Under the pieces are notes generated by a model, which did not search any database, had not been told where the DNA came from, and worked only from the letters and a program-made list of their open reading frames with translations. From an uncultured Prevotellaceae bacterium (GTDB lineage Bacteria > Bacteroidota > Bacteroidia > Bacteroidales > Muribaculaceae), in assembly GCA_900318335.1 (NCBI GenBank), contig ONKF01000008.1, positions 1 to 64,000 of the forward strand: a stretch of 64,000 nucleotides of DNA, in the 5' to 3' direction. The translations under genes and the position numbers were made by a program. Each line of letters begins with the position of its first letter. Positions within the stretch are counted from its first letter, which is position 1. Below, in pieces: positions 1 to 64,000 of the stretch.

Positions 1-162
1 GACAAGTTTTAATGCCCTGCGAGGCAAAGAACCAGTAACAATTCCGTCCTGGATAGTGATTATCGCTTTGTAGTTTTCATACCACACATGAAAATGCGGT
101 GGATTGTGGTCATCTATATACATGTAGATGATAATACCGTAAAATCTGCTAATCTCTGGCAT
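1..162 (-). CDS. DUF4160 domain protein, 3' part outside the window
   Basis: The reverse strand opens with ATG at 162 and reads 54 codons to the window edge without a stop. The protein begins MPEISRFYGIIIYMY, followed by DDHNPPHFHVWY, the signature start of DUF4160 proteins. These are small (about 80 to 90 residues) proteins of unknown function, often encoded next to a DUF2442 protein and sometimes discussed as toxin-antitoxin-like pairs. The partner, if present, would lie beyond the left edge. A good promoter (TTTG, 22 bases, TATATTTG) sits just upstream at 186-219. Family assignment is firm; function is unknown. Confidence 0.8.
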   Translation of the reverse strand, partial: MPEISRFYGIIIYMYIDDHNPPHFHVWYENYKAIITIQDGIVTGSLPRRALKLV

Positions 163-185
163 AATCAAACATTTTTCTTAATTCG

Positions 186-219
186 CAAATATAGACACTT
201 TTCTTCAATTGGTGGCAAA
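186..219 (-). promoter_or_regulatory. Bacteroidetes promoter for the DUF4160 gene
   Basis: On the minus strand TTTG (216-219) is followed after 22 bases by TATATTTG (186-193), matching the Bacteroidetes -33/-7 pattern. The start codon at 162 would give a leader of about 20 bases. The stretch around the -7 box (about 184-209) is nearly repeated upstream of the membrane-protein gene at 1949-1974. Confidence 0.55.
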
Positions 220-279
220 ATTGAATGGAATTTATTGAGAATCTCGCAAATCTAGTGCCAAACACTTCACTTTTCTTTT

Positions 280-380
280 AGATTTCGGTGATTCTAATTA
301 GGTGTTTATGAGCGTTATTCGTCCTGACTTTTATAATTTTGGAAAAGTTGTTCAACCGATTATGCCTTGAAAAGACGGGG
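280..380. repeat. 101-base direct repeat, copy 1
   Basis: This stretch matches 1237-1337, also 101 bases, in three blocks: agatttcggtgatt, a block of about 31 bases around ataattttggaaaagttg, and tgccttgaaaagacgggg. Each copy lies directly after the stop codon of a minus-strand gene. It is either a shared 3' untranslated element or the remains of duplicated gene ends. Confidence 0.75.
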
Positions 381-385
381 ATACT

Positions 386-1111
386 CTAATTCTGCGGGAC
401 GCGCACAGCACGGACACTGCAACCGACCTCGCGGGCGTAGGGGCTGTACCAGGACATGTCCCCCGAAAAGAAGTACTGGATGTAAGCGATGTCGGAGACG
501 ATCGGGAAGAGCGTACGTGACCAACAGCAGCCGTACGAGCCCACGCATTGGAGCGAACGTTCATCTATGACCCAGCCTGCGGCGGGCAAGAAGATGGTGT
601 TGCCGTTAGGGCCGGTGCCTTGCTGGCCATACACGCCGTTACGGGTCGTCCATTTCCAGGCGCACTGTTCTACCAACTCCCGCTGCTGCTCATGGGTCGG
701 CATGCGCCACGACGGCCCCCAATTTATGTATGCAGCATCGTCCTCAGGGTCCAACTCCGTCTTGTGATCTGGTGTTACTACTGGAACGTAATTACCCGAG
801 TCATCGTAATACCCCGACGAGTAACTCTGATTGTATTTCGTATAATACATATCGTCGTGGTTATACCACTTGTAAGTGTTCAAGTCATAGTTGTCTTTGG
901 GTTTGGTCTCACCCCAGGCGAAGTAGTCGCCGTAGCCCTCGGGAGCGTTCGCCCCCACGTTGCACGTCGCCCACAGCGTGCCGCTTGGGAGTCCCAGGTC
1001 AACCCACTCGTGAGTATCAGGATTCTCGGGTTCGTCATCTTTACATGATGTAAGATATGTCAGTCCTGCAACAAGCGACAATAATAAAAAAATTAGCTTA
1101 ATTGTTTTCAT
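386..1111 (-). CDS. FISUMP/DUF1566-like surface lipoprotein
   Basis: This encodes 241 residues with an N-terminal hydrophobic segment ending in a lipobox-like LTSC, so it is probably an exported lipoprotein. The body carries the motifs WVDLGLPSGTLWA, YFAWGET and WRMPT, and a C-terminal VRAVR. These are typical of the Fibrobacter-succinogenes-major-paralogous (FISUMP) fold, which is common in Bacteroidales and of unknown ligand. ATG at 1111 is chosen because it gives a normal signal sequence; ATG at 1123 would add four residues. A -7 box (TACCTTTG) lies at 1196-1203. The gene is followed directly by the 101-base repeat. It is a single gene with no obvious operon partner. Confidence 0.75.
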   Translation of the reverse strand: MKTIKLIFLLLSLVAGLTYLTSCKDDEPENPDTHEWVDLGLPSGTLWATCNVGANAPEGYGDYFAWGETKPKDNYDLNTYKWYNHDDMYYTKYNQSYSSGYYDDSGNYVPVVTPDHKTELDPEDDAAYINWGPSWRMPTHEQQRELVEQCAWKWTTRNGVYGQQGTGPNGNTIFLPAAGWVIDERSLQCVGSYGCCWSRTLFPIVSDIAYIQYFFSGDMSWYSPYAREVGCSVRAVRVPQN

Positions 1112-1195
1112 TGTGTAAATCATTAAATATTAAATTAAATATTAAATTGTGGATTCAAATTAAGTGATATCTCGTTTATGTATCATTGTGCATTG

Positions 1196-1203
1196 CAAAG
1201 GTA
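1196..1203 (-). promoter_or_regulatory. -7 element TACCTTTG upstream of the FISUMP gene
   Basis: The minus strand reads TACCTTTG, matching the Bacteroidetes -7 consensus, about 85 bases upstream of the start codon. No clear -33 TTTG lies at the right distance. Confidence 0.35.
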
Positions 1204-1236
1204 GAAAAAATTAATGCGAAATACTCATTTTCATCT

Positions 1237-1337
1237 AGATTTCGGTGATTAATCGTTCATGAGGCGTTGGTACTCGCCCCGACTTATATAATTTTGGAAA
1301 AGTTGCTCAACCGCGCGTGTGCCTTGAAAAGACGGGG
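1237..1337. repeat. 101-base direct repeat, copy 2
   Basis: This is the second copy of the repeat at 280-380 and has the same length. It lies immediately downstream (minus strand) of the stop codon of the 185-residue membrane protein. The two flanking genes do not resemble each other, so the repeat is not simply a duplicated gene. Confidence 0.75.
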
Positions 1338-1344
1338 AATGAGG

Positions 1345-1902
1345 TTACTCTTCCCCGATGAGTTCTTGCAGACGACGGGTGATATCCTCATCATCGGAGC
1401 CTACAAAATATTTACCGCGTATTAATCTGTAAATATACACTGTAGCGAAGGCTAAGATGAAGATCCAGAATATCACTTTCACTATAATATCCAAATCAGA
1501 GGTAAATACGAAACAAGCAAACCACCCGCTAAATATCAGTTGTGCTATCGTCGAGATGATACTTGTGTCTTTAACGTACTTTTTGAACTTGTTCAATAGC
1601 TGTTCTGGAGTGCCGAGACCGTCGATGGTTTTAAAAAAGCTGTGAGATTTTAGAACCTGCCAGCCTGACATAAGGGCCAATAATAATAGCGTCAAGAGGA
1701 TAATGGTCATAAAACCTTTTTTATCATGTGCCGAATAAGGTGTAGAAAGCTCAAAAAATATTGCACTTGTCACCAATATCAGGAAAAGTATCAAGAAAAC
1801 CAACCCAATCCGGAAATCATTTTTCGCTCTTTTCTTGCACTTGTCCTTGATAACATCCAGCCATTCTTCTTTGTTAATCAAGTATAAATCTTCCAGTTTC
1901 AT
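1345..1902 (-). CDS. Hypothetical membrane protein, 185 residues
   Basis: I do not recognise this family. The protein starts with a charged stretch (residues 1-30), then has paired hydrophobic segments at about 32-52 and 64-82, and a second pair at about 115-135 and 140-160. The tail is soluble and acidic (DDEDITRRLQELIGEE). This suggests four membrane helices with both ends in the cytoplasm. A -7 box (TATATTTG, 1951-1958) is about 50 bases upstream. It stands alone between a FISUMP gene and a TfoX-like gene, and the context gives no clue to its role. Confidence 0.6.
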   Translation of the reverse strand: MKLEDLYLINKEEWLDVIKDKCKKRAKNDFRIGLVFLILFLILVTSAIFFELSTPYSAHDKKGFMTIILLTLLLLALMSGWQVLKSHSFFKTIDGLGTPEQLLNKFKKYVKDTSIISTIAQLIFSGWFACFVFTSDLDIIVKVIFWIFILAFATVYIYRLIRGKYFVGSDDEDITRRLQELIGEE

Positions 1903-1950
1903 AATGATAAGTTGTTAAAATGATTCGCGTGACAAAATTTGCTTTTCTTG

Positions 1951-1980
1951 CAAATATAGCCACTTTTCTTCAAATGACAA
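1951..1980 (-). promoter_or_regulatory. Bacteroidetes promoter for the 185-residue membrane protein
   Basis: The minus strand has TTG (1978-1980), 19 bases, then TATATTTG (1951-1958). The surrounding bases closely resemble the promoter at 186-219. Confidence 0.5.
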
Positions 1981-2076
1981 CTATAAAGAACAGAACTTGA
2001 TTAAAAAAAAGTAAATTCTGTATCAAGTAACACATACTATTCAAGAATTGAAGACATGAGAGGATAATGAGTCTTC

Positions 2077-2400
2077 TCACTTTCTTTTCTTTTTGGGCTT
2101 AGGTTCTGGAAGTGCCCTGCAGGTCTCGCGCACGAGCAATGACAGGTAATCACGGTCATCCACCTCCTCGATAAAGAAATACGCTTTTGCCCCGTCATAG
2201 GGAGGCCGAAGATCGACGGTTCGCAGTACAGATTCCACCTGTTGGGTGGGCTTTAGATAAAAACAGTCGTCACAGATGAGTCCAAAAATCTTGCCATCGC
2301 AATAGATGCCATAGTCACCGAACATTTTCTTGACCATAATCTCACCAGCACCGGCGCACTGGTCGGCGATGTATTGAACGAAATCCGCATTACTTGCCAT
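2077..2400 (-). CDS. TfoX/Sxy N-terminal domain protein
   Basis: This encodes 107 residues matching the TfoX N-terminal domain: FVQYIADQC near the start, then KKMFGDYGIYCDGK and FGLICDDCFYLKP. Stand-alone N-terminal TfoX proteins are widespread and lack the C-terminal domain of the competence regulator Sxy, so a role in competence should not be assumed. The C-terminus is a short basic tail (KPKKKRK). The 45-residue membrane peptide gene begins upstream at 2562, and the two may share a transcript. Confidence 0.85.
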   Translation of the reverse strand: MASNADFVQYIADQCAGAGEIMVKKMFGDYGIYCDGKIFGLICDDCFYLKPTQQVESVLRTVDLRPPYDGAKAYFFIEEVDDRDYLSLLVRETCRALPEPKPKKKRK

Positions 2401-2424
2401 CGTTTCCCGTCACATGAGCACAGA

Positions 2425-2562
2425 TTACTCTCGATCTCGATTAGAGCGTTTCTTTTTCAACTCATACACCAGAGCGATAACTGCGATTATCACACCCAGC
2501 AAGCCAACGAGCAGCGTTACCAGGTCATAATTCTCTTTCAGAAAAGATGATATCACGTCCAT
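2425..2562 (-). CDS. Small single-helix membrane protein, 45 residues
   Basis: ATG at 2562 opens 45 codons ending in TAA at 2425-2427. The product starts MDVISSFLKENYDLV, has one hydrophobic helix (about residues 14-34, TLLVGLLGVIIAVIALVYEL) and ends in a strongly charged tail (KKKRSNRDRE). The topology, helix then basic tail, fits a membrane peptide with a cytoplasmic C-terminus. It lies between the TfoX gene (25 bases away) and the 366-residue protein gene (start ATG at 2562, 12 bases after the upstream stop at 2575). No family is recognised. The tight packing and coding-like composition argue that it is real. Confidence 0.6.
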   Translation of the reverse strand: MDVISSFLKENYDLVTLLVGLLGVIIAVIALVYELKKKRSNRDRE

Positions 2563-2574
2563 AATAATCACATT

Positions 2575-3672
2575 CTATTTCTTGAGTTCCTTCTTGAAGA
2601 GCTGATCCACTGCCGCCTTGAGGTTCGGGGCAAGGGGAGGAATGTGGTGGTTCTGCTCAAGACGGCGCAACTCGTTGATGTCCATTTCAACCTCGTTCTC
2701 CTTGCGGGTCTGCTTAAACTCCTTTTTATCAATATAGTCGCGGCCTATCGTAAAAGTCTCGAACAGGATAATGTAGTCCATATCCAAATCCTCCATGTGA
2801 CCCGACACCAGAGCCTGCTTCATCACCAGGTCATCGATGCGCGATTGTCCATTCTCGTTGACATTATAAACCTCGTAGTATCCGCGGTTTTCGTCGGTGT
2901 ATTTAGGCTTCTTTTCTTTCTTCTTTTTGCCACTGGCGCGCAGTTTGGCCTCTTCCTCAGCATCCTTGATATGGTCACGGTAGCCCCAGAAGTCAAAGTT
3001 GGTCGTGCGCTGGCCAGCCTGCAGATCCTCGTCGATATAGCCCAGCACCGAGACCGAATCCCTAACCACACGACGTCCAGACGGCTCATGGATCAGTGTC
3101 ACCTTATTTTTGTCGGCAAGTTTCTGAATCCTCTTGTAATCGGGGAAAGTGTCGATTCTCGCCCATTGGTCGATGTAGCGGCCCACCAGGGTGCTGATGA
3201 TAAAGCGGTAAAAACCGTTCTTGCCACGGGAGACACTACGGGTCTTGGCCGACACTTTCTTATTGGCGAATTCATAGGTATTGTCCACGACACCAGAACG
3301 GAAGTAGATGGGACCCTCGTCACAGACGTAGATGCAACGGTAATAGGTCTGCACGTATAGCAGATCCTTGGGCTTCACCTCGAGTTCGGACAACTGGAAA
3401 TTGGCATCCTGCATCACCACACAGCGGCTGGGTATCGTGTCCATGTTGACATCCATCGCCTTGAAAGCCACATGAGAGAAATAGAGGTGATTTTGCCCCT
3501 TAGTGTTCTCTAGCCAACCCTCGTGGTTGGTAGTGCCCACCAGAGCACCTTTCTCGTTGGTCACACACACTGCAGCGATGGGCAATCCGTCGACATCAAC
3601 GACCTGAACGCGCTGAGCATGAGCAACGGTGGCCAACGCCAGCAACAATGAGAGAACATATAACTTTTTCAT
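2575..3672 (-). CDS. Exported protein with carboxypeptidase-regulatory-like domain
   Basis: This encodes 365 residues. A signal peptide (MKKLYVLSLLLALATVAHAQ) precedes a carboxypeptidase-regulatory-like beta-sandwich (about residues 20-95; VDVDGLPIAAVCVTNEKG, then TTNHEG). The rest is an alpha/beta region with a lysine-rich stretch (KKKKEKKPK) and is not recognised. Such N-terminal domains are common in Bacteroidetes surface proteins. The first in-frame start is TTG; the ATG two codons later (3672) directly precedes the signal peptide and is used here. It probably heads the transcript that also covers the small membrane protein and TfoX genes. Confidence 0.65.
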   Translation of the reverse strand: MKKLYVLSLLLALATVAHAQRVQVVDVDGLPIAAVCVTNEKGALVGTTNHEGWLENTKGQNHLYFSHVAFKAMDVNMDTIPSRCVVMQDANFQLSELEVKPKDLLYVQTYYRCIYVCDEGPIYFRSGVVDNTYEFANKKVSAKTRSVSRGKNGFYRFIISTLVGRYIDQWARIDTFPDYKRIQKLADKNKVTLIHEPSGRRVVRDSVSVLGYIDEDLQAGQRTTNFDFWGYRDHIKDAEEEAKLRASGKKKKEKKPKYTDENRGYYEVYNVNENGQSRIDDLVMKQALVSGHMEDLDMDYIILFETFTIGRDYIDKKEFKQTRKENEVEMDINELRRLEQNHHIPPLAPNLKAAVDQLFKKELKK

Positions 3673-3719
3673 TATCAACGACGAGTGAATAAATCAATAA
3701 AAAAACGATGTTCACGACA

Positions 3720-4583
3720 TCAGGGCTCCAAGGGTTTCAACAACAGATTCTCCCTGGAAATATATCGGTCATAAATGAAGATGGCTGCATCCAACAGCAG
3801 CAAGACAATGATACCTGCCAGCCCTGCGCACCCAATCAGCAAGTCATGGGCTGGAGAGACGAGCATATTGGTCATCGGAACCACTGCATTAAAGGTGCCG
3901 TGAATGATCGCAGGGACAAGAAGAGTACCACTCTTGACCCTGAAATAAACAAATATCGGCGACAGGCACACACACATCAGAATCATCATGAACACACCGA
4001 TGACGGGGTGATCAGGATAGTTGTGGCCGTTGAGAATCAACGGGAAATGCCATGCACCCCATAACACACCGATGAAGACCGCTGCCCATATCAATTTCTT
4101 GCCAGCCAGTTCCTTGACTAGGAATCCTCGCCATGCGATTTCCTCGCCAAATGCCAAAACCGCATTGACAGTAGCCCCGCCCATCAAGCCGCTCAGGAAC
4201 GTTATCACGACAAATCCCCATAAACCGAACTTGACGGGAGCATCTTTTATCACCTCATCAAGCACCTCGGTGGACAAGTGCACTCCCGGAACGAGCAGAG
4301 ACATGCCCAGAATGGCAAGCGACAGTATCGGCATCAATAGCCACCCTATCACCCACCAACGGTTGAAGTTGATGTTGATGCCCAAGCCGGCAAACAAGGG
4401 TTCCTTAAACAACCATCGTGTGACGAGCACTGCCACCAGAGGCGAGAACATGGATCCGGCAGTAATCAGAAAACTTGTGATGTCGCTATCGCTGACAAAA
4501 TGCAGAATCAGGCCGATAACAACCATGATAGAAAGGGCAATGCTGAAGAAAACCCCTATCTTTTTCATGTTTATTGTTTTCAT
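3720..4583 (-). CDS. CPBP family intramembrane metalloprotease
   Basis: This encodes 287 residues with about eight hydrophobic segments. It carries the CPBP/Abi signature: EEIAWRGF (paired glutamates and an arginine, about residues 147-154), then WGAWHFPL with a histidine about 35 residues later, and a third conserved histidine region near HGTFNA. The family includes CAAX prenyl endopeptidases and bacteriocin-immunity proteases; the substrate here is unknown. ATG at 4568 (five codons downstream, MKKIG) is an equally good start. It is a single gene on the minus strand between PorQ and the carboxypeptidase-regulatory protein. Confidence 0.85.
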   Translation of the reverse strand: MKTINMKKIGVFFSIALSIMVVIGLILHFVSDSDITSFLITAGSMFSPLVAVLVTRWLFKEPLFAGLGININFNRWWVIGWLLMPILSLAILGMSLLVPGVHLSTEVLDEVIKDAPVKFGLWGFVVITFLSGLMGGATVNAVLAFGEEIAWRGFLVKELAGKKLIWAAVFIGVLWGAWHFPLILNGHNYPDHPVIGVFMMILMCVCLSPIFVYFRVKSGTLLVPAIIHGTFNAVVPMTNMLVSPAHDLLIGCAGLAGIIVLLLLDAAIFIYDRYISRENLLLKPLEP

Positions 4584-4647
4584 AACACTATGGATTTGAG
4601 GGCTGCCGGCGATAATTGAGCCACGCGGAGTGGCAGTTATTGTGATT

Positions 4648-5679
4648 CTATTTCAAGAGTTCGCCTATCGAGGTGGTGAGATTGAACATGAAAGTGGATG
4701 CGCCAGTGTGGGGACGAGCAAACGCCGCCCCGATGCCGAAGGCACGCACCTTCAAGCCACCGCCAATCGAGAGTCCCGACATGAAGTCACGCTTATAGGT
4801 GGCCATATCGGTGCGGGTGCGGTAGTTGTAACCGATGCCCAGATAGATATTGTCGGAGGGCAGGACATCAACGCCAAACACCAGGTGACGCAACAGGTTG
4901 CTACCGAAGGATTCCTTCTTGACGAGGTCGCTGTTGGGGTTGTTGACATCGGCAATCTTATAATAGGGTGAACTCCAGCGGGCGAGTTCATAGGCGGTGA
5001 CATGCAGGCGCAAGGGGGCGCGGCCCAACATCTTGCTGAAACCCACCTGGATGTCCCAGGGCAGATTGTCCTTGTACTCGTTGAATTTCTTGACCTGACC
5101 ACCCAGGTTCTTGGCAACCAACGAAGCCGAGAACTCGTGCTCGGCATCATAGTAGTTGACACCCAAGTCGGCGGCTACAGCGCCTGCGGTATAAGACTCA
5201 TACTTGGAATAGAGGTACTTGAGCGTGATACCGCCACGGAATTTCTCGCTGATGTCGTGGCTATAGGTGACACTGATGGCCATGTCGCTGGCATTGAAGG
5301 TACCTGTCAAGGTACCATCGATAGCGGCACCCTGGATTTTACCATAGCCAAAATACTGAATACCCACTGCAAAGGCACCATGCTCGCTTACCCCCTGGCC
5401 ATAACGCAGACCCGCAAAATTGGTATCACCGATGTAGCGCATGTAGTTGATGCCTACCTGATGATCATATTCAGGGCCTAACAGAGCAGGATTCTGCTCA
5501 ATGAGATGGATGTCATCATCAATGATTGTCAGGTTGTGGCCACCCAAGCCATAGACGTGGCTCGAAGAGGGCACATTCAGGAAGTTATAGGCCGTGGTCT
5601 TGGGGCCATCATCGGCCATGAGTTGAATGGCCACACACAATGCGGCCATCAATATGAATTGACGCAAATAGGTTGTCAT
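4648..5679 (-). CDS. porQ: Type IX secretion system protein PorQ
   Basis: This encodes 343 residues with a signal peptide ending near MADDG. The mature part begins AYNFLNVPSSSHVYGLGG and continues LIEQNPALLGPEYD, both typical of PorQ. The alternating pattern predicts an outer-membrane beta-barrel related to PorV/FadL. PorQ takes part in secretion and surface attachment of type IX cargo. Its presence fits the several proteins in this window that end in type IX-like tails (15411, 44936, 46914 and 57709). The start is the only ATG giving a full signal peptide. The gene may be cotranscribed with the DUF2007 gene 58 bases upstream. Confidence 0.85.
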   Translation of the reverse strand: MTTYLRQFILMAALCVAIQLMADDGPKTTAYNFLNVPSSSHVYGLGGHNLTIIDDDIHLIEQNPALLGPEYDHQVGINYMRYIGDTNFAGLRYGQGVSEHGAFAVGIQYFGYGKIQGAAIDGTLTGTFNASDMAISVTYSHDISEKFRGGITLKYLYSKYESYTAGAVAADLGVNYYDAEHEFSASLVAKNLGGQVKKFNEYKDNLPWDIQVGFSKMLGRAPLRLHVTAYELARWSSPYYKIADVNNPNSDLVKKESFGSNLLRHLVFGVDVLPSDNIYLGIGYNYRTRTDMATYKRDFMSGLSIGGGLKVRAFGIGAAFARPHTGASTFMFNLTTSIGELLK

Positions 5680-5737
5680 GTCGTTATAGTCTATATTCTC
5701 TAATAGTTATAACGAGAAATTGCCCTGTTTAGTATTT

Positions 5738-5974
5738 TCACTCCTCAGTTGTTCCACCGAAGTCCTCATCGGTCTCGCTAATCACCTTCCTGGCCAGTTC
5801 CAGATCGCGCTCAAATACCACGACCCTGACTGGAGCCATCCAGATGGCGTTGGCGGTGCTGTCAACAATCACACCAGCGGGTATGCCGCTGGCTTCCAGC
5901 GCGCCCTTGACGATATTGGCGTCAACAGCGTTGGGGTACTTCTCGAGCACAACAATTTTTTCTTCGTTTTCCAT
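5738..5974 (-). CDS. DUF2007 domain protein
   Basis: This encodes 78 residues starting MENEEKIVVLEKYPNA. The small alpha/beta domain (strand KIVVLEKY, helix NAVDANIVKGALEASGI, strand AGVIVD, then VRVVVFERDLELARKVI) matches DUF2007, a ferredoxin-like putative signal-transducing domain. The acidic tail (ETDEDFGGTTEE) is usual. An open frame reaches back to 6019, but its first 15 residues look non-coding, so the ATG at 5974 is preferred. It lies between mltG and porQ on the same strand. Confidence 0.75.
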   Translation of the reverse strand: MENEEKIVVLEKYPNAVDANIVKGALEASGIPAGVIVDSTANAIWMAPVRVVVFERDLELARKVISETDEDFGGTTEE

Positions 5975-6034
5975 TTCAATTTCATGTTTTATATGAGGGT
6001 AAATCACCATACGCCTCATTGACTTGGTTATGAG

Positions 6035-7048
6035 TTACTTGATGCCGCGGGAATTGAGAGCGGCCTGGTAGCGGTGGGCGTTGTCGAGGTGGGAGGCATA
6101 GTCACGTGTGAAGTCGTGATAGCCACTGAAATCGGAACGCGCACACATGTAGAGATAGTCGTGCTGCGGTGCATTGAGCACAGCATCGATGGTCGATTTC
6201 TCGGGCAGACGGATGGGACCGGGAGGCAAGCCGTTGACACGATAGGTGTTGTAAGGCGAGTTAATCTGGGTCATGGGCACGGTGATGCGCTTAATCGTGA
6301 AGTCACCGATGGCAAACTTCACCGTCGGGTCGGCCTGCAGGCGCATGCCCTGCTGATAGCGGTTGAGGTAGAGGCGTGCCACCTTGCCGCGCTCATCGGC
6401 TTTGACGGTTTCTTCCTCGACAATCGATGCGACCGTGGCCACCTCGTCGGGAGTGAGCCCCAGGCGCTCGGCCTTAGCCTTGCGTTCGCTGGTCCAGAAG
6501 TCATTGTAGTATTCCATCATGCGGTCGAGCATCTTCTCGGGCGAGATGTTCCAGTAGAACTCATAGGTGTCAGGCATCAGCAGACAGGCAATGGTCTGCG
6601 GGGTCTTGCCATACTTGGCGCATATAGCACTATCCTTCAGCACCTTGCGCATAGCATCGGGACCATCCATGAAGGTCTCGCCCCATCGCTGGGTCCACTC
6701 GTCAAGGGTGCGCACATTGTTGAAGGTAAAGCGCACGCCACTCTGCGCGCCGTTCTTGATATAGCGGGCAGCAGTGAACGGAGACATGCCCGGAGTGATC
6801 CGGAAAGCGCCTTCACGTTTCTCGACATTGGCACCCATGAGTGAAAGCATAGTTGCCACACGCTTACCGTAGTTCACCTCAACATTTGCCTGAATGCTAT
6901 CACTGATCGACTCGATTGTGCTGCCCTTACGCATCTTGATGAGCCCCTCGGTGGGAGCACCAGTAAACAGATAGGGAGCGGCACAAGCCACAAGGATAAT
7001 CACTGCGGCGGCGATAGCGCCAATAATCCATTTGATTTTCTTGTTCAT
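6035..7048 (-). CDS. mltG: Endolytic murein transglycosylase MltG
   Basis: This encodes 337 residues. It has a short cytoplasmic N-terminus, one membrane helix (IIGAIAAAVIILVACAAPYLF), then the YceG domain. Family hallmarks are present: VASIVEEET with the catalytic glutamate, MRLQADPTVKFA, SPYNTY and GLPPGPI. MltG cleaves nascent glycan strands in the periplasm and is thought to set a terminator of glycan polymerisation. ATG at 7048 (MNKKIKW) is chosen over an upstream in-frame start at 7090 that would overlap manA. The gene follows manA by seven bases, so the two are probably cotranscribed. Confidence 0.92.
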   Translation of the reverse strand: MNKKIKWIIGAIAAAVIILVACAAPYLFTGAPTEGLIKMRKGSTIESISDSIQANVEVNYGKRVATMLSLMGANVEKREGAFRITPGMSPFTAARYIKNGAQSGVRFTFNNVRTLDEWTQRWGETFMDGPDAMRKVLKDSAICAKYGKTPQTIACLLMPDTYEFYWNISPEKMLDRMMEYYNDFWTSERKAKAERLGLTPDEVATVASIVEEETVKADERGKVARLYLNRYQQGMRLQADPTVKFAIGDFTIKRITVPMTQINSPYNTYRVNGLPPGPIRLPEKSTIDAVLNAPQHDYLYMCARSDFSGYHDFTRDYASHLDNAHRYQAALNSRGIK

Positions 7049-7055
7049 ATTTCTT

Positions 7056-8039
7056 TTAATGATTTTGATTTTCGGTAGGCACAGTGGCAAGGAGCAAGTG
7101 AGCGGATCCCTTCATCTCGACCCTATCGGCAATGGCAGGGACAAGGGCTGTTTCGCCTTGGCACAATACGGCCGTAGGCATGCCCTCGGCCATGAGACTT
7201 ACCTCTCCCATGACGCATACGACAGCCATAAAGGAGTGAGAGGACATTTGCTCAATCGTGTAACCGTGTTCAAACTCCAGATGTCGCACTTCAAAATACG
7301 GGCAAGCCACCAACTGGGTCATACCCTCACCCACGCAAGGCTTATCAAGCACTTGGTCATTGCGGGCATTGAAATCGAGGGCCTCGCGTGCCTCTTGCAT
7401 GTGCAGTTGCCGCAGATTGCCATTGGCGTCACGGCGGTTGTAGTCCCACACGCGATAGGTGATGTCGCTGGATTGCTGAATCTCTACAAGCAGGTTACCA
7501 GCGCCGATGGTATGAATCTGGCCAGCTGGGATAAAGAAAGTATCGCCAGGTTGGGATTCGGTGGCATTTATCACGTCAAGAATCGTTCCATCAGCCAACC
7601 GGCGGTCAAATTCCTCAAGCGAAATCGTGCGGTTGAAACCCGTGTGGATAATTGCCCCGCTATCGGCCTCAAGAATATACCACATCTCGTTTTTGCCCGA
7701 ACAACCATGACGGCGGCGCGCCATTTCGTCATCGGGGTGCACCTGAATGGAAAGGTCACGTTTAGCGTCAATAAACTTAATCAGCAAGGGGAACTGGTCG
7801 CCATAGCGGCGATAGACATCTTCACCCACCAGGTCAGCGCCATAGCGCTGAACCAATTGGGTGAGTGTCAATCCCCTGTCATCGCCATCAGCCACGATTG
7901 ACTCGCGTCCTGGCATAGCGGACAATTCCCAACTCTCTCCGATGGGCTCAGAGCAAGGTGGCAGTTGCTTGAAAGCCACCAATTTATCACCGCCCCACAG
8001 TACGGGCTTCAGTATGCTATTGAACTTATATATCTGCAT
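7056..8039 (-). CDS. manA: Class I mannose-6-phosphate isomerase
   Basis: This encodes 327 residues. The protein interconverts fructose 6-phosphate and mannose 6-phosphate. Visible family features are the N-terminal LKPVLWGGDKL, the zinc-site stretch SIQVHPDDEMA and KNEMWYILEA, and the cupin strand PAGQIHTIGAGNLLVEIQQ. ATG at 8039 is chosen because the only upstream start (8060) overlaps the -7 promoter box at 8058-8065. Mannose supply fits both the nearby GH18 glycan locus and the polyprenol-phosphate mannose synthase at 19.5 kb (inference). Confidence 0.92.
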   Translation of the reverse strand: MQIYKFNSILKPVLWGGDKLVAFKQLPPCSEPIGESWELSAMPGRESIVADGDDRGLTLTQLVQRYGADLVGEDVYRRYGDQFPLLIKFIDAKRDLSIQVHPDDEMARRRHGCSGKNEMWYILEADSGAIIHTGFNRTISLEEFDRRLADGTILDVINATESQPGDTFFIPAGQIHTIGAGNLLVEIQQSSDITYRVWDYNRRDANGNLRQLHMQEAREALDFNARNDQVLDKPCVGEGMTQLVACPYFEVRHLEFEHGYTIEQMSSHSFMAVVCVMGEVSLMAEGMPTAVLCQGETALVPAIADRVEMKGSAHLLLATVPTENQNH

Positions 8040-8057
8040 ATTGATACATTTAACTTG

Positions 8058-8065
8058 CAAAGGTA
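8058..8065 (-). promoter_or_regulatory. -7 element of the manA-mltG promoter
   Basis: The minus strand reads TACCTTTG 19 bases before the manA ATG. No clear -33 TTTG is visible at the usual spacing. It decides the manA start, since the upstream in-frame start falls inside it. Confidence 0.45.
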
Positions 8066-8117
8066 GTGAAAAGTTTTCAGTTCACCATTTTCACTCATCA
8101 CTATTTTTCTCAGCAAA

Positions 8118-8153
8118 CTGGCCATGAACGAACAATTGTCCATTCATGGCCAG
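8118..8153 (-). terminator. Hairpin at the end of the glycan locus
   Basis: A perfect 11-base inverted repeat (ctggccatgaa / ttcatggccag) with a 14-base loop lies 42 bases after the stop of the DUF1735/LamG gene. The T-run that follows on the minus strand is poor, so it may end the transcript inefficiently or protect the mRNA 3' end. Confidence 0.5.
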
Positions 8154-8194
8154 TAAATCTTGTCAATCTCGCCAACTTTGGTGAGGACCCATTT

Positions 8195-9409
8195 TTACTG
8201 GGCTACCTTGTTGTTGTCGTCCTTGATCCACTTGATGTACTGGCTGTAGTCATGGGGGACGAGGACACCGTTCTCCTTGTCATCGCGCCATGTATCGGTC
8301 CAGTCCATATCATAGCCGTGGCCCGTGGCATCATGGAAGATGTGGCCCTCGCCCTCGTTCATCTTCCAGTAGGCCACCAGTCCCTCGCTATGGGCGTTCA
8401 CTCCGGCAAAGCCAGTGGAAATCTCGCTGGCCGTGAGGGCACGGTTCCACACACGCACCTCACACAATCGGCCCGAGAAGAACTGGCTCGAGCGGTAATT
8501 GCCCCACGACATGCCCAACTCAAATCGCTGGAAAGGAGTCACCTTGCCCGAGCCGCTGGCCTGGGCATCCTCAACGCCATCGACATACATCTTAAAGGTA
8601 GAGCCGTCGTAGGTGCAAGAGATGAGATACCATCGATTGGTCTTGAAGTGGGTATTTGAGAAACACCTGCCGCCAGGCAATACCCATTGCAGGATGTCAC
8701 CGCCAGCCGAACCGTTCTCACCAAAGCGGAACATATTGGCTTCCTCCTCGTTCTTGCCCTCGATGGCGAGGACACGCTTGATGTCGCCCACATTGCCGAA
8801 CTTATAGGAATAGACCTTGAACTCGATAGTGTAGTTCGAGAGGTTGACCATCTTGTCGTCGGGGAAGATATAGTTGGAGGACGCGTACTGGTTGTTCTCG
8901 AGCGAATAGAACGAGATGATGCGCGAAATCTGGAGGAATATCGTGCGGGAACTCTCGATGATTTCCCCACCGTCACCACTGACTTGCTTCATGGTCACAG
9001 GGATGACATAGGTGGCACCCTCGATAAAGTCATCGGTGCTGATGACCTTGACCTGGGCCGCTGTGGACAGGGCCTCGCCCTGCTGAATCGTCACCTCGCT
9101 GTCCTCGATAGCGACGCTTGAGATGGGCACGGGATAATAGGCCGTGCCGTGCTTGGCGTTATAAGCGCGCACCAGTGAGGTGTCGATGGCCAGGCTCACG
9201 GTAACAGGCTTGGCACAACGGCGCGTAGCCTTGACAGTCACAGCATGGGTGGCAGGCAATTCATCGACAGTGAAACGCTGCACCGGCACCTGCTCGGTTC
9301 CCGAGATGAGCAGTCCCACTTTCCCGTAATCAAACTTGTCGCCCTCGCTGTCACAGGCCGCCAGCAACACACCGACCGCCAGCAATAACACTATATAATA
9401 ACTTTTCAT
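8195..9409 (-). CDS. DUF1735 and LamG domain lipoprotein
   Basis: This encodes 404 residues. A lipoprotein signal peptide ends at LLAAC. DUF1735 follows (about residues 30-140; VTVKATRRCAKPVTVSLAID, YNAKHGTAYYPVP), then a LamG/concanavalin-like jelly roll (about 165-390; YTIEFKVYSY, WYLISCTYDGSTFKMYVDG, GRLCEVRVWNRALTASEI). This architecture is frequent in glycan utilisation loci with GH18 enzymes, where the protein is thought to be a surface glycan-binding protein. It is the last gene of the locus; a hairpin follows. ATG at 9415 (two codons upstream) is an alternative start. Confidence 0.85.
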   Translation of the reverse strand: MKSYYIVLLLAVGVLLAACDSEGDKFDYGKVGLLISGTEQVPVQRFTVDELPATHAVTVKATRRCAKPVTVSLAIDTSLVRAYNAKHGTAYYPVPISSVAIEDSEVTIQQGEALSTAAQVKVISTDDFIEGATYVIPVTMKQVSGDGGEIIESSRTIFLQISRIISFYSLENNQYASSNYIFPDDKMVNLSNYTIEFKVYSYKFGNVGDIKRVLAIEGKNEEEANMFRFGENGSAGGDILQWVLPGGRCFSNTHFKTNRWYLISCTYDGSTFKMYVDGVEDAQASGSGKVTPFQRFELGMSWGNYRSSQFFSGRLCEVRVWNRALTASEISTGFAGVNAHSEGLVAYWKMNEGEGHIFHDATGHGYDMDWTDTWRDDKENGVLVPHDYSQYIKWIKDDNNKVAQ

Positions 9410-9430
9410 TGTCATCTGATTAATAAACTT

Positions 9431-9516
9431 ATACACTCACATACACAAATACACCCATACTCATATACACATATACACATATACACAAATACACCCATAC
9501 ACATATTCTCAAATTC
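9431..9516. repeat. Short tandem repeats in the spacer between two locus genes
   Basis: The spacer consists of variations on ATACACA/ATACACCC. A 19-base word, tacacaaatacacccatac, occurs at 9443-9461 and again at 9482-9500. It has no coding potential and is not CRISPR-like, because there are no unique spacers of even size. Confidence 0.7.
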
Positions 9517-9524
9517 ACCCAACA

Positions 9525-10448
9525 CTACCTCGCCGGGTTCATAATCTGTATGGCACGGCGGATGGCTCCATAGGGGATGCCATCGCTCGTGTTGTAATAG
9601 TTGCGCTCTACATAGTAAGCCCCACAGCCGCCCTTGTGACCTGTTGCGGGCTCCCAAGCGGCATAGTTGAAGATTTCACCTCCAGTGGGCTTCTGGCCAA
9701 AGGACTCGCAATAGACCGTCTTCTCGTCGGGATGACCCATAGCCCCTACCCCTGCGCCCTGCTGGCTATAGGCCTGCTTGACGAAGTAATCCACATAGGG
9801 GTCACACGCAGTCGGGGGTGATACCGAGAAGTAATCCACAATGACCAGTTTACCGGGATAAGGACCATTAGGGCCAAAGATCTTGTCACACTCCTCGATG
9901 GCCCAGAACAGGTGCTGGCTGTTCCAGCCCTCATAGTCAAAGTCGGCACCATCAAGGCCTGTCTCGATGACCGTGTCGCACACCCAACGGGCATAGGCAC
10001 GGATGGCCTCCTCGCTGCGGTCACTCTGCAGGTCATAGACCCGGCCATTAAGGTTGAAACGGTGGTTATAATTGGACGCGTCTGCATGGAAGACAAATCG
10101 GGTGCCCTTCTTGTCACGCGTCTCTATCATGTCCTGATAGGCGATTGGGTGGGTCTCGGGCGTGGGAATGCCCATCCACAGGTTGACGATGTCAATACTG
10201 TCGGGCAAACCGATGATGCGCTCACCCCACGAGGCGGGGTCCTTGTAACCGCTGGCTCCCTCGATGGGCGCCCAGTCGGCATAATAGACGTAGCATATCT
10301 CATGCTCGCTCGCCTTGTAGTCACGCAATGCCTGATAATACTCGTCGCTATACTCCCTGAGCGGCTGCAGGTCAAGTGCCTCGGGCTCTGTGTCACAGGC
10401 AGCCAGCGCCAGCAATACCATGATAGTGATATATTTAGTCCATTTCAT
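9525..10448 (-). CDS. GH18 family lipoprotein, endo-beta-N-acetylglucosaminidase-like
   Basis: This encodes 307 residues with a lipoprotein signal peptide ending LALAAC. The GH18 barrel strand EICYVYYADWAP is followed by the active-site motif DGADFDYE (DxxDxDxE), whose last glutamate, about residue 173, is the expected catalytic acid. Bacteroidales lipoproteins of this type next to SusC/SusD often cut the chitobiose core of N-glycans; some are non-catalytic binders, but here all motif acids are present. It lies downstream of susD and upstream of the DUF1735/LamG gene. The ATG at 10448 (MKWTKY) gives the best signal peptide. Confidence 0.85.
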   Translation of the reverse strand: MKWTKYITIMVLLALAACDTEPEALDLQPLREYSDEYYQALRDYKASEHEICYVYYADWAPIEGASGYKDPASWGERIIGLPDSIDIVNLWMGIPTPETHPIAYQDMIETRDKKGTRFVFHADASNYNHRFNLNGRVYDLQSDRSEEAIRAYARWVCDTVIETGLDGADFDYEGWNSQHLFWAIEECDKIFGPNGPYPGKLVIVDYFSVSPPTACDPYVDYFVKQAYSQQGAGVGAMGHPDEKTVYCESFGQKPTGGEIFNYAAWEPATGHKGGCGAYYVERNYYNTSDGIPYGAIRRAIQIMNPAR

Positions 10449-10450
10449 AA

Positions 10451-10497
10451 CTGTAAACTTCAAAACTTCTAATTTCTAACTCCTAACTTCATAACTC
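10451..10497. repeat. Heptad-like AGTTA spacer between susD and the GH18 gene
   Basis: On the minus strand the spacer reads as repeats of a seven-base word near (A)AGTTAG(G/A). A similar spacer occurs at 28181-28230 in the phage-derived operon. It overlaps the end of the susD gene. Confidence 0.5.
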
Positions 10498-12111
10498 CCT
10501 ACGGTCCCACCACAGGCGGGTGCCGCCATTGTCCCAGCCGCCGCCCAGGGCCTCGCTGTTCAACAGATTGATGGCAGACTGCACCGCGGCCTCGTTGGTA
10601 TTGTGCTCCTGCACCGGGAAGGGGCAGCGGCGCACCTGCATCTCGGTGTCGATGAATCCCTGGCTATCGTTGTTAACCACAGGCAGCAGCCGCGGATAAC
10701 CCGTACGGCGGAACTCCGCCCAGCCCTCGCAGCCATCGGGATACATGGCAATCCACTTCTGGGTGATGATGCGCTCCAGATTGGTCTCGAAGTCGGCTTC
10801 GTCGTCCCATGCGATGGTGATGGTACTGGGTGCTGAGGCGGCATTGCCACCATTAGTGCGGTCCACATATCGGGTGGGTTTCGAGGTCGAGTTCATGATG
10901 TAGTTATCCTCGCCGCTCACATTATTCTCGCTAAACGAGGCACGGATTCCCGCTTCATAGAAGGACTTGGCCGATCCGCCCATATTCCAGCCGCGCAGGG
11001 CGGCCTCGGCGCGCAGGAAGAAGCTCTCGGCGGCCGTCATCCACACGATGGGAGTAGAGGCACGGTCAATATTCAGGTTGGATACATATATGCCCGCATA
11101 GCGCGTGGGATTCATGTTGTGTACACCCAAGCGCACACCGTGGTATTTATTGTCGCTGCTGGCCGGAACAAAATAGGCAGCCAGACGCGGATCGCTGTAG
11201 CCATTCATGTAGCAGTCCATCGTGGCACCCATGCGCACCTCGCCAGCATTGAAGTTATAGGCGATGTCATAGTTCGGGTGGAAGTAAGTCAGGCGCCCAT
11301 GCAGCAACTGGGCTCGCTGGGCAGCGGTCTCGATGAAGCCCAGAGGACAAGTTGCCGATTTCTCGGCCTCGCGTTGAGCCAGGGCGGGGTCGGCATAGAC
11401 CACACGCAGGGCCAGGCGCAGGCGCAGGGTGTTGGCAAACTTCACCCAGCGGGCCACATCGCCCTCATAGACGTTGTCGTAATCAGGCAAGAGCTTGCCA
11501 CCCGACTCGGCCAGCGGCGTGAGCACGTCGATGGCACTGTCCAGTTCGGCAAAGAAGCGCTTATACACATCCTGCTGGCGGTCATAAGTCGTGCCTAACG
11601 TGCCGCTGCCAAAGTGGATGTAAGGGATGGGGCCATACATGTCGGTCACGCGGTGGAGCGCCTCGACCTTGACGATGGTTGCCATGGCCGCAACGGCAGG
11701 CTGTCCCATCTCACCAGCAACTCGGGTAACGCGCTGCCAGGCTGGCATTACCTCACTGAAGGCGCGGGTGAACATCTGGTCATACCAGCCGCTCACAAAA
11801 CTATAGGAGCCGTTGTGCACACCATTGCGCCATGTGCCCGTGAGAGCCAAATAACCCGAAAAGGCGTCGGCACTCAGGCCCTGCGCCACCTGATAGTCCG
11901 ACGACAGGCAGTTGCCCGAACCGTCGTCAAAGAGGACGACGCGGTTGACCATCTGGGAGAAGAAAGCGCCCACGTTCTGGTAATCGTTGGCCAGTTCCTC
12001 GTCGGTGAGCTCATGCTGATTAGTGTTGATATCATCAAACGATTTGGTACAGGCGGTAGCCATCACCAACACCATACCCAAATATATCCATATTCTTATC
12101 TTCATAGCCAT
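10489..12111 (-). CDS. SusD/RagB family nutrient-binding lipoprotein
   Basis: This encodes 540 residues. A signal peptide with lipobox (MATAC) is followed by KSFDDINTNQHELTDEEL, the typical start of SusD-like proteins that pair with large SusC porins. TPR-like helices (about residues 120-330) and the C-terminal region with WIAMYPDGCEGWAEFRRTGYP fit the SusD_RagB/SusD-like_2 group. It binds glycan at the surface and caps the SusC barrel. Its start lies one base past the susC stop, so the two are translationally linked. ATG at 12105 is an alternative start. Confidence 0.92.
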   Translation of the reverse strand: MAMKIRIWIYLGMVLVMATACTKSFDDINTNQHELTDEELANDYQNVGAFFSQMVNRVVLFDDGSGNCLSSDYQVAQGLSADAFSGYLALTGTWRNGVHNGSYSFVSGWYDQMFTRAFSEVMPAWQRVTRVAGEMGQPAVAAMATIVKVEALHRVTDMYGPIPYIHFGSGTLGTTYDRQQDVYKRFFAELDSAIDVLTPLAESGGKLLPDYDNVYEGDVARWVKFANTLRLRLALRVVYADPALAQREAEKSATCPLGFIETAAQRAQLLHGRLTYFHPNYDIAYNFNAGEVRMGATMDCYMNGYSDPRLAAYFVPASSDNKYHGVRLGVHNMNPTRYAGIYVSNLNIDRASTPIVWMTAAESFFLRAEAALRGWNMGGSAKSFYEAGIRASFSENNVSGEDNYIMNSTSKPTRYVDRTNGGNAASAPSTITIAWDDEADFETNLERIITQKWIAMYPDGCEGWAEFRRTGYPRLLPVVNNDSQGFIDTEMQVRRCPFPVQEHNTNEAAVQSAINLLNSEALGGGWDNGGTRLWWDRREL

Positions 12112-12112
12112 G

Positions 12113-15100
12113 TCAGAATTTGAGTTTCACGTTAAATCCCATCGACCGCAGACTGGGCTGCATGAAATAGTCGATGCCCTGATAGTAGGTGCCCGTGTTG
12201 GAGGTCGCCTCGGGGTCGTAGGGAGCCTTGTTGTAAAGCATACACAAGTTGTGGGCAACAAAGGAGACATTCATGCCCTTAATCCACTTGACCCATCGGT
12301 TGACGGGCACGTCATAGCCGATGCTCAACTCGGCAAGCCTGAGATTGGTAGCGCTATAGACATAGCGAGAATCGACCGTGCCGTTAGGGTTGCCCACGGT
12401 CTGATAATAACCCTGGGCATTGATTTTCTTGCCATTGATGACCACACCGCCGTCGTTGCGGGCATCCTGGGTGGCCTCACTGGCACCGTAATAGTCGAGG
12501 ATAGCCTGGGTCTCGCTCACGACAATGCCACCATTGCGGTAGGCCAACAGGACAGACAGGGTCACACCCTTGAAATTGATCGAGTTGCCCCACGACAGGT
12601 TGTACTTGGGAGCGGCTTGGCCAGCATAGATGTAATAGGCATTATTGTTGGGGTTGGCCTCAACGGTCTGGCGCTCGGGATTGACGTAGATGGCGCCATG
12701 CTCATCGGTCTTGAGCGTCGAGACATACACATCACTCAACGTGCCGCCCTCAGTCAGACGAATCTGGTAACCCGAGGTGCCGCCCATGTAAAGTTCGTCC
12801 AAGTTATAAATCTCGCCATCGATGGGGTTGCGCCAGTTCTTGAGCAGTTCCTTGATCTTGTTACGGTTGAGCGTCCAGGTCAAGAAGGTCTCCCACGTGA
12901 GGGCACCAATCGGCTGCGTGTAACGGGCTGTTAGTTCCACACCTTTGTTGTCCACCCGTCCACCATTGACCACCGCACTGGTATAACCCGACGAAGCGGG
13001 CAGCGTGGGATAGAAGAACTGGTTGCGCGTGATGGATTTATATAGAGTCATATTCACTTTCAGACGGCTGCGGAACATATACAGGTCGATACCTACCTCA
13101 TGCGAGCTGGTGCGCTCGGGCTTGAGATCGGTGAGCATCCGCGTCGAGGTCTCAGCAAGGCCCGTCGAGGGGTTGATGGCATAGGTCTCGTGCGTGAGGA
13201 ACGGCTCATTGGGCTCGTTACCCACCTGGGAGTAGCCTATGCGGGTCTTGAAGAAATTGAGCCAATCAAGATTTACACCAATCTGACGCAGCGCTTCGGT
13301 CCATATACAAGAAAGACCAGCCGACCAGTAGAAGTAACTCTTTTCGAGTTTGCTCGACCAGTCATTGCGGGCAGTAAGATCAATATAGACCATATCAGCA
13401 CCACCCAACTGGGCGGTGGCATACACGCTCTGCAACTGGGTGCGGTAACCGCTCTGCACAGGCTTGAATGTCGAGTTGGTGGTCTCGACATTAGCCAGTG
13501 TGAACTTGTTGGCGGTGCCCTTCAAGTGTCCACTGAAGCCCTCGATGCTGTTGTCGCGTTGGTCAAAACTCGTACCCAGCACACCGCTCAAACTCAAGTG
13601 ACTATCAGCAATGTAAAAGTATTTGTTGAACTTGGCGAAGGCCTCGGCAAACAATTGGCGATTGCTCACGTTGCGCAAGCCGTAGTGGCCATATTTGGAG
13701 GCATAGAGTGTGTTGGTCGAGGCAAAGAATTTCTCCTCATACTTGTCGCTGCTCTTGTCATACTTCACGCGGCCCGTGATATCGAGCCACGGGGTGATGC
13801 GCCAGTTGAGCGATACGGTCGCCTGGTGGCGCTCCTTGTGATTGATGAAACGCTCGCGTTCGGTCTCCCAATAAGGGTTCTCCATCGAGATGTCGTAGTT
13901 GTATGGCCAGTACTGGACGGGGAAGTTTCGGCCCGTGTCGTAGCGCTCAAAATAGCCCAACTTGGAAAAGTCATCACCAGCGGGGAACAGATAGACGGGC
14001 ACCAGCGGATTGTGGTACTGACCCTGACTGATCATGTTCTGCTCCTTGACTGCAGTGAGCATATAACTCAAGTCGAGCGTCATGCGGTCATTCAGGAAGT
14101 TGGTGGTATTGCGCACACTCACGTTGTAGCGGTCGTAGTTGTTGCTGTGGATGATGCCCTGTGCATTGGTGGCGCCGAGCGACAAGTAGGTCTGGTTCTT
14201 GTCGGTACCCGTGCTCAGGCTCACCGAGTTGGCAATATGCGCTCCTGTCTGGAAAAAGTCGGCAGGGCGATAGTCGCTGGGCGTTGCCAGTTTCTCACCC
14301 CAACTGAAGTAACTGCCCGTCTCGCTGGGACCGTACTGGTTCTGGAAACGGGGCAGCACAAAGGGCCTTGAGAACTGGAAACTGCCATTGTAAGTCACAT
14401 CTACCCGACCCGCGCGGCCACGTTTGGTCGTGATGAGGATAACACCGTTGGCGGCATTGGCACCATACAGGGCGGCTGCCGAGGGACCCGTCAGGGCGCT
14501 GATGCTCTCGATATCGTCGGGGTTGATGTTACTGGTGGCATCACCCGTCTGTCCCGCTCCGGCAAAGATGCCCTCGGGTTGCTCGCTCGAGAGGTTCTGC
14601 ATGGGAATGCCGTCCACGACATAGAGCACATTGTTGTTGCCGTTGATGGACTTGGCACCGCGCATCACCACGCGGCTGCTGCCACCGGCACCCGTTGCGC
14701 TGGCATTGATGGTCACACCAGCCACCTTGCCCGCAAGCGAGTTGACAAAGTTGGCATCCTGTACCTGCATCAGCGCGTCGCCGCCCACCTGCTGCACGTT
14801 ATAGGACAGCGATTTGGCTTCCTTCTTGATGCCTAATGCGGTTACAACGACCTCGCCGAGTTCACCAACGCCTGACGGCTCCATCGTGATGGTCAGATTA
14901 GAACCCTCCACCCGCACATTACGGGCGAAGTATCCCAGATAACTCACCGCAAGGGTTGAACCCTGGGGCGCACTGATGCTGAAGCGCCCATCAAAATCGG
15001 TGGCCGTAGCCACATTGGTGCCCTTGACGTTCACAGTCGCCCCAATCAAGGGGTCGCCGTTCTCGTCAAGCACCTGTCCTGTCACCGTCGAGGTCTGCAC

Positions 15101-15220
15101 CGCTCCGCTCTGAACCTGCGGAACTGGAGCGGCCATCGCTACCACACCCACAAGAGCCGAGGCGAACAATGCCACCACAGCGACTGTTCTCCAGGACATG
15201 AATTGTAGTTTTTCTATCAT
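12113..15220 (-). CDS. SusC/RagA family TonB-linked outer-membrane transporter
   Basis: This encodes 1035 residues. It has a signal peptide, a carboxypeptidase-like repeat (GQVLDENGDPLIGATVNVKG, about residues 45-120), a plug domain with the SusC signature GNNNVLYVVDGIPM, and a long beta-barrel ending in ...NVKLKF with a terminal phenylalanine. It imports bound oligosaccharide using TonB energy. An open frame reaches 15256, but that start overlaps a -7 promoter box at 15254-15261, so ATG at 15220 (MIEKLQF) is chosen. It heads the four-gene locus. No sigma/anti-sigma or hybrid regulator is adjacent. Confidence 0.95.
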   Translation of the reverse strand: MIEKLQFMSWRTVAVVALFASALVGVVAMAAPVPQVQSGAVQTSTVTGQVLDENGDPLIGATVNVKGTNVATATDFDGRFSISAPQGSTLAVSYLGYFARNVRVEGSNLTITMEPSGVGELGEVVVTALGIKKEAKSLSYNVQQVGGDALMQVQDANFVNSLAGKVAGVTINASATGAGGSSRVVMRGAKSINGNNNVLYVVDGIPMQNLSSEQPEGIFAGAGQTGDATSNINPDDIESISALTGPSAAALYGANAANGVILITTKRGRAGRVDVTYNGSFQFSRPFVLPRFQNQYGPSETGSYFSWGEKLATPSDYRPADFFQTGAHIANSVSLSTGTDKNQTYLSLGATNAQGIIHSNNYDRYNVSVRNTTNFLNDRMTLDLSYMLTAVKEQNMISQGQYHNPLVPVYLFPAGDDFSKLGYFERYDTGRNFPVQYWPYNYDISMENPYWETERERFINHKERHQATVSLNWRITPWLDITGRVKYDKSSDKYEEKFFASTNTLYASKYGHYGLRNVSNRQLFAEAFAKFNKYFYIADSHLSLSGVLGTSFDQRDNSIEGFSGHLKGTANKFTLANVETTNSTFKPVQSGYRTQLQSVYATAQLGGADMVYIDLTARNDWSSKLEKSYFYWSAGLSCIWTEALRQIGVNLDWLNFFKTRIGYSQVGNEPNEPFLTHETYAINPSTGLAETSTRMLTDLKPERTSSHEVGIDLYMFRSRLKVNMTLYKSITRNQFFYPTLPASSGYTSAVVNGGRVDNKGVELTARYTQPIGALTWETFLTWTLNRNKIKELLKNWRNPIDGEIYNLDELYMGGTSGYQIRLTEGGTLSDVYVSTLKTDEHGAIYVNPERQTVEANPNNNAYYIYAGQAAPKYNLSWGNSINFKGVTLSVLLAYRNGGIVVSETQAILDYYGASEATQDARNDGGVVINGKKINAQGYYQTVGNPNGTVDSRYVYSATNLRLAELSIGYDVPVNRWVKWIKGMNVSFVAHNLCMLYNKAPYDPEATSNTGTYYQGIDYFMQPSLRSMGFNVKLKF

Positions 15221-15253
15221 ATTCTTCTCATAATTTAGGTTTTCTTTCAGACA

Positions 15254-15261
15254 CAAAGGTA
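15254..15261 (-). promoter_or_regulatory. -7 element of the SusC locus promoter
   Basis: The minus strand reads TACCTTTG 33 bases before the chosen susC start. No good -33 TTTG is found, as would be expected if an activator is needed (inference). Confidence 0.45.
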
Positions 15262-15324
15262 ATCATTTTTTGTGATTCTACTATCATCACCTGATTCTAT
15301 CCGTAATCATCACGAGGAATTCCA

Positions 15325-15366
15325 TTAAAACAAGAAACCGCCAAACCCGTGATACAGGTGGCGGTT
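15325..15366 (-). terminator. Rho-independent terminator after the 15411-16616 gene
   Basis: On the minus strand an 8-base stem (AACCGCCA / TGGCGGTT, 15336-15366) is followed by TTCTTGTTTT. It insulates the SusC locus from the upstream gene. Confidence 0.7.
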
Positions 15367-15410
15367 CCTTGATAAGTCAGACGATGTAGAAGCTTACAGC
15401 TAATTCATTT

Positions 15411-16616
15411 TTACTTGATGACCTTGGCGGTGGTGCGGGTGCCGTCGGTGTAGGTGGTGACAACGATGTTCACACCTTCGACGGGCTGTGCGCTCTGCTG
15501 ACCAGCCAGGTTGTAGTAAGTTACATTAGCAACAGACTTGGTAGCGCCAATCTCATTGACGGCACTGATGTCCTTGTCAATACGGACGTCCACATCCTGG
15601 GTGATGCCATCAAACGTGATGTCGCGGCTTACAGTGCCATCAACAATCAGCTCATAGGTCTGGGTGTGGTCAAGGCTGTAATAGTTGCCGTCCTCGGCGG
15701 GAGCAACCACATTGCCATTGGCATCCTTCAGAACGATTTCGGCATCGTTGTTGATAGTGATGCGGATATCGTTGGTGAAGTAAGGAGTGCGGAAAGCGGG
15801 CAGACGATGAACGGGGAGTTCATACATCAGCGCGACGCCAAAGTACTCGTCAAGCACCTCGTAGGTATCGTTGTTGAAGCAATAGCTACCCGAACGCATC
15901 AGGCTGGCGCACTCGGCCTCGGCCTCGTCAAATGCCATGTAGCGGTACTTCATGTGAATATCCTCCCAGTTGCACATCCACAGGGTGAGGTAGATGTTCT
16001 CGCCCTTGTACCAGAACGGAGTGTGGATACCGTCAACGTCGGGATTGTTGAAGGGGATATCAACGATGGTGCCAGGATTCTCGGCATTAGCCTCAGGATC
16101 AAAGGTGCAGATGTAACCGGGATGATTGCGATAGCCGCGATAGGTCACGGTATCGGTGAACAAGTCACCCATGGGGGGATTTGTGCTATAGCCGTCAAAC
16201 AGGTCAATACCACTCATCTCCAGCTGGCTGGCAGGGATGTTGCGGCACCAAGCGGTAACCTCAAGGAACGTGCCATGAGGAGTCTGATCACTGGCCACAT
16301 CATAACCATCCAGTGCAAGGCCAATCACCTTGGCATTAGCGGGGAGGCAAGCCGTTCCCACGTTAGTGTCACCTTTAGTAAAGTCGGTTGCTGTCACGAG
16401 GTACTCTGGTTGGAACTTCATCATCCGTCGTCCGGGGTCTGCGTCAGGATAGTTCTGAATATCCTGATAAACATTCACATTTACGGGCAGAGCAAATAAC
16501 AGCGTGTCGCTCGCGGGCTGTTCGATGTTCACGGATGAGATCCCAATCGTGTCGGCATTAGCAACACTCATGCATGCCATGAACAGAGTAAAAGCAGAGA
16601 GTAACGTTTTCTTCAT
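15411..16616 (-). CDS. Secreted protein with type IX-like C-terminal tail
   Basis: This encodes 401 residues. A signal peptide (MKKTLLSAFTLFMACMSVANA) leads to a beta-rich body with no recognised domain. The C-terminus (ANVTYYNLAGQQSAQPVEG, then VVTTYTDGTRTTAKVIK) matches the conserved tail of the 44936, 46914 and 57709 proteins and resembles type IX sorting domains, so surface delivery through the PorQ-containing machine is likely (inference). ATG at 16625 would add three residues. A strong promoter lies at 16664-16695 and a terminator follows, so it is monocistronic. Confidence 0.75.
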   Translation of the reverse strand: MKKTLLSAFTLFMACMSVANADTIGISSVNIEQPASDTLLFALPVNVNVYQDIQNYPDADPGRRMMKFQPEYLVTATDFTKGDTNVGTACLPANAKVIGLALDGYDVASDQTPHGTFLEVTAWCRNIPASQLEMSGIDLFDGYSTNPPMGDLFTDTVTYRGYRNHPGYICTFDPEANAENPGTIVDIPFNNPDVDGIHTPFWYKGENIYLTLWMCNWEDIHMKYRYMAFDEAEAECASLMRSGSYCFNNDTYEVLDEYFGVALMYELPVHRLPAFRTPYFTNDIRITINNDAEIVLKDANGNVVAPAEDGNYYSLDHTQTYELIVDGTVSRDITFDGITQDVDVRIDKDISAVNEIGATKSVANVTYYNLAGQQSAQPVEGVNIVVTTYTDGTRTTAKVIK

Positions 16617-16663
16617 AGTGCTCATTAATTTATTGATTATACATATCTTATATTGTTGATGCG

Positions 16664-16695
16664 CAAAAGTATAGCAAATATATGGATTCAACAAA
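16664..16695 (-). promoter_or_regulatory. Bacteroidetes promoter for the 15411-16616 gene
   Basis: On the minus strand TTTG (16692-16695), 20 bases, TACTTTTG (16664-16671). This gives a leader of about 40 bases. It sits directly after the stop codon of the Ca2+-ATPase gene. Confidence 0.65.
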
Positions 16696-16702
16696 TGATT
16701 TT

Positions 16703-19390
16703 TCAAATATTTTTAACACGGTTCACAATATGACCTATCACGAACACAGGGAATGTGCCCAAAATAATCCACAACCAGGTATTGAAATCAAGCGGCGCGC
16801 TGTTAAATAAGGGAGAGAAGAACTGCACAAGCACGATCTGACCCACAAAGATGACGGCAGCCACCGACCAGAAGACCTTACTGTCTTCCATATTGTTGAA
16901 TGCCGACTTTCCGGTAGCAAAAGCCCTCGCATTCAGCATGTTCCAGAACTGAAGGAAAACAAATACGCTGAAGAAGATACCCATCTCATGCGGATTGATG
17001 TTGGGATTGATGCCACGCATAAGCACACGGCCGCCATTGGCTTCACGCACAAAGTAGTAATACAGACCGATCATCAGGACGGCAAATACGGTTCCGCTTA
17101 TCATGATAAACTTCATCATGGATGATGTGATGATGCTGGCCTGGGAGTCGCGTGGACGCTGCTTCATGAGGACACTGTTGGGGGGCAGTGATGCCAAGGC
17201 CAAAGCGGCAAAAGTGTCCATGATGAGGTTGACCCACAGCATCTGGGTAACGGTGAGCGCCGGCTGCTTGCTGAAGAACGAACAGATGGCGACCACAAGA
17301 CAGGCACACACATTGACTGCCAGTTGGAAAATGATAAAGCGCTGGATGTTGCTATAGAGCGAGCGTCCCCACAGGACGGCCTTGTTGATGCTGGCAAACG
17401 AATTGTCAAGGATAGTGATGTCGCTGGCCTCCTTGGCCACAGCGGTTCCATCTCCCATCGAGAGGCCCACCTGGGCGGCATTAAGGGCCGGTGCGTCGTT
17501 GGTACCGTCGCCCGTAACAGCCACCACCTCGCCCTGCTGTTGCAACAGGCGTACGAGTCTTGCCTTGTCATCGGGACGTGCGCGTGCCATAATCTTGATC
17601 TGGGCGGCCCGTTGGGCGGCCTCATCATCGGTGAGCGCGGCAAAATCCGGTCCGTTGATGATCGCATTTTTATCGTTATCGTCATCTTGGGTCCACAGTC
17701 CCACTTGACGGCCAATCTCACGTGCCGTGGCGCCTGTGTCGCCCGTGACGATTTTCACCTTCACGCCCGCATTGCGGCAATCCTGGATTGCGGCTGGCAC
17801 ATCGGGGCGCACGGGATCGCTGATGGCAACAATGCCCATGAATGTGAGCATCGGCGCGTTTCCGGCCTTAAGACTCTTGAGCAACTTTTCGGGATTGGCG
17901 CCATCAGGCAGTTCACAATAGGCAAACGCGAGTGTGCGCATGGCCTTGGTCTGATAATTTGTGAGCTCATCGGTGACCTGCTGGAAAGACACATCCCCCA
18001 CAGTCCTGTCACACAAGCGCATCACAATCTCAGGGGCACCCTTGACCAGCAACAGGCGTTTTCCATCGGCTGTGGCAATCACCGTGGCCATGAATTTGGT
18101 CATGGTCGAGAAGGGCAACTGGGCAAGAATCTCATTGCCGTCGCGCTGCGCCATGTAGTCCACTCCTTCACCGTGCAGCCACAACAGCAAAGCGCCCTCG
18201 GTGGGATTACCAAGTGCGACCACATTAGCGGAATCACTGTCGTCAAGGAATGCGGTCGTGTTGCAGGCTATACTCTGCTTGACAAGCTCGCTGGCAGCGT
18301 CGTCGGTGAGTTTATCGCCATCGGGCAGGCCGTAGAAATGGGCCTGGTATATCTGCATTTTGTTTTGGGTGAGCGTGCCCGTCTTGTCGGTACAGATGAC
18401 CGTAGCGGCGCCCATGGTCTCACAAGCGTGCATACGGCGCACCAGGTTGTTGTGCTTCAGCATCTTGCGCATACTCAACGCCAGCGACAATGTGACACTC
18501 ATAGGCAGACCCTCGGGTACCGAGACCACAATCAGTGTGACGGCAAGCATCACCGTCTCAATAAAATACTGTGCATCGGCGACAAAACCCTCGCTACCGC
18601 CCACTATATACTCAATAATGCGACCCAGCACCAGCAATCCCGCCATGACATAGCTGCCACGGGCGATGGTGCGACCGAGACGGTCAAGTTGCTGAGTAAG
18701 AGGGGTCTTAATGTTATTGTCAATCTGAGCATCACGATACACCTTGCCGTACTCCGTCTTGTCGCCCACGCGGTCCACCCGCATGGTGGCGCTGCCCTCG
18801 ATGACGGTGCTGGCGCGCAACAGGACGTTAACGGGATAGGCTGCCTCGTGATTTTCAAGTGACGCGTCATGGCTTTTCCATGCCGACGGCTCGCCTGTGA
18901 ACGAGCTTTCGTTGACGGTAAGGTTGTAACTGTCGATAACGGTGCCATCGGCAGGGATTCTTTCTCCGGTTTCAAGGATGACGATATCCCCCACCACGAT
19001 GTCACACCGCGGCACTTGGGTGATGTGGCCATCACGCATGACCTTGACCTTGACGTGATCGTCGGTCTGATTAAGCAGGCGGAATTTTTTGTTGGCATTG
19101 ACTTCGACCAGGAACCCTACCAGCGTGGCAAGCACCACGGCTATGAGGATGCCCAGGGGTTCAAAGAATATGCTCATGCCCATATGGAGCCAGAAGTACT
19201 CATATATCGACATTCCTATCGACAAGGCTAACGCAACCAGCAAAATTTTGATAAGCGGATCATCAAATTTCTTGAGGAACTGCTTCCATAGTGGTACGGG
19301 AGCAGGGGGCGTGAGCACATTGTCGCCGTAACGTTGACGGCTCGCAATCACTTGCTCACCAGTCAATCCAGTATTGTGTTTACGTTTCAT
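16703..19390 (-). CDS. Calcium-translocating P-type ATPase, PMCA type
   Basis: This encodes 895 residues, the usual length for bacterial P2 ATPases. Visible landmarks are the actuator motif TGEP (about residues 165-168), VPEGLP in the fourth membrane helix (about 291-296), the phosphorylation site DKTGTLT (aspartate 335), KGAPE, TGDTGATA and the hinge TGDGTNDAPAL. Ten membrane helices are expected. The VPEGLP motif and the asparagine and aspartate of the later helices (NLIMDTFAALALA) fit Ca2+ export. TGEP in place of TGES is common among bacterial members. It is a single gene with no visible regulator. Confidence 0.9.
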   Translation of the reverse strand: MKRKHNTGLTGEQVIASRQRYGDNVLTPPAPVPLWKQFLKKFDDPLIKILLVALALSIGMSIYEYFWLHMGMSIFFEPLGILIAVVLATLVGFLVEVNANKKFRLLNQTDDHVKVKVMRDGHITQVPRCDIVVGDIVILETGERIPADGTVIDSYNLTVNESSFTGEPSAWKSHDASLENHEAAYPVNVLLRASTVIEGSATMRVDRVGDKTEYGKVYRDAQIDNNIKTPLTQQLDRLGRTIARGSYVMAGLLVLGRIIEYIVGGSEGFVADAQYFIETVMLAVTLIVVSVPEGLPMSVTLSLALSMRKMLKHNNLVRRMHACETMGAATVICTDKTGTLTQNKMQIYQAHFYGLPDGDKLTDDAASELVKQSIACNTTAFLDDSDSANVVALGNPTEGALLLWLHGEGVDYMAQRDGNEILAQLPFSTMTKFMATVIATADGKRLLLVKGAPEIVMRLCDRTVGDVSFQQVTDELTNYQTKAMRTLAFAYCELPDGANPEKLLKSLKAGNAPMLTFMGIVAISDPVRPDVPAAIQDCRNAGVKVKIVTGDTGATAREIGRQVGLWTQDDDNDKNAIINGPDFAALTDDEAAQRAAQIKIMARARPDDKARLVRLLQQQGEVVAVTGDGTNDAPALNAAQVGLSMGDGTAVAKEASDITILDNSFASINKAVLWGRSLYSNIQRFIIFQLAVNVCACLVVAICSFFSKQPALTVTQMLWVNLIMDTFAALALASLPPNSVLMKQRPRDSQASIITSSMMKFIMISGTVFAVLMIGLYYYFVREANGGRVLMRGINPNINPHEMGIFFSVFVFLQFWNMLNARAFATGKSAFNNMEDSKVFWSVAAVIFVGQIVLVQFFSPLFNSAPLDFNTWLWIILGTFPVFVIGHIVNRVKNI

Positions 19391-19454
19391 TTTCTACAAT
19401 AATCCATTTCTATGGGTTGCTAACAGCCGGCAACGATACAAAAACCATGCCAAA

Positions 19455-19496
19455 AAACAACTGCTTTGATTTCAGTTTTGCTAAGAATCAAAGCAG
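19455..19496 (-). terminator. Terminator after the mannose synthase gene
   Basis: On the minus strand an 11-base stem (ctgctttgatt / aatcaaagcag, 19461-19496) is followed by TTGTTTTTT. It separates the glycosyltransferase gene from the Ca2+-ATPase gene. Confidence 0.8.
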
Positions 19497-19512
19497 TCGG
19501 GTTATGGTCATA

Positions 19513-20283
19513 TCATGCTGTAATCTGCTTGGGCAAGGGCTTGCGGGCAAAGCGCTGCTTGTTGAAAATGGAATCCAAGCGCAACTTGATAACGCCCCAC
19601 AACGCCTCAAAGAAGATGCTACTGTTCATCTTGCTGGTGCCCAGCACGCGGTTGATGAAAACAATGGGTACCTCCTTGATAATGAAGCCCATGCGGTAGG
19701 CTGTGAACTTCATTTCAATCTGGAACGCATAGCCCTTGAACTCGATGCCGTCCAGGTTGATGGACTGCAGCACCTCGCGACGGTAGCACACATAGCCTGC
19801 CGTTGCGTCCCTTACCTTCATCCCCGTGACTAAGCGTACATAGGCCGATGCGAAGTAGCTCATGAGCATCCTACCCATCGGCCAGTTGACGACATTCACG
19901 CCAGTAATGTATCTGGAGCCTACCGAGACGTGAGCGCCACCAGTGGCACAGGTTGCCTGCAACTCGGGCAGTTTGTTAACAGGATGAGAGAAGTCGGCAT
20001 CCATCTCAATGATGTACTCGTAGCCGTGGTCAAGCGCCCACTTGAAGCCAGCGATGTAGGCAGTACCCAATCCCTGCTTGCCCGGTCGCTTGAGGATGTT
20101 GATGCGGTCGGGTCGTTCGGCAATCATCGAGTCCACGATGGCGCCTGTGCCGTCAGGAGAATTGTCATCGACAATGAGCACATCAAACTGGTGCTCGGTC
20201 AAGTCGAGCACGGCGTTGATGATGGCTCTGATATTCTCCTTCTCGTTATAAGTAGGAATGATTACTACACTGTCTGACTTCAT
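19513..20283 (-). CDS. Polyprenol monophosphomannose synthase (GT2)
   Basis: This encodes 256 residues with the GT2 fold of dolichyl-phosphate mannose synthases: VVIIPTYNEKENI at the N-terminus, LIVDDNSPDGTG, KQGLGTAYIAGFKWAL and the metal/sugar site EMDADFSHP (DxD-like). It would transfer mannose from GDP-mannose to polyprenyl phosphate at the inner membrane. It lacks C-terminal membrane helices, as in many bacterial forms. A -7 box (TACTTTTG, 20319-20326) lies upstream and a terminator downstream, so it is monocistronic. Specificity for mannose rests on family similarity only. Confidence 0.85.
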   Translation of the reverse strand: MKSDSVVIIPTYNEKENIRAIINAVLDLTEHQFDVLIVDDNSPDGTGAIVDSMIAERPDRINILKRPGKQGLGTAYIAGFKWALDHGYEYIIEMDADFSHPVNKLPELQATCATGGAHVSVGSRYITGVNVVNWPMGRMLMSYFASAYVRLVTGMKVRDATAGYVCYRREVLQSINLDGIEFKGYAFQIEMKFTAYRMGFIIKEVPIVFINRVLGTSKMNSSIFFEALWGVIKLRLDSIFNKQRFARKPLPKQITA

Positions 20284-20318
20284 GGGTGCTTACTCGTTTT
20301 AATAGTCAAAATGAACTA

Positions 20319-20326
20319 CAAAAGTA
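20319..20326 (-). promoter_or_regulatory. -7 element upstream of the mannose synthase gene
   Basis: The minus strand reads TACTTTTG about 36 bases before the start codon. No clear -33 element is seen. Confidence 0.4.
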
Positions 20327-20473
20327 CAATATTTTTTATTATAATGAGCTAATCATTGCCGATATTGCATCATTTAAGCAATATTTTAATGATTTTTGAA
20401 CGTTTAACAATAGTATTTGTGCAAAAACCGTGCCATGATTGGGCTGTTGGTTCTCAGTTTTAAGACCTAAAAC

Positions 20474-21184
20474 CTAAAGCCTAATAACACGGACCAGATA
20501 ATCATAGTGGGGACCACGGGCAATAAGTTCTACCTTAAAACCGTGGCGCCGGGCCTGCTCAGTCAATGTTTCCATATCGATAAACAGCCAAGGGAAAGGC
20601 TCGCCCTTAACGCCCTTGTACTGCATCTGGTAGGTCACCTCGCCATAGTAGCCATCAATCCCCGTGAGATCGATAAAGCCGTCCTCGTCCTCAAAGATGT
20701 AGCAAATGTCGCTCGAGTCACACAGTAACTGTCCACCAGGGGCGAGCAGCCGCTCCACTTGCATGAAGAAGGCGGGCATGCGCGAGAGTGTTCCCACGAT
20801 GCCGATGCCGTTCATCAGCATGAGGATGGTATCGTACTGGCCATCGAGGGCGAAAAAATCCTGCTCACGCACATCCTTGACGCCACGCTCGTGCATGGTC
20901 GGTACCGCCAGAGGCGATATGTCGATGGCAGTGACATCCTTACCCATCCCCTGCAGGGCCAGCGAGTGGCAACCTGCCCCGGCTCCCACATCAAGGATGC
21001 GGCCATGGGCCAGCTGCAGGGCCTCGCGCTCGATAGCGGGCATGTCATCAAGGGAACGGAAAAGCGTGGTCACGGGAATCTCGTCCTCGTCAAACATGGG
21101 CGAGAACACGCGCAGCCTCGATGCCTTACCGTTCTTGTGATAGTCGGCAATGGCGCGTCCCATCGGATCCTTATCGGGCTTCAT
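20474..21184 (-). CDS. SAM-dependent methyltransferase, class I
   Basis: This encodes 236 residues. Motif I (ILDVGAGAGCHSLAL) and the acidic turn after the second strand (VTAIDISPLAV) define a Rossmann-type methyltransferase; PGGQLLCDSSDI is the later strand region. The substrate is unknown. ATG at 21184 (MKPDKDPMGRA) is chosen because the open frame further upstream (to 21271) overlaps the flavodoxin gene in another frame. It ends an operon of three genes read from the promoter at 22381-22411; the gap to the flavodoxin gene is five bases. Confidence 0.8.
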   Translation of the reverse strand: MKPDKDPMGRAIADYHKNGKASRLRVFSPMFDEDEIPVTTLFRSLDDMPAIEREALQLAHGRILDVGAGAGCHSLALQGMGKDVTAIDISPLAVPTMHERGVKDVREQDFFALDGQYDTILMLMNGIGIVGTLSRMPAFFMQVERLLAPGGQLLCDSSDICYIFEDEDGFIDLTGIDGYYGEVTYQMQYKGVKGEPFPWLFIDMETLTEQARRHGFKVELIARGPHYDYLVRVIRL

Positions 21185-21189
21185 GAGGT

Positions 21190-21807
21190 CTATCGGATGA
21201 AGTGCATGCCTTGCCACGGTTCCATCTCGGGCATGGCAGCGTTGCCTGACTTGAACTGCTTGACCATCCATGCCATGTTGCGGGCCATCGTGCGCATCGT
21301 CTGCAAGCCCTCAGTATCCTGAGAAGTCTCGCCCTGATCGCGGCCATAGGCGATATTCCAGTACTGGGAGGTGACAAGCGGCATGTTGACCATCTGGAAA
21401 GGCATCTGCAAGGTCTGGAAAGCCGAGGTGGCACCGCCACGACGGCAGATGGCGACTGCGGCGGCTGGTTTGCCCTGCACCTGTGCACCGGCAAACAGCA
21501 TGCGGTGAATCAAGTTGAGCACATTGCCCGTGGGCGTGCCGTAATAGACGGGCGAACCAACGATGAGACCATCGGCGGCATTCATCTTGTCAATGACCTC
21601 GTTACACAGGTCGTCATTGAACACGCAGTGGCCCAGCCCCTTGGTCATGCATGTACCGCAGGCGATGCAACCACGCACGGGCTTGGTGCCAATCCACACG
21701 ATTTCAGTCTCAATGCCCTCGTTGTTCAGTGCCATTGCGGCCTCGTTCAGTGCAATGTAGGTGTTGCCCTTCTCATGGGGCGATCCGTTGATAAGTAGTA
21801 CTCTCAT
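21190..21807 (-). CDS. Flavodoxin family NAD(P)H-dependent oxidoreductase
   Basis: This encodes 205 residues. The flavodoxin-like fold is shown by VLLINGSPHEKGNT (phosphate loop for FMN), GLIVGSPVYYGTPTGN, and a cysteine cluster CIACGTC...C near residue 50. The last is typical of the iron-sulfur-flavoprotein-related NADPH:FMN reductases. It likely transfers electrons through FMN; the partner is unknown. ATG at 21807 is chosen because the FMN loop begins only a few residues later. It is the middle gene of the operon, 17 bases after the 21825-22364 gene. Confidence 0.85.
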   Translation of the reverse strand: MRVLLINGSPHEKGNTYIALNEAAMALNNEGIETEIVWIGTKPVRGCIACGTCMTKGLGHCVFNDDLCNEVIDKMNAADGLIVGSPVYYGTPTGNVLNLIHRMLFAGAQVQGKPAAAVAICRRGGATSAFQTLQMPFQMVNMPLVTSQYWNIAYGRDQGETSQDTEGLQTMRTMARNMAWMVKQFKSGNAAMPEMEPWQGMHFIR

Positions 21808-21824
21808 ATTTTTTATAGTTATCC

Positions 21825-22364
21825 CTAATTCAGTTTCGTCATATGGTAGCCCATGGCTTTGAGCTGGATGGCCATGCCCATCTGGTACATGCACTGCAGG
21901 CCAGCAACATAGGCCTTGAAGGCATCGACGGTCCCTGGCTCAATGTCGAGACTGTAAATGGCACGCTTGGTACGCTCGGCACAGTCACCTACTAAGGTCT
22001 GCATCTCCTCGGCGGCTTCACCGTGCAGGTCGAGCACTTCGTCCAGGATGTATTCGTCCAGGTGGTCGTAACCACGCTTGTCCCTCAAGTAGAGGTACAT
22101 GTCCTCTATCTTGTCATATTTCTCCCAATCTTCATCCCAGAATTTGGCGACGGCCATGGCTATAAACATCATCCAGCCTAACGATGCCACAGGATAGTTG
22201 GCAAACTCGCGGGCGCCATCGGGCAGATAGGCCTCGGCAATGGCAGGCCACTTAGCCTCGACGTCGGGGCACTCGGGCATACGCTCGTCAACGGCACCGC
22301 GTCTGATGAGGTAACGATGCAAGTCGGCAAGCATTGTAGCAGCAAAATTCTCCATAAAATTCAT
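21825..22364 (-). CDS. Conserved hypothetical protein, 179 residues
   Basis: I do not recognise a named family with confidence. The protein is soluble and largely helical, acidic and rich in methionine and tryptophan (PVASLGWMMFIAMAVAKFWDEDWEKYD, cut by charged turns). No catalytic motif is evident. It is the first gene of an operon with a flavodoxin-like oxidoreductase and a methyltransferase. ATG at 22364 or 22355 are both possible; the longer reading back to 22523 would run across the promoter at 22381-22411 and is rejected. Confidence 0.7.
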   Translation of the reverse strand: MNFMENFAATMLADLHRYLIRRGAVDERMPECPDVEAKWPAIAEAYLPDGAREFANYPVASLGWMMFIAMAVAKFWDEDWEKYDKIEDMYLYLRDKRGYDHLDEYILDEVLDLHGEAAEEMQTLVGDCAERTKRAIYSLDIEPGTVDAFKAYVAGLQCMYQMGMAIQLKAMGYHMTKLN

Positions 22365-22380
22365 TACGATTTGAAAGGAA

Positions 22381-22411
22381 CAAAAGTACTGTTTTTTCGG
22401 CACATAACAAA
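22381..22411 (-). promoter_or_regulatory. Bacteroidetes promoter of the three-gene operon
   Basis: On the minus strand TTTG (22408-22411) is followed after 19 bases by TACTTTTG (22381-22388). The transcription start would be about 10 bases before the ATG at 22364. Confidence 0.6.
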
Positions 22412-22597
22412 AATGAATGTCCAAGAATAATCTAATTAATGTGAGTTCGATGAAATTGTTCTCTAAGCCTGAATTCTGTTTGTTTTGTTTGCTTATATAT
22501 ATAAAAACAAAAAAATCAAACAAATCAAATATAACAAACGAAATGGAAATTGTGTCATCTCAATCTTTGACACAACAATTCCAATTCCATGACATTA
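22412..22597. other. Non-coding AT-rich stretch at the left of the island
   Basis: No convincing gene is present. Around 22477-22545 there are words (tgttttgtttg and, inverted, aaatcaaacaaatcaaat) that resemble the inverted repeats at 22891 and 25961. This may be another degenerate copy of that repeat type. Confidence 0.4.
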
Positions 22598-22859
22598 GTG
22601 TCCCGTTAAAAATTGACAATAAAAATGTAAATTATTTGTAATCAGATTATTATAAAAGCTATTCAAGCTCACTGATTTAAATCACTATGCAATGAATAAC
22701 AATTTGATTCTGTTACTTTTTAATGCTAATTTCGCTAATTATTCAAATCTCACGAATAGATTCAAACACCTAGCATCAAATCTGTTAAATTCGTGAAATT
22801 CGCATTAGCCCCGCAGGATTCAGAGTCAACTTTATTATTCCCTTATTTTAACGGGACAC
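22598..22859. mobile_element. MITE-like element with 14-base terminal inverted repeats
   Basis: The ends are gtgtcccgttaaaa (22598-22611) and its exact reverse complement (22846-22859), enclosing 262 bases with no coding frame. Perfect ends and a short AT-rich interior fit a miniature inverted-repeat element or the remains of an insertion sequence. I could not identify a clear target-site duplication in the flanks, and I do not name a parent family. Inside, two regions (near 22724 and 22795) are partly complementary and could form a further hairpin. Confidence 0.65.
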
Positions 22860-22890
22860 AAGTGATTACATGATTAAACATATAGTTTTC

Positions 22891-22920
22891 CGTTCCGTTT
22901 GTTTTGTTTGCGTGTACACG
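22891..22920 (+). repeat. Outer inverted repeat, left copy, of the restriction-modification island
   Basis: This 30-base stretch ending gtttgcgtgtacacg is an imperfect inverted copy of 25961-25994 (cgtgcacacgcaaac at its start). The pair encloses the restriction-modification gene. Confidence 0.65.
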
Positions 22921-22982
22921 TGAAATCCTACGTTTTTATTCTTTCTAATTCAACACGACCCGGTTGTTTGAAAAAGCACTAA

Positions 22983-23036
22983 CACAAAGCCGCCAAGCCG
23001 CTAAGTTTCCCCAACTACGGCCTAGCGGCTTTTATC
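22983..23036 (+). repeat. Inner REP-like repeat, left copy, with a hairpin
   Basis: Positions 22983-23005 (core aagccgctaag) form an inverted match with 25926-25950. The core also pairs locally: agccgcta (22996-23003) with tagcggct (23023-23030), followed on the plus strand by tttatcttttt. It could act as a plus-strand terminator or as a repetitive extragenic palindrome. It lies just past the 3' end of the restriction-modification gene. Confidence 0.6.
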
Positions 23037-23085
23037 TTTTTGCCGTTATCATAAGAAACAGCAATGAATTTGTATTTTCAAATAA

Positions 23086-25674
23086 TCAAACAAGCACTAT
23101 ATGGCTTGGTCGTTTAGGAGGATCATCATAATCAACAGAATTTGATTTTATATGGCTCTTAATGATTGAATTTAAAGTTGTTGTTCCTGTTTGTAGAGCG
23201 TTAATTGTTGGCATAATTTCGCTCCTCATAGCATCACTTAATAATGGGATGATAACATTCGATGCATCTTCAACACAAATCTCAGCCAAGCCATCAGAAC
23301 CACGAGAGAAGGAGCGCATTTGCACAGCCCAGCCCTCACTATTCAAATATGACAACAAATCAGGTAATAGGTGCTTCATTTCATCCTTGATTCTGCATCT
23401 GAAACAACCATTAGTAACAACAATATTGTTTGCATTATTTGGTATATAGCACCATTTAACAGCACTTCCCCATATTGATCCAAAATAGATGTCTTCAGGC
23501 TCTGCAAAATGTTTAACTCTACTCGGTAGCTCCCAACCCCTTAACTCTTTACATGAGTAATCTCCTTGGGTAATATCCTGTATTTCAATATAATTATATA
23601 TAGCCGATTTACTTATTTTAATCTTTGAACCGTCACTTGTTTGGCGTTCTGGAATAAAATCGACAATATCACCAAGAAGCACATGAGGTTTTTTGGATAA
23701 TTTATTTCTTAATTCCATGACTTTCTTGCCATATCTTTTGGGGTCAAGAGTCAAGTCAGAATCTGCATAAACAAGGTCAATACCAATTGACCAACTGTCA
23801 GGATTATTGTGTGTAGAACGGTTTTTATTCAACCATTCAAAACAATTTGCTGCATCACTATTGATAATTCTATCAACAGCCGAATTAAAATCACAATCTA
23901 AAATAGGGTCACCGTCATTATTTATAATTAGGCTACCATCTTCTTGATTGCGTTTAAATATCGGTTGTGCTTTTTTATTCCCAGCTTCCCAACCAACTTT
24001 TTCGATAAGTTCAACAGCGAAACGATAAATATGGTCATCTTCAAAAGTTTCTATAATCGACTCGCGTTTTTCTAAATACAGAACAGATGCACTAACATCA
24101 GCACCACTTGATTTGAAAGTGAACCTTGGTAAAGAGATAATTGCTGCTATTTTTGCGCGTTTAAGAATCCATTCTCTTACTATCCTATATTTTGGAGAGC
24201 GATTACCAAGATAACCATTTGGCAGAATGATAGCAATGCGTCCACCAGGTTTACATTCTTTGATGCATGTTTCGATGAAAAGTATTCCAGTCTCTTGACT
24301 TGCGAGCAGTTTATCAGTCTTTTTATAGTAGCAATCTTCTCCAAGCTCCCATTCAAAACCTAAATCATATTGCTTTAGAACATCTTTTCTTTTCTCGACG
24401 ATTTTACTACCAAAAGGAGGATTACATGTAATAACATCGAAACGCTCAAGATAATTATTCACATTCGCAAGAGAATCATCTCTATTAATATTTGTTTTTC
24501 CATCGCCATTCAATAGCATATTTAAGACCGCTACTTGAACTGCATTTGGAGAATTATCAATACCCCATACACAATCGGCATAACCAGGATTGAATTCTCT
24601 TAATTTCCTAAATGCAGCTACAAGAAAATCAGCACTTCCACAAGAAGGATCTGCAACATGTTCACCGAATTGAGGATTTATAATATCTACTAGAAAATCT
24701 GTCACAGAAGTCGGTGTGAAATATTGAGCCATATCCCATTTATATAAGTCTTTTGCAAACTTCATGTAGAATGTTTGTACTACATCTCTTTTTGAATGGG
24801 TTATTTTTATCGGTGCAAGTATCTTAAGAACTTGTAAAAGTTGATCGCCATTCAATAATAACTCGTCAGAAATTTTATTAGGTAGATGTTTGCTATAAAA
24901 AGAAACTGCTCTTTTCACGACACTAACCATTTTTTTCTTTGCCATCTCTGGAGTTGTGCCAATAGCTTGAAAATCTTGAATCTCTAAAGGTTCCTCGATA
25001 CGAGTTTCAAATTGGTGTTCATCAAATATCTTTGCTAGAAGTAATTGAAGAATAATTTCGTATCTTTTTTCGTGGTCAAAAGCCGCTTGATGCAATATGT
25101 CTTCAATTCTTTCAAAGGTATCCAATAAGTTTTCTGCCGGTTCAATAGTCTTAAAGGTCAATGGGTTTGTTTTAACAGATAGGCCAAATGGTGGTATAAA
25201 TGAAATCGGACCCTCTTTTATCTCTTTTTTATTGTCGACTATATCAATCCAAAAAACCCTCCTATCAATATTATCCCAGTATAAACCAATAGTATTTTGA
25301 TTAATTGCAAAATCTAACATTGGTTTAACTTGAGTATATTTGACATAATCACTCTTTGAATTACTCCTTTTTACCTCACAAATCAACAAGGAGTGCTTTA
25401 AAATTTCCTCTGGAGTATTTGAACCAATCTCACTTGAAGAAATATCCAAAACAGCAAAATCACTCCTAAAACTATTTCTTCCTCCATTTCCAAATTTCTT
25501 AATGATCGGTTCTATCCAAAAATTCTCTTTTGGATAACCTTTAGAAATTAAATACCTTATTGCTTCTACTCGATAAGATTCTTCGGTAGCCGTTAATCCA
25601 TCTTTACTCTTTTTGTTAACAGTCAATTGGCCTCTTACTGGACAATAAAGTTGAAGATTATTAGATAAATCCAT
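23086..25674 (-). CDS. Single-chain restriction-modification enzyme (nuclease + N6-adenine methylase + specificity domain)
   Basis: This encodes 862 residues in three parts. Residues 1-150 hold a PD-(D/E)xK-type nuclease core like the HsdR N-terminus: SDFAVLD (about 71-77) and CEVK (99-102). Residues 300-540 form an N6-methylase of HsdM type: QYFTPTSVTDF, DPSCGSADF (motif I, about 342-350) and NPPF (catalytic motif IV, 418-421). Residues 660-862 resemble one HsdS target-recognition domain (LLGDIVDF, YIEIQDI, GSIWGSAVKWC, FSRGSDGLAEI). There is no helicase. The layout fits type IIG enzymes, which cut and methylate with one chain. The gene is markedly more AT-rich than its neighbours and lies alone between mirrored repeats, which suggests transfer. 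Whether it cuts DNA is unproven. Confidence 0.82.
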   Translation of the reverse strand: MDLSNNLQLYCPVRGQLTVNKKSKDGLTATEESYRVEAIRYLISKGYPKENFWIEPIIKKFGNGGRNSFRSDFAVLDISSSEIGSNTPEEILKHSLLICEVKRSNSKSDYVKYTQVKPMLDFAINQNTIGLYWDNIDRRVFWIDIVDNKKEIKEGPISFIPPFGLSVKTNPLTFKTIEPAENLLDTFERIEDILHQAAFDHEKRYEIILQLLLAKIFDEHQFETRIEEPLEIQDFQAIGTTPEMAKKKMVSVVKRAVSFYSKHLPNKISDELLLNGDQLLQVLKILAPIKITHSKRDVVQTFYMKFAKDLYKWDMAQYFTPTSVTDFLVDIINPQFGEHVADPSCGSADFLVAAFRKLREFNPGYADCVWGIDNSPNAVQVAVLNMLLNGDGKTNINRDDSLANVNNYLERFDVITCNPPFGSKIVEKRKDVLKQYDLGFEWELGEDCYYKKTDKLLASQETGILFIETCIKECKPGGRIAIILPNGYLGNRSPKYRIVREWILKRAKIAAIISLPRFTFKSSGADVSASVLYLEKRESIIETFEDDHIYRFAVELIEKVGWEAGNKKAQPIFKRNQEDGSLIINNDGDPILDCDFNSAVDRIINSDAANCFEWLNKNRSTHNNPDSWSIGIDLVYADSDLTLDPKRYGKKVMELRNKLSKKPHVLLGDIVDFIPERQTSDGSKIKISKSAIYNYIEIQDITQGDYSCKELRGWELPSRVKHFAEPEDIYFGSIWGSAVKWCYIPNNANNIVVTNGCFRCRIKDEMKHLLPDLLSYLNSEGWAVQMRSFSRGSDGLAEICVEDASNVIIPLLSDAMRSEIMPTINALQTGTTTLNSIIKSHIKSNSVDYDDPPKRPSHIVLV

Positions 25675-25721
25675 AATTCAAATTGAAATCCCCTAAATAT
25701 CACTGAAATCAGATCATTGAT

Positions 25722-25729
25722 CAAATGTA
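25722..25729 (-). promoter_or_regulatory. -7 element upstream of the restriction-modification gene
   Basis: The minus strand reads TACATTTG 47 bases before the start codon. A second match, TAATTTTG, lies at 25836-25843. Neither has a good -33 element at the usual spacing. Confidence 0.35.
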
Positions 25730-25925
25730 GAAAGGAGATAAAGTTTTAGTTAAACAACAGGTTATTAAAACAACAAAAATAGTCAAATTCTATCACATTT
25801 GTGCGGTTGTTGAAAACTTTTGTCTTTTTGAGGTGCAAAATTAGGGGATTGGAGTGCCAAATCTCTGCGTGGCAATTAATAATTTTGTTCAATTTCTTGC
25901 GAGCACTTGCGAGCAATAACATCAA

Positions 25926-25950
25926 CGCTTAGCGGCTTTGCGACTTAGCG
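25926..25950 (-). repeat. Inner REP-like repeat, right copy
   Basis: Its reverse complement (core gcaaagccgctaag) matches 22983-23005, with 15 of 17 central bases identical. Together with the outer repeat it completes a mirror-image bracket around the restriction-modification gene. Confidence 0.6.
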
Positions 25951-25960
25951 TGAGGCCATA

Positions 25961-25994
25961 CGTGCACACGCAAACAAATCAAACAAAACGGACG
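25961..25994 (-). repeat. Outer inverted repeat, right copy
   Basis: The stretch beginning cgtgcacacgcaaac is an imperfect reverse complement of 22891-22920. It is slightly longer than the left copy because the internal (aaac/aaatc) unit is repeated. Confidence 0.6.
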
Positions 25995-26001
25995 AAATAA
26001 A

Positions 26002-26091
26002 ATGAGCAATCAGAAATACTCAGGTGAAGTCAACCTCGACCACCCCGTCATCGACGCCCCCGCCCCCCTCTTATCCAAGAGGGGGAGTTGA
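26002..26091 (+). other. Tiny open frame and strong hairpin before the portal gene
   Basis: An ATG frame of 29 codons (MSNQKYSGEVNLDHPVIDAP...) ends at 26091. It overlaps a 9-base perfect hairpin (cccccTCTT / AAGAGGGGG, 26064-26085, loop of 4) that lacks a following T-run. The peptide may be the remnant of a lost gene; I cannot support it as functional. The rest of 26092-26288 shows only the -7 box at 26218. Confidence 0.25.
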
Positions 26092-26217
26092 TTATCAGTA
26101 CTTTATTTTCGTTGAGCTCACGTTAATTCATGGTCATTCGCGGGCATTCATGGCCATTTTTGGATTAAAAAAGCGTGTCTCTGCTTTTTGACATGGTGGG
26201 AGGTTTGGACGGAGCTG

Positions 26218-26225
26218 TAATTTTG
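26218..26225 (+). promoter_or_regulatory. -7 element upstream of the portal operon
   Basis: TAATTTTG matches the Bacteroidetes -7 consensus 64 bases before the portal start. The nearest TTTG words do not sit at 19 to 22 bases, so the promoter may be weak or activator-dependent. Confidence 0.4.
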
Positions 26226-26288
26226 CAGCGTCAACCTTTTCAAGGCTTTAGACAGACAACTTAAAACTTACAACCAAAAACTGAAACA

Positions 26289-27719
26289 ATGAAACCACAA
26301 TCAACCAATGAACAACACACCCGCGTGCTGCGCGCCGCCTACCAGGCTTGGATGGGAGCGGCAGGCCTGAGGCAGGCACGCTTGAGGAACAAACGATTCA
26401 CCTATGGCGACCAGTGGGGAGACCTGGTGAAGGATTACCAGGGACGTGTGATGACCGAGCGCGAGCACCTTGCCAGCCAAGGCTGCGAGAGCATCACCAA
26501 CAACCTGATACGGCAATTGGTCAAGACCATCGTGGGGCGTTTCCGTTCACAGTACATCAAGCACGACGAGAACGACAAGGCCCCGACCACAAGAACACGG
26601 GTGAACGAGGACAACGAGCTCGATGAACTCGATAGCCGCGCCCTCGAGGAATTCCTGATCTCGGGCTGCTGCATCCAGCGAGTGGAGCCCTATCACGAGC
26701 CTGGCTTGAGCGAACGCGTGAGGGTCGACAACGTGAACGTCAACAAGTTCTTCACAGGAACCATCCACGACACCCGCGCCTGGGACTGCGAACTCATCGG
26801 CCAGCTGCATGACCTGAATATCGCCCAACTGCTGAGGCGTGTGGCGGGCGGCAACCAGCGCAAAGCAGCATGGGTGAGGCGCCTCTACACCGATGGTGCC
26901 GAGAGCCGCTTGGCAGATTTCACCACCCAGCTGGGTGCCGACACGCAACTGGGAACCGACTTCTGGCACGCCCGCGACGGCAAGTGCCGCGCCATCGAGG
27001 TATGGACGCTGGAGAGCCGCGAGGTCATTGTGTGCCACAATCGGCACGAGGGCACATTGACCGTCGAACCTGCTCATATCGCCCATCGACTGAAAAACCG
27101 TCCCGAGGTGAGCACACGCTGGGACATCGCCACCGTGTGGCATTGCCGATGGTTCAGCCCTATGGGCGACCTGCTCGCCGAGTATGACTCGCCCTGGGGT
27201 CACGGTAGCCACCCGTTTGTCATCAAGCTCTACCCGCTCACCGATGGTGAGGTGCATGCCGTGGTCGAGGACCTGATCGATAGCCAGAAGCACGTGAACC
27301 GCATGATCTCGCTGCTGGACCAGGTGATGCGCAGCAGCGCCAAGGGTGTGCTGCTGTTTCCCGAGACCGCACTACCCGACGGATGGACCTGGGAGGACGC
27401 ACGCCGCTGCTGGTCGAGCGCCAACGGGCTTCTGCCTTATAATCCGCAATATGGTGACGCCAAACCCGAGCAGATTAACGCCAATGGCAGCAACGGCGGC
27501 GCTTTCCAGATGATTGAGCTGCAGATGAAGCTGTTTGAGGAAATCAGCGGCGTGAGTAGCGCGCTGAAAGGCAAAAACCCGACCGTGAACAGCGCCAATG
27601 CCTATCAATTACAAAGCGAGAACGCCAACATCGCCTTGAGCGACGTGATGGACACGTTCGAGGCCTTTCGCCGCCAGCGCGACAAGAAAATCAAGGCCAT
27701 TGAAACAAACCCATGTTAA
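26289..27719 (+). CDS. Phage portal-like protein
   Basis: This encodes 476 residues. Portal features include RNKRFTYGDQWGD near the N-terminus, ITNNLIRQLVKTIVGRF, a central domain with EVHAVVEDLIDSQKHVNRMISLLDQVMRS (broken by variable turns), and the late segment LFEEISGVSSALKGK followed by a helix of the crown/stem type. Portals form the dodecameric ring through which the terminase pumps DNA. It is shorter than P22-type portals (over 700 residues). Codon use and base composition look like the host genes, not like the AT-rich island to its left. It is the first gene of a four-gene plus-strand operon. Confidence 0.75.
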   Translation: MKPQSTNEQHTRVLRAAYQAWMGAAGLRQARLRNKRFTYGDQWGDLVKDYQGRVMTEREHLASQGCESITNNLIRQLVKTIVGRFRSQYIKHDENDKAPTTRTRVNEDNELDELDSRALEEFLISGCCIQRVEPYHEPGLSERVRVDNVNVNKFFTGTIHDTRAWDCELIGQLHDLNIAQLLRRVAGGNQRKAAWVRRLYTDGAESRLADFTTQLGADTQLGTDFWHARDGKCRAIEVWTLESREVIVCHNRHEGTLTVEPAHIAHRLKNRPEVSTRWDIATVWHCRWFSPMGDLLAEYDSPWGHGSHPFVIKLYPLTDGEVHAVVEDLIDSQKHVNRMISLLDQVMRSSAKGVLLFPETALPDGWTWEDARRCWSSANGLLPYNPQYGDAKPEQINANGSNGGAFQMIELQMKLFEEISGVSSALKGKNPTVNSANAYQLQSENANIALSDVMDTFEAFRRQRDKKIKAIETNPC

Positions 27720-27770
27720 TCAGAGCCGTGGCTCTATCACGGCAATTCAATAACTTTAATTCAATCAACC

Positions 27771-28178
27771 ATGAACGACGAACAAGAGAACCGAGAATTG
27801 CAAGAGGCTGCGCCGGTGGCCACGCCACCGCCCTTTCGCCAGAGTGAAGAACCCGATGAGGCCGACCAGCAGGAGCCGACCGCCTCCCCCACCCTTGCCG
27901 ACCGCATCGCGGCGATGGGAATGGACGAAGCATCGACCCAACGCCTCACCCAACTGACCGAGTGCCTGGAGGGATCGGCAGCCAGCGATGAGCTGCTCGC
28001 CACCCTCGCCCGTGGCATCACCCACGACGATGACGTGCACAATGCCGATGCCGAGGGCTACCTGAGAGGCCGCAACGAGAAAATCGAGGCGGTCATGCAT
28101 CCCCAACCTCAAGACGAGGAGGAAACACAATCCACCCCTGTCTTTCCCCGCTACTGCCGCCGCAGCGTGTGGGACTAA
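27771..28178 (+). CDS. Small acidic protein between portal and capsid, scaffold-like by position
   Basis: This encodes 135 residues, very acidic and proline-rich at the N-terminus, with a short helical core (LADRIAAMGMDEASTQRLTQLTE, about residues 42-64) and a second helix around EGYLRGRNEKIEAVM. I do not recognise a family by sequence. Its place between portal and capsid genes is that of the scaffolding protein or capsid-maturation protease in many phages, but no protease motif is visible. It starts 51 bases after the portal stop. Confidence 0.55.
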   Translation: MNDEQENRELQEAAPVATPPPFRQSEEPDEADQQEPTASPTLADRIAAMGMDEASTQRLTQLTECLEGSAASDELLATLARGITHDDDVHNADAEGYLRGRNEKIEAVMHPQPQDEEETQSTPVFPRYCRRSVWD

Positions 28179-28180
28179 AG

Positions 28181-28230
28181 AGTTAGTAGTTAGAAGTTAG
28201 GAGTTAGTAGTTAGGAGTTAGAAGTTAATA
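28181..28230. repeat. AGTTA(G) heptad spacer in the phage-derived operon
   Basis: The spacer is made of seven-base words near agttagt/agttagg/agttaga. A close relative occurs between susD and the GH18 gene at 10451-10497 on the opposite strand. This ties the cassette to the host's own intergenic sequence style. Confidence 0.6.
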
Positions 28231-28260
28231 GTTTTTATTCACCTTTTCATTTTTATTACC

Positions 28261-29670
28261 ATGAACAACAGTAATTTAATCAAGACTGTGCGCTGGATGC
28301 GCAACCACAAGAAGTTAATCCTCTTTGTTATCATCATGATCCTCATCGCTATCCTGGCATCGTGTATCACTGGAGGCGATGGCAGCGGTGCATCGATGGC
28401 GGTGGGTATTCTTATCAGCGGTGTAGATGGCGGCAAGCACGTCGTCGATGGCCCGCTCACTACCGACATGAGCCGCGAGGGATCACCCGACTTGCTGCTC
28501 AACGAGATTGACCAGCAGATTGTGAAAATCCGCCCGATGTCCACGCCCATTGACCAGATTTCGCGCTATGCGGGCAGCAAGCACAGCGGTAGCATGGTCG
28601 TTGACTACTACAGCGTTGACACCAAGCCGACCAAAACCTACCTTTCCACCGAAATCGAGGAATCCACCCCCAGTGCTGGCGATGATACCCCCATTGCTGT
28701 GATCAACACCAGCGATAATGAAATCTTTGACCCGACCGACACGATACTCGTGCAAGGCATTCCCGGAGCCGGTAGCGATGGTACTACCATGAGCAAGCAG
28801 GACCTGATGCTCTATGTGTTGAACCGCGACAACTCGGGCGTCACCGTCATGGCCGTCAACGGCTTCACGATCAATGGTGTGCCTAACTGCTTCCCCAACA
28901 TCACTGCAGGCACTTCCCTGATTCGCATGGGCCGTGCCGCCAGCGAACTCGACGTGCAGTCACCCCAGTTCGAGTCGCTGCCCAAGAAGAGCCGCAACCT
29001 GTGCCAGATCTTCAAGATGCAGGTCGAGCAATCCACGCTGCAGCGCCTGGCCAACAAGGAGGTAGGCTGGACGATGAGCGACCAGGAAGAAGCTGCTGTC
29101 TATGACATGCGATTGGGTATGGAGAAGTCCTTCCTCTTTGGCTCTGCGCGCCAGATGTGGAATCCCGTCAAGAAGGAGACCATCTTCTTTACGGGCGGCA
29201 TCTGGAACCAGGCCGGCAAGGAGTATGCGCTGGAGGGCAGTGTGGAACTCGACACCGCCAAGATGGTGGAACTGATGAGAGAAGCCTTTACCGGCAATGC
29301 CGGCAGCAAGCGCAAGATCCTCATCGGCGGCAGCGGACTCATCAGCAGCATCAGCAAACTCGACTACTCGCGCATCATCACCGCTGGCCAGCACGTGAGT
29401 AAGTGGGGCATAGATTTCACCGAGTTGAGGTCGAAATTCGGCTGCCTGTACGTGTTGCTGAGCGAGGTGTTTGACGAAGTGGGCATGGAAGACAACGGCA
29501 TCATCATCGACCCCGAGTATATCCAGAAGTACACCCACATCCCCTTCAGCACCGAGCAGCTCAACCTCAAGAAGAGCGGCGTGCGCAACGTGGACGCGCT
29601 GGTCATGACCGAGGCTTCATGCCTGGTATTACGTTACCCCATGGCGCACATGCGCATCATCACCCGATGA
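28261..29670 (+). CDS. Major-capsid-like protein (SU10/DUF5309-like) with an N-terminal lipobox
   Basis: This encodes 469 residues. From about residue 80 onward the protein resembles HK97-fold major capsid proteins of the SU10/DUF5309 type: EIDQQIVKIRPMSTPIDQI, SGSMVVDYYSVDTKPTKT, MSDQEEAAVYDMRLGMEKS and a C-terminal TEASCLVLRYP. Unexpectedly, residues 1-35 form a basic head (RWMRNHKK), a long hydrophobic helix and LASC, a good lipobox (cysteine 35). An internal ATG at 28396 would remove this segment, but the segment is coding-like in codon use and contiguous. The stop overlaps the start of the M15 peptidase gene (ATGA), so the two are coupled. Capsid identity is likely but not certain. Confidence 0.65.
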   Translation: MNNSNLIKTVRWMRNHKKLILFVIIMILIAILASCITGGDGSGASMAVGILISGVDGGKHVVDGPLTTDMSREGSPDLLLNEIDQQIVKIRPMSTPIDQISRYAGSKHSGSMVVDYYSVDTKPTKTYLSTEIEESTPSAGDDTPIAVINTSDNEIFDPTDTILVQGIPGAGSDGTTMSKQDLMLYVLNRDNSGVTVMAVNGFTINGVPNCFPNITAGTSLIRMGRAASELDVQSPQFESLPKKSRNLCQIFKMQVEQSTLQRLANKEVGWTMSDQEEAAVYDMRLGMEKSFLFGSARQMWNPVKKETIFFTGGIWNQAGKEYALEGSVELDTAKMVELMREAFTGNAGSKRKILIGGSGLISSISKLDYSRIITAGQHVSKWGIDFTELRSKFGCLYVLLSEVFDEVGMEDNGIIIDPEYIQKYTHIPFSTEQLNLKKSGVRNVDALVMTEASCLVLRYPMAHMRIITR

Positions 29671-30065
29671 AGTACTTCACCATCAAGGAGCTCACGCGCT
29701 CCGATACGGCCCGCTGGCTCGGCATCGACAACACGCCGCCTCCCAATGCCGTCAGAGCGCTTCACGAGCTGGTGGACCATGTGCTCGACCCGTTGCGCGA
29801 GGCTTGGGGAGGCCCCATCAGGGTGAACAGCGGCTACCGCTGTCCCGAACTGAACCAGGCCGTGGGCGGCACACCCGGCAGCCAGCACCAGCGTGGCGAG
29901 GCAGCCGACATCACCGTCGGCTCCCGTAGCGGCAACCGCCGCCTGTTGGAACTGATTAAGCGCCTTAACCTCCCCGTTGACCAATGTATCGACGAGAAAG
30001 GGTGCCGCTGGATCCACGTGAGCCACCGCTCGGGCCGCAACCGCCGCATGTACATGAAGTTCTGA
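29667..30065 (+). CDS. Peptidase M15 family (D-Ala-D-Ala carboxypeptidase-like)
   Basis: This encodes 132 residues, the usual length for M15A/M15_3 phage enzymes. Visible: YFTIKELTRSDTA, IRVNSGYRCPELNQAVGG, SQHQRGEAADI (the zinc ligands H and D) and WIHVSH (third ligand histidine). It cleaves peptidoglycan stem peptides. Phages carry such enzymes as lysis or virion-associated peptidases. ATG at 29667 overlaps the capsid stop by four bases, which decides the start over the in-frame upstream reading at 29619. It is the last gene of the operon; a terminator follows. Confidence 0.88.
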   Translation: MKYFTIKELTRSDTARWLGIDNTPPPNAVRALHELVDHVLDPLREAWGGPIRVNSGYRCPELNQAVGGTPGSQHQRGEAADITVGSRSGNRRLLELIKRLNLPVDQCIDEKGCRWIHVSHRSGRNRRMYMKF

Positions 30066-30102
30066 TCCTCTACGCAATCATGGCCGATGATTGAAATGTT
30101 GA

Positions 30103-30152
30103 AAGGCAAGACTGGATGCTACTGGCGCCACGGTCTTGCCCTTTGTTTTTTT
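30103..30152 (+). terminator. Terminator of the phage-derived operon
   Basis: An 8 to 11-base stem (ggcaagac / gtcttgcc, 30106-30140) with a 19-base loop is followed by ctttgttttttt. It faces the convergent transporter gene that ends at 30164. Confidence 0.75.
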
Positions 30153-30163
30153 GCCATTCTTTC

Positions 30164-31828
30164 CTATAGGAAAATGAGCAGAAGCACCTGAGCGATAATG
30201 ACGCGCAGGAACATACTTAACGGATAGACCGCGGCATAGGCCACCGATGGGCGGTCGCTCTTGAGCGTGTCGTTGGCATAGTTCATCGCCATGGGGTTGG
30301 CCATCGCCCCGCTGAGCATTCCGCACACGGCGGCATAGTCGATATGCGCCATGCGCAGGGCCAGCCAGCCGACCAGCAGCACGGGAAGCAGGGTGAGCAG
30401 GAATCCCGCTCCCACCCACAACAGTCCCTCGGGGCGCACGACGGTAGCAAAGAAATCGGGACCGGACGCCAAGCCCAAACAGGCAAGATACAGGGCCAGA
30501 CCGATGGAACGCAACATGAGATTGGCGCTCGAGGTGGTATAGGCATTAACGTGGATGCGGGGGCCAAAGGCTCCAATCAGGATGCCCGCGATGATGGGAC
30601 CTCCCGCCAAACCCAATTTTACGGGTGCCGAGATGCCAGGCAGGGCAATGGGGATAGAGCCAAGGATGAGTCCGATAGTCATGCCGATGAACACGGTAAT
30701 CAGGTTGGGCTCATCAAGCATCTTGACGGCGTTGCCCACCTCCTTCTCGACGTTCTTGAGCGCTTCACGGTGCCCCACGGCAATGATGCGGTCGCCCAGC
30801 AGCAAGCGCAGGTCGGGCGTTGCCAACAGTTGCAGACCGCCACGGTTCACACGGCTGATGTTCACGCCATAGTGCTTGCGGAAACGCAGGGAACCTAACT
30901 TGCGGCCATTGATTTCGGGCTTCGTGACAAGTATCGCCTGGGAAACCAGGTCGCTGTCAATGGCGTTCCAATCGATGTCATCGGTATTCCAGTCGGTGCT
31001 CTCCTGCTTGCCGAACAGGACTTCCATGGCCTCGGCATCATCGTGGTCGCGCATGATGACCAGCAGACGGTCGTCGCGCATGAGCATAGTGTGGGCCTCG
31101 GGGATAGTCACCTTACCATCACGCCACAAGCGCGAGATAACGAACTGACGGGGACTGATGCGGGCCAGGTCGCCCACTGTCTTGCCGATAATCCCCTCGT
31201 TGCGCACCTGATAGGTGGCGATATAGGTGTGATCGGCTTCCTCCTCGCTCTCGTCAATAAGATGGTCCTCGGGGCGGACAAGTACCTTACGCATTAGGGC
31301 GAAAGCCAGAATAACACCCACAACGCCAAGCGGATAGGTTACAGCACAGCCCAGAGCGGCTCCGCTTTCGGGCTGATGCAGTTGAGCCAACGTCTGCTGG
31401 GCGGCGGCAAGGGCCGGAGTGTTGGTTGTCGCACCACACATGATACCCACCGCATCACTCAGGCTGATGCCCGCCAACGGCAGCAACAGGGTCAGCACCG
31501 TACCCACCAGCACCACGGCGAGAGCCCAAAGATTGAGCCTCAAACCCGACTTGTGGAACGAGCCGAAGAAACCCGGACCCACCTGCAGACCAAGGGCATA
31601 GACAAAGAGCACAAGGCCGAAATTCTGGGCATATTGCAGCATGTCGGCATCGATCGAAACGCCCAAGTGACCCGCCAAGATACCAAGGAAGAACACGAAG
31701 GCCACACCAAGCGACACGCCTAACACCTTGATTTTGCCCAAAGCGAGGCCACAGGCACACAACAGCGACAGGACGACTACCGCCTGCACCGCCGAGTGGG
31801 CCAAGAATATGTCAGTCAGCCATTGCAT
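30164..31828 (-). CDS. AspT/YidE/YbjL family putative transporter
   Basis: This encodes 554 residues. Hydrophobic helices occupy about 1-175 and 375-554. In between are two TrkA-C (RCK_C) regulatory domains (about 205-285 and 290-370; YQVRNEGIIGKTVGDL and ILVTKPEINGRKLGSL). This is the standard aspartate:alanine-exchanger family layout. Members exchange amino or dicarboxylic acids; the substrate here is unknown. Its start overlaps the end of the glycerate kinase gene by 13 bases, so the two are probably cotranscribed. Confidence 0.88.
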   Translation of the reverse strand: MQWLTDIFLAHSAVQAVVVLSLLCACGLALGKIKVLGVSLGVAFVFFLGILAGHLGVSIDADMLQYAQNFGLVLFVYALGLQVGPGFFGSFHKSGLRLNLWALAVVLVGTVLTLLLPLAGISLSDAVGIMCGATTNTPALAAAQQTLAQLHQPESGAALGCAVTYPLGVVGVILAFALMRKVLVRPEDHLIDESEEEADHTYIATYQVRNEGIIGKTVGDLARISPRQFVISRLWRDGKVTIPEAHTMLMRDDRLLVIMRDHDDAEAMEVLFGKQESTDWNTDDIDWNAIDSDLVSQAILVTKPEINGRKLGSLRFRKHYGVNISRVNRGGLQLLATPDLRLLLGDRIIAVGHREALKNVEKEVGNAVKMLDEPNLITVFIGMTIGLILGSIPIALPGISAPVKLGLAGGPIIAGILIGAFGPRIHVNAYTTSSANLMLRSIGLALYLACLGLASGPDFFATVVRPEGLLWVGAGFLLTLLPVLLVGWLALRMAHIDYAAVCGMLSGAMANPMAMNYANDTLKSDRPSVAYAAVYPLSMFLRVIIAQVLLLIFL

Positions 31829-32946
31829 GAGTTGTTTTCAAAATCAGATACCACCCGCTCCACAGCTTGAGAGACGCGCAAGAGGGTGGCATCGGTATCC
31901 ATTGCTAATTCAAGGGGGAGTCCGTCGCTCACGGCGATGGTCCGGTCCAGTCCAGCCTGACCGCAATCAAAATCCGCGCTGATGATTCCACAGACGGCTA
32001 CTGCAGACACACCATGTTCCCGAGCCATCTGGATGACACAGCCGGGGCCCTTGCCCATGAGCGTCTGCTGGTCGAGACAGCCTTCACCGGTGATGACGAG
32101 GTCAGCGTGGTCGAGAGCTGTTTCCAACCCGTTGTGCTCCAGGACATAGGGGGCGCCAGGCAACAATTCGCAGTCGAGCACATGCATCATCAGGGAGGGT
32201 ATGCCTCCTGCCGCGCCACAACCGGGATGGCAAGCGATGACATCACCCACAAGCGACGACACATGGGCAAGTCCCGCCTCCAGTTGCTCGACCTGAGAGG
32301 GGGAAGCACCCTTCTGAGGCCCGAAAACGCGCGCGGCGCCTTTTTCTCCGCACAACGGGGCATCCACATCGGTCAGGAGGGTGAAACGGCAGTCCCGCAC
32401 AGCCTGCGGAATGCCTCGGGTCTCGATATGAGCGATTCTGTCAAGGGATTCTCCGCTGGGATAGAGGTGATGCCCGTCGGAGTCAAGAAATTCGGCACCC
32501 AGTGCACACAGGATGCCCATTGCCGCGTCACAGGTCGCCGAGCCGCCCAGGCCGAGCACAATGCGCGTTGCGCCACGCTCCAGGGCGTCACGCATCAGCA
32601 TACCTGTACCCAATGAGGTGGCCCGCATCACATCACGGTCATCAGGTGAGAGCAGTGCCAGTCCACTGGCAGCCGCCACCTCGATGAGCGCCATGCCGTC
32701 ATCACACAGGAAATACCGTGCCATCACCGGGTCCTGCTGAAGCAACGGACCCATCGTGGGCACAGTCACCCACTGCCCCTGTCGGTTGGCAGCCAGCACA
32801 ACAGTCGTGCCATCACCGCCATCGGCAACAGGGACACACACGGCCGTGACTCCCTCATGATGGTCGAGAGCCTGCCGCGCGGCATCGTTGAGTTGTTGTG
32901 CAGTAGCCGAGCCTTTGAACTTATCAAACGCCAGGACTACCTTCAT
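31816..32946 (-). CDS. Glycerate kinase, GlxK/GarK family
   Basis: This encodes 376 residues with the family start MKVVLAFDKFKGSATA, the VADGGDGT loop, VLGLGGSATCDAAMGIL and DLVITGEGCLDQQTLMGKGP. The enzyme phosphorylates D-glycerate to 2- or 3-phosphoglycerate. ATG at 32946 is used, since the reading three bases longer begins with TTG. Its start shares one base with the stop of the coiled-coil lipoprotein gene (TGATG), so translation is coupled. The next gene downstream is the AspT-type transporter, which might import a linked acid (inference). Confidence 0.92.
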   Translation of the reverse strand: MKVVLAFDKFKGSATAQQLNDAARQALDHHEGVTAVCVPVADGGDGTTVVLAANRQGQWVTVPTMGPLLQQDPVMARYFLCDDGMALIEVAAASGLALLSPDDRDVMRATSLGTGMLMRDALERGATRIVLGLGGSATCDAAMGILCALGAEFLDSDGHHLYPSGESLDRIAHIETRGIPQAVRDCRFTLLTDVDAPLCGEKGAARVFGPQKGASPSQVEQLEAGLAHVSSLVGDVIACHPGCGAAGGIPSLMMHVLDCELLPGAPYVLEHNGLETALDHADLVITGEGCLDQQTLMGKGPGCVIQMAREHGVSAVAVCGIISADFDCGQAGLDRTIAVSDGLPLELAMDTDATLLRVSQAVERVVSDFENNSCNG

Positions 32947-33833
32947 CAATCAACTTTTACTACAAGGAAATTGGACTTTTCCCAAAAACGGGCGGGATTC
33001 AGGATGCGCAAGGTCTTGACATTGCCATGATCCACAATCTCATAGGAATCGTGGGGATGGTTGGTCATCACCTCGGCCTTAGAACTGTGCAGGGGAACCT
33101 CGTTGAGGGTGCGGCGGTCAGCCTTGGTGAAATAGGACATCTCGTAGTCACCCTGCAGGATCTTGGTCTTGCGAAGGAAGCCCGTCTCAATGATCTTGTG
33201 GGCCTTAAGCTCTTTCTTGGAACCAACGACATAGTAGCACACGTTCAGGTTGTTCACCTCGTTGGTGAGCTGCTTGGACTCTTCCTGGGCAGCCTCTTTC
33301 TCCTTGATGACGGTCTTGTTGACCGTGTTCAGGGAGTCAACGCTCTGGTTGAGGTTCTTGATCTGGATATGGGCTGCTGCCAGCTGGTCAGTCAGGCCGT
33401 TGATCGTATTCTGCTGCTCCTCGAGCTGCTGCTTGAGGTTAGCAATCGACTTCTGCATCGAGGCGTTGTAATTGGTGGATTGCTTGAGTCTCTTTTCCAA
33501 TTCGGCAAGGCGTGCCTTGTGCTTATTGATCGATTGCTGGATCAGCACGATATCGTCGCGCAGCTGTTTCTTGCGGTCGGGGGTCTCACCACTCAGGTTG
33601 TTGACCGAAACGATATCTTCAAGTTCCTTGATTTGCTGCATGCCGTCGGCTATATCGCCCATCAGTTGCATGAGGCTGTCTTTCTCGGCATTGGCAGTAT
33701 TGATGGAGTCTTGCAGCACGGCGTTGATGGAGTCCTGGCGCATGGCCTCGGCTTCCAGCTTGTTGCTGCGTTGACAAGCGGGCAAAATCGCAAGCCCTGC
33801 CATCAACCAAACTAAATACATGATCTTTTTCAT
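32946..33833 (-). CDS. Coiled-coil lipoprotein, Bacteroidales conserved
   Basis: This encodes 295 residues. The signal peptide ends in a lipobox (ILPAC). Residues 25-205 are almost continuous coiled coil with heptads (EKRLKQSTNYNASMQKSIANL and similar). The C-terminal 90 residues form a compact domain containing NVCYYVVGSKKELK, FLRKTKILQGDYE and SYEIVDHG. This pattern occurs in many Bacteroidales genomes and is of unknown function; an envelope-structural role is plausible. It heads a coupled set with glycerate kinase and the transporter. Confidence 0.75.
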   Translation of the reverse strand: MKKIMYLVWLMAGLAILPACQRSNKLEAEAMRQDSINAVLQDSINTANAEKDSLMQLMGDIADGMQQIKELEDIVSVNNLSGETPDRKKQLRDDIVLIQQSINKHKARLAELEKRLKQSTNYNASMQKSIANLKQQLEEQQNTINGLTDQLAAAHIQIKNLNQSVDSLNTVNKTVIKEKEAAQEESKQLTNEVNNLNVCYYVVGSKKELKAHKIIETGFLRKTKILQGDYEMSYFTKADRRTLNEVPLHSSKAEVMTNHPHDSYEIVDHGNVKTLRILNPARFWEKSNFLVVKVD

Positions 33834-33854
33834 ACCTATTTCTTTTTATAATAA

Positions 33855-34589
33855 TCAAACTTTAGCATTCTTCTGTTTAAAGGCGGCATACTTGTCCACC
33901 TTGACCGCAGCGGCAACCGGGCATCCGGCCACGATAATGACGATTTCGCCGCGCGGTGCGCTGGCCGTGAAGTGTTCCACCAGCTCGGCAAGCGTGCCGT
34001 TATGGGTCGTGTTGTGCAACTTGCTGATCTCACGCACCACACTGGCCTCGCGGTCGGGGCCGAAGGTCTCCACAAACTGTTGCAAGGTCTTTAACAGGCG
34101 CACGGGCGACTCATAGAAGACCATCGTCAACGGCTGGGACTTCAATTCCTCGAGACGGGTGGCACGGCCTTTCTTCTGGGGTAAGAAGCCCTCAAAGACA
34201 AACCTGTCGCACGGCAGGCCCGAGTTGACCAGCGCAGGCACAAACGCTGTGGCGCCCGGCAAGGTCTCGACCTCGATGCCGTGACGGCGGCACTCTCGCG
34301 AGAGCAGGAATCCCGGGTCACTGATGCCCGGCGTTCCCGCATCGCTGATAAGGGCCATCACTTCCCCACCCTGCAAACGCTCGACAACGGCCGCTACCGC
34401 CTCATGCTCATTGAACTTGTGGTGGCTGCGCATGGGCGTGCCGATGCCAAAGTGCTTGAGCAGCACGCCACTGGTGCGGGTGTCCTCGGTCAATACGGTA
34501 TCAACCGACTTGAGTACCTCGACAGCGCGAGGGGTCATGTCGCCAAGGTTCCCTACCGGGGTGGGTACTATGTAGAGTTTACCGGCCAT
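33855..34589 (-). CDS. rsmI: 16S rRNA (cytidine(1402)-2'-O)-methyltransferase
   Basis: This encodes 244 residues. The tetrapyrrole-methylase fold is shown by LYIVPTPVGNLGDMT, the conserved EDTRTSGVLLKHFGI, ISDAGTPGISDPG and MVFYESPVRL. It methylates the ribose of C1402 in 16S rRNA. It is of normal length but slightly short at the C-terminus (family about 270 to 290), lacking the last small domain. It ends 21 bases before the start of the coiled-coil lipoprotein gene. Confidence 0.93.
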   Translation of the reverse strand: MAGKLYIVPTPVGNLGDMTPRAVEVLKSVDTVLTEDTRTSGVLLKHFGIGTPMRSHHKFNEHEAVAAVVERLQGGEVMALISDAGTPGISDPGFLLSRECRRHGIEVETLPGATAFVPALVNSGLPCDRFVFEGFLPQKKGRATRLEELKSQPLTMVFYESPVRLLKTLQQFVETFGPDREASVVREISKLHNTTHNGTLAELVEHFTASAPRGEIVIIVAGCPVAAAVKVDKYAAFKQKNAKV

Positions 34590-34610
34590 AATGATGGTGG
34601 TAGAAAAGTG

Positions 34611-35531
34611 TCACTTCTGGAAATGGTTGCGCACGATAGCCATGAAATCCTTCACGACCTCATTCTCGCGATCCCAGTGTAACTGGCTGTAGAAGTACAG
34701 CTCGGCATTGCCATAGCTGTTCATCATCTCGATGTGCTCGATTGCAGTGTTCATCGCGCTGGCGCTGCCGGCAAACAGCTCACGCTGGAAGCGGAAGCGG
34801 TCATTGACCGAGAAAGCCTTGCGGATGTCCCGGGAGAGGTGGCGCTGCAATTTCTGGTCCACGCGCAGGGGCTCCTCCTCGGGTTCGGGGAACTCGGTGG
34901 GGACAGGAGGCACGGGCATTTCTTCCTCGGGTTCGGGGACGGTATCGTCCTCGGCCTCGATAAACTCGACGCTGATGTCGGGCTCATCCTCGGCCTCGGG
35001 CAGGAGGTCGGGATCGGGCTCAGGCACGGGCTCGTCGTTGGGTTCCTCGGGAATATGGAATACCGGGGGTTGAGGCGTGGACGGTGCCACAACCGGGGTC
35101 TCCTCGTCAGGGGCCTCAATGAACTCGACGGTGATATCATCATCGGGCTCACGGTCCTCGACGGGTACCTGGGCAGGTTCAACGTCCTGGTGCTCGGGCT
35201 CCTTGTAATCGAGAGTGAACACTTCCTTAAATTCCTCGCCATTGTCGTGCTGCCAAGTCTCGTCGGCATCATAGTCCTCATCGGGCAGATGGACGGGAGG
35301 CTCAGGCTCCTTGACGGGCTGAGCTGGCTCTGCTGCGGGTTGCGCTGCTTCTTGAACAGGCTGGGCGGGTGTGAGTTCCACTCCACACATGTCGGCCAGT
35401 TCACGCACCTTGCGCTTGATTTTATTGGTGATGACATCAGGTGTGTTCTCTTCACCCAGACGACGGGTGACGAGCATCAGTCCCTCTATCTCGTAAACAT
35501 GAGATAGCATTTTCTCTATCGCAATATTCAT
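34611..35531 (-). CDS. Acidic low-complexity protein with a conserved C-terminal domain
   Basis: This encodes 306 residues and is not a recognised family. Residues 1-50 are helical (MLSHVYEIEGLMLVTRRLG). Residues 55-230 are proline/glutamate-rich and contain a repeated motif, ITVEFIEA and ISVEFIEA, each followed by acidic residues. The last 80 residues form a helical domain (LQRHLSRDIRKAFSVNDRFRF, FAGSASAMNTAIEHIEMMNSY). The domain looks well conserved; the linker probably varies in length. No signal peptide is present, so it is cytoplasmic. ATG at 35537 (two codons longer) is also possible. It is placed just upstream of rsmI. Confidence 0.65.
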   Translation of the reverse strand: MNIAIEKMLSHVYEIEGLMLVTRRLGEENTPDVITNKIKRKVRELADMCGVELTPAQPVQEAAQPAAEPAQPVKEPEPPVHLPDEDYDADETWQHDNGEEFKEVFTLDYKEPEHQDVEPAQVPVEDREPDDDITVEFIEAPDEETPVVAPSTPQPPVFHIPEEPNDEPVPEPDPDLLPEAEDEPDISVEFIEAEDDTVPEPEEEMPVPPVPTEFPEPEEEPLRVDQKLQRHLSRDIRKAFSVNDRFRFQRELFAGSASAMNTAIEHIEMMNSYGNAELYFYSQLHWDRENEVVKDFMAIVRNHFQK

Positions 35532-35623
35532 AATCATCTGTTATCTTGTTGCTTAGCGTCGTTTCGCCAAGGTTTTGTCTTACATTTAACCTGCAAGTTT
35601 AGGCATTTTTTTTGAAACACCAA

Positions 35624-37063
35624 CTATTTTCCTTCAAAAAGATTGCAAAGGAAGACGCCAATCTGCTCACGGATGCTGGCTTGGGAACAGTTGAAATTGT
35701 TGACCAGCACGGCAAAGGCATAATGGGGCTCGTCGGCGGGATAATAGCCCACAAAGCATTGAACGTGGCGCATACTGCCCGACTTGAGAACAATGAGGTC
35801 GCTCAAGGGATTATCCTTAAGGGTCTTGCCCGATCGCCCGGCGGCTTTGGGCATGAGGTCACACAGGCGCACACCGTCAAAGGTGCGGTGGGCCATCATC
35901 GTCAACATGTCGCCAAAAAAGTTGACCGACGCCTTGTTGGCCCTGGCCAGTCCACTGCCATCACGCATGAACAACGGCTCGGTGTCAACCCCCTGCTGCT
36001 CCAGCCAGCGCTTGACTGCAGCCACACCGATGAGGTCGAGGTCGGACTGCATGTTCTCGGCACCCTTGAGTTCCCACTCCCGGGCTCCGATGGCGCGCAG
36101 CAGGGCATGGGCAAACATGTTGTCGCTGCGGTCCAGCAGCGAGGTGATGATTTCGGTCAGTTCGGGCGACTTGTGCAGCACGAGCAGGCTGCGCTCGACA
36201 TTCTCTACTGCAGCATGGGCGTCGGGGGAATAGTCGAAGCGTATCTCATCACATCGCAGCAGGGCGCGCTCCACACTATCGACCAGCATGGGGGCCGGCG
36301 TGGGGTTGGCATAGGTGTTGCGTATCGATCGCGATGCGCCATCGCCGGTGAAGACCAAGGCTGGCACACTATAGTCCAGATAGGGGGTGATGGAATTGCG
36401 CCCGCGGTTGGGACGGCAACGGCTGATGATCTTGACACCGGGCACAGGAGGCGTGATGGATGAATAAGAGATGCGGCCGCGTCCATCTATGGAAGCCGAC
36501 ACGGTCATCAGGTTATCATGGAAATTCAGGGCATGTACCGCCGCTCCATAGTCATAGGCAAGATCGCCCACGTCCCAATCCTCATCAAAATAGGGATAGC
36601 TGTAATAACTGTCATCACCGATGACCATTCCCTCGACGTGCTTGATGCCCATGGCACGCAGGGCATCGAGTATCTCATCGACGATGTTGGCCTGGCAAGG
36701 CATGAATACCGAGCCAAGGGTGGGATCACCCATGCCGCGGATGATTATATTTCCCTTGAAATAGCCGTCATTGACCACGCCATCGAGATAGACAGGTGTC
36801 TCGAAGCGGAAGTGGGGTCCCATCAAGCCTAAAGCGGCCGACGAAACCACCGTCTTCATCGTCGAGGCGGTGATGTTGGCTTGTTCGGGGCGGTAACTGG
36901 CAATCGACTTGGCTGAATCAAGGTCGATGACATTCACGCCCACCGAGGCATAACGCAGCGTGCTGTTGGACACAAACTTGTCGACTGCCTCCTGGGCTGT
37001 ATAGGCTGTGAGCTGCAACGAGGCGGCGAGCGCCATCAATATTGACAGATAGATTCTTCTCAT
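35624..37063 (-). CDS. dacB: D-alanyl-D-alanine carboxypeptidase/endopeptidase (PBP4)
   Basis: This encodes 479 residues with a signal peptide. The three penicillin-binding active-site motifs are visible: STMK (SxxK, about residues 67-70), SDN (SxN, about 312-314) and KSG (about 417-419). This matches class C PBPs that trim or cross-cut peptidoglycan stem peptides in the periplasm. It starts at the very base where the upstream HExxH gene stops, so the two are coupled. Confidence 0.92.
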   Translation of the reverse strand: MRRIYLSILMALAASLQLTAYTAQEAVDKFVSNSTLRYASVGVNVIDLDSAKSIASYRPEQANITASTMKTVVSSAALGLMGPHFRFETPVYLDGVVNDGYFKGNIIIRGMGDPTLGSVFMPCQANIVDEILDALRAMGIKHVEGMVIGDDSYYSYPYFDEDWDVGDLAYDYGAAVHALNFHDNLMTVSASIDGRGRISYSSITPPVPGVKIISRCRPNRGRNSITPYLDYSVPALVFTGDGASRSIRNTYANPTPAPMLVDSVERALLRCDEIRFDYSPDAHAAVENVERSLLVLHKSPELTEIITSLLDRSDNMFAHALLRAIGAREWELKGAENMQSDLDLIGVAAVKRWLEQQGVDTEPLFMRDGSGLARANKASVNFFGDMLTMMAHRTFDGVRLCDLMPKAAGRSGKTLKDNPLSDLIVLKSGSMRHVQCFVGYYPADEPHYAFAVLVNNFNCSQASIREQIGVFLCNLFEGK

Positions 37064-37416
37064 TATATATAAATAGGTGGTTTTGTTTTCCGGACTGGTT
37101 TCCTAAAGTAGTGCCGCCAGGCATACAAGGGGCGGGACTTCAGGTAATCGAGATTACGCTGGTTGGCGTAGGCCTCGCGTTCAAACGAGATATTGCGGTA
37201 AGCATTGCCCCGCATGGGAAGCCTTACCAGCCACTCGATTATATAAAAAATATAGAAAAACACGAACAGCATCTCGCGCTGCTGAGCGGTGTGGATGCGC
37301 TCGTGATTAATCATCTCGTTACTCAGATAGACCCCGTGATGCACAAACAGCACGCCCAGCAGATTGATGGCCGAGAATCCATGGAAAGGCAATATCGAGG
37401 TCCTGATAATCTTCAT
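37063..37416 (-). CDS. Small membrane-associated HExxH protein
   Basis: This encodes 117 residues. The sequence NHERIHTAQQREM contains HExxH, the zinc-binding motif of many metalloproteases, next to a hydrophobic segment (LFVFFYIFYIIEWLVRL, about residues 50-66), followed by a second glutamate in FEREAYANQ that could be the third ligand. It is too short for a full M48 or M56 peptidase, so enzymatic activity is a guess. ATG at 37416 is chosen; the upstream frame (to 37479) crosses the -7 box. It is coupled to dacB, suggesting an envelope role. Confidence 0.65.
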   Translation of the reverse strand: MKIIRTSILPFHGFSAINLLGVLFVHHGVYLSNEMINHERIHTAQQREMLFVFFYIFYIIEWLVRLPMRGNAYRNISFEREAYANQRNLDYLKSRPLYAWRHYFRKPVRKTKPPIYI

Positions 37417-37425
37417 AGACGGCCG

Positions 37426-37433
37426 CAAAGTTA
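37426..37433 (-). promoter_or_regulatory. -7 element of the HExxH-dacB operon
   Basis: The minus strand reads TAACTTTG only nine bases before the ATG at 37416. The predicted transcript has a leader of about 3 to 5 bases. No clear -33 element is seen. Confidence 0.45.
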
Positions 37434-37549
37434 CAACTTTTTCCATTTTCCCGCACCGATGAGTCTCCCAAAAAGGCATTCATGCTACCCCAAATCGTTA
37501 ATAAGCAATCAAAAAAAACACTCAAAATTGCAATTTATCATATTTTGTT

Positions 37550-37580
37550 ATTGCAAATTTGTTAATTTAACGTACCTTTG
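37550..37580 (+). promoter_or_regulatory. Bacteroidetes promoter for the 191-residue membrane protein
   Basis: ATTG (37550-37553), 19 bases, TACCTTTG (37573-37580). The start codon at 37625 gives a leader of about 38 bases. Confidence 0.55.
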
Positions 37581-37624
37581 CCGCAAATGACAACAGTGTT
37601 GACCCAAAAAAAATCAGTGATAAT

Positions 37625-38200
37625 ATGGAAAAGGCATTAACAGTAATTGGATTAGCCGCACTCTATGTGGTAGCATTCTCCATCGTCGAAGTTTTAGGAA
37701 TCTTCCACCCCTATGCCTGGACCTACAGTGCTGTGCTTGCATCGGTACTCGCCGCTTGGCCCTTCTTCAAGTTGTGCCAGCGCTACCCCATTCCAGGCGT
37801 GGCCATGCTGTGTGCCGTGCTGGTATTGTTGTTTAACTACATCATCGGTCAGGGACACGAGTTCCTGGCGCTGGGCTGCTTTGGCTTTGGCTTCATCGCC
37901 GAGGGATTCCGCAAGTTCATGGGCAACTGCCGTGGACGCTGGGGCGTCATCCTGGCCTATGCCTCCATGTCACTCATTCCCTTTTCCAAAACCTGTGTGC
38001 TGTGGATTGACTATGAGACTGCTCTGGACATGGTCATCCTGAACATGCGCGATATCTACTATGCCTCGATGGGCCGCATGCTCTCGTGGTCGATGCTCTG
38101 CACTATGATTGTCGTCACCCTGGTATTAGCAGTGGTTACGATGTGGCTGCTCACACTCGACTGGCGTCCTCGCGAGCGTTATGACGTCTTCAGGAACTAA
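37625..38200 (+). CDS. Integral membrane protein, possibly an ECF-transporter S component
   Basis: This encodes 191 residues with about six hydrophobic segments (5-25, 33-50, 57-75, 78-95, 104-125 and 155-178) joined by short loops. Size, topology and the glycine-rich segment GFGFIAEGFRKFMG suggest the MptD/Trep_Strep group of substrate-specific ECF components, but no ECF ATPase or T gene lies nearby and I am not sure. It is monocistronic and convergent with the CapD-type gene. Confidence 0.55.
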   Translation: MEKALTVIGLAALYVVAFSIVEVLGIFHPYAWTYSAVLASVLAAWPFFKLCQRYPIPGVAMLCAVLVLLFNYIIGQGHEFLALGCFGFGFIAEGFRKFMGNCRGRWGVILAYASMSLIPFSKTCVLWIDYETALDMVILNMRDIYYASMGRMLSWSMLCTMIVVTLVLAVVTMWLLTLDWRPRERYDVFRN

Positions 38201-38250
38201 CCTGAAAACATTCTCCTAAAAAACTATTCTGGATTTTACTTGGCCGTGGG

Positions 38251-40224
38251 TTATTTCACCTCGGGGCTTGCGTTGTGAGGTTCCTGCTCTATCTCTTTAT
38301 CGATGGCCTCAAAGCGGCTGTGCTGACTCTTGTACTCGGGAACAAACTCCTTCATGGCATATATCATGCCGTGGACATCACCCTTACCGGCCAGTGAGAT
38401 GATCTTGTCGATATTGTCGCACACGTCTTTGTAGTTATAGGTCTTCACCTTGGCAATCATGATTTTCCTGTTGACGGTGGCAGTGGTCTTCTCCTTGTCG
38501 TTGAGCAGCTCCTCATAGAGCTTTTCACCCGGGCGCAGGCCGATTTCCACAATCTTGATGTCAATATCGGGCTTGAGTCCGGCCAGCGAGATCATGCGGC
38601 GCGCCATATCATAGATTTTGACAGGCTCACCCATATCAAAGATGTAAATCTCACCGCCATTGCCCATACATCCGGCCTCTAACACGAGCGAGCAGGCCTC
38701 GGGGATGGTCATGAAGTAGCGGATAATCTCCTTGTGGGTCACGGTGACGGGACCTCCGGCGGCAATCTGCTTGCGGAACAGAGGAATCACCGAACCGTTG
38801 CTGCCCAGCACGTTGCCAAAACGTGTGGTGATGAACTTCGTATTCTTGCCACGGCTCTGGGCGTCATAGAACAGCGACTGGCAGTAGATCTCGGCAAGGC
38901 GCTTGGTACAGCCCATCACGTTGGTGGGATTGACGGCCTTGTCGGTCGAAATCATGACAAACTTGAAGACGTCATACTTGAGGGCCAGATCGGCCACATT
39001 GCGCGTTCCCATCACGTTGGCAAGGATGGCCTCGGTGGGATTGATTTCCATCATGGGCACGTGCTTGTAGGCTGCAGCATGGAAGACGTAGCGGGGATGG
39101 AATTTCTCAAAGGCCTCCTCGACGCGCTCACGGTTGCGCACGTCGCCCATGAACAGTTCGATATCGGCTTTGGGATAGTCCTTCTTCATCTCGAGGGCAA
39201 TATCGTGCATGGGCGTTTCGGCCTGGTCAAACAGGATGATCTTGCTGGCGCCATAGGTGGCAACCTGACGAACGATCTCACTGCCAATCGAGCCGCACGC
39301 ACCCGTGATGAGCACGCTCGACCCGTAGATGTGCTGGCTCACCAGCGGGTTGTTGAGCACAATGGGTTCACGGCCCAGCAGGTCCTCGATCTGCACCTCC
39401 TTGATCAGCGTCGAGATGCCTTTTCCCCTGTTCTGTTCAAACTCGGCGACCTTGTTCATCGCCAGCAGCGGTATCTCGTTCTTGATGAAGTAATCGGCAA
39501 AGCCGCTGCTCATCAGGTTATAGCTCTTGGAGTCAAACAGCAGGGCGTCTATATTGTTCTCGGCAAACACATCGGCCATCTTTAAGGGGTCGAAGCGGTA
39601 AACCTTGAAACCATTGATCTCGGCATTGTCGGGGCCGGACTTGATGCTGAGCAGTCCCACGGGCAGGAACTTGCCGCCAATCTCGCCCTTGAGCGCGTTG
39701 GCCAGCAGCACCGAACTGAAATTCGTACCCAACACGAGCACCCGTTTGCGGTCCTTGGTGTCACTGTTCATGCGCATATACAAGTACTTGATGCACAGGC
39801 GCTCAATCATCATCATCGAGAATGACAACGCACCGATGATGAGAATGTTCCAGAACTTCATGAAAGGTGTGCCCGTTATGGCCAGTTTCAGGATATTAAT
39901 GCCGATGAGCAACAGCGTTGACACGGCAATGGCCATGAAGATACGGTACAGGTCCTCGATGACAGACAAGCGGATGACGCAAGTATAACTCTTGGAAATA
40001 TAGGTGACTAAAAAATAAACAGTGAGTACTATAAAAGCATTGATGATGATGGTTGCGGGTGCTGTGACCGTGTGCATCGAGTACATGTCGGCAACCACAG
40101 TCGCCACAAAGCAGAACAGCACGATCAACATATCCAGCAGCAGGATGATCCATCGCGGCGTTGTCCTGACCTTGAATGATCTGAAGAGCCTCAAGTCCAG
40201 CAGTTTATTTAGAAGTCTTTCCAT
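38251..40224 (-). CDS. CapD/WbpM-type nucleoside-diphosphate-sugar dehydratase
   Basis: This encodes 657 residues. It has four N-terminal membrane helices (about residues 22-145), then a first Rossmann-like domain (VLVLGTNFSSVLLANALKG), then the catalytic SDR domain (ITGACGSIGSEIVRQ; AAAYKHVPMMEINP; STDKAVNPTNVMGCTKR). The last supplies the SxxK-type dehydratase site of UDP-GlcNAc 4,6-dehydratases (STDKA.....MG). These enzymes act at the inner membrane early in capsule or O-antigen sugar synthesis. No polysaccharide cluster is adjacent, as is usual for the solitary copy in Bacteroidales. Confidence 0.88.
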   Translation of the reverse strand: MERLLNKLLDLRLFRSFKVRTTPRWIILLLDMLIVLFCFVATVVADMYSMHTVTAPATIIINAFIVLTVYFLVTYISKSYTCVIRLSVIEDLYRIFMAIAVSTLLLIGINILKLAITGTPFMKFWNILIIGALSFSMMMIERLCIKYLYMRMNSDTKDRKRVLVLGTNFSSVLLANALKGEIGGKFLPVGLLSIKSGPDNAEINGFKVYRFDPLKMADVFAENNIDALLFDSKSYNLMSSGFADYFIKNEIPLLAMNKVAEFEQNRGKGISTLIKEVQIEDLLGREPIVLNNPLVSQHIYGSSVLITGACGSIGSEIVRQVATYGASKIILFDQAETPMHDIALEMKKDYPKADIELFMGDVRNRERVEEAFEKFHPRYVFHAAAYKHVPMMEINPTEAILANVMGTRNVADLALKYDVFKFVMISTDKAVNPTNVMGCTKRLAEIYCQSLFYDAQSRGKNTKFITTRFGNVLGSNGSVIPLFRKQIAAGGPVTVTHKEIIRYFMTIPEACSLVLEAGCMGNGGEIYIFDMGEPVKIYDMARRMISLAGLKPDIDIKIVEIGLRPGEKLYEELLNDKEKTTATVNRKIMIAKVKTYNYKDVCDNIDKIISLAGKGDVHGMIYAMKEFVPEYKSQHSRFEAIDKEIEQEPHNASPEVK

Positions 40225-40527
40225 TATGTCGGTATTTATCTTGCGGGCCGGAAAGGTGACAACTCACCCATCCAAGCCTGGGACGATTGCATTATTAACA
40301 ATAAGTTCAAACGACAAAAGTAATGTAATTATTTGAATAAACAACAATCTTGGCTAAAAAAGACTCTAAAACCACCGATCGCAAAGGGGCAGACGCCCGC
40401 CAGCACAACACCCCTGCAGGACCTAACTATCCTCAAAAAAAGTGTGTTGTAAACAAAAATAAATGTTAAATTGATGTCGTATGTTGGATTTTAAGTAATT
40501 TTGCAGGCTATTACTTATTTCAACGCA
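40225..40527. other. Divergent intergenic region, about 300 bases, with two promoters
   Basis: No gene is visible. The minus-strand promoter reads TTG (40342-40344), 19 bases, TACTTTTG (40315-40322), for the CapD-type gene. The plus-strand -7 box TAATTTTG (40496-40503) serves the PCMD lipoprotein gene with a leader near 20 bases. A G+C-rich patch of unknown role lies at about 40381-40425. Confidence 0.5.
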
Positions 40528-41709
40528 ATGGATCAACAGAAACTGAAACACATCTTATATAATAAATGTGCGATAATTGTGCTCTCAGGACTCATGATGG
40601 TGCTGACCACGTCATGCTTTGGTGACGAACCCGCCAACTGCGAGGCCGACATTGAAGCCGCTATCCTGCACGTGAACAATCCCGAATCGTTCTTCTATCA
40701 GTTGACCGACTCGCTGCAGCACGTGATGTCTACCGACACCGCTATCGTTTTCACGGTCAAGGGCAATGCCGACGTGACCGCGTTGAGCCCAAGGTTCACG
40801 CTCACCCCCGGCGCGACCATCTCCCCTGCCAACGGCAGCACTCATGACTTCTCGAATGGTCCCGTCAAATATGTCGTGACATCCGAGGACGGCAAGTGGA
40901 CACGCTGCTACACCGTGAAGATCGTTCCCACCGTTCACACGGTAGCCGACACCCTGGCCTTTGACTTCGAGCACTATGAGTTAGAGACAGCGTCTGGCCG
41001 CTATTACACGTGGCACAATCTGCTACATGACGGCACATTGGGCAACGACTGGGCCACCGCCAATGCCGGCTATCGCATCTCGATGAGCACTGCTGCACCG
41101 ATGGACTACCCCACTACCCCGGTCATCAACGGATATGACGGGGCTGCGGTATGCCTCAGGACGAGTGACACGGGCCCCTTTGGCAAGATGGCCAACAAGC
41201 GCCTCGCCGCGGGCAACCTGTTCCTCGGCACGTTTGACATCCAAATCGCGATGAGCGACCACCTGCACGCCACGCGATTCGGCATCCCGTTCACCAGCCG
41301 CCCCGAGAGTTTCACGGGCTACTACACCTTTGAACCTGGCGATTTTGTTCAGGACTTCTACGGCAATCCCATCCCCAACAGGACCGACTCGGCCGATATC
41401 TATGCCGTGTTCTACCGCAACCATGACGCGGCAGGCAACGAGGTGGTGCTCTACGGCGACAATGTGCTCACGAGCGAACAGATCGTCGCTATCGCCGAAC
41501 TGGATTATGTTGAGCCCACCACCCAGTGGAAAGCCTGGAACGTGAAGTTTGAATACCTCGAGGACGTTGACGAGGAACTGCTGGCCAACCGTGGCTACAG
41601 CCTTGCCATCGTGTTCTCGTCGAGCTCGGCGGGCGGCAGTTTCACTGGCGCCATCGGCAGCCGGCTGTGTGTGGACAAGGTGCGGCTCATCTGCACAACC
41701 CAGGAGTGA
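40528..41709 (+). CDS. PCMD domain lipoprotein
   Basis: This encodes 393 residues. The signal peptide ends at MVLTTSC, a lipobox-like site. A small beta-sandwich (residues 30-140; CEADIEAAILHVNNPESF) leads to a putative carbohydrate-metabolism domain (PCMD, about 150-390; FDFEHYEL, YDGAAVCLRTSDTG, NLFLGTFDI, YGDNVL, RLCVDKVRLIC). The fold is a jelly roll found on Bacteroidales surface lipoproteins. The open frame begins with TTG at 40501 inside the -7 box, so the ATG at 40528 is used. It is followed 34 bases later by a beta-barrel gene. Confidence 0.75.
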   Translation: MDQQKLKHILYNKCAIIVLSGLMMVLTTSCFGDEPANCEADIEAAILHVNNPESFFYQLTDSLQHVMSTDTAIVFTVKGNADVTALSPRFTLTPGATISPANGSTHDFSNGPVKYVVTSEDGKWTRCYTVKIVPTVHTVADTLAFDFEHYELETASGRYYTWHNLLHDGTLGNDWATANAGYRISMSTAAPMDYPTTPVINGYDGAAVCLRTSDTGPFGKMANKRLAAGNLFLGTFDIQIAMSDHLHATRFGIPFTSRPESFTGYYTFEPGDFVQDFYGNPIPNRTDSADIYAVFYRNHDAAGNEVVLYGDNVLTSEQIVAIAELDYVEPTTQWKAWNVKFEYLEDVDEELLANRGYSLAIVFSSSSAGGSFTGAIGSRLCVDKVRLICTTQE

Positions 41710-41742
41710 TTTAACAAGATTGATAAACCGTAACAGCAAGCA

Positions 41743-42495
41743 ATGTCTATCACAAGAATATTGACCTCAGCGGTGCTCGCGGCTCTCGCGGCCATGAGCA
41801 TCCAGGCTGGTGTGCTCGACAGTGTCAGGGTTGACGCCCGTCTGGGCTACTCAATCGGCGGCACATTACCCACCCGCATCGGCCACGAGATTCGCGGCAT
41901 CAACAATTTCAACCTAGGGCTCCACTTCACTGTAGCTGCCGAGGCGACCCTGCCTATCAACGAGCGCTGGTCGGTACATTCGGGCCTGCGCTACGAGATG
42001 GGAGGCATGGACGTGGACAGCCGCGTCAAGAATTACGACATCGAGGTCGTCAAGGGTGACGAGTCATTGTCCGGTATCTTTAACGGCAACGTGCGCATCA
42101 AGAGCACCCAGCGCCGCATCACCCTCCCCGTTCAGGCTGCTTACAGCCTGAGCAACAGTGTGAGCCTGCGGGGAGGCCTGTTCATGGGATGGCTCACCCA
42201 CCGCCGTTTCTGGGGATGGGCCTATGACGGCTACCTGCGCGAGGGCACTCCCGTGGGGGCCAAGATCGAAATGGGTACCGAGCCTGGTGACAGGGGTGAC
42301 TTTGAGTTTGACCACAACATGCGCATCATGCAGTGGGGACTTGACGTGGGCGCCGACTGGCAATTCCATCAGCGCTGGGGCTTGTATGCCGAGTTAACCT
42401 ACGGCTTCAACGGCCTGTTCAAGAGCGACTTTCACTCGGTTCAGACCCTGCGGCCCATGTACGGCACCATCGGCATATCCTACCGCATCAAATAA
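41743..42495 (+). CDS. Outer-membrane beta-barrel protein, PorT-like
   Basis: This encodes 250 residues with a signal peptide ending near SIQA. Alternating strands (RVDARLGYSIGG, LHFTVAAEATLPI, VHSGLRYEMGGM, ITLPVQAAYSL, LRGGLFMGWLT, GLDVGADWQFHQRWGLYAELTYG) and a short basic terminus (GISYRIK) fit the outer-membrane beta-barrel (PorT) family, probably eight or ten strands. The function is unknown. It is cotranscribed with the PCMD lipoprotein gene, so the two may form a surface pair (inference). Confidence 0.8.
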   Translation: MSITRILTSAVLAALAAMSIQAGVLDSVRVDARLGYSIGGTLPTRIGHEIRGINNFNLGLHFTVAAEATLPINERWSVHSGLRYEMGGMDVDSRVKNYDIEVVKGDESLSGIFNGNVRIKSTQRRITLPVQAAYSLSNSVSLRGGLFMGWLTHRRFWGWAYDGYLREGTPVGAKIEMGTEPGDRGDFEFDHNMRIMQWGLDVGADWQFHQRWGLYAELTYGFNGLFKSDFHSVQTLRPMYGTIGISYRIK

Positions 42496-42602
42496 AGATC
42501 AATCCATGGTATCAAAATCTTTACATAAAGACAAGACAACAAAGAGGGTGTTGCAAAACTTAATAGACGGAATTAATTATAAACTAAAATACAAAGTATA
42601 AA

Positions 42603-44105
42603 ATGATGAAGAGATTTGTTTTTACTATTTGTTTGGCTGTGACGGCCGTGTTGGCTCTCCATGCCCAAGGCCTTTACAGAGGTGAGATTGTTATCAATAG
42701 CAATGGCCAAATTTACACCCAGACTGCTTCAATCCTTGATGTATTCTACACTACTGGCATCCATTCGTTTGAGCTGGTAACAACCTTCATGGGTGACGAC
42801 TTGAGATTAGACCTGGAAGATGTGCTGAGCGCACAATCTGATGGCATTACCACCTTCAGCACCGAGCAAGATGCGACCACTACCTTAGGCACGATGCACA
42901 CCATTATGTTTGCCCGTGCTACCGATGGTATGATGGTAGCCGACTTCACCTTCCCGACTCAGAACATAACGATGAGGTTCAACAGCGTGGGTGACCACTT
43001 CCAGCTGCCCAATGGCAATCTGGAGGCTTGGACTGCCAGCACTGGCGAGCCCGACCGCTGGCATGGCTTCAAGAGCGCTGGCGGCAGTTACGCCACCACA
43101 TCAGCAAGCCTTGTCAAGCTGGCCAAGAGCAACGACGTGCGTGAGGGCGCAACAGGCTACAGTGCCGTGATGACTGCCAATTCCATTATCGGCATCGTGG
43201 CTAACGGCACCATGACCAATGGCCGACTCATGGCCGGTTCGATGAGCGCAGCCAGCTATGATAACCACGCCGAGATGGACAAGAGCAGTACCGAGACCGA
43301 TGCCAATGGCGATCTGTTCTACATGCCCCTGTATGCCAAGCCCGACAAATTTAACGTGTGGCTCAAGTACACCCAGGGCACCACTAACAACAACTTCAAG
43401 GCCAGCGTGAGCGTGAAGACTTTTGACGGCACCTATTACCAGGAGCCTGACGACGACGTTTACACCAACATCTCGGGCAGCATTGTGGGCGGTCAGATTC
43501 CCGCTGGTGGATGGACCCACTACTCGTTCCCCTTCGACTACGACAGCTATGCAGCCAATGGCGCCGCCAGCGAGGCTATCTTTGTGACCTTCTCGACCAA
43601 CGGCACCCCTGGACAGGGTTACAAGAACGATGCCCTGTATGTTGACGACATGGAGCTGGTTTATCTGGGCAACATGACTGACTTGCGCTACCAGGGCGTG
43701 ACCATCAACGGCTGGAACCCCGCCGTAACCACCTACAACATGGAGATGGCCGCTGAGCCCAATTTGGACGACTTCACCGCCACCATCGAGGGCGTGAGCG
43801 CTGTGCTCACCAAGACAATGGAGCAAAACCAGGATGGAACCTACCGTATCGCTATCAGCGTTGTGGCAGCCGACCTTCAGACCGCCTCTTGCTACATCAT
43901 CAACGTGAGCGTTCCTCAGGGTCTGATTGGCGATGTGGACGACAGCGGCAAGGTGGAGATCAGCGACGTTACCGCCCTTATCGACTACCTGCTGAACGGC
44001 AGCGGTGCCAGCATCAACTCCCACAATGCCGATGTTGACTATAGCGGCAAGGTGGAAATCAGCGATGTGACAATCCTCATCGACTTACTTCTGTCCGGCA
44101 ATTAA
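42603..44105 (+). CDS. Secreted PCMD protein with dockerin-like C-terminus
   Basis: This encodes 500 residues with a signal peptide (FTICLAVTAVLALHAQ). Residues 20-130 form a calycin-like beta domain (LYRGEIVINSNGQIYTQ; FTFPTQNITMRF). A PCMD-like jelly roll follows (about 140-360; LPNGNLEAW, YVDDMELVYLG), then an Ig-like segment (about 365-440). The last 58 residues are two dockerin type I-like repeats (GDVDDSGKVEISDVTALIDYL and, after a spacer, ADVDYSGKVEISDVTILIDLL), each with Ca2+-loop aspartates. In this order such repeats are not linked to cellulosomes; they may be attachment or processing tags. Confidence 0.75.
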   Translation: MMKRFVFTICLAVTAVLALHAQGLYRGEIVINSNGQIYTQTASILDVFYTTGIHSFELVTTFMGDDLRLDLEDVLSAQSDGITTFSTEQDATTTLGTMHTIMFARATDGMMVADFTFPTQNITMRFNSVGDHFQLPNGNLEAWTASTGEPDRWHGFKSAGGSYATTSASLVKLAKSNDVREGATGYSAVMTANSIIGIVANGTMTNGRLMAGSMSAASYDNHAEMDKSSTETDANGDLFYMPLYAKPDKFNVWLKYTQGTTNNNFKASVSVKTFDGTYYQEPDDDVYTNISGSIVGGQIPAGGWTHYSFPFDYDSYAANGAASEAIFVTFSTNGTPGQGYKNDALYVDDMELVYLGNMTDLRYQGVTINGWNPAVTTYNMEMAAEPNLDDFTATIEGVSAVLTKTMEQNQDGTYRIAISVVAADLQTASCYIINVSVPQGLIGDVDDSGKVEISDVTALIDYLLNGSGASINSHNADVDYSGKVEISDVTILIDLLLSGN

Positions 44106-44145
44106 TTAAAGAATAATATTTAAAGCAAAACTATAAACAAAAGAG

Positions 44146-44691
44146 ATGAAAAAAGCATTTGCATTTCTTGCAGCAGCCTGCTGCGCCCTGGCGCTGAGCG
44201 CCACCACCTACACCTGCCACATCAAGGTCGTTGTCAACGACGTGGTTTCAGAGCAGGACGAGGTGCCCGTTGTAGTCACTGGCAACAACGGCGTGTATGA
44301 ATTGACATTGAACAACTTCTGCCTGAGCGCCGAAGGTTACACCATGCCCGTGGGCAACATCGCAGTGAGCGGTGTCGAGGGCGTCGACGAGTATGGTTAC
44401 ACGACCATCAAGTTCAACGGCCCCATCACCATCACCCCCGGTAACGACGGTGTTCACTCCCAGGACGAGTGGATCGGCCCCATGCTGGGCGAGGTACCCA
44501 TCGACCTGACCGCTCGCTTCATCGGCGCAGCCCTTGATGCCGACATCGACATCGAGTTGGCTGTTCTGGGTCAGACCATCGGCGTGTCACTCTTCGGCGT
44601 TGCTCCTACCACTAAGGGCGATGTCAACGAGGATGGCGAGGTTAGCATTAGTGACGTTAACTCGGTTATTGACATCATCCTGTCACATTAA
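44146..44691 (+). CDS. Calycin-like secreted protein with half dockerin repeat
   Basis: This encodes 181 residues with a signal peptide ending ALSATT. The body matches the calycin-like domain of Bacteroidales (YTCHIKVVVND, MPVGNIAVSGV, WIGPMLGEVPIDL). The C-terminus carries one dockerin-like repeat (GDVNEDGEVSISDVNSVIDII), half of that in the preceding gene. It begins 40 bases after the 42603-44105 gene and ends at a strong terminator, so the two genes form an operon. Confidence 0.75.
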   Translation: MKKAFAFLAAACCALALSATTYTCHIKVVVNDVVSEQDEVPVVVTGNNGVYELTLNNFCLSAEGYTMPVGNIAVSGVEGVDEYGYTTIKFNGPITITPGNDGVHSQDEWIGPMLGEVPIDLTARFIGAALDADIDIELAVLGQTIGVSLFGVAPTTKGDVNEDGEVSISDVNSVIDIILSH

Positions 44692-44720
44692 GACATCCAA
44701 GTTAACACTATTTATCACTC

Positions 44721-44766
44721 CAAAAGTGCGAAAACTACCGAAAATGGTAGTTGTTCGCACTTTTTC
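44721..44766 (+). terminator. Rho-independent terminator after the calycin-like gene
   Basis: A long stem (agtgcgaaaactacc with ggtagttgttcgcact, 44725-44761) is followed by TTTTT. It cleanly separates the operon from the promoter at 44775. Confidence 0.88.
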
Positions 44767-44774
44767 ATTTTTTG

Positions 44775-44807
44775 CTTGCAGAATATCCCCAAAAACCATT
44801 ATCTTTG
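44775..44807 (+). promoter_or_regulatory. Promoter of the 610-residue secreted protein
   Basis: CTTG (44775-44778), 21 bases, TATCTTTG (44800-44807). The leader is long, about 125 bases, and AT-rich. Confidence 0.6.
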
Positions 44808-44935
44808 CGTTGTAATAAAGAAATAAAAAAACCGATTATTAACTATCAATTCTGATAAGTCCATTAAAGACCATTAATTTGGAAATTGTTTTTCAACATT
44901 AATTATTGTTTTTATTTATTTAAATTTTTATTTTT

Positions 44936-46768
44936 ATGAAGAAATTATCTGTACTTCTGGTTGCAGCCGCAGTCGCCATCAGCGCATCTGCAGGCGTAAA
45001 CTTCAAGGCACACCGTGTCGTGAAGAGCAACAGGGTCATCAACACCGAGATGACCAAGCTTAATCCCAAAAATCTGAAGGCCAAGAACGACCTCCGTGTA
45101 ATCACCGATCAGCCCGCTGGCGAGCTCAAGACCTACAACCGCGCTGGTAACATGGTTTACAACGACGGTTATAGCCTCTATGTTGGCGCCCAGGACGGCA
45201 ACCGCATGGACATCGTCTATGGCGAGGACGGTAAGGTTTACATGAAGAACATCCTCTGCAGGGCCAACAATTCGTTTGGCGACAGCTGGGTTGAGGGTAC
45301 CATCGAGGGCAACGAGATTCACGTACCCCTGGGCCAGTCAATCTACTGGAGCGAGGATTATCAGGCTAACGTCGTTCTCTGCATGGCTACCAGCTATGTT
45401 GAGGGCACCTCGCTGATGTTTGAGAAGGACGAGCGCGCCGAGGAGGTCGTTTATCTCATCGACGGCCAGACCATCACCATGCAGGGCACCTATGACGCTC
45501 CCAGTGGCAGCGAGTATCCCGCTTATGAGGGTTACGGTCTGTCCGCTTATTGGGAGGATGACAACTCATGGTCATACTTCATCGAGTGGAACACCGTTCT
45601 GACCGAGCGCGAGCCCGTCGTTACCCCCGAACTGATCACCGAGGTTCCCGAGAGCTGCGAGATTCTCACTTTCTATCGCAACAGCGGTTACATTGCCAGC
45701 AGCTTCTTCGGCATCACCAACGGCACCACCGACGGCAAGATCAATGTTGCCTTCGACGCCAACGGCGACGTTTACATCCAGAACCCCAGCTGGTGGAGCG
45801 ACAGCTACAACACTTGGGTAAAGGGTACCTATGACGCAGCCACCGGTATCATCAGCATCCCCACTGGCCAGTATCTGTCATGGAGCGATGAGTATGAGTA
45901 TGGTATCCAGCTCGGTTGGGGTAGCACCACCGTTTACGAGAGCGGTGTCGACGAGGAGACCGGCGAGACCATGTATGGTATGGATTACGAGATCGACGAG
46001 CGCACCACCGAGATCCAGTTCCTGCTTGATGGCGACAACTTCTATCTGCTGGGCAGCGAGGGTGACATTAACGCCGAGTTCCCCCAGAACTACGTTGCTA
46101 CCGGTATGCTGACCTACTGGAGCGATGACCAGAGCTTCTCTGCAATTGAGTTTGCTAACCGTGACGAGAATGGCGAAGCACTGCCCATGGGTTACATCGT
46201 AAACCTGGTTCCCGCTGTTCCTGCCAACCCGACCGCCGACGAGTGGTATGACTGTGGTGACGAGAGTGGTTTCAGCCGCTTCTACTTCACTCTGCCCACC
46301 ACCGATGTTGATGGCAACATGCTCGATCCCGAGCACATCAGCTACAGCATCTTCGTTGACAATGGCAATGGTCCCGAGCTGTTCACCTTCCCCGCTGCTG
46401 ACTACACCTACGACCTCTATGAGGACATCACCGAGGTTACCTATGACGTTTACAGCAGCGCTGTTGACTTCCGTGACTACTACTGCTACTTCTATCGCAC
46501 CAACGCTGATGGTTACGAGCCCCTGTTCACCCAGGACATCGGTATCCAGGTTTACTACACCGTTGACGGTGTGAAGAACCACAGCGACTTTGTATGGCTG
46601 TATGGTGGCGTTCACTCAGGCGTTAACGAGCTTGCTAACGGCAAGACTGTTGCTAACGTTCGCTACTACAACGTAGCCGGTCAGGAGATGGCTCAGCCCA
46701 GCGGCATGACCATCCAGGTTACCACCTACACCGACGGCACCCGCAGCGCCGTTAAGGTTGTGAAGTAA
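44936..46768 (+). CDS. Secreted protein with two internal repeats and type IX-like tail
   Basis: This encodes 610 residues with a signal peptide (LSVLLVAAAVAISASAG). Two related beta-rich units of about 150 residues follow (near 60-215 and 230-390). They share short matches such as GKVYMKN / GDVYIQN, GQSIYWS / GQYLSWS and DERAEE / DERTTE. A third region (about 405-560; PTADEWYDCGDESGFSRFYF) is nearly identical to the next gene. The C-terminus (VRYYNVAGQEMAQPSG, ending SAVKVVK) is a type IX-like sorting tail. The restricted codon choice suggests high expression. Function unknown; probably surface-exposed. Confidence 0.75.
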   Translation: MKKLSVLLVAAAVAISASAGVNFKAHRVVKSNRVINTEMTKLNPKNLKAKNDLRVITDQPAGELKTYNRAGNMVYNDGYSLYVGAQDGNRMDIVYGEDGKVYMKNILCRANNSFGDSWVEGTIEGNEIHVPLGQSIYWSEDYQANVVLCMATSYVEGTSLMFEKDERAEEVVYLIDGQTITMQGTYDAPSGSEYPAYEGYGLSAYWEDDNSWSYFIEWNTVLTEREPVVTPELITEVPESCEILTFYRNSGYIASSFFGITNGTTDGKINVAFDANGDVYIQNPSWWSDSYNTWVKGTYDAATGIISIPTGQYLSWSDEYEYGIQLGWGSTTVYESGVDEETGETMYGMDYEIDERTTEIQFLLDGDNFYLLGSEGDINAEFPQNYVATGMLTYWSDDQSFSAIEFANRDENGEALPMGYIVNLVPAVPANPTADEWYDCGDESGFSRFYFTLPTTDVDGNMLDPEHISYSIFVDNGNGPELFTFPAADYTYDLYEDITEVTYDVYSSAVDFRDYYCYFYRTNADGYEPLFTQDIGIQVYYTVDGVKNHSDFVWLYGGVHSGVNELANGKTVANVRYYNVAGQEMAQPSGMTIQVTTYTDGTRSAVKVVK

Positions 46769-46774
46769 TCACTC
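46601..46774 (+). repeat. Direct repeat shared by the tandem paralogues, copy 1
   Basis: The 3' part of the 44936 gene and its stop region are nearly identical to 48611-48779. Similarity also extends upstream (46201-46600 with 48208-48590). The two copies could recombine or be homogenised by gene conversion. Confidence 0.7.
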
Positions 46775-46807
46775 TTTAAAAAAAATATACACATTTTCGG
46801 TATTTTT

Positions 46808-46839
46808 TTTGTTAGTGTGAAAAAATAAAACTATCTTTG
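46808..46839 (+). promoter_or_regulatory. Promoter of the 619-residue secreted protein
   Basis: TTTG (46808-46811), 20 bases, TATCTTTG (46832-46839), an almost perfect consensus with the same -7 box as the upstream paralogue. The leader is about 70 bases. Confidence 0.7.
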
Positions 46840-46913
46840 CATGACTCAATATTCACCAACTATAGCATATAACAGTTTTTAATCATATTTATTAACCAAA
46901 TCGTTACAATTTT

Positions 46914-48773
46914 ATGAAGAAGATTTTTGTACTTATGTTTGCCGCAGCAGTTGCCATGAGCGCTGCCGCAGGTGTGCAGATCAAGGCCAAGAATGTTAGC
47001 CCCAACGCTAACAAGACCAAGAGCCTGCGTAGCGAGAATGTCATGACTCGCAACTCATCCAAGGTGCTTGACGCAACCCAGCTCAATGTTATGGACTGGA
47101 GCGCTCGTGAGGCTGCCAACCACATGCTCAAGGCTGATGGTAACATCGTTTGGGACTTTGAGGACGAAGCCCAGCTCGCAGACTGGATGGTTCTCGACAA
47201 CGACGGTGATGGTTACAACTGGGAATACATCTATGATTCCTCGATGACCACTCACAGCGGCTATGGCATTATGTCATCGGCCAGCTATGACAACCCCTCC
47301 TACACGGCTCTGTATCCCGACAACTGGCTGATTTCACCGAAGGTTGTCCTCAATGGCAAGGTTGGTGTTTATGCTTGTGGTCAGGATCCCAGCTATGCTT
47401 ACGAGGTATTCGCTATCTACGTTTGCGTTGGTGATCCCACTAACATCAATGACTTCGTTAAGATCTCTAACGACTTCACCACCTCTGGCACCATGAAGCT
47501 CTACACCGCTGACCTCAGCGAGTATGAGGGCCAGGAAGGCTGCATCGCTATCCGTCACTACAACGTGACCGATATGTTCCGCCTGAACGTCGATGACATC
47601 ACCATCGGTGACATCGAGGAGGGTACCGATCCCGAGCCCCAGCCCGAGGTAAATGTTATCTATGACATTCCCGCTGGTCTTCCCGTTATGACCTTCTACC
47701 GCAACACTGGCTACATCGCTAGCGGTTGGGGCATCAGCGCCGGTCACACCGACGGTAAGATCAACGTTGCCTTCGACGAGGCTAACGGTGAGGTTTACGT
47801 TCAGAATCCTCTGTGGTGGGTTGACACCTACAATGCATGGGTAAAGGGTACTTATACCGAGACCGAGAATGGCTGCATGATCACCATCCCCGTTGGTCAG
47901 TATCTGTACTGGAGCGATGCTTATCAGTATGGCATCCAGCTCATGTGGGGTCGCACCTATGTATATGAGGACTATGACGAGTATGGCGAACTGGGTTACT
48001 ACCTGGGCAGCGAGGTTGACGAGCGCGCCGAGGAGATCGAGATGATGATTGCCGACGGCCAGCTCTATCTGCTGAACTGCGAGGGCGACATCGATGCCGA
48101 GTTCCCCGACTGGGCTAACGCTACCGGTATGATGGGTATCTACAGCGATGACCTGAGCTTCCTCACCCTTGAGTTCGTTAACAACGAGGCTCCCATGGGC
48201 TATGTTGTAAATCTGGTTCCCGCTGTTCCCGCCAACCCGAGTGTTACCGAGTGGTATGACTGTGGTGACGAGAGTGGCTTCAGCCGCCTGTACTTCACCC
48301 TGCCCACCACCGATGTTGATGGCAACATGATCGATCCCGAGTACCTGAGCTACAGCATCTTCGTTGACAATGGCAATGGTCCCGAGCTGTTCACCTTCCC
48401 CGCTGCTGACTACACCTATGACCTCTATGAGGACATCACCGTGGTTGACTATGCGCTCTACAGCAGCGCTGTTGACTTCTCCAGCGGCTACTGCTACTTC
48501 TACCGCACCAACGCTGATGGTTACGAGCCCCTGTTCACCCAGGACATCGGTATCCAGGTTTACTACACCGTTAACGGTGAACCGAACCAGAGCGCTATCG
48601 TATGGCTGTATGGTCTGCCCTCAGGCGTTAACGAGCTCGCTAACGGCAAGACTGTTGCTAACGTTCGCTACTTCAACGTTGCCGGTCAGGAGATGGCTCA
48701 GCCCAGCGGCATGACCATCCAGGTTACCACCTACACCGACGGCACCCGCAGCGCCGTTAAGGTTGTGAAGTAA
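46914..48773 (+). CDS. Secreted paralogue with choice-of-anchor J domain and type IX-like tail
   Basis: This encodes 619 residues with a signal peptide (FVLMFAAAVAMSAAAG). A cleaved-adhesin/choice-of-anchor J jelly roll (about residues 75-225; WDFEDEAQLADWMVLDNDG, NWLISPKVVL, IRHYNVTDMFRLNVDDI) replaces the first unit of the neighbour. The second beta unit (about 240-395; FYRNTGYIASGWG) and the third region plus tail (about 405-619) match the 44936 protein closely, at DNA level as well. The tail is identical in both genes. It arose by tandem duplication with domain replacement. Confidence 0.75.
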   Translation: MKKIFVLMFAAAVAMSAAAGVQIKAKNVSPNANKTKSLRSENVMTRNSSKVLDATQLNVMDWSAREAANHMLKADGNIVWDFEDEAQLADWMVLDNDGDGYNWEYIYDSSMTTHSGYGIMSSASYDNPSYTALYPDNWLISPKVVLNGKVGVYACGQDPSYAYEVFAIYVCVGDPTNINDFVKISNDFTTSGTMKLYTADLSEYEGQEGCIAIRHYNVTDMFRLNVDDITIGDIEEGTDPEPQPEVNVIYDIPAGLPVMTFYRNTGYIASGWGISAGHTDGKINVAFDEANGEVYVQNPLWWVDTYNAWVKGTYTETENGCMITIPVGQYLYWSDAYQYGIQLMWGRTYVYEDYDEYGELGYYLGSEVDERAEEIEMMIADGQLYLLNCEGDIDAEFPDWANATGMMGIYSDDLSFLTLEFVNNEAPMGYVVNLVPAVPANPSVTEWYDCGDESGFSRLYFTLPTTDVDGNMIDPEYLSYSIFVDNGNGPELFTFPAADYTYDLYEDITVVDYALYSSAVDFSSGYCYFYRTNADGYEPLFTQDIGIQVYYTVNGEPNQSAIVWLYGLPSGVNELANGKTVANVRYFNVAGQEMAQPSGMTIQVTTYTDGTRSAVKVVK

Positions 48774-48779
48774 TCACTC
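48611..48779 (+). repeat. Direct repeat shared by the tandem paralogues, copy 2
   Basis: This is the second copy of the 3' end repeat; identity runs through the stop codon into taatcact. A weak terminator-like element (ccgca / tgcgg, then gagccgcttttttc) follows at 48785-48807. Confidence 0.65.
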
Positions 48780-48862
48780 CCGCATCTGCGGAGCCGCTTT
48801 TTTCGCTTCATATCCAAGTCCAAGGCCGTTCTATTTTTTTGACGCTAATTAAGACACATCCT

Positions 48863-48894
48863 CTTGCATAATTGGCGGGATTTCACTAATTTTG
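48863..48894 (+). promoter_or_regulatory. Promoter for a near-leaderless msrC transcript
   Basis: CTTG (48863-48866), 20 bases, TAATTTTG (48887-48894). The ATG begins at 48900, so the predicted transcription start falls at or within one or two bases of the start codon. Confidence 0.6.
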
Positions 48895-48899
48895 TATTC

Positions 48900-49379
48900 A
48901 TGGACAAGAACGAAACTTACCGTATGCTCGCCAAGCAGGTCGAGAGCCTCATCGAGGGCGAGAACAATCCCACAGGGCAGCTTGCCAATGCAGCGGCCCT
49001 GCTCCACGAGACCATGGGATGGTGGTGGACCGGATTCTATCTGGTCAATGGCGACAACTTGCAGTTAGGACCCTTCCAGGGGCCCATCGCGTGCTATAGC
49101 ATTAAGCGGGGCCGCGGCGTGTGCGGCACTGCATGGCAGGAAAACCGCACCCTGGTTGTCCCCGACGTGGAGCAGTTTCCCGGCCACATCGCATGCAGCA
49201 GCCTGTCACGCAGCGAGATAGTTGTGCCCCTGCGGGACAGCGAGGGCACTGTCCTGGGCGTGCTCGACATCGACAGCAAGGAACTGGCCACATTTGACGA
49301 CGTGGATGCCCACTGGCTCGAGCAGATAGCCCAGATTATCGTGCGTCACGCCATCGGCAATCAGCATTGTGAAAACTGA
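48900..49379 (+). CDS. msrC: Free methionine-(R)-sulfoxide reductase (GAF domain)
   Basis: This encodes 159 residues, a single GAF domain. The three family cysteines are present at 65, 75 and 99 (IACYS, GVCGTAW, IACSS), spaced exactly as in the E. coli enzyme (10 and 24 apart). VPLRD and LGVLDIDS are also typical. It reduces free L-methionine-(R)-S-oxide in the cytoplasm. The ATG at 48900 follows the promoter directly; the longer open frame overlaps the -7 box. rarA starts 38 bases downstream and is probably cotranscribed. Confidence 0.9.
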   Translation: MDKNETYRMLAKQVESLIEGENNPTGQLANAAALLHETMGWWWTGFYLVNGDNLQLGPFQGPIACYSIKRGRGVCGTAWQENRTLVVPDVEQFPGHIACSSLSRSEIVVPLRDSEGTVLGVLDIDSKELATFDDVDAHWLEQIAQIIVRHAIGNQHCEN

Positions 49380-49417
49380 CAGCAGCAACCAAGAACCGAA
49401 AACTGACAACATAATAT

Positions 49418-50722
49418 ATGAGCTACGAACCTCTTGCCGAGCGATTGCGGCCACGGTCGCTCGATGACTACATCGGCCAGCGCCACCTCGTGGGCGAGGG
49501 TGCCGTCATCCGTCGCATGATTGATAGCGGCAACATCTCCTCATTCATCCTGTGGGGTCCGCCGGGCGTGGGCAAGACCACTCTGGCCCGCATCATCGCC
49601 GAGCAGACCCAGGTGCCCTTCTACACCCTGTCGGCAGTGACGTCGGGAGTGAAGGACGTGCGTGAGGTGCTCGACCGCTGCCAGGCCGACGCGCGCAGCG
49701 TCTTCTCCAAGGGCCGCCCCATCCTGTTCATTGACGAGATCCACCGCTTCAACAAGTCACAGCAGGATTCCCTGCTGGGCGCAGTGGAGCGCGGTACGGT
49801 CACCCTGATAGGAGCCACGACCGAGAATCCCTCGTTTGAGGTCATCCGTCCCCTGCTCTCCCGTGCCCAGGTCTATGTCCTCAATCCGCTCGACCGTGAT
49901 GACCTGCTGCAACTGCTCGACCACGCCATCAAGACCGATAAGGAATTAAAGGCCCGCGAGGTGCGCATCGAGGAGACCGAGGCCCTGCTACGCTTTGCCG
50001 CCGGTGATGCCCGCAAGCTGCTCAATATTCTCGACCTGATACTGCAGTCACTGCAGGAGGGTGAGCCCATGGTCATCAACGACAATATCGTCACCGACCG
50101 CCTGCAGCAGAACCCGCTCGCGTTTGACAAGGGCGGCGAGATGCACTACGATATCATCTCGGCCTTCATCAAGTGCATACGCGGCAGTGACCCCGATGCG
50201 GCCGTCTATTGGCTGGCACGGCTCATCGCTGGCGGCGAGGACCCCAAGTTCATCGCCAGGAGGTTGTGCATCCTTGCAGCCGAGGACATCGGCCTGGCCA
50301 ATCCCAATGCCCTGCTGCTGGCCAATGCCACGTTTGACATCATCAACAAGATAGGCTGGCCCGAGGGCCGCATCCCCTTGAGCGAATGCGCCATCTACCT
50401 TGCCACCAGCGCCAAGAGCAACAGCGCCTACCTCGCCATCGACGACGCCCTCGCCCTGGTAAACGAGACAGGCAACGCCCCCGTGCCGCTCCACCTGCGC
50501 AACGCCCCCACCGGCTTGATGAAGCAGCTGGGCTACGGCAAGGACTACAAGTATGCCCACGATTTCCCGGGACACTTCGTCAACCAGCAGTATATGCCCG
50601 AGGAACTCCATCATCCCCAGCTCTGGCATCCGCAGGACAATCCCGCCGAGAACCAGATGGCGGCACGCCAGCAGAGCCGCTGGGGCAACAATGCCGGCCA
50701 CGGACCCTCAAGTGAAGATTAA
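49418..50722 (+). CDS. rarA: Replication-associated recombination protein A (AAA+ ATPase)
   Basis: This encodes 434 residues. Walker A (GPPGVGKTT, about residues 47-55), Walker B (ILFIDEIHRFNK), sensor 1 (GATTENPSFE) and the C-terminal MgsA region (SAFIKCIRGSDPDAAVYWLARL; AAEDIGLANPNAL; PGHFVNQQYMP) are all present. It acts at stalled replication forks. The length is normal. It sits between msrC and yraN on the plus strand. Confidence 0.95.
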   Translation: MSYEPLAERLRPRSLDDYIGQRHLVGEGAVIRRMIDSGNISSFILWGPPGVGKTTLARIIAEQTQVPFYTLSAVTSGVKDVREVLDRCQADARSVFSKGRPILFIDEIHRFNKSQQDSLLGAVERGTVTLIGATTENPSFEVIRPLLSRAQVYVLNPLDRDDLLQLLDHAIKTDKELKAREVRIEETEALLRFAAGDARKLLNILDLILQSLQEGEPMVINDNIVTDRLQQNPLAFDKGGEMHYDIISAFIKCIRGSDPDAAVYWLARLIAGGEDPKFIARRLCILAAEDIGLANPNALLLANATFDIINKIGWPEGRIPLSECAIYLATSAKSNSAYLAIDDALALVNETGNAPVPLHLRNAPTGLMKQLGYGKDYKYAHDFPGHFVNQQYMPEELHHPQLWHPQDNPAENQMAARQQSRWGNNAGHGPSSED

Positions 50723-50755
50723 ACTATCGCTTTAAGTTGTAGCACTTAATCAACT

Positions 50756-51136
50756 ATGGCAAAAAGTAATAAATTAGGAAAAGATGGTGAGATTGCTGCT
50801 TGTGAATTCCTGATTACCCAGGGCTACACCGTGCGCGAGACCAATTGGCGCATGGGGCATCTCGAAATCGACATCATTGCCCAGGAACCCAAAGCCAACA
50901 AGCTGCACATCGTCGAGGTCAAGACCCGAACGGCAACCGAGCATTACGACCCGTCACGGGCCATCACCCGTGCCAAAATACGCAATCTGGTTAACGCCGG
51001 CAATGGCTATATCAGCTATTACCAGCTCAAGATGTCAGTGCAATATGATCTCATGATTATCACTGGGACGGCACCAGATTTCCAAATCCAGTTCATCCCC
51101 AACGCGTTTCAGGCGCCCCTGCGCACCATCCGCTAA
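50756..51136 (+). CDS. YraN family (UPF0102) endonuclease-like protein
   Basis: This encodes 126 residues. The N-terminal LGKDGEIAACEFLITQGY, the strand GHLEIDIIAQ (aspartate) and IVEVKTRT (E-x-K) form the PD-(D/E)xK-like core of UPF0102, a family related to Holliday-junction resolvases but without proven activity. It begins 33 bases after rarA, in keeping with a DNA-maintenance role (inference). Confidence 0.88.
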   Translation: MAKSNKLGKDGEIAACEFLITQGYTVRETNWRMGHLEIDIIAQEPKANKLHIVEVKTRTATEHYDPSRAITRAKIRNLVNAGNGYISYYQLKMSVQYDLMIITGTAPDFQIQFIPNAFQAPLRTIR

Positions 51137-51164
51137 CCCTCACACGTTTCACCCTTCACGGCAG

Positions 51165-54059
51165 CTACTTGGCGCCGCCGTTACGTGCCTGTGTTGGCGT
51201 CATGCCATAGTGCTGGCGGAACACGCGCGAGAAGTATGCCATATCGGTAAAGCCACAACTCTCGGCTATGTCACCAATCAGCATCTCGGGATGCTGCTGC
51301 AGGAGCGACATGGCCTTTTCCATGCGCAGTTGCGTGATATAGGACACCACGTTCTTGCCCGTGAGCGCTTGAATCTTGCGTCTCAATGCGCTTTCGCCCA
51401 TCTTGAATGCCAGCGCGATCTTATCAAGATCCATCCTGGTAGCGCCATTGGCCATCTGTTCGCCCACCAGCCTATCAAACTCGGCAAGGAAGGCACCATC
51501 AGCACCAGCAGCGGTTTTTGCATCGGGAGACGGCTCTATTTCGGCCTCATCTATACTTAAACTATTACTATAGAATTTGCTCAACAAGTCCCTGTTCTTC
51601 AATAGTCTTTCAATCCATGCCATCAGCTCGTCTTGAGCAAAGGGCTTAACCAGATAGGCATCGGCGCCGGCTTCAACGCCATGGATGCGGTCGTCCTTGC
51701 TCGTGCGGGCGCTGAGCATGATTACGGGGATGTGGCACAAGCGGCTGGACGCCCTCACGCGACGGCACAACTCCAGACCATCCATGATAGGCATCTTCAC
51801 ATCGGTGATGATGAGGTCGGGCTCGAGTTCCAGGGCACGTGCAAGGCCCTGCTCGCCATCGGCGGCAAAATGCACTGCAAACTTGTCATCAAGCACATTG
51901 CCCACCAACTGGGCAACGTCGCTATGATCCTCGACGATAAGCACCACGGGCAGGCTCTTGCCCGACTTTACAGGCTCGGGAGCAGGTTCCATGCGGCGCG
52001 CGATTTGCTTAAGCCTTGCCTTGAGCCCCAAGTCCACCATATTCTCAAGGCGCTTCTTGACACCCTCACCCTGCCTGAGAGGCAACGTCACTGTAAACAC
52101 CGACCCGTAGTCCTTCTTACTATCGACGGCAACGGTGCCACCCAGCGACATGACCATATCCCTGACGACCGTCAAGCCGATGCCCACACCCTCTACCATC
52201 TGCTCGGCAATGGCTCCGCGGTAGAATGGCTCAAACACGTGAGGCAGGTCGGTCTGGGAGATACCCATGCCGTTATCAGCTACACGGACAATGAGTTTCC
52301 CGTCTTTTTCCCGAGAAGTGACAGTAATCTTGCTGAAATCCTTACTATAGGTAATGGCGTTCTCGATCAGGTTGCCCACTATTGTGCTCAGGTAATTAGG
52401 CAAGGTGTCAATATTGACACTCTTCTCCCGCGACGCATAAGTGAGCTCGATGTGGCGGCCCACACTCTGCTCACGGTAACTCTCGGTAATCATGCGGATG
52501 AACGGCACGGCATCAAGGTTGACCATTTCGGGGTTGCCGATGGCACTGCGCACACCGCCCACCTCGAGGATGCGGTCAACGAGCTCAAGCAGGTTGTTGC
52601 CTTGACGCTCAATGATTTCCACGTTTTCCAATATGCCGGGAGGAGGAGATGTGGACGCGTGTTTAGCATCATTGACCAAGTAGTCGATGGAACCCATAAT
52701 GGCGGTCAACGGAGTGCGCAGGCGGTGCACGACATTGGTAAAGAAGAGCGAACGTGTCTCCTCAATCTGGCGCATCACGCGCTGGGAACGGGCGCGCATC
52801 CGCATGGCATAGACCAGAGCGGCGATGATGGCGCCCGCCATAAGTGAGAGCAGCACGCCCAGCACGCCCATCATGTTGCGGGTGTGCTTCAGCCTTGTGA
52901 TGTCATTATTGAGCGCATCCATCTCTCCGATCTTGCGTTCAGTCTCATACTTGAGGTGATGGTTGCGTATCTCATCGTTCGTCTTTGGGCCATTAATGCT
53001 GTCGGCCAACTCATCGCTCTTCACATGGTACTTCAGCGCCTTCTCGGCATTGCCCTCGAGCAAGGCCAACTCACAATGCGCCTTGTAGGCCAGTGCCAGA
53101 TGCTCAAGGCTGTTGATGCGCTGGGCATCGCCCTCAGCTTGAGCCACATAGTCACGGGCCTCGTCCTCGTCGCCCAACTTGACGCACACATTGGCCAGCG
53201 CCAAGCACGCCTCCAGCCAGTGCCACTTGTCATATTGCCGCAATCCGTCATAGGCGATGCGGTATTCTTCCTTGGCATGAGAGAATCGGCGATCGGCCTC
53301 ATAGAGCTGCCCAAAGTGCAGATGGCACAATGCGACACCCATTTTGTCGTCATCCAGCTTATTGCATTCCAGCGCCTTGCGATAATAGACCCATGCCGAG
53401 TCAATTTCATTCTGGTTGTACTTGATTAACCCCAGGTTAGAGTAATTGACGGCCATGCCCAAGTTGCTTTTCAACTTCATTTCGCCGGCGAGCGCTTCAC
53501 GCAGCACGCTGTCGGCCGCTGAATAGTTGCACATGGCTATCTCGATAGTGCCGATGCCGTTGAGCGTCCTGATACGGTTCTTCATGGCCTCGTCGCTCTG
53601 CTTGTCTCTATAGGCGTCACTCAGTCTCATGGCTTGGCAGAGGAACCCATAGGCCTGGCTCAGCTCACCCTTGCGGCGGTAATCGGTCGCAATGCTGTTG
53701 AGGGCATGAATCATCTCGATAGAGTCAGCCAGGTGTGAGGCCACATCCAGCATCCGTGTGTGGGCATCAAGCGCCTTGTCATAGGCTGAATTATTGCGCA
53801 GCATCCTGCCATAACGCTTCAATGCCAGCATCTCACCCACCCTATCTCCGTTGTCATGAAACCGCTTGACCATCATTGCAGCCGAATCCACATCGGTCAC
53901 TGCTGTCATCAGGCTGTCCACAGCGGCATAGTGGGTGTTACGGGCATGGGAAGGTGGAGTCGCCTGACGATGGCAAGAGCCAGACAACAGTCCGATGGCG
54001 GCCACGGCTATCACAGCAATGATAACGCACCAGCGGTCATGAAACGATAAGTTATTCAT
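51165..54059 (-). CDS. Hybrid two-component regulator with TPR sensor, kinase, receiver and AraC domains
   Basis: This encodes 964 residues. After an N-terminal hydrophobic segment come TPR-like repeats (about 45-380, periplasmic), a membrane helix (about 398-420), a histidine kinase (HRLRTPLTA with the phospho-histidine near 445; NAITYSK; ADNGMGIS; GVGIGLTVV), a receiver (DVKMPIMDGLEL) and an AraC-type HTH (ALAFKMGESALRRKIQALTG; IAESCGFTDMAYFSRVFRQHYG). The H-box reads HRLRTP where HELRTP is usual. The sensor is TPR, not the beta-propeller of glycan-sensing hybrids. It is convergent with yraN and divergent from DUF4199. Its target is unknown. Confidence 0.9.
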   Translation of the reverse strand: MNNLSFHDRWCVIIAVIAVAAIGLLSGSCHRQATPPSHARNTHYAAVDSLMTAVTDVDSAAMMVKRFHDNGDRVGEMLALKRYGRMLRNNSAYDKALDAHTRMLDVASHLADSIEMIHALNSIATDYRRKGELSQAYGFLCQAMRLSDAYRDKQSDEAMKNRIRTLNGIGTIEIAMCNYSAADSVLREALAGEMKLKSNLGMAVNYSNLGLIKYNQNEIDSAWVYYRKALECNKLDDDKMGVALCHLHFGQLYEADRRFSHAKEEYRIAYDGLRQYDKWHWLEACLALANVCVKLGDEDEARDYVAQAEGDAQRINSLEHLALAYKAHCELALLEGNAEKALKYHVKSDELADSINGPKTNDEIRNHHLKYETERKIGEMDALNNDITRLKHTRNMMGVLGVLLSLMAGAIIAALVYAMRMRARSQRVMRQIEETRSLFFTNVVHRLRTPLTAIMGSIDYLVNDAKHASTSPPPGILENVEIIERQGNNLLELVDRILEVGGVRSAIGNPEMVNLDAVPFIRMITESYREQSVGRHIELTYASREKSVNIDTLPNYLSTIVGNLIENAITYSKDFSKITVTSREKDGKLIVRVADNGMGISQTDLPHVFEPFYRGAIAEQMVEGVGIGLTVVRDMVMSLGGTVAVDSKKDYGSVFTVTLPLRQGEGVKKRLENMVDLGLKARLKQIARRMEPAPEPVKSGKSLPVVLIVEDHSDVAQLVGNVLDDKFAVHFAADGEQGLARALELEPDLIITDVKMPIMDGLELCRRVRASSRLCHIPVIMLSARTSKDDRIHGVEAGADAYLVKPFAQDELMAWIERLLKNRDLLSKFYSNSLSIDEAEIEPSPDAKTAAGADGAFLAEFDRLVGEQMANGATRMDLDKIALAFKMGESALRRKIQALTGKNVVSYITQLRMEKAMSLLQQHPEMLIGDIAESCGFTDMAYFSRVFRQHYGMTPTQARNGGAK

Positions 54060-54253
54060 GGGTGCAGTTAATGTCAATTACAATTATTGTTCTGCAAAAT
54101 TAAAAATATTTTTTTAATTAATCAGTGCTTTTCCGCCAATACAATTCAACCTTCGGCGATAACTACCATAATCTATAGCCATTTACGGGCACCTTTTCAA
54201 CTTGATGATGATAATTTTTGGCACCAAGGAGGAGCTTTATCAATTTTAATGTG

Positions 54254-54261
54254 TAACTTTG
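54254..54261 (+). promoter_or_regulatory. -7 element of the DUF4199-GT2 operon
   Basis: TAACTTTG lies ten bases before the ATG at 54272, predicting a leader of about five bases. The -33 region has no clear TTTG. Confidence 0.45.
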
Positions 54262-54271
54262 CGGTTTGTAT

Positions 54272-54805
54272 ATGGAACCAGAACCTAAAAAGAGCATCTA
54301 TAAGCGTGCTGCCGAGTGGGGATTGCCCTTCGGTCTGTATATCGCGTGCATGGGAGTGGCATCAATCTATGCCGACTATTTCGCGCCGCTCAGCATCATC
54401 TTCATCCTGATGATCATGGCGACGCCACTGGTGGTGTATTACTTCCAGCGCCGCAGGTTCATCGAGGATGACGGCTTCACCGAGTATGCGGGGCTGTGGA
54501 TGCTGGGCATCCTGCTGTTCATCTTCGGCTCGGTTATCGCCAGTTTCATCATCTACCTGGTGCTGCAATACTTCCGGCCCGAATTCATGTACGAACAGGC
54601 ACGCATGGTCATCGAGGCCTACAGCAAGATACCGCAGGACAGCGACAGCGAGGTGCTGCGCGTCCTGCAGCGCATGGTGGACGAGAAGCTGCTGCCCACG
54701 CCCATCGAAGCGGTGTTCAACGCTTTCTGGTTTATCACGTTCTTCGGTTCGCTGGTGAGTGCCATCACCGCACTGATCGCTCAGCGCAAGCTCCCGAAAC
54801 GCTAA
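54272..54805 (+). CDS. DUF4199 family membrane protein
   Basis: This encodes 177 residues with four hydrophobic segments (about 14-32, 37-54, 72-98 and 148-168), typical of DUF4199, a Bacteroidetes family of unknown function usually encoded just before a GT2 glycosyltransferase, as here. The ATG at 54272 follows a -7 box; the apparent TTG start six bases earlier is ignored. It is the first gene of the operon. Confidence 0.8.
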   Translation: MEPEPKKSIYKRAAEWGLPFGLYIACMGVASIYADYFAPLSIIFILMIMATPLVVYYFQRRRFIEDDGFTEYAGLWMLGILLFIFGSVIASFIIYLVLQYFRPEFMYEQARMVIEAYSKIPQDSDSEVLRVLQRMVDEKLLPTPIEAVFNAFWFITFFGSLVSAITALIAQRKLPKR

Positions 54806-54849
54806 CATTGATTTCAACACATTACATGTAAGAAGATAGAAGAAATAAA

Positions 54850-55893
54850 ATGGACATTTCAGTAGTAGTACCTCTTTATAACGAAGCCGAGTCACTGCCC
54901 GAGTTGGCGGAATGGATCGAGCGGGTCATGGACGAGAACAAGTTCACCTACGAGGTGCTGTTCATCAACGACGGCAGCACCGACAACTCGTGGGAGGTCA
55001 TCAAGGACCTGAACAGCAGGAATCCCCACTTGAAAGGAATCTCCTTCAGGCGCAACTACGGCAAGTCGCCCGCCCTGAACACGGGTTTTGAGCGCGCCCA
55101 GGGTAATGTCATCATCACCATGGACGCCGACCTGCAGGACAGCCCCGACGAGATTCCCGAGCTCTACCGCATGATCACCCAGGACGGTTACGACCTGGTG
55201 AGCGGCTGGAAAAAGAAGCGCTACGACCCGCTGAGCAAGACCATTCCCACCAAGCTGTTCAACGCCACGGCACGCCGGGTGAGCGGCATCCACAACCTGC
55301 ATGACTTCAACTGCGGCCTCAAGGCCTACCGCAAGGAGGTCGTCAAGCACATCGAGGTCTATGGCGACATGCACCGCTATGTGCCCTATCTGGCCAAGAA
55401 CGCGGGCTTTAACCGCATCGGCGAGAAGGAGGTCAAGCACCGCGCCCGCAAGTATGGCACGACCAAGTTTGGCCTTGACCGTTTTGTCAACGGTTACCTT
55501 GACCTACTGACGCTTTGGTTCCAGGCCAAGTTCGGCGTCAAGCCGATGCACTTCTTCGGCCTGCTGGGCAGCCTGATGTTCCTGCTGGGTTTCATCGCCG
55601 TCATCGTCGTGGGAGCCCTCAAGCTCTATAACATGTATAGCGGCAACAGTTACCGGCTCGTGACAGAATCGCCCTACTTCTACCTCTCACTCACTTCGAT
55701 GCTCCTGGGCACCCAGCTGTTCCTGACGGGTTTCCTGGGCGAGCTCATCATCCGCCACAGCAACGACCGTAACCACTACGAGATTGGCGACGAGACCCCC
55801 GATGCCACGGCCATTGAGGCACGCCGCCGTGTCAACGACCTGCCCAAGACCACCATCGTCGAGAACGAGAAAAACGCCATCGAAGCCCAATGA
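54850..55893 (+). CDS. GT2 glycosyltransferase with two membrane helices (GtrB/DPM1-like)
   Basis: This encodes 347 residues. The catalytic domain shows SVVVPLYNEAESLPEL, LFINDGSTDNSWEVI, FRRNYGKSPALNTGF and the DxD-like MDADLQDSP. Two C-terminal hydrophobic helices (about 237-262 and 275-300) anchor it. The family transfers glucose or a related sugar to polyprenyl phosphate at the inner membrane. Its stop overlaps the DUF6452 start (ATGA). Confidence 0.9.
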   Translation: MDISVVVPLYNEAESLPELAEWIERVMDENKFTYEVLFINDGSTDNSWEVIKDLNSRNPHLKGISFRRNYGKSPALNTGFERAQGNVIITMDADLQDSPDEIPELYRMITQDGYDLVSGWKKKRYDPLSKTIPTKLFNATARRVSGIHNLHDFNCGLKAYRKEVVKHIEVYGDMHRYVPYLAKNAGFNRIGEKEVKHRARKYGTTKFGLDRFVNGYLDLLTLWFQAKFGVKPMHFFGLLGSLMFLLGFIAVIVVGALKLYNMYSGNSYRLVTESPYFYLSLTSMLLGTQLFLTGFLGELIIRHSNDRNHYEIGDETPDATAIEARRRVNDLPKTTIVENEKNAIEAQ

Positions 55894-56384
55894 GCCGCCA
55901 AGCCCATATCGCCCTGTTGATGCTCGTCTTGCTGATGGGCGTCGCATCGTGCAGTGACGACAGTTGCTACGAGAATGGCAGCAGCCTGCCGCTGGCCGAA
56001 TTCTATATGAACGGGGCCAAGTCCACCATCACGGGCATCACCGTCATGGGCATCGGCGTCCCGGGCGATAGCCTCCTGGCCGATTCCAGCTCGCTGAACG
56101 AGATCTACCTGCCCTTACGGGCCTCGACCAGCAGCACGAGTTACTTCATCGGGCGTTGGGTGACGTTCGAGGGCGAGAGACTCGAGTTTGTCGACACCAT
56201 TACCATCGAGTACCGTCCCATTGAGTATTTCCAATCGGCCGAATGCGGCGCGATGTTCAACTTCGACATCAAACACCTGAGTTGGACCGAAAACGCCATC
56301 GACTCGGTGACACTGGTCACGCCCATGATCACCAACGCGATCACTCCCGCCATGCGCATACATTTCCCCGACTTTGACCTATGA
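55890..56384 (+). CDS. DUF6452 family lipoprotein
   Basis: This encodes 164 residues with a lipoprotein signal peptide ending GVASC, followed by SDDSCYENGSS. The rest is a beta-rich domain (LAEFYMNGAKSTITGITVMGIG, LPLRASTSSTSYF). The family is restricted to Bacteroidetes and of unknown function. It overlaps both neighbours by four bases, so the GT2, DUF6452 and DUF6048 genes are strictly coupled. Confidence 0.78.
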   Translation: MSRQAHIALLMLVLLMGVASCSDDSCYENGSSLPLAEFYMNGAKSTITGITVMGIGVPGDSLLADSSSLNEIYLPLRASTSSTSYFIGRWVTFEGERLEFVDTITIEYRPIEYFQSAECGAMFNFDIKHLSWTENAIDSVTLVTPMITNAITPAMRIHFPDFDL

Positions 56385-57286
56385 CGAGCCAGCGCACATA
56401 CCCATCACCCAGTGTCATCAAAGGGACGGTTCTTTTGATGGCATTCTGCCTGTTTTTTGCCTTTGCCGCCAGCGCGCAGCAGCCCGACAAACGTCATGTG
56501 ACGCCCGTCAAGCCCGAGACCAATCAGGTGAAACCGCCACCCAAGGGCACCGACGAGAAAATCATCCAGCAATACATCAGCGGCGACAGCGCAGCAGCCA
56601 TTGCCGAGGCGCGCAAGGACTCGCTGCGGCGCGTCTATAAGCATTACCCGCTGCTCACCGACCTGTCGATAGGCCTCAACATCGCCGACCCGTTGTTCAT
56701 GATGTTCGGCCAGAGCTACGCCAGTGTCGATGTGAGCGCCACATTGAATATGTGGAACCGCTTGCAGCCCACCATCGAGTTGGGTATGGGCTGGGCCAAG
56801 TCCACACCCGACGACATGAACTTCACCTACAAGGGCAAACCTTCGCCCTATGTCAAAGTGGGTGTCAACTACAATTTCATGTTCAAGAACAGCCCTGATT
56901 ACCAGGCGCTTGTGGGACTCAGACTGGGTTACAGCAACTTCGGCTACGATGTGACCGATATCACCTACTGGAACACCTACTGGCAGGAGGACATCAACTA
57001 CAACATCACCGACGAGCGCTCTCATGCCCTGTGGGGAGAAGCGGGCGTGGGCCTTAAGGTCAAATTGTGGGACCGCCTGTCTATGGGGTGGATGATACGC
57101 TATCACGGAATTTTCAACTATGGCAAGAATGAGCATTCATTGCCCTGGTTCATACCGGGTTACGGCCCGCGCAAGGGCTCATTGGGCTTATCTCTGGGGT
57201 TCTATTATACCTTGCCTATCCGCTCCAAAGCTAAGGCAAAAGCCATAGACGAGCCTAACGGCACTTCAACCATAACCAATCAATAA
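56381..57286 (+). CDS. DUF6048 family outer-membrane beta-barrel protein
   Basis: This encodes 301 residues. A signal peptide (ending near FAASAQQ) and a proline/lysine-rich linker precede a beta-barrel region (LTDLSIGLNIADPLFMMFG, VKVGVNYNFMF, ALVGLRLGYSNFGYD, GVGLKVKLWDRLSMGWMIRYH, SLGLSLGFYYTLP). It always follows DUF6452 in this kind of operon. The lipoprotein/barrel pair suggests a small outer-membrane complex (inference). Confidence 0.78.
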   Translation: MTSQRTYPSPSVIKGTVLLMAFCLFFAFAASAQQPDKRHVTPVKPETNQVKPPPKGTDEKIIQQYISGDSAAAIAEARKDSLRRVYKHYPLLTDLSIGLNIADPLFMMFGQSYASVDVSATLNMWNRLQPTIELGMGWAKSTPDDMNFTYKGKPSPYVKVGVNYNFMFKNSPDYQALVGLRLGYSNFGYDVTDITYWNTYWQEDINYNITDERSHALWGEAGVGLKVKLWDRLSMGWMIRYHGIFNYGKNEHSLPWFIPGYGPRKGSLGLSLGFYYTLPIRSKAKAKAIDEPNGTSTITNQ

Positions 57287-57302
57287 CATCAACATAACAT
57301 TT

Positions 57303-57437
57303 ATGATCAAGAAACCTTTTGGCACCTATCGACCCGGCGGACGTGTGCCACGGCTCACCCCACCCGCCAAGCCCGACTGGTTCAAGCGCTTCAAGCAGCT
57401 TGCCTCACTTGCCGACAAGCATTTCAAGGTCAAGTAG
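57303..57437 (+). CDS. Small basic protein, 44 residues
   Basis: ATG at 57303 opens 44 codons ending in TAG at 57435-57437. The product (MIKKPFGTYRPGGRVPRLTP, then a basic helix with KRFKQLASLADKHFK) has no hydrophobic segment. It lies 16 bases after the DUF6048 stop on the same strand, so it is likely the last gene of that operon. It could bind nucleic acid or ribosomes, but nothing proves this. The remaining stretch to 57708 is AT-rich and holds no gene. Confidence 0.55.
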   Translation: MIKKPFGTYRPGGRVPRLTPPAKPDWFKRFKQLASLADKHFKVK

Positions 57438-57708
57438 GGCGATGACCAGTCCTTCGATTTTTTTATTGTTAAATTTCATCGATTTTTCAAAAAAATTTTG
57501 CCAGTTCAAAAAAAGTTCGTAATATTGTACTCTGAAAAGCGGGAGAAATACGGCTTTTTATAACCAATTCTCTCATTTTCAGTAATTTATTAACATTATA
57601 GCGAATCTTCTATTCCTTTGAATGGCAGACGCTAAACCCAATGATAAAAAAACAACAAAACAAAAAATATTAATTAACATTATTACTAACAATTTAACTC
57701 ATTTAATT

Positions 57709-58683
57709 ATGAAGATTAAAAATTTACTCTTTTTTGCTGCTGCAGCTTCGCTGAGCTTCTCCGCATTTGCCGATGATCTGGCAACTGGTGAATGGGCATG
57801 GCTGAGCACTGGCGAGCCCGCTGTTGTTGGTCAGACCACTCAGGACCACCTGTTCGTACGCGGTGACTTCGAGGGCACTGGTACTGTTGCTGACAACCAG
57901 ATTTCGTTCTTGCTGGGTACTCCCCAAACCGTTTGGGTATGGCTCGATGACGATGAGATCTATCTGAATGACAAGGTTCAGGCCCTGACTCCCATCGCAA
58001 TCAACAGCGCAGGCGACCTCTACAACGAGATTACTTATAACTCACTGCAGACCGACGTTTATCTGCCCATGTGCATGGAGCTGATCATGATGGAGAACGA
58101 GGATGGTGACGAGGTTGCTTTTGAGCAGGGTGACCGTATGCCCAACTCAGCTGACTTCGCTCTGAAGGAGAAACCCGAGACCAAGGTCGTAGACGGTAAG
58201 GAGTATCGCGTTTATTCAATCGTTATTTCTAACACCAAGGAGATCTGCACCCACTTCTCTTCAAAGAACGCCAGCTCTTACAAGAACAATGGCGCCCTCA
58301 AGAAGGACGACGCTGCTCTGTTCGGTGTATTCATGATGAACAATGACCAGGATCAGGCTGTAGGTCGTCTCGACCAGGACATGATCATCGCTAACACCGA
58401 GTTCGGTATCCGCGAGTGTGTTCGTGACGGTTGGGAGCCCAACGACTATCGCTTCATCTATGGTACTGGCGGTAACAACGAGAGCCAGCGCTTCCAGCTC
58501 TACAACCGTGCTGAGCTCTATGGCAGCAGCAGCGTAGTTGAGAACCTGTCTGAGAAGACCGTCAACAACGTTAAGTACATCAACGTTGCCGGTATGGAGA
58601 GCAATGTTCCCTTCGAGGGTGTTAACATCAAGGTGACCACCTACAACGATGGTACCACCAGCACCAGCAAGGTGATCAAGTAA
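57709..58683 (+). CDS. Secreted protein with type IX-like C-terminal tail
   Basis: This encodes 324 residues with a signal peptide (KNLLFFAAAASLSFSAFA). The body is beta-rich and acidic without a recognised domain (LFVRGDFEGTGTVADNQ; VWVWLDDDEIYLN). The tail (NNVKYINVAGMESNVPFEG, ending TSTSKVIK) matches the type IX-like ends of the 15411, 44936 and 46914 proteins. ATG at 57709 gives the signal peptide; the in-frame start at 57622 precedes an implausible lysine-rich leader. It is closed by a bidirectional terminator. Confidence 0.72.
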   Translation: MKIKNLLFFAAAASLSFSAFADDLATGEWAWLSTGEPAVVGQTTQDHLFVRGDFEGTGTVADNQISFLLGTPQTVWVWLDDDEIYLNDKVQALTPIAINSAGDLYNEITYNSLQTDVYLPMCMELIMMENEDGDEVAFEQGDRMPNSADFALKEKPETKVVDGKEYRVYSIVISNTKEICTHFSSKNASSYKNNGALKKDDAALFGVFMMNNDQDQAVGRLDQDMIIANTEFGIRECVRDGWEPNDYRFIYGTGGNNESQRFQLYNRAELYGSSSVVENLSEKTVNNVKYINVAGMESNVPFEGVNIKVTTYNDGTTSTSKVIK

Positions 58684-58706
58684 GAAATAAATTATTTCTA
58701 CATACA

Positions 58707-58741
58707 ATAAAAAACGCAGGCTTTTCCGCCTGCGTTTTTTT
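58707..58741. terminator. Bidirectional terminator between the secreted-protein and terminase genes
   Basis: The stem acgcagg / cctgcgt is bounded by A-runs on the left and T-runs on the right, so it can stop transcription from both strands. It closes both the 57709 gene (plus) and the terminase operon (minus). Confidence 0.88.
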
Positions 58742-58749
58742 ATTGGGAC

Positions 58750-60621
58750 TTACACTGGGGTCACCATCCAGCCGTTATGGGACATCGAGGGGTCGGGCGA
58801 CGACACGGGTCTCGCCAGTTCATCCATCACCAGCAGCCCGATGGCGCGCGTCATGAGAATATCGTCATGCTTGCCCGGCCTCGCTTCATAGCGTCCCTTG
58901 CGCTCTACATAATCGCGCATCTCGTTCACCGCCTCGATGTCGCGTTCCAGATATGCCCCGTCCCTCAATGCCTTGATCAATGCGGCAATAGCCTTGCTCT
59001 TGGTCTTGACATTGGTATGGAAACCCAGCCTGTGGGAACTGCGCTGGTACACATTGCCATATACCCTGCGCACCGACTCCAGGATGTAGTCACTCTCGCC
59101 CGCACGTGCCGCCTCGTTGGTGAGCGTGTTGCTCTCGACCACGAGCAGAGCCCTATTATAGAGCAGGGCGAGCTGCATCGCTTTCCACGCCAGCATGTCA
59201 TGATCGATGTGACCGCGCCATTGCGCCACGATGGCGGCCTTGTGGAATTCATCGCCACGGCGCCACACGGCAATCACCGAGTAGTCACTGCTCTCGGACC
59301 TGCCGCCCACATCCACCACAACCAGGTAACTGGCCTTGACCGGGCCGTCACACCGGGGCATTTCCCACACCTTGAGCAATCCATGTCTCGCCCTCACGAG
59401 GTGCACTCCCTTTTTGGCCTCACGCCCCTCCAACCCTGCGCCCTGGATATCGCCCACCAACAGGGGTTCCGCCACACATTGCCGTTCCAAGCGGTCCAAG
59501 TCTTCATGCTCAAATGGGTTGCCGCCTGTTGTAGCAAAGGCCTCGCTCGCGCTACCGGGATATTCGGCCATCATCAACTCGTGGGTGCGGTATTCACGGC
59601 GCTTGTGGTGATACCAGTTGATCTGTTCGAGCGTGAGGCCGTCCTGCCACAGTTGCCGCTCATATTCGTCCATATCCTCCCACAGGGCGGTTGGATCGTC
59701 CACATCAAGGGCATAGATGTCGATCTCATGCCATGGCACAAACACCTGCATCTTGTCGCTGCGCTCCATCTGCGCCCTGAGCCACTCGTCATGGAAATAG
59801 CCACCCACGCCATCGGCACTGGACTCGAGCACAATGACCGTCTCGGGTTTGAGCACAATACTGCCGCACACGCTACGCACCAGGTCATCAGGGTTGTGCA
59901 TCGTGCTCTCATGCCAGAATGCCACTTCGCTCAAGTGGGCCATCGCGATGTCATAGCCGCGCACCGCATCCTCGCTGCGGGCACTTCCCGTGATGACCAG
60001 GCACTCACGCTGCTCAATCTGCTGCACATTGGGCTGACCCTCGAGTTTAGTGAATCGTGGCTTTTCCTCTTCATCATCGAGGAGTTCGCGTGGATAATGC
60101 CTCAACATCAGGTTATACATGCGCTTGATGCCTTTACTCGTGTCAAGCCGATGGCCGCAGATGAGGCTATTCCAGCCCTTGTGACGCACCAATTGCATCC
60201 ATGCCAGGTACATCTGAACCAGGGTGGAGCCGCCCCACTGACGCGCCTTGAGCAGGATCACGCGCACGGGGCGTCCCTCGACACGCTGCCCTTCCATCAC
60301 TCCCAGCAGGCGCCGCTGCGGCCTGTTGAGGACGAACCGTGCGTTGCGGCCACTCATCTTGTCCTTGATGGTCACGCAACGCGCGCACCAGAACTCAAAG
60401 TCCTCGACGATGCGCAACTTATCCCGGCTTATCGGGTCTAATGATTCATAATCAGGCCGTTGCTGAACCACCGTGCGGGGCACAAGACATCCAGCCGCCT
60501 CTACCCTATCGCCCCAGCATCCCACGCCCGTCATCGGGTCATAACGCTCCTGCTCGCGGACAAGATGCCGCCGTTCATTCTCGGCCATCAAGGCCTCAAT
60601 GGTCATCTGATTGTCTTTCAT
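58750..60621 (-). CDS. Phage terminase large subunit
   Basis: This encodes 623 residues. The ATPase motor has the terminase-type Walker A (KARQWGGST, about 125-133) and a Walker B/coupling glutamate (AHLSEVAFW, E232). Then comes EYPGSASEAFATTGGNPF. The RNase H-like nuclease keeps its acids: VVVDVGG (D437), VVESNT (E496) and KHDD (586/587). All catalytic residues seem intact, so the enzyme could package DNA. It overlaps the upstream 667-residue gene by four bases (ATGA). Unusually, portal and capsid genes are not adjacent but about 28 kb away on the other strand, and no small terminase is seen. Composition matches the host. Confidence 0.9.
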   Translation of the reverse strand: MKDNQMTIEALMAENERRHLVREQERYDPMTGVGCWGDRVEAAGCLVPRTVVQQRPDYESLDPISRDKLRIVEDFEFWCARCVTIKDKMSGRNARFVLNRPQRRLLGVMEGQRVEGRPVRVILLKARQWGGSTLVQMYLAWMQLVRHKGWNSLICGHRLDTSKGIKRMYNLMLRHYPRELLDDEEEKPRFTKLEGQPNVQQIEQRECLVITGSARSEDAVRGYDIAMAHLSEVAFWHESTMHNPDDLVRSVCGSIVLKPETVIVLESSADGVGGYFHDEWLRAQMERSDKMQVFVPWHEIDIYALDVDDPTALWEDMDEYERQLWQDGLTLEQINWYHHKRREYRTHELMMAEYPGSASEAFATTGGNPFEHEDLDRLERQCVAEPLLVGDIQGAGLEGREAKKGVHLVRARHGLLKVWEMPRCDGPVKASYLVVVDVGGRSESSDYSVIAVWRRGDEFHKAAIVAQWRGHIDHDMLAWKAMQLALLYNRALLVVESNTLTNEAARAGESDYILESVRRVYGNVYQRSSHRLGFHTNVKTKSKAIAALIKALRDGAYLERDIEAVNEMRDYVERKGRYEARPGKHDDILMTRAIGLLVMDELARPVSSPDPSMSHNGWMVTPV

Positions 60622-62621
60622 GGCTTGGAACTATACAACAATACAGGTAATACGAGCGTTCCCGGTGAAGCCTGGCCCGTCAGCGACAAGGTCAGGGTGC
60701 GTGCCCTTACCGCCATCGGTGCGGCAGCCAGTGGCTGTGACACCTCACCACTGACGACAATGGTGCTCACGGCACAGTCCTGGGCCATGATACCTCGTTG
60801 CCCCGTCACGCCGAGTGTCAAGTCCACATCACTGCCGGTCACGTGCCACACCACCCGCTTGACGGCACGTGCCAGCAGCGGGTCGAGCGCGATGGGATGA
60901 GTGAGCCACTGCACAGGCACCACCCCGCGTGTCTGCTCCTGCTCCAGGTCAAGCACGCTCCCCGATGCCGTTACCGCCACGGCATGCTGCGGGTCGCTCA
61001 AGAGTTGAACGACCTCGATAGAGCGGCGGCTCATCCTGCCACTACCCATCATCACCAGCGGATTGTCCTGCGACGGCAGCATCCACAACTCGCCATGGGC
61101 ATTGCACCATGCCATGGCCACACAGTCCACGTCACGCTGGCACACGGTCAATGCCGCCCCACTCAGGCGGCACAAATGGCCATGACGCGAAATGAACCAG
61201 ATGTCGCGCCCACCCTCGACAGGCCCAACCGCTGCGTCAATCACCGTACGGTCAACCAAGCGTGCCTCGCCGAGGGTGCCCGATGCGCTGCTCTGGGGAA
61301 TGGCATAGATGCCATCGTCGGTGAAGACATAGACTGGATATCGGCCAAAACCGCCCGAATACAACGGCCGCGTGACCACAGCCAGCGCTAGCGGACGCGC
61401 CCCTAACACCAATCGGCGATGCGCCTCGACCAGGGCATTGCCCGGGGCACTCACAATCACTGCGCCATCGCCCGTGCAGCAATACAACCGGCCACCCGCT
61501 GCAGTCGAGCACACAACATTCCCGACGCTATTCATCGTGCCCACCGCGGCACATTGCTCGTTGGTCATCGACTGCAGCAGCAATGGCGCCGTGAAGTCGC
61601 TGCCGGTCATGTGGGCCGACACTGGCGCTGTGGCTATCACTTGCCATGGTGAGGAAGCCAACTGAGTCGCAATAGCGTCAGCGCTATGACGGGCCAAACC
61701 CATCTCCAGCACATACTCACGTGGCGTGGTCGTGCGTATCAGGCATCGGTAGTCGAGCGAGCGGGTTGCGGTGAGCAGATTGGCCTCACGGGTCGCCAGC
61801 ACGTCAACACCCGCGACAAGCGGCAACCACTCGGAAGCGATATCCCGCCCCACAGTAATGCCGAGTGCATAATGGACAAACGGCAGACGGGTCGCTTCGA
61901 TACCCATGAAACCGCTGCCGCCCGTGGTTACGTTGGCAGCAATGCGGTCGGCATTGACCAGCGTTTCATCACCCACACGGCAGGGATCGCTCATCCACAG
62001 GTAAGTCCCATCCTTGAGGCGAACGGCCCAACGCACCAGCATCGGCGCCGTGTGGCGCCCCTCGGCAAGGGCATCGGCCCTCAGTGCCGACCAGGCCGTG
62101 TTGAGCATGCGTGCCAGCGCGATGGTATCGGCAGCCGCCAGCGGAGCGCGCCACTGGCTATAGGGCTCAGCAAAGGTATAGGCCTCGATATCGGCGCTCG
62201 ATGTGGCACAGGTGGCGGTAAAACTCAACTGTGGGATGGCATCGGCTGGATCAAGCACGACCCAACCACTCCCTGACGGGAACAGATAGGTGAAACCGTT
62301 ACTGGTGACGACGACAATCACGCTGCCGATGGAATGGGCATTCAGGATGGTACCCTCGACAGTGGCTACCACCCTGCCGTCAATCTTGACCTCATGCCCA
62401 CGGCACGTCACATCATGTCCGCCAGTGATGAGCAGCAGACGCTCCCCAGCCCCAATCCGCCTCACCGCCATGGGATTGCCTGTCACTTGCAGGGAGTCTT
62501 CCTGCTCCCGCACATTGATAGCGACGGCAGCTTCGCCCGTCACCGTCGCTTCGCGGTTGACGCGAGGGACACTGCCCCTGGGCACTACAACCGTCTGTTT
62601 CATTGCTTGTTGTTTCTTCAT
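60618..62621 (-). CDS. Virion-like beta-rich protein, 667 residues
   Basis: There is no confident family match. The sequence is almost entirely beta, with repeated short units (GRLYCCTGDGAVIVS, YPVYVFTDDGIYAIP, RDIWFISRHGHLCRL, GELWMLPSQDNPLVM; about residues 380-560) suggestive of a beta-propeller, as in the gp10 tail-hub protein of P22-like phages. It is coupled to the terminase gene by ATGA, so a structural or packaging role is likely. There is no signal peptide. ATG at 62603 is an alternative start. A host-type promoter precedes it. Confidence 0.55.
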   Translation of the reverse strand: MKKQQAMKQTVVVPRGSVPRVNREATVTGEAAVAINVREQEDSLQVTGNPMAVRRIGAGERLLLITGGHDVTCRGHEVKIDGRVVATVEGTILNAHSIGSVIVVVTSNGFTYLFPSGSGWVVLDPADAIPQLSFTATCATSSADIEAYTFAEPYSQWRAPLAAADTIALARMLNTAWSALRADALAEGRHTAPMLVRWAVRLKDGTYLWMSDPCRVGDETLVNADRIAANVTTGGSGFMGIEATRLPFVHYALGITVGRDIASEWLPLVAGVDVLATREANLLTATRSLDYRCLIRTTTPREYVLEMGLARHSADAIATQLASSPWQVIATAPVSAHMTGSDFTAPLLLQSMTNEQCAAVGTMNSVGNVVCSTAAGGRLYCCTGDGAVIVSAPGNALVEAHRRLVLGARPLALAVVTRPLYSGGFGRYPVYVFTDDGIYAIPQSSASGTLGEARLVDRTVIDAAVGPVEGGRDIWFISRHGHLCRLSGAALTVCQRDVDCVAMAWCNAHGELWMLPSQDNPLVMMGSGRMSRRSIEVVQLLSDPQHAVAVTASGSVLDLEQEQTRGVVPVQWLTHPIALDPLLARAVKRVVWHVTGSDVDLTLGVTGQRGIMAQDCAVSTIVVSGEVSQPLAAAPMAVRARTLTLSLTGQASPGTLVLPVLLYSSKP

Positions 62622-62661
62622 GGTAATCTGGTGTTATTATATTATATAATGTATAGCGGTA

Positions 62662-62694
62662 CAAAGGTAGCCACCCCACCCCATGCGCCACAAG
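62662..62694 (-). promoter_or_regulatory. Host-type promoter of the terminase operon
   Basis: On the minus strand CTTG (62691-62694), 21 bases, TACCTTTG (62662-62669). The predicted leader is about 35 bases. No operator-like repeats were seen. Confidence 0.6.
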
Positions 62695-62696
62695 CA

Positions 62697-62738
62697 CAAA
62701 AAGCAGGAGCCCCATCATTGGGACTCCTGCTTTTTATA
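62697..62738 (-). terminator. Terminator of the right-edge secreted protein gene
   Basis: On the minus strand the stem agcaggagtcc / ggggctcctgct is followed by TTTTT. It separates the dockerin-type gene from the terminase operon promoter, so the latter has its own start. Confidence 0.85.
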
Positions 62739-62761
62739 GGTTTCTTATTCTGCAGTTCTTA

Positions 62762-64000
62762 TCAGTCGGGCCAAACGCCGGTCAGCAAGTAGTCAATCAG
62801 AATGGTCACGTCAGTGATCGTGACAGCGCCGTCACGGTTGCAGTCAGAATTTGCAAAATTGATGGTATCCAATTCGCCAGACAGCAAAGGATCGATCAGT
62901 GCCGTTACGTCAGCAATGTTCACCTTGCCATTTTCGTCCACATCACCGAGTAGACCCGAACCAGGAAGGGCAAACGTTTTGCCGTCGGTGAAATACAGCT
63001 TGTTGTTACGCCAACCAGAGGCTACAGCACCAGAATTGTCATTGGGTACTGTCAGACCCCAAGAGATGAGGTCGGGGGTTGCCGTTGCCTGGTTGCCCAT
63101 AGTGCTGCCATTGGTGTTGTACCAAACGCCGTCACCATTGGGATAGTCCACATCAGCCACATCGCGGATAGGTTGGCCGGGAATTTCGGCAACTCCGTCG
63201 TTGTACAGCTCGATCTTGTTCTCACCCCAACCAAAACCGTAAAGGTTCATCACAAAGACCGTATCACCGGCCTGATACATGTACACGTCCACGATACTGG
63301 TCCTGCCGGTCTGGGCATCGGTGAACTCGTGCTTGCCATTGGGAACCATCAGTCGGGTGTTACGGTAGATCATCGATACCGAGCGCATCGTGTCGGTATT
63401 CACGCGGCTCTGTCCATTATGGGTGATGGTAGTCGTTACCACGGTCTCGATGTAGTAGGCAAAGCCATCCACAATCTCAATCGAGCCATCGGAGTAGATA
63501 CGGCCGATCACATCGGCAAGATCGCCCTGATTGAGCACCCAAGCCTCGTTGACGATGTAATAATTTACAACGCTGTCGACGGTAGTCGTATAGGCGCCTA
63601 AAGTAGTCGTCTGGGTGCTGGTAGTGGTGGCAAACGGCTCATTGTTGGCCTCGAGCGTCACCCTGTTGATGTTATATTCCACCTTGACAGGCATGGACAC
63701 GTTATTCATAATCATGCCTCCCTCGATGTTCAAGTATCCTTCTTCTTCATCATTGACAAGGTTTACTGTCCAACCACCGATGTTGAACGGATCGTAGGGC
63801 TGGGCCTGTTTGGTGCCATTTGCCCCTTCCACCACCTCATAAGGGTGCAGGAAGCAAATCCTACTGCCAGACATCTGACCGAGGCTGATGCCAAAGGTCG
63901 ACTTCGGAGACACAGCATTAGACATCATGCGGTCCACGCTGGGTTGAATTGTGGGGAACGCTTGATTTACCCGAGGCACACCAGCCATGGCGGTCAGGCA
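62762..64000 (-). CDS. Secreted protein with dockerin-like C-terminus, 5' end outside the window
   Basis: At least 412 codons are visible. The frame is open through the window edge; the residues just inside (CLTAMAGVPRVNQAF) look like the end of a signal peptide, so the true start lies beyond 64000 and the ATG at 63988 is internal. The body is beta-rich and unrecognised. The C-terminus holds two dockerin-like repeats (GDVDENGKVNIADVTALIDPL and, after a spacer, DCNRDGAVTITDVTILIDYL) like those of the 42603 protein. A terminator follows. Confidence 0.75.
   Translation of the reverse strand, partial: CLTAMAGVPRVNQAFPTIQPSVDRMMSNAVSPKSTFGISLGQMSGSRICFLHPYEVVEGANGTKQAQPYDPFNIGGWTVNLVNDEEEGYLNIEGGMIMNNVSMPVKVEYNINRVTLEANNEPFATTTSTQTTTLGAYTTTVDSVVNYYIVNEAWVLNQGDLADVIGRIYSDGSIEIVDGFAYYIETVVTTTITHNGQSRVNTDTMRSVSMIYRNTRLMVPNGKHEFTDAQTGRTSIVDVYMYQAGDTVFVMNLYGFGWGENKIELYNDGVAEIPGQPIRDVADVDYPNGDGVWYNTNGSTMGNQATATPDLISWGLTVPNDNSGAVASGWRNNKLYFTDGKTFALPGSGLLGDVDENGKVNIADVTALIDPLLSGELDTINFANSDCNRDGAVTITDVTILIDYLLTGVWPD

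Follow-up and report, generated by a model that had tools for sequence, protein, structure and literature searches.

The window analysed here is a 64,000-nucleotide stretch of contig ONKF01000008.1 from an uncultured bacterium of the Muribaculaceae. It contains two groups of phage-type genes, which are listed with their promoters in Table 1. The plus-strand cassette (26289–30065) was identified by PHROG and Pfam matches and encodes a portal protein, a protein in the scaffold position, an SU10-type capsid protein and an M15 peptidase. The minus-strand operon (58750–62621) was identified by PHROG matches and encodes a beta-rich protein and a large terminase. Both modules had been described in a first-pass annotation, which placed them about 28 kb apart; the measured gap is 28.7 kb.

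Table 1 Phage-type genes and promoters in the window.
Feature	Position	Strand	Evidence or composition
Cassette promoter	26186..26225	+	Box TTTTGACATGGTG, 19 bp, then TAATTTTG; portal start 71 bp downstream of the first base of TAATTTTG
Portal protein, P22 type, 476 aa	26289..27719	+	PHROG 156, 1e-41; Pfam P22_portal, 2e-17
Scaffold-position protein, 135 aa	27771..28178	+	PHROG 22323, 0.003 (weak on its own)
Major capsid protein, SU10 type	28261..29670	+	Pfam SU10_MCP, 9e-47
M15_3 peptidase, endolysin-like, final cassette gene	29619..30065	+	PHROG endolysin, 1e-35
Terminase large subunit	58750..60621	-	PHROG 2, 7e-20; ATPase and nuclease motifs conserved
Beta-rich gp33-like protein, 667 aa	60618..62621	-	PHROG 32516 (unknown function), 4e-11
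gp33-like/terminase operon promoter	62662..62701	-	Box TTTTGTGCTTGTG, 19 bp, then TACCTTTG

The scaffold-position protein is a putative scaffold by its place in the cassette, and longer homologues (252–331 aa) are encoded ahead of the capsid in other families. Portal proteins are also longer elsewhere, at 644–714 aa in phage BF1-TP2, G087 and G081; within the window's genus the portal, the scaffold-position protein and the gp33-like protein are shortened. The capsid protein carries a conserved basic and hydrophobic N-terminal segment at about residues 8–48. The gp33-like protein, a probable virion component, matched gp33 (899 aa) of Bacteroides phage BF1-TP2 weakly (2e-5). Terminase catalytic residues were intact, as had been proposed, with the ATPase and nuclease motifs retained with few substitutions across 33 host sequences. 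Comparison with solved structures returned no useful relatives for the gp33-like and gp54-like proteins and, for the portal, nothing other than short TALE-repeat matches and one antibody match, which were taken as spurious.

Of the window's 57 non-overlapping ORFs, 50 were covered by the Pfam scan; the other 7 are no longer than 100 aa. Outside the modules, 32 of the 44 scanned ORFs carried a Pfam family and 12 carried none; the 32 are of ordinary host type, except for a methylase at 23086–25674. Integrase, repressor, replication and tail families were absent from the 50 ORFs, in agreement with the earlier remark that neither module lies near mobility genes. The loci thus lack integration and replication genes of their own in these ORFs, as is looked for in a gene transfer agent (GTA), and do not form the unbroken genome, complete with integrase, regulatory, replication, head and tail genes, that marks a temperate phage or prophage. 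Module GC content was 0.56–0.61, near that of the neighbouring genes, and the composition is host-like as first described.

One promoter box is common to both modules, a feature that is new to this analysis. The host-type promoter proposed by the first-pass annotation was retained in part: the TANNTTTG element, which we take to be a host-type promoter element, is present at both modules, but it follows a special upstream box at a spacing outside the generic host pattern. A generic host promoter was rejected as the common element, the expression TTTG-N18-22-TANNTTTG having five matches in the window and none at the modules. The window contains two matches to the box pattern, located exactly in front of the modules, and each of 100 shuffles gave none; three matches were observed in the whole genome of the window (G000). 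It was present in 35 of 37 clade A loci (the window counted among them), and all 36 matches in the 762,396 bases of these 37 loci lie at most 400 bp upstream of a module gene, the box patterns having been derived from some of the promoters on which they were then scored.

Related boxes are present in both clade A and the sister set of the genus. The only four matches in genome G014 precede the scaffold-capsid, terminase, gp54-like and portal loci, and one match in G003 precedes an Amidase_2 gene encoding a phage-type amidase (PHROG lysis class). The related pattern had no match in 7 of the 24 genomes scanned; none was found in G295 or G456, and two matches in G373 could not be linked to the gene set. 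The box was not detected at the gp33-like operon in G035, G054 and G057 or at the portal in G048, and none was found with the expression used before 13 genes from outside the genus (in the rest of f1 or in other families). The presence of a shared box supports host control, under which expression of the split loci may be coordinated.

Surplus box sites in other genomes were mostly located before unrelated genes, and only a DUF7833/DUF6291 group recurred.

A search across relatives demonstrated that the gene set is not confined to a single strain and is near-universal in the genus and family. All four main genes were found in 52 of 61 same-genus genomes (capsid 59/61, terminase 57/61, portal 59/61 and gp33-like 58/61). 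Within the family, the capsid was matched in 212 of 225 genomes at least 90% complete (174 strong and 38 weak matches) and in 25 of the 26 sampled genera. Across the order it was detected in 33 of 393 genomes, 31 of which belong to f1 and to f22, f28, f60, f68, f88 and f109, the six families beyond the window's own in which it occurs. The capsid is mostly single-copy, and a second, diverged terminase copy was observed in 7 of 57 terminase-bearing genomes. Gene arrangement differs between clade A and the sister set, and the set is more dispersed in related genomes than in the window; in G060, assembled as one contig, the capsid and terminase are separated by 955 kb. True prophages related to the set also occur in the group and are compact and 25–45% identical. 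In relatives, a check restricted to similarity with proteins of the window and of BF1-TP2 placed no phage mobility genes beside the modules, and the BF1-TP2 integrase matched the prophage of G079 only.

Capsid distances followed rpoB distances closely (r = 0.95, with 0 of 2000 permutations as high) in 30 genomes, the window's own genome being left out of the rpoB set because its rpoB is in pieces. Within clade A alone, agreement with rpoB was weak for protein distances (r = 0.14 for capsid, -0.16 for terminase and 0.15 for portal), and DNA distances gave r = 0.43 (13/5000), 0.24 (558/5000) and 0.29 (385/5000), respectively. The capsid sets behind the distances, dN/dS and the tree exclude the broken G007 capsid. 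The tree also leaves out L324 and L325, the prophage capsid of G042 and two thirds of the remaining viral ones; in it, a branch with support of 100/98 parts 27 phage rows from 40 others. Four viral contigs are located on the host side of this split. Prophage-like contig L320/L400 branches among host capsids of f22, f28, f60 and f109, a placement by which domestication of the phage gene set may have occurred more than once. With the exceptions of L320 in the host clade and the weak rpoB agreement in clade A, vertical inheritance of the structural and packaging genes was found, as in a GTA.

Median dN/dS in clade A was 0.135 for portal, 0.178 for capsid, 0.177 for terminase and 0.152 for the M15 peptidase, with dS partly saturated. 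Values were higher in the sister set (capsid 0.25, terminase 0.35, portal 0.48 from 3 pairs and gp33-like 0.55). The relaxed selection that would have spoken for decay was not observed: dN/dS was below 1 throughout, even where some sister-set genes reached 0.35–0.55, and stops were rare. Purifying selection together with intact catalytic motifs is likewise a GTA property.

Head, packaging and lysis-type genes were recognised in the window genome, and neither an adaptor nor a receptor-binding gene was among those identified there; holin and small terminase genes were not recognised in the set detected. A gp54-like gene was present in 14 of 37 same-genus genomes searched and in G060, and was not found in 13 clade A genomes (including the window's) or in G012 and G013. 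The search for a gp55-like gene, run without a positive control, returned none in 61 genomes. In other families, fibre-like, gp54-like and gp55-like genes are kept beside the capsid.

We consider it likely that the modules are parts of one ancient, domesticated phage set of P22/SU10 type that is vertically inherited, controlled as one host regulon and GTA-like. The first-pass reading of conserved, host-controlled packaging, as opposed to a decaying prophage, is supported by the census, dN/dS and the promoter box; particle formation, packaging of host DNA and transfer to relatives are predicted from the gene content. Points that speak against this reading are the adaptor, receptor-binding, holin and small terminase genes not identified in the set, the shortened proteins, the higher dN/dS of the sister set, the second terminase copies, the genomes and loci that gave no box match, the weak rpoB agreement within clade A and the placement of L320/L400. 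Under the proposed mechanism, a host signal would activate the promoter box, and portal, scaffold and capsid would assemble into a small procapsid. The terminase, for which no small subunit was recognised, would cut host chromosomal DNA and pump it into the procapsid. The M15 peptidase (or the amidase) would open the cell, and the particles would bring host DNA to relatives in the fashion of a GTA. Genes dispersed in this way could not be packaged together, and it would be the host lineage that gains from keeping them.

A use other than transfer is unlikely. The phage heads could have been domesticated as a PBSX-like killing particle, for altruistic lysis, or for defence, by mispackaging or poisoning temperate phages related to the set. 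Lysis-type enzymes do belong to the set, no adaptor or receptor-binding gene is included in what was detected in clade A, and related prophages in the same hosts would provide an anti-phage device with a target. However, the terminase ATPase and nuclease motifs, kept over family-level divergence, would have no obvious need in a killing or decoy particle, and the fibre-like, gp54-like and gp55-like neighbours of the capsid in other families also argue against this use. Clade A head genes without recognised tail genes would suit a phage satellite or capsid-hijacking island, with a helper phage supplying the missing tail parts, but that origin is very improbable given that none of the 50 scanned window ORFs (of 57) has an integrase family, and given the capsid-terminase distance in G060 and the presence of the set throughout the family.

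Several independent captures of related prophages followed by convergent scattering, in place of one ancient domestication, would be consistent with the position of L320/L400, the different gene arrangement of clade A and the sister set, and the weak rpoB agreement inside clade A. This history is rather improbable in view of the family-wide presence, the mostly single capsid copy and dN/dS below 1, as well as the rpoB agreement over deep groups and the related boxes in both sets of the genus. The shortened portal, scaffold and gp33-like proteins might suggest a prophage decaying or recently split in one strain. Against the genus and family census, dN/dS and the promoter box, this retains a negligible probability; recent splitting, a single-strain oddity and a decaying remnant were ruled out by the census and dN/dS.

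The chances are about even that the set represents a Bacteroidota GTA shared as core genes by an entire family of gut and rumen bacteria, with relatives of the set in six or more further families of the order. In that reading the former prophage would have broken up into loci that are no longer linked, some of them single genes, with a dedicated promoter box as their only tie, and selection would act on the host lineage alone. If so, a near-universal family regulon of this type could point to a machine that accounts for host DNA in the virus-like particles of the gut, and would show how far domestication can go when genes are unlinked and regulation keeps their function. Cultivated members of the family probably carry the set, because the capsid was matched in nearly all sampled genera, and the GTA question is therefore testable.

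No report of a GTA in Bacteroidales was found in the open-licence literature, among the matches listed. According to passages of one report, formally recognised GTAs are mainly from Alphaproteobacteria and Brachyspira, and the human gut microbiome has its first GTA-like element in FpGTA of Faecalibacterium; in the same report, sequencing of human faecal particles detected packaging of a GTA-like kind chiefly in Bacillota and not in Bacteroidota, which counts against the reading proposed here (PMC12946183). Passages of a mouse gut study describe 83 Bacteroidetes-classified contigs with transduction patterns, and generalised-transduction or GTA patterns in 46 contigs regardless of phylum (PMC7667829).

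Bacteroides temperate phages BF1-TP2 (PQ571263), BKO1-TP3 (PQ571269) and BS-TP4 (PQ571277) were the only phage records of the collection matching the capsid. Identity of BF1-TP2 to the window genes was 34% for portal, 39% for capsid and 37% for terminase, and the temperate phage capsid has an N-terminal segment of the same kind as the host capsid. These records are 64–68 kb long, and BF1-TP2 is annotated with an integrase, a repressor, replication genes and a 3633-aa protein, whereas the host genes are fewer, shorter and dispersed.

The alphaproteobacterial GTAs (RcGTA/CcGTA) resemble the present set in having phage-derived packaging genes that are vertically inherited and host-controlled, and RcGTA genes are also spread over several loci. 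The set described here differs in its P22_portal and SU10_MCP families, as assigned by Pfam and PHROG scans only, and no central structural cluster containing tail genes was detected here. PBSX of Bacillus subtilis is one compact cluster. Its defective-phage particles package host DNA, as proposed here, but in the parts of two articles that treat them they do not transfer DNA and act like bacteriocins (PMC7667829; PMC12946183). FpGTA, as portrayed in passages of its report, belongs to a different phylum, and its particles were demonstrated by microscopy, proteomics and particle DNA, where the present set consists of genes alone; its two operons include tail-fibre and receptor-binding genes, in contrast to the loci described here, which share a promoter box and can be as small as one or two genes (PMC12946183). 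By the same passages, it is like the present set in belonging to a gut commensal, in its podovirus-type head genes, conservation in the genus and inclusion of lysis genes, and its two loci lie about 125 kb apart in one genome, split as are the modules of the window (PMC12946183).

The portal cassette and the terminase operon proposed in the first-pass annotation are both present in the window: a P22-type portal, a scaffold-position protein, a major capsid protein of SU10 type and an M15 peptidase akin to phage endolysins on the plus strand, and a beta-rich protein with the large terminase on the minus strand. Identity to the counterparts in the temperate Bacteroides phage BF1-TP2 is 34% for the portal, 39% for the capsid and 37% for the terminase; gp33 of this phage is a weak match of the beta-rich protein (E 2e-5; henceforth gp33-like). 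In a search of 50,697 phage records with an E limit of 1e-5, the window capsid matched only three Bacteroides phages. Of the 57 non-overlapping window ORFs, 50 were scanned against Pfam, 44 of them outside the modules; families were assigned to 32 of these 44 (SusD, TonB receptor plug, glycosyltransferases, glycerate kinase, P-type ATPase, YceG, a hybrid two-component regulator, DNA methylase and others) and none to the remaining 12. Integrase, repressor, replication and tail families were all unseen among the 50 ORFs scanned. The low-GC methylase stretch before the portal looks like a recent insertion, since no more than about 1 kb separates the portal start from the flanking gene in L044, L045 and similar relatives.

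Coordinates of features in the window and on one further contig of the same genome
Feature	Coordinates	Strand	Remark
TfoX N-terminal domain protein	2077-2400		
Low-GC stretch	22000-26000		GC 0.34-0.38; just ahead of portal cassette
N6 DNA methylase gene	23086-25674		in low-GC stretch, directly before portal cassette
TTTTGNNNTKGYG-N17-20-TANNTTTG match	26186-26225	+	
Capsid residues 1-48	28261-28404		basic and hydrophobic, signal- or anchor-like
TTTTGNNNTKGYG-N17-20-TANNTTTG match	62662-62701	-	
DUF7833/DUF6291 protein	L255:1969-2880		contig 55 of G000; preceded by third box site

Genomes are numbered with G (G000 being the window's own), loci or contigs with L, families with f and genera with g. 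Among the 61 genomes of the window's genus, the capsid was found in 59, terminase in 57, portal in 59 and the gp33-like gene in 58, with all four together in 52. Best matches carry internal stops in 2/59 capsids (G042, G007), 2/57 terminases (G053, G040) and 3/59 portals (G057, G039, G034), and the G015 capsid is fragmented into pieces; some of these broken genes may be assembly errors. Seven genus genomes hold a second, diverged terminase. In the window's family (f1, which we infer to be Muribaculaceae), the capsid was matched in 212 of the 225 genomes with a completeness of 90% or more, and in 25 of 26 genera; 38 matches were weak, with E of about 1e-11 to 1e-20, 35 of them in g220 and 3 in g46. 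Of the 45 matching g220 genomes, 10 have the usual capsid and 35 only a very divergent match, at E of about 1e-13 to 1e-19, which may reflect replacement, rapid change or a capsid of another kind. An order-wide draw of 393 genomes gave 33 capsid matches: 6 in f1, 25 in f22, f28, f60, f68, f88 and f109, and one each in f23 and f20, the f20 outlier (G079) being a prophage. Sources of the relatives, where named, are mostly ruminants. Peptides of the window capsid matched one viral contig, on which a host neighbour gene is also present; a looser capsid profile matched 105, of which 80 were kept.

Clade A of the genus holds the window; the remaining genomes make up set B, which the capsid tree does not recover as one clade. 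By the NG86 method, on pairs whose dS was under 1.5 and with dS partly saturated, median dN/dS in clade A was 0.135 for portal, 0.178 for capsid, 0.177 for terminase, 0.152 for M15, 0.247 for gp33-like and 0.327 for scaffold, compared with 0.034 for rpoB. Set B gave 0.246 for capsid, 0.346 for terminase, 0.476 for portal (3 pairs), 0.554 for gp33-like and 0.092 for rpoB. The terminase motifs KARQWGGST, HLSEVAFW, ESTANG, VVDVGG...SDYS, ESNT and HDDILMTRA, which we take to be ATPase and nuclease motifs, are conserved, with few changes, over 33 host sequences.

Cassette gene order is conserved in clade A, often with its host neighbours. In set B, scaffold and capsid mostly stand by themselves and most loci lack a portal within 10 kb, L090 and L098 being exceptions. 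Capsid and terminase lie about 14 kb apart in G051, 25 in G059, 27 in G035, 30 in G014 and 57 kb in G018; the one-contig genome G060 has 955 kb between them, with portal and gp54-like gene at further sites. In other families (G352, G416, G319, G081, G087), scaffold and capsid are clustered with some of the gp55-like, fibre-like and gp54-like genes; portal, terminase and gp33-like genes lie away from this cluster in G081, and in G087 at a distance of tens of kilobases. The labels adaptor (gp54) and fibre are presumptive, drawn from position and motifs. Related compact prophages, with proteins of 3038 and 3373 aa, occur in a genus member (L110-L111, G042, beside its domesticated set) and in the order (L112-L113, G079).

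Protein distances agreed with those of rpoB for capsid (r 0.95, 30 genomes), terminase (0.93, 25) and portal (0.98, 21; 0/2000 permutations each), an overall agreement that reflects deep groups. Within clade A alone no protein value was significant (0.14, -0.16 and 0.15), and DNA gave 0.43 (13/5000), 0.24 (558/5000) and 0.29 (385/5000), in the same order; set B DNA gave a capsid value of 0.76 (0/5000) and a terminase value of 0.55 (23/5000). Capsid and terminase, genes that are either not linked or lie well apart, agree with each other in their distances (0.54 in clade A and 0.81 in set B, both 0/5000). A capsid tree of 67 rows separates 27 phage rows from 40 others by a branch with support 100/98, with a program warning of long branches. 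Contigs L320-L323 also fall on the host side. L321-L323 (6-9 kb) carry terminase, scaffold, capsid, gp54-like gene and portal in a row; L320/L400, with lysozyme-like and fibre-like genes and an antirepressor match, looks like a prophage and sits among f22, f28, f60 and f109, its branching unresolved. The tree thus does not prove that the sets of all families go back to one origin.

Aligned clade A regions upstream of the portal share a conserved box, TGCTTTTTGACATGGTGG, 18-19 bp, TAATTTTGCAGCG; a related box precedes the gp33-like/terminase operon (GCTTTTTGTGCTTGTG in G000, then TANNTTTG). The pattern TTTTGNNNTKGYG-N17-20-TANNTTTG matched twice in the window and not at all in 100 shuffles of it. 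In the 762,396 bases of 37 clade A loci it gave 36 matches, each at most 400 bp ahead of a module gene, with none in L057 and L103; over 23 whole genomes it gave 68, against 2 with a reversed control. Since promoters of this kind supplied the pattern, recovering them is circular; the scarcity of matches elsewhere is free of this circularity. The box precedes the portal-capsid cassette in 20/21 clade A genomes (not G048) and the gp33-like operon in 14/17 with known coordinates (not G035, G054, G057). Whole-genome totals are three in G000, 13 in G006 and eight in G623, those of the latter two mostly preceding unrelated genes. Several G006 contigs repeat a variant, TTTTGTCATGGTG...GTTTTGTACCTTTG, in this one genome, the inspected sites preceding unrelated genes.

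A partly independent test came from the related pattern TTGAYNTKG-N20-21-TANNTTTG, which matched 45 times over 24 genomes against 4 for the control; phage-derived genes follow 21 of the 45 matches, and seven genomes have no match. The only four matches in G014 precede scaffold-capsid, terminase, gp54-like gene and portal; both of those in G012 lie at portal and capsid, and the five in G003 include portal, capsid, gp54-like gene and a phage-type amidase. Phage-derived genes follow 3/6 matches in G015 and 2/4 in G039, portal and scaffold are among four in G005, and G044, G046, G050 and G000 have one such site each. Newly recovered sites, which had played no part in drawing the pattern, are those at the portals of G014, G003, G012, G015 and G046, the gp54-like genes of G003 and G039, the G003 amidase, the G044 gp33-like gene and the G050 capsid.

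Both module promoters are missed by the generic host promoter pattern, which suggests that a putative activator or special sigma factor acts at the box. The only other G000 match precedes a DUF7833/DUF6291 protein, and relatives of this protein follow the same box in G623 (three) and G006 (one), making it a candidate regulator.

Conserved head, motor and lysis-type genes stand under one box and would form one regulon. They would most likely work as a domesticated, GTA-like system: a host signal would trigger head assembly, the terminase, which has no recognised small subunit, would package host DNA, and cell lysis would be followed by DNA transfer. A point against such a working is that no adaptor or receptor-binding gene was found in clade A (gp54-like, 13 genomes; gp55-like, 61 genus genomes, a search without positive control).

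The capsid N-terminal segment, which in many cases stops close to an AxA or ASC motif, is present in the genus, in G081, G087, G319, G352 and G416, in the BF1-TP2 capsid (gp56) and in the capsid relatives L108, L114, L115, L116, L118 and L122; it was not seen in G295 and G373. In BF1-TP2, a gene annotated as a rhomboid protease adjoins the terminase and was matched in 37 of the 80 related viral loci; the procapsid is perhaps membrane-anchored and cut by an intramembrane protease. Full-length proteins of the genus mostly measure about 470-490 aa (portal), 95-200 aa (scaffold) and 630-720 aa (gp33-like), whereas their BF1-TP2 counterparts are longer, at 644, 283 and 899 aa; a smaller head would fit the shortened scaffold and portal.
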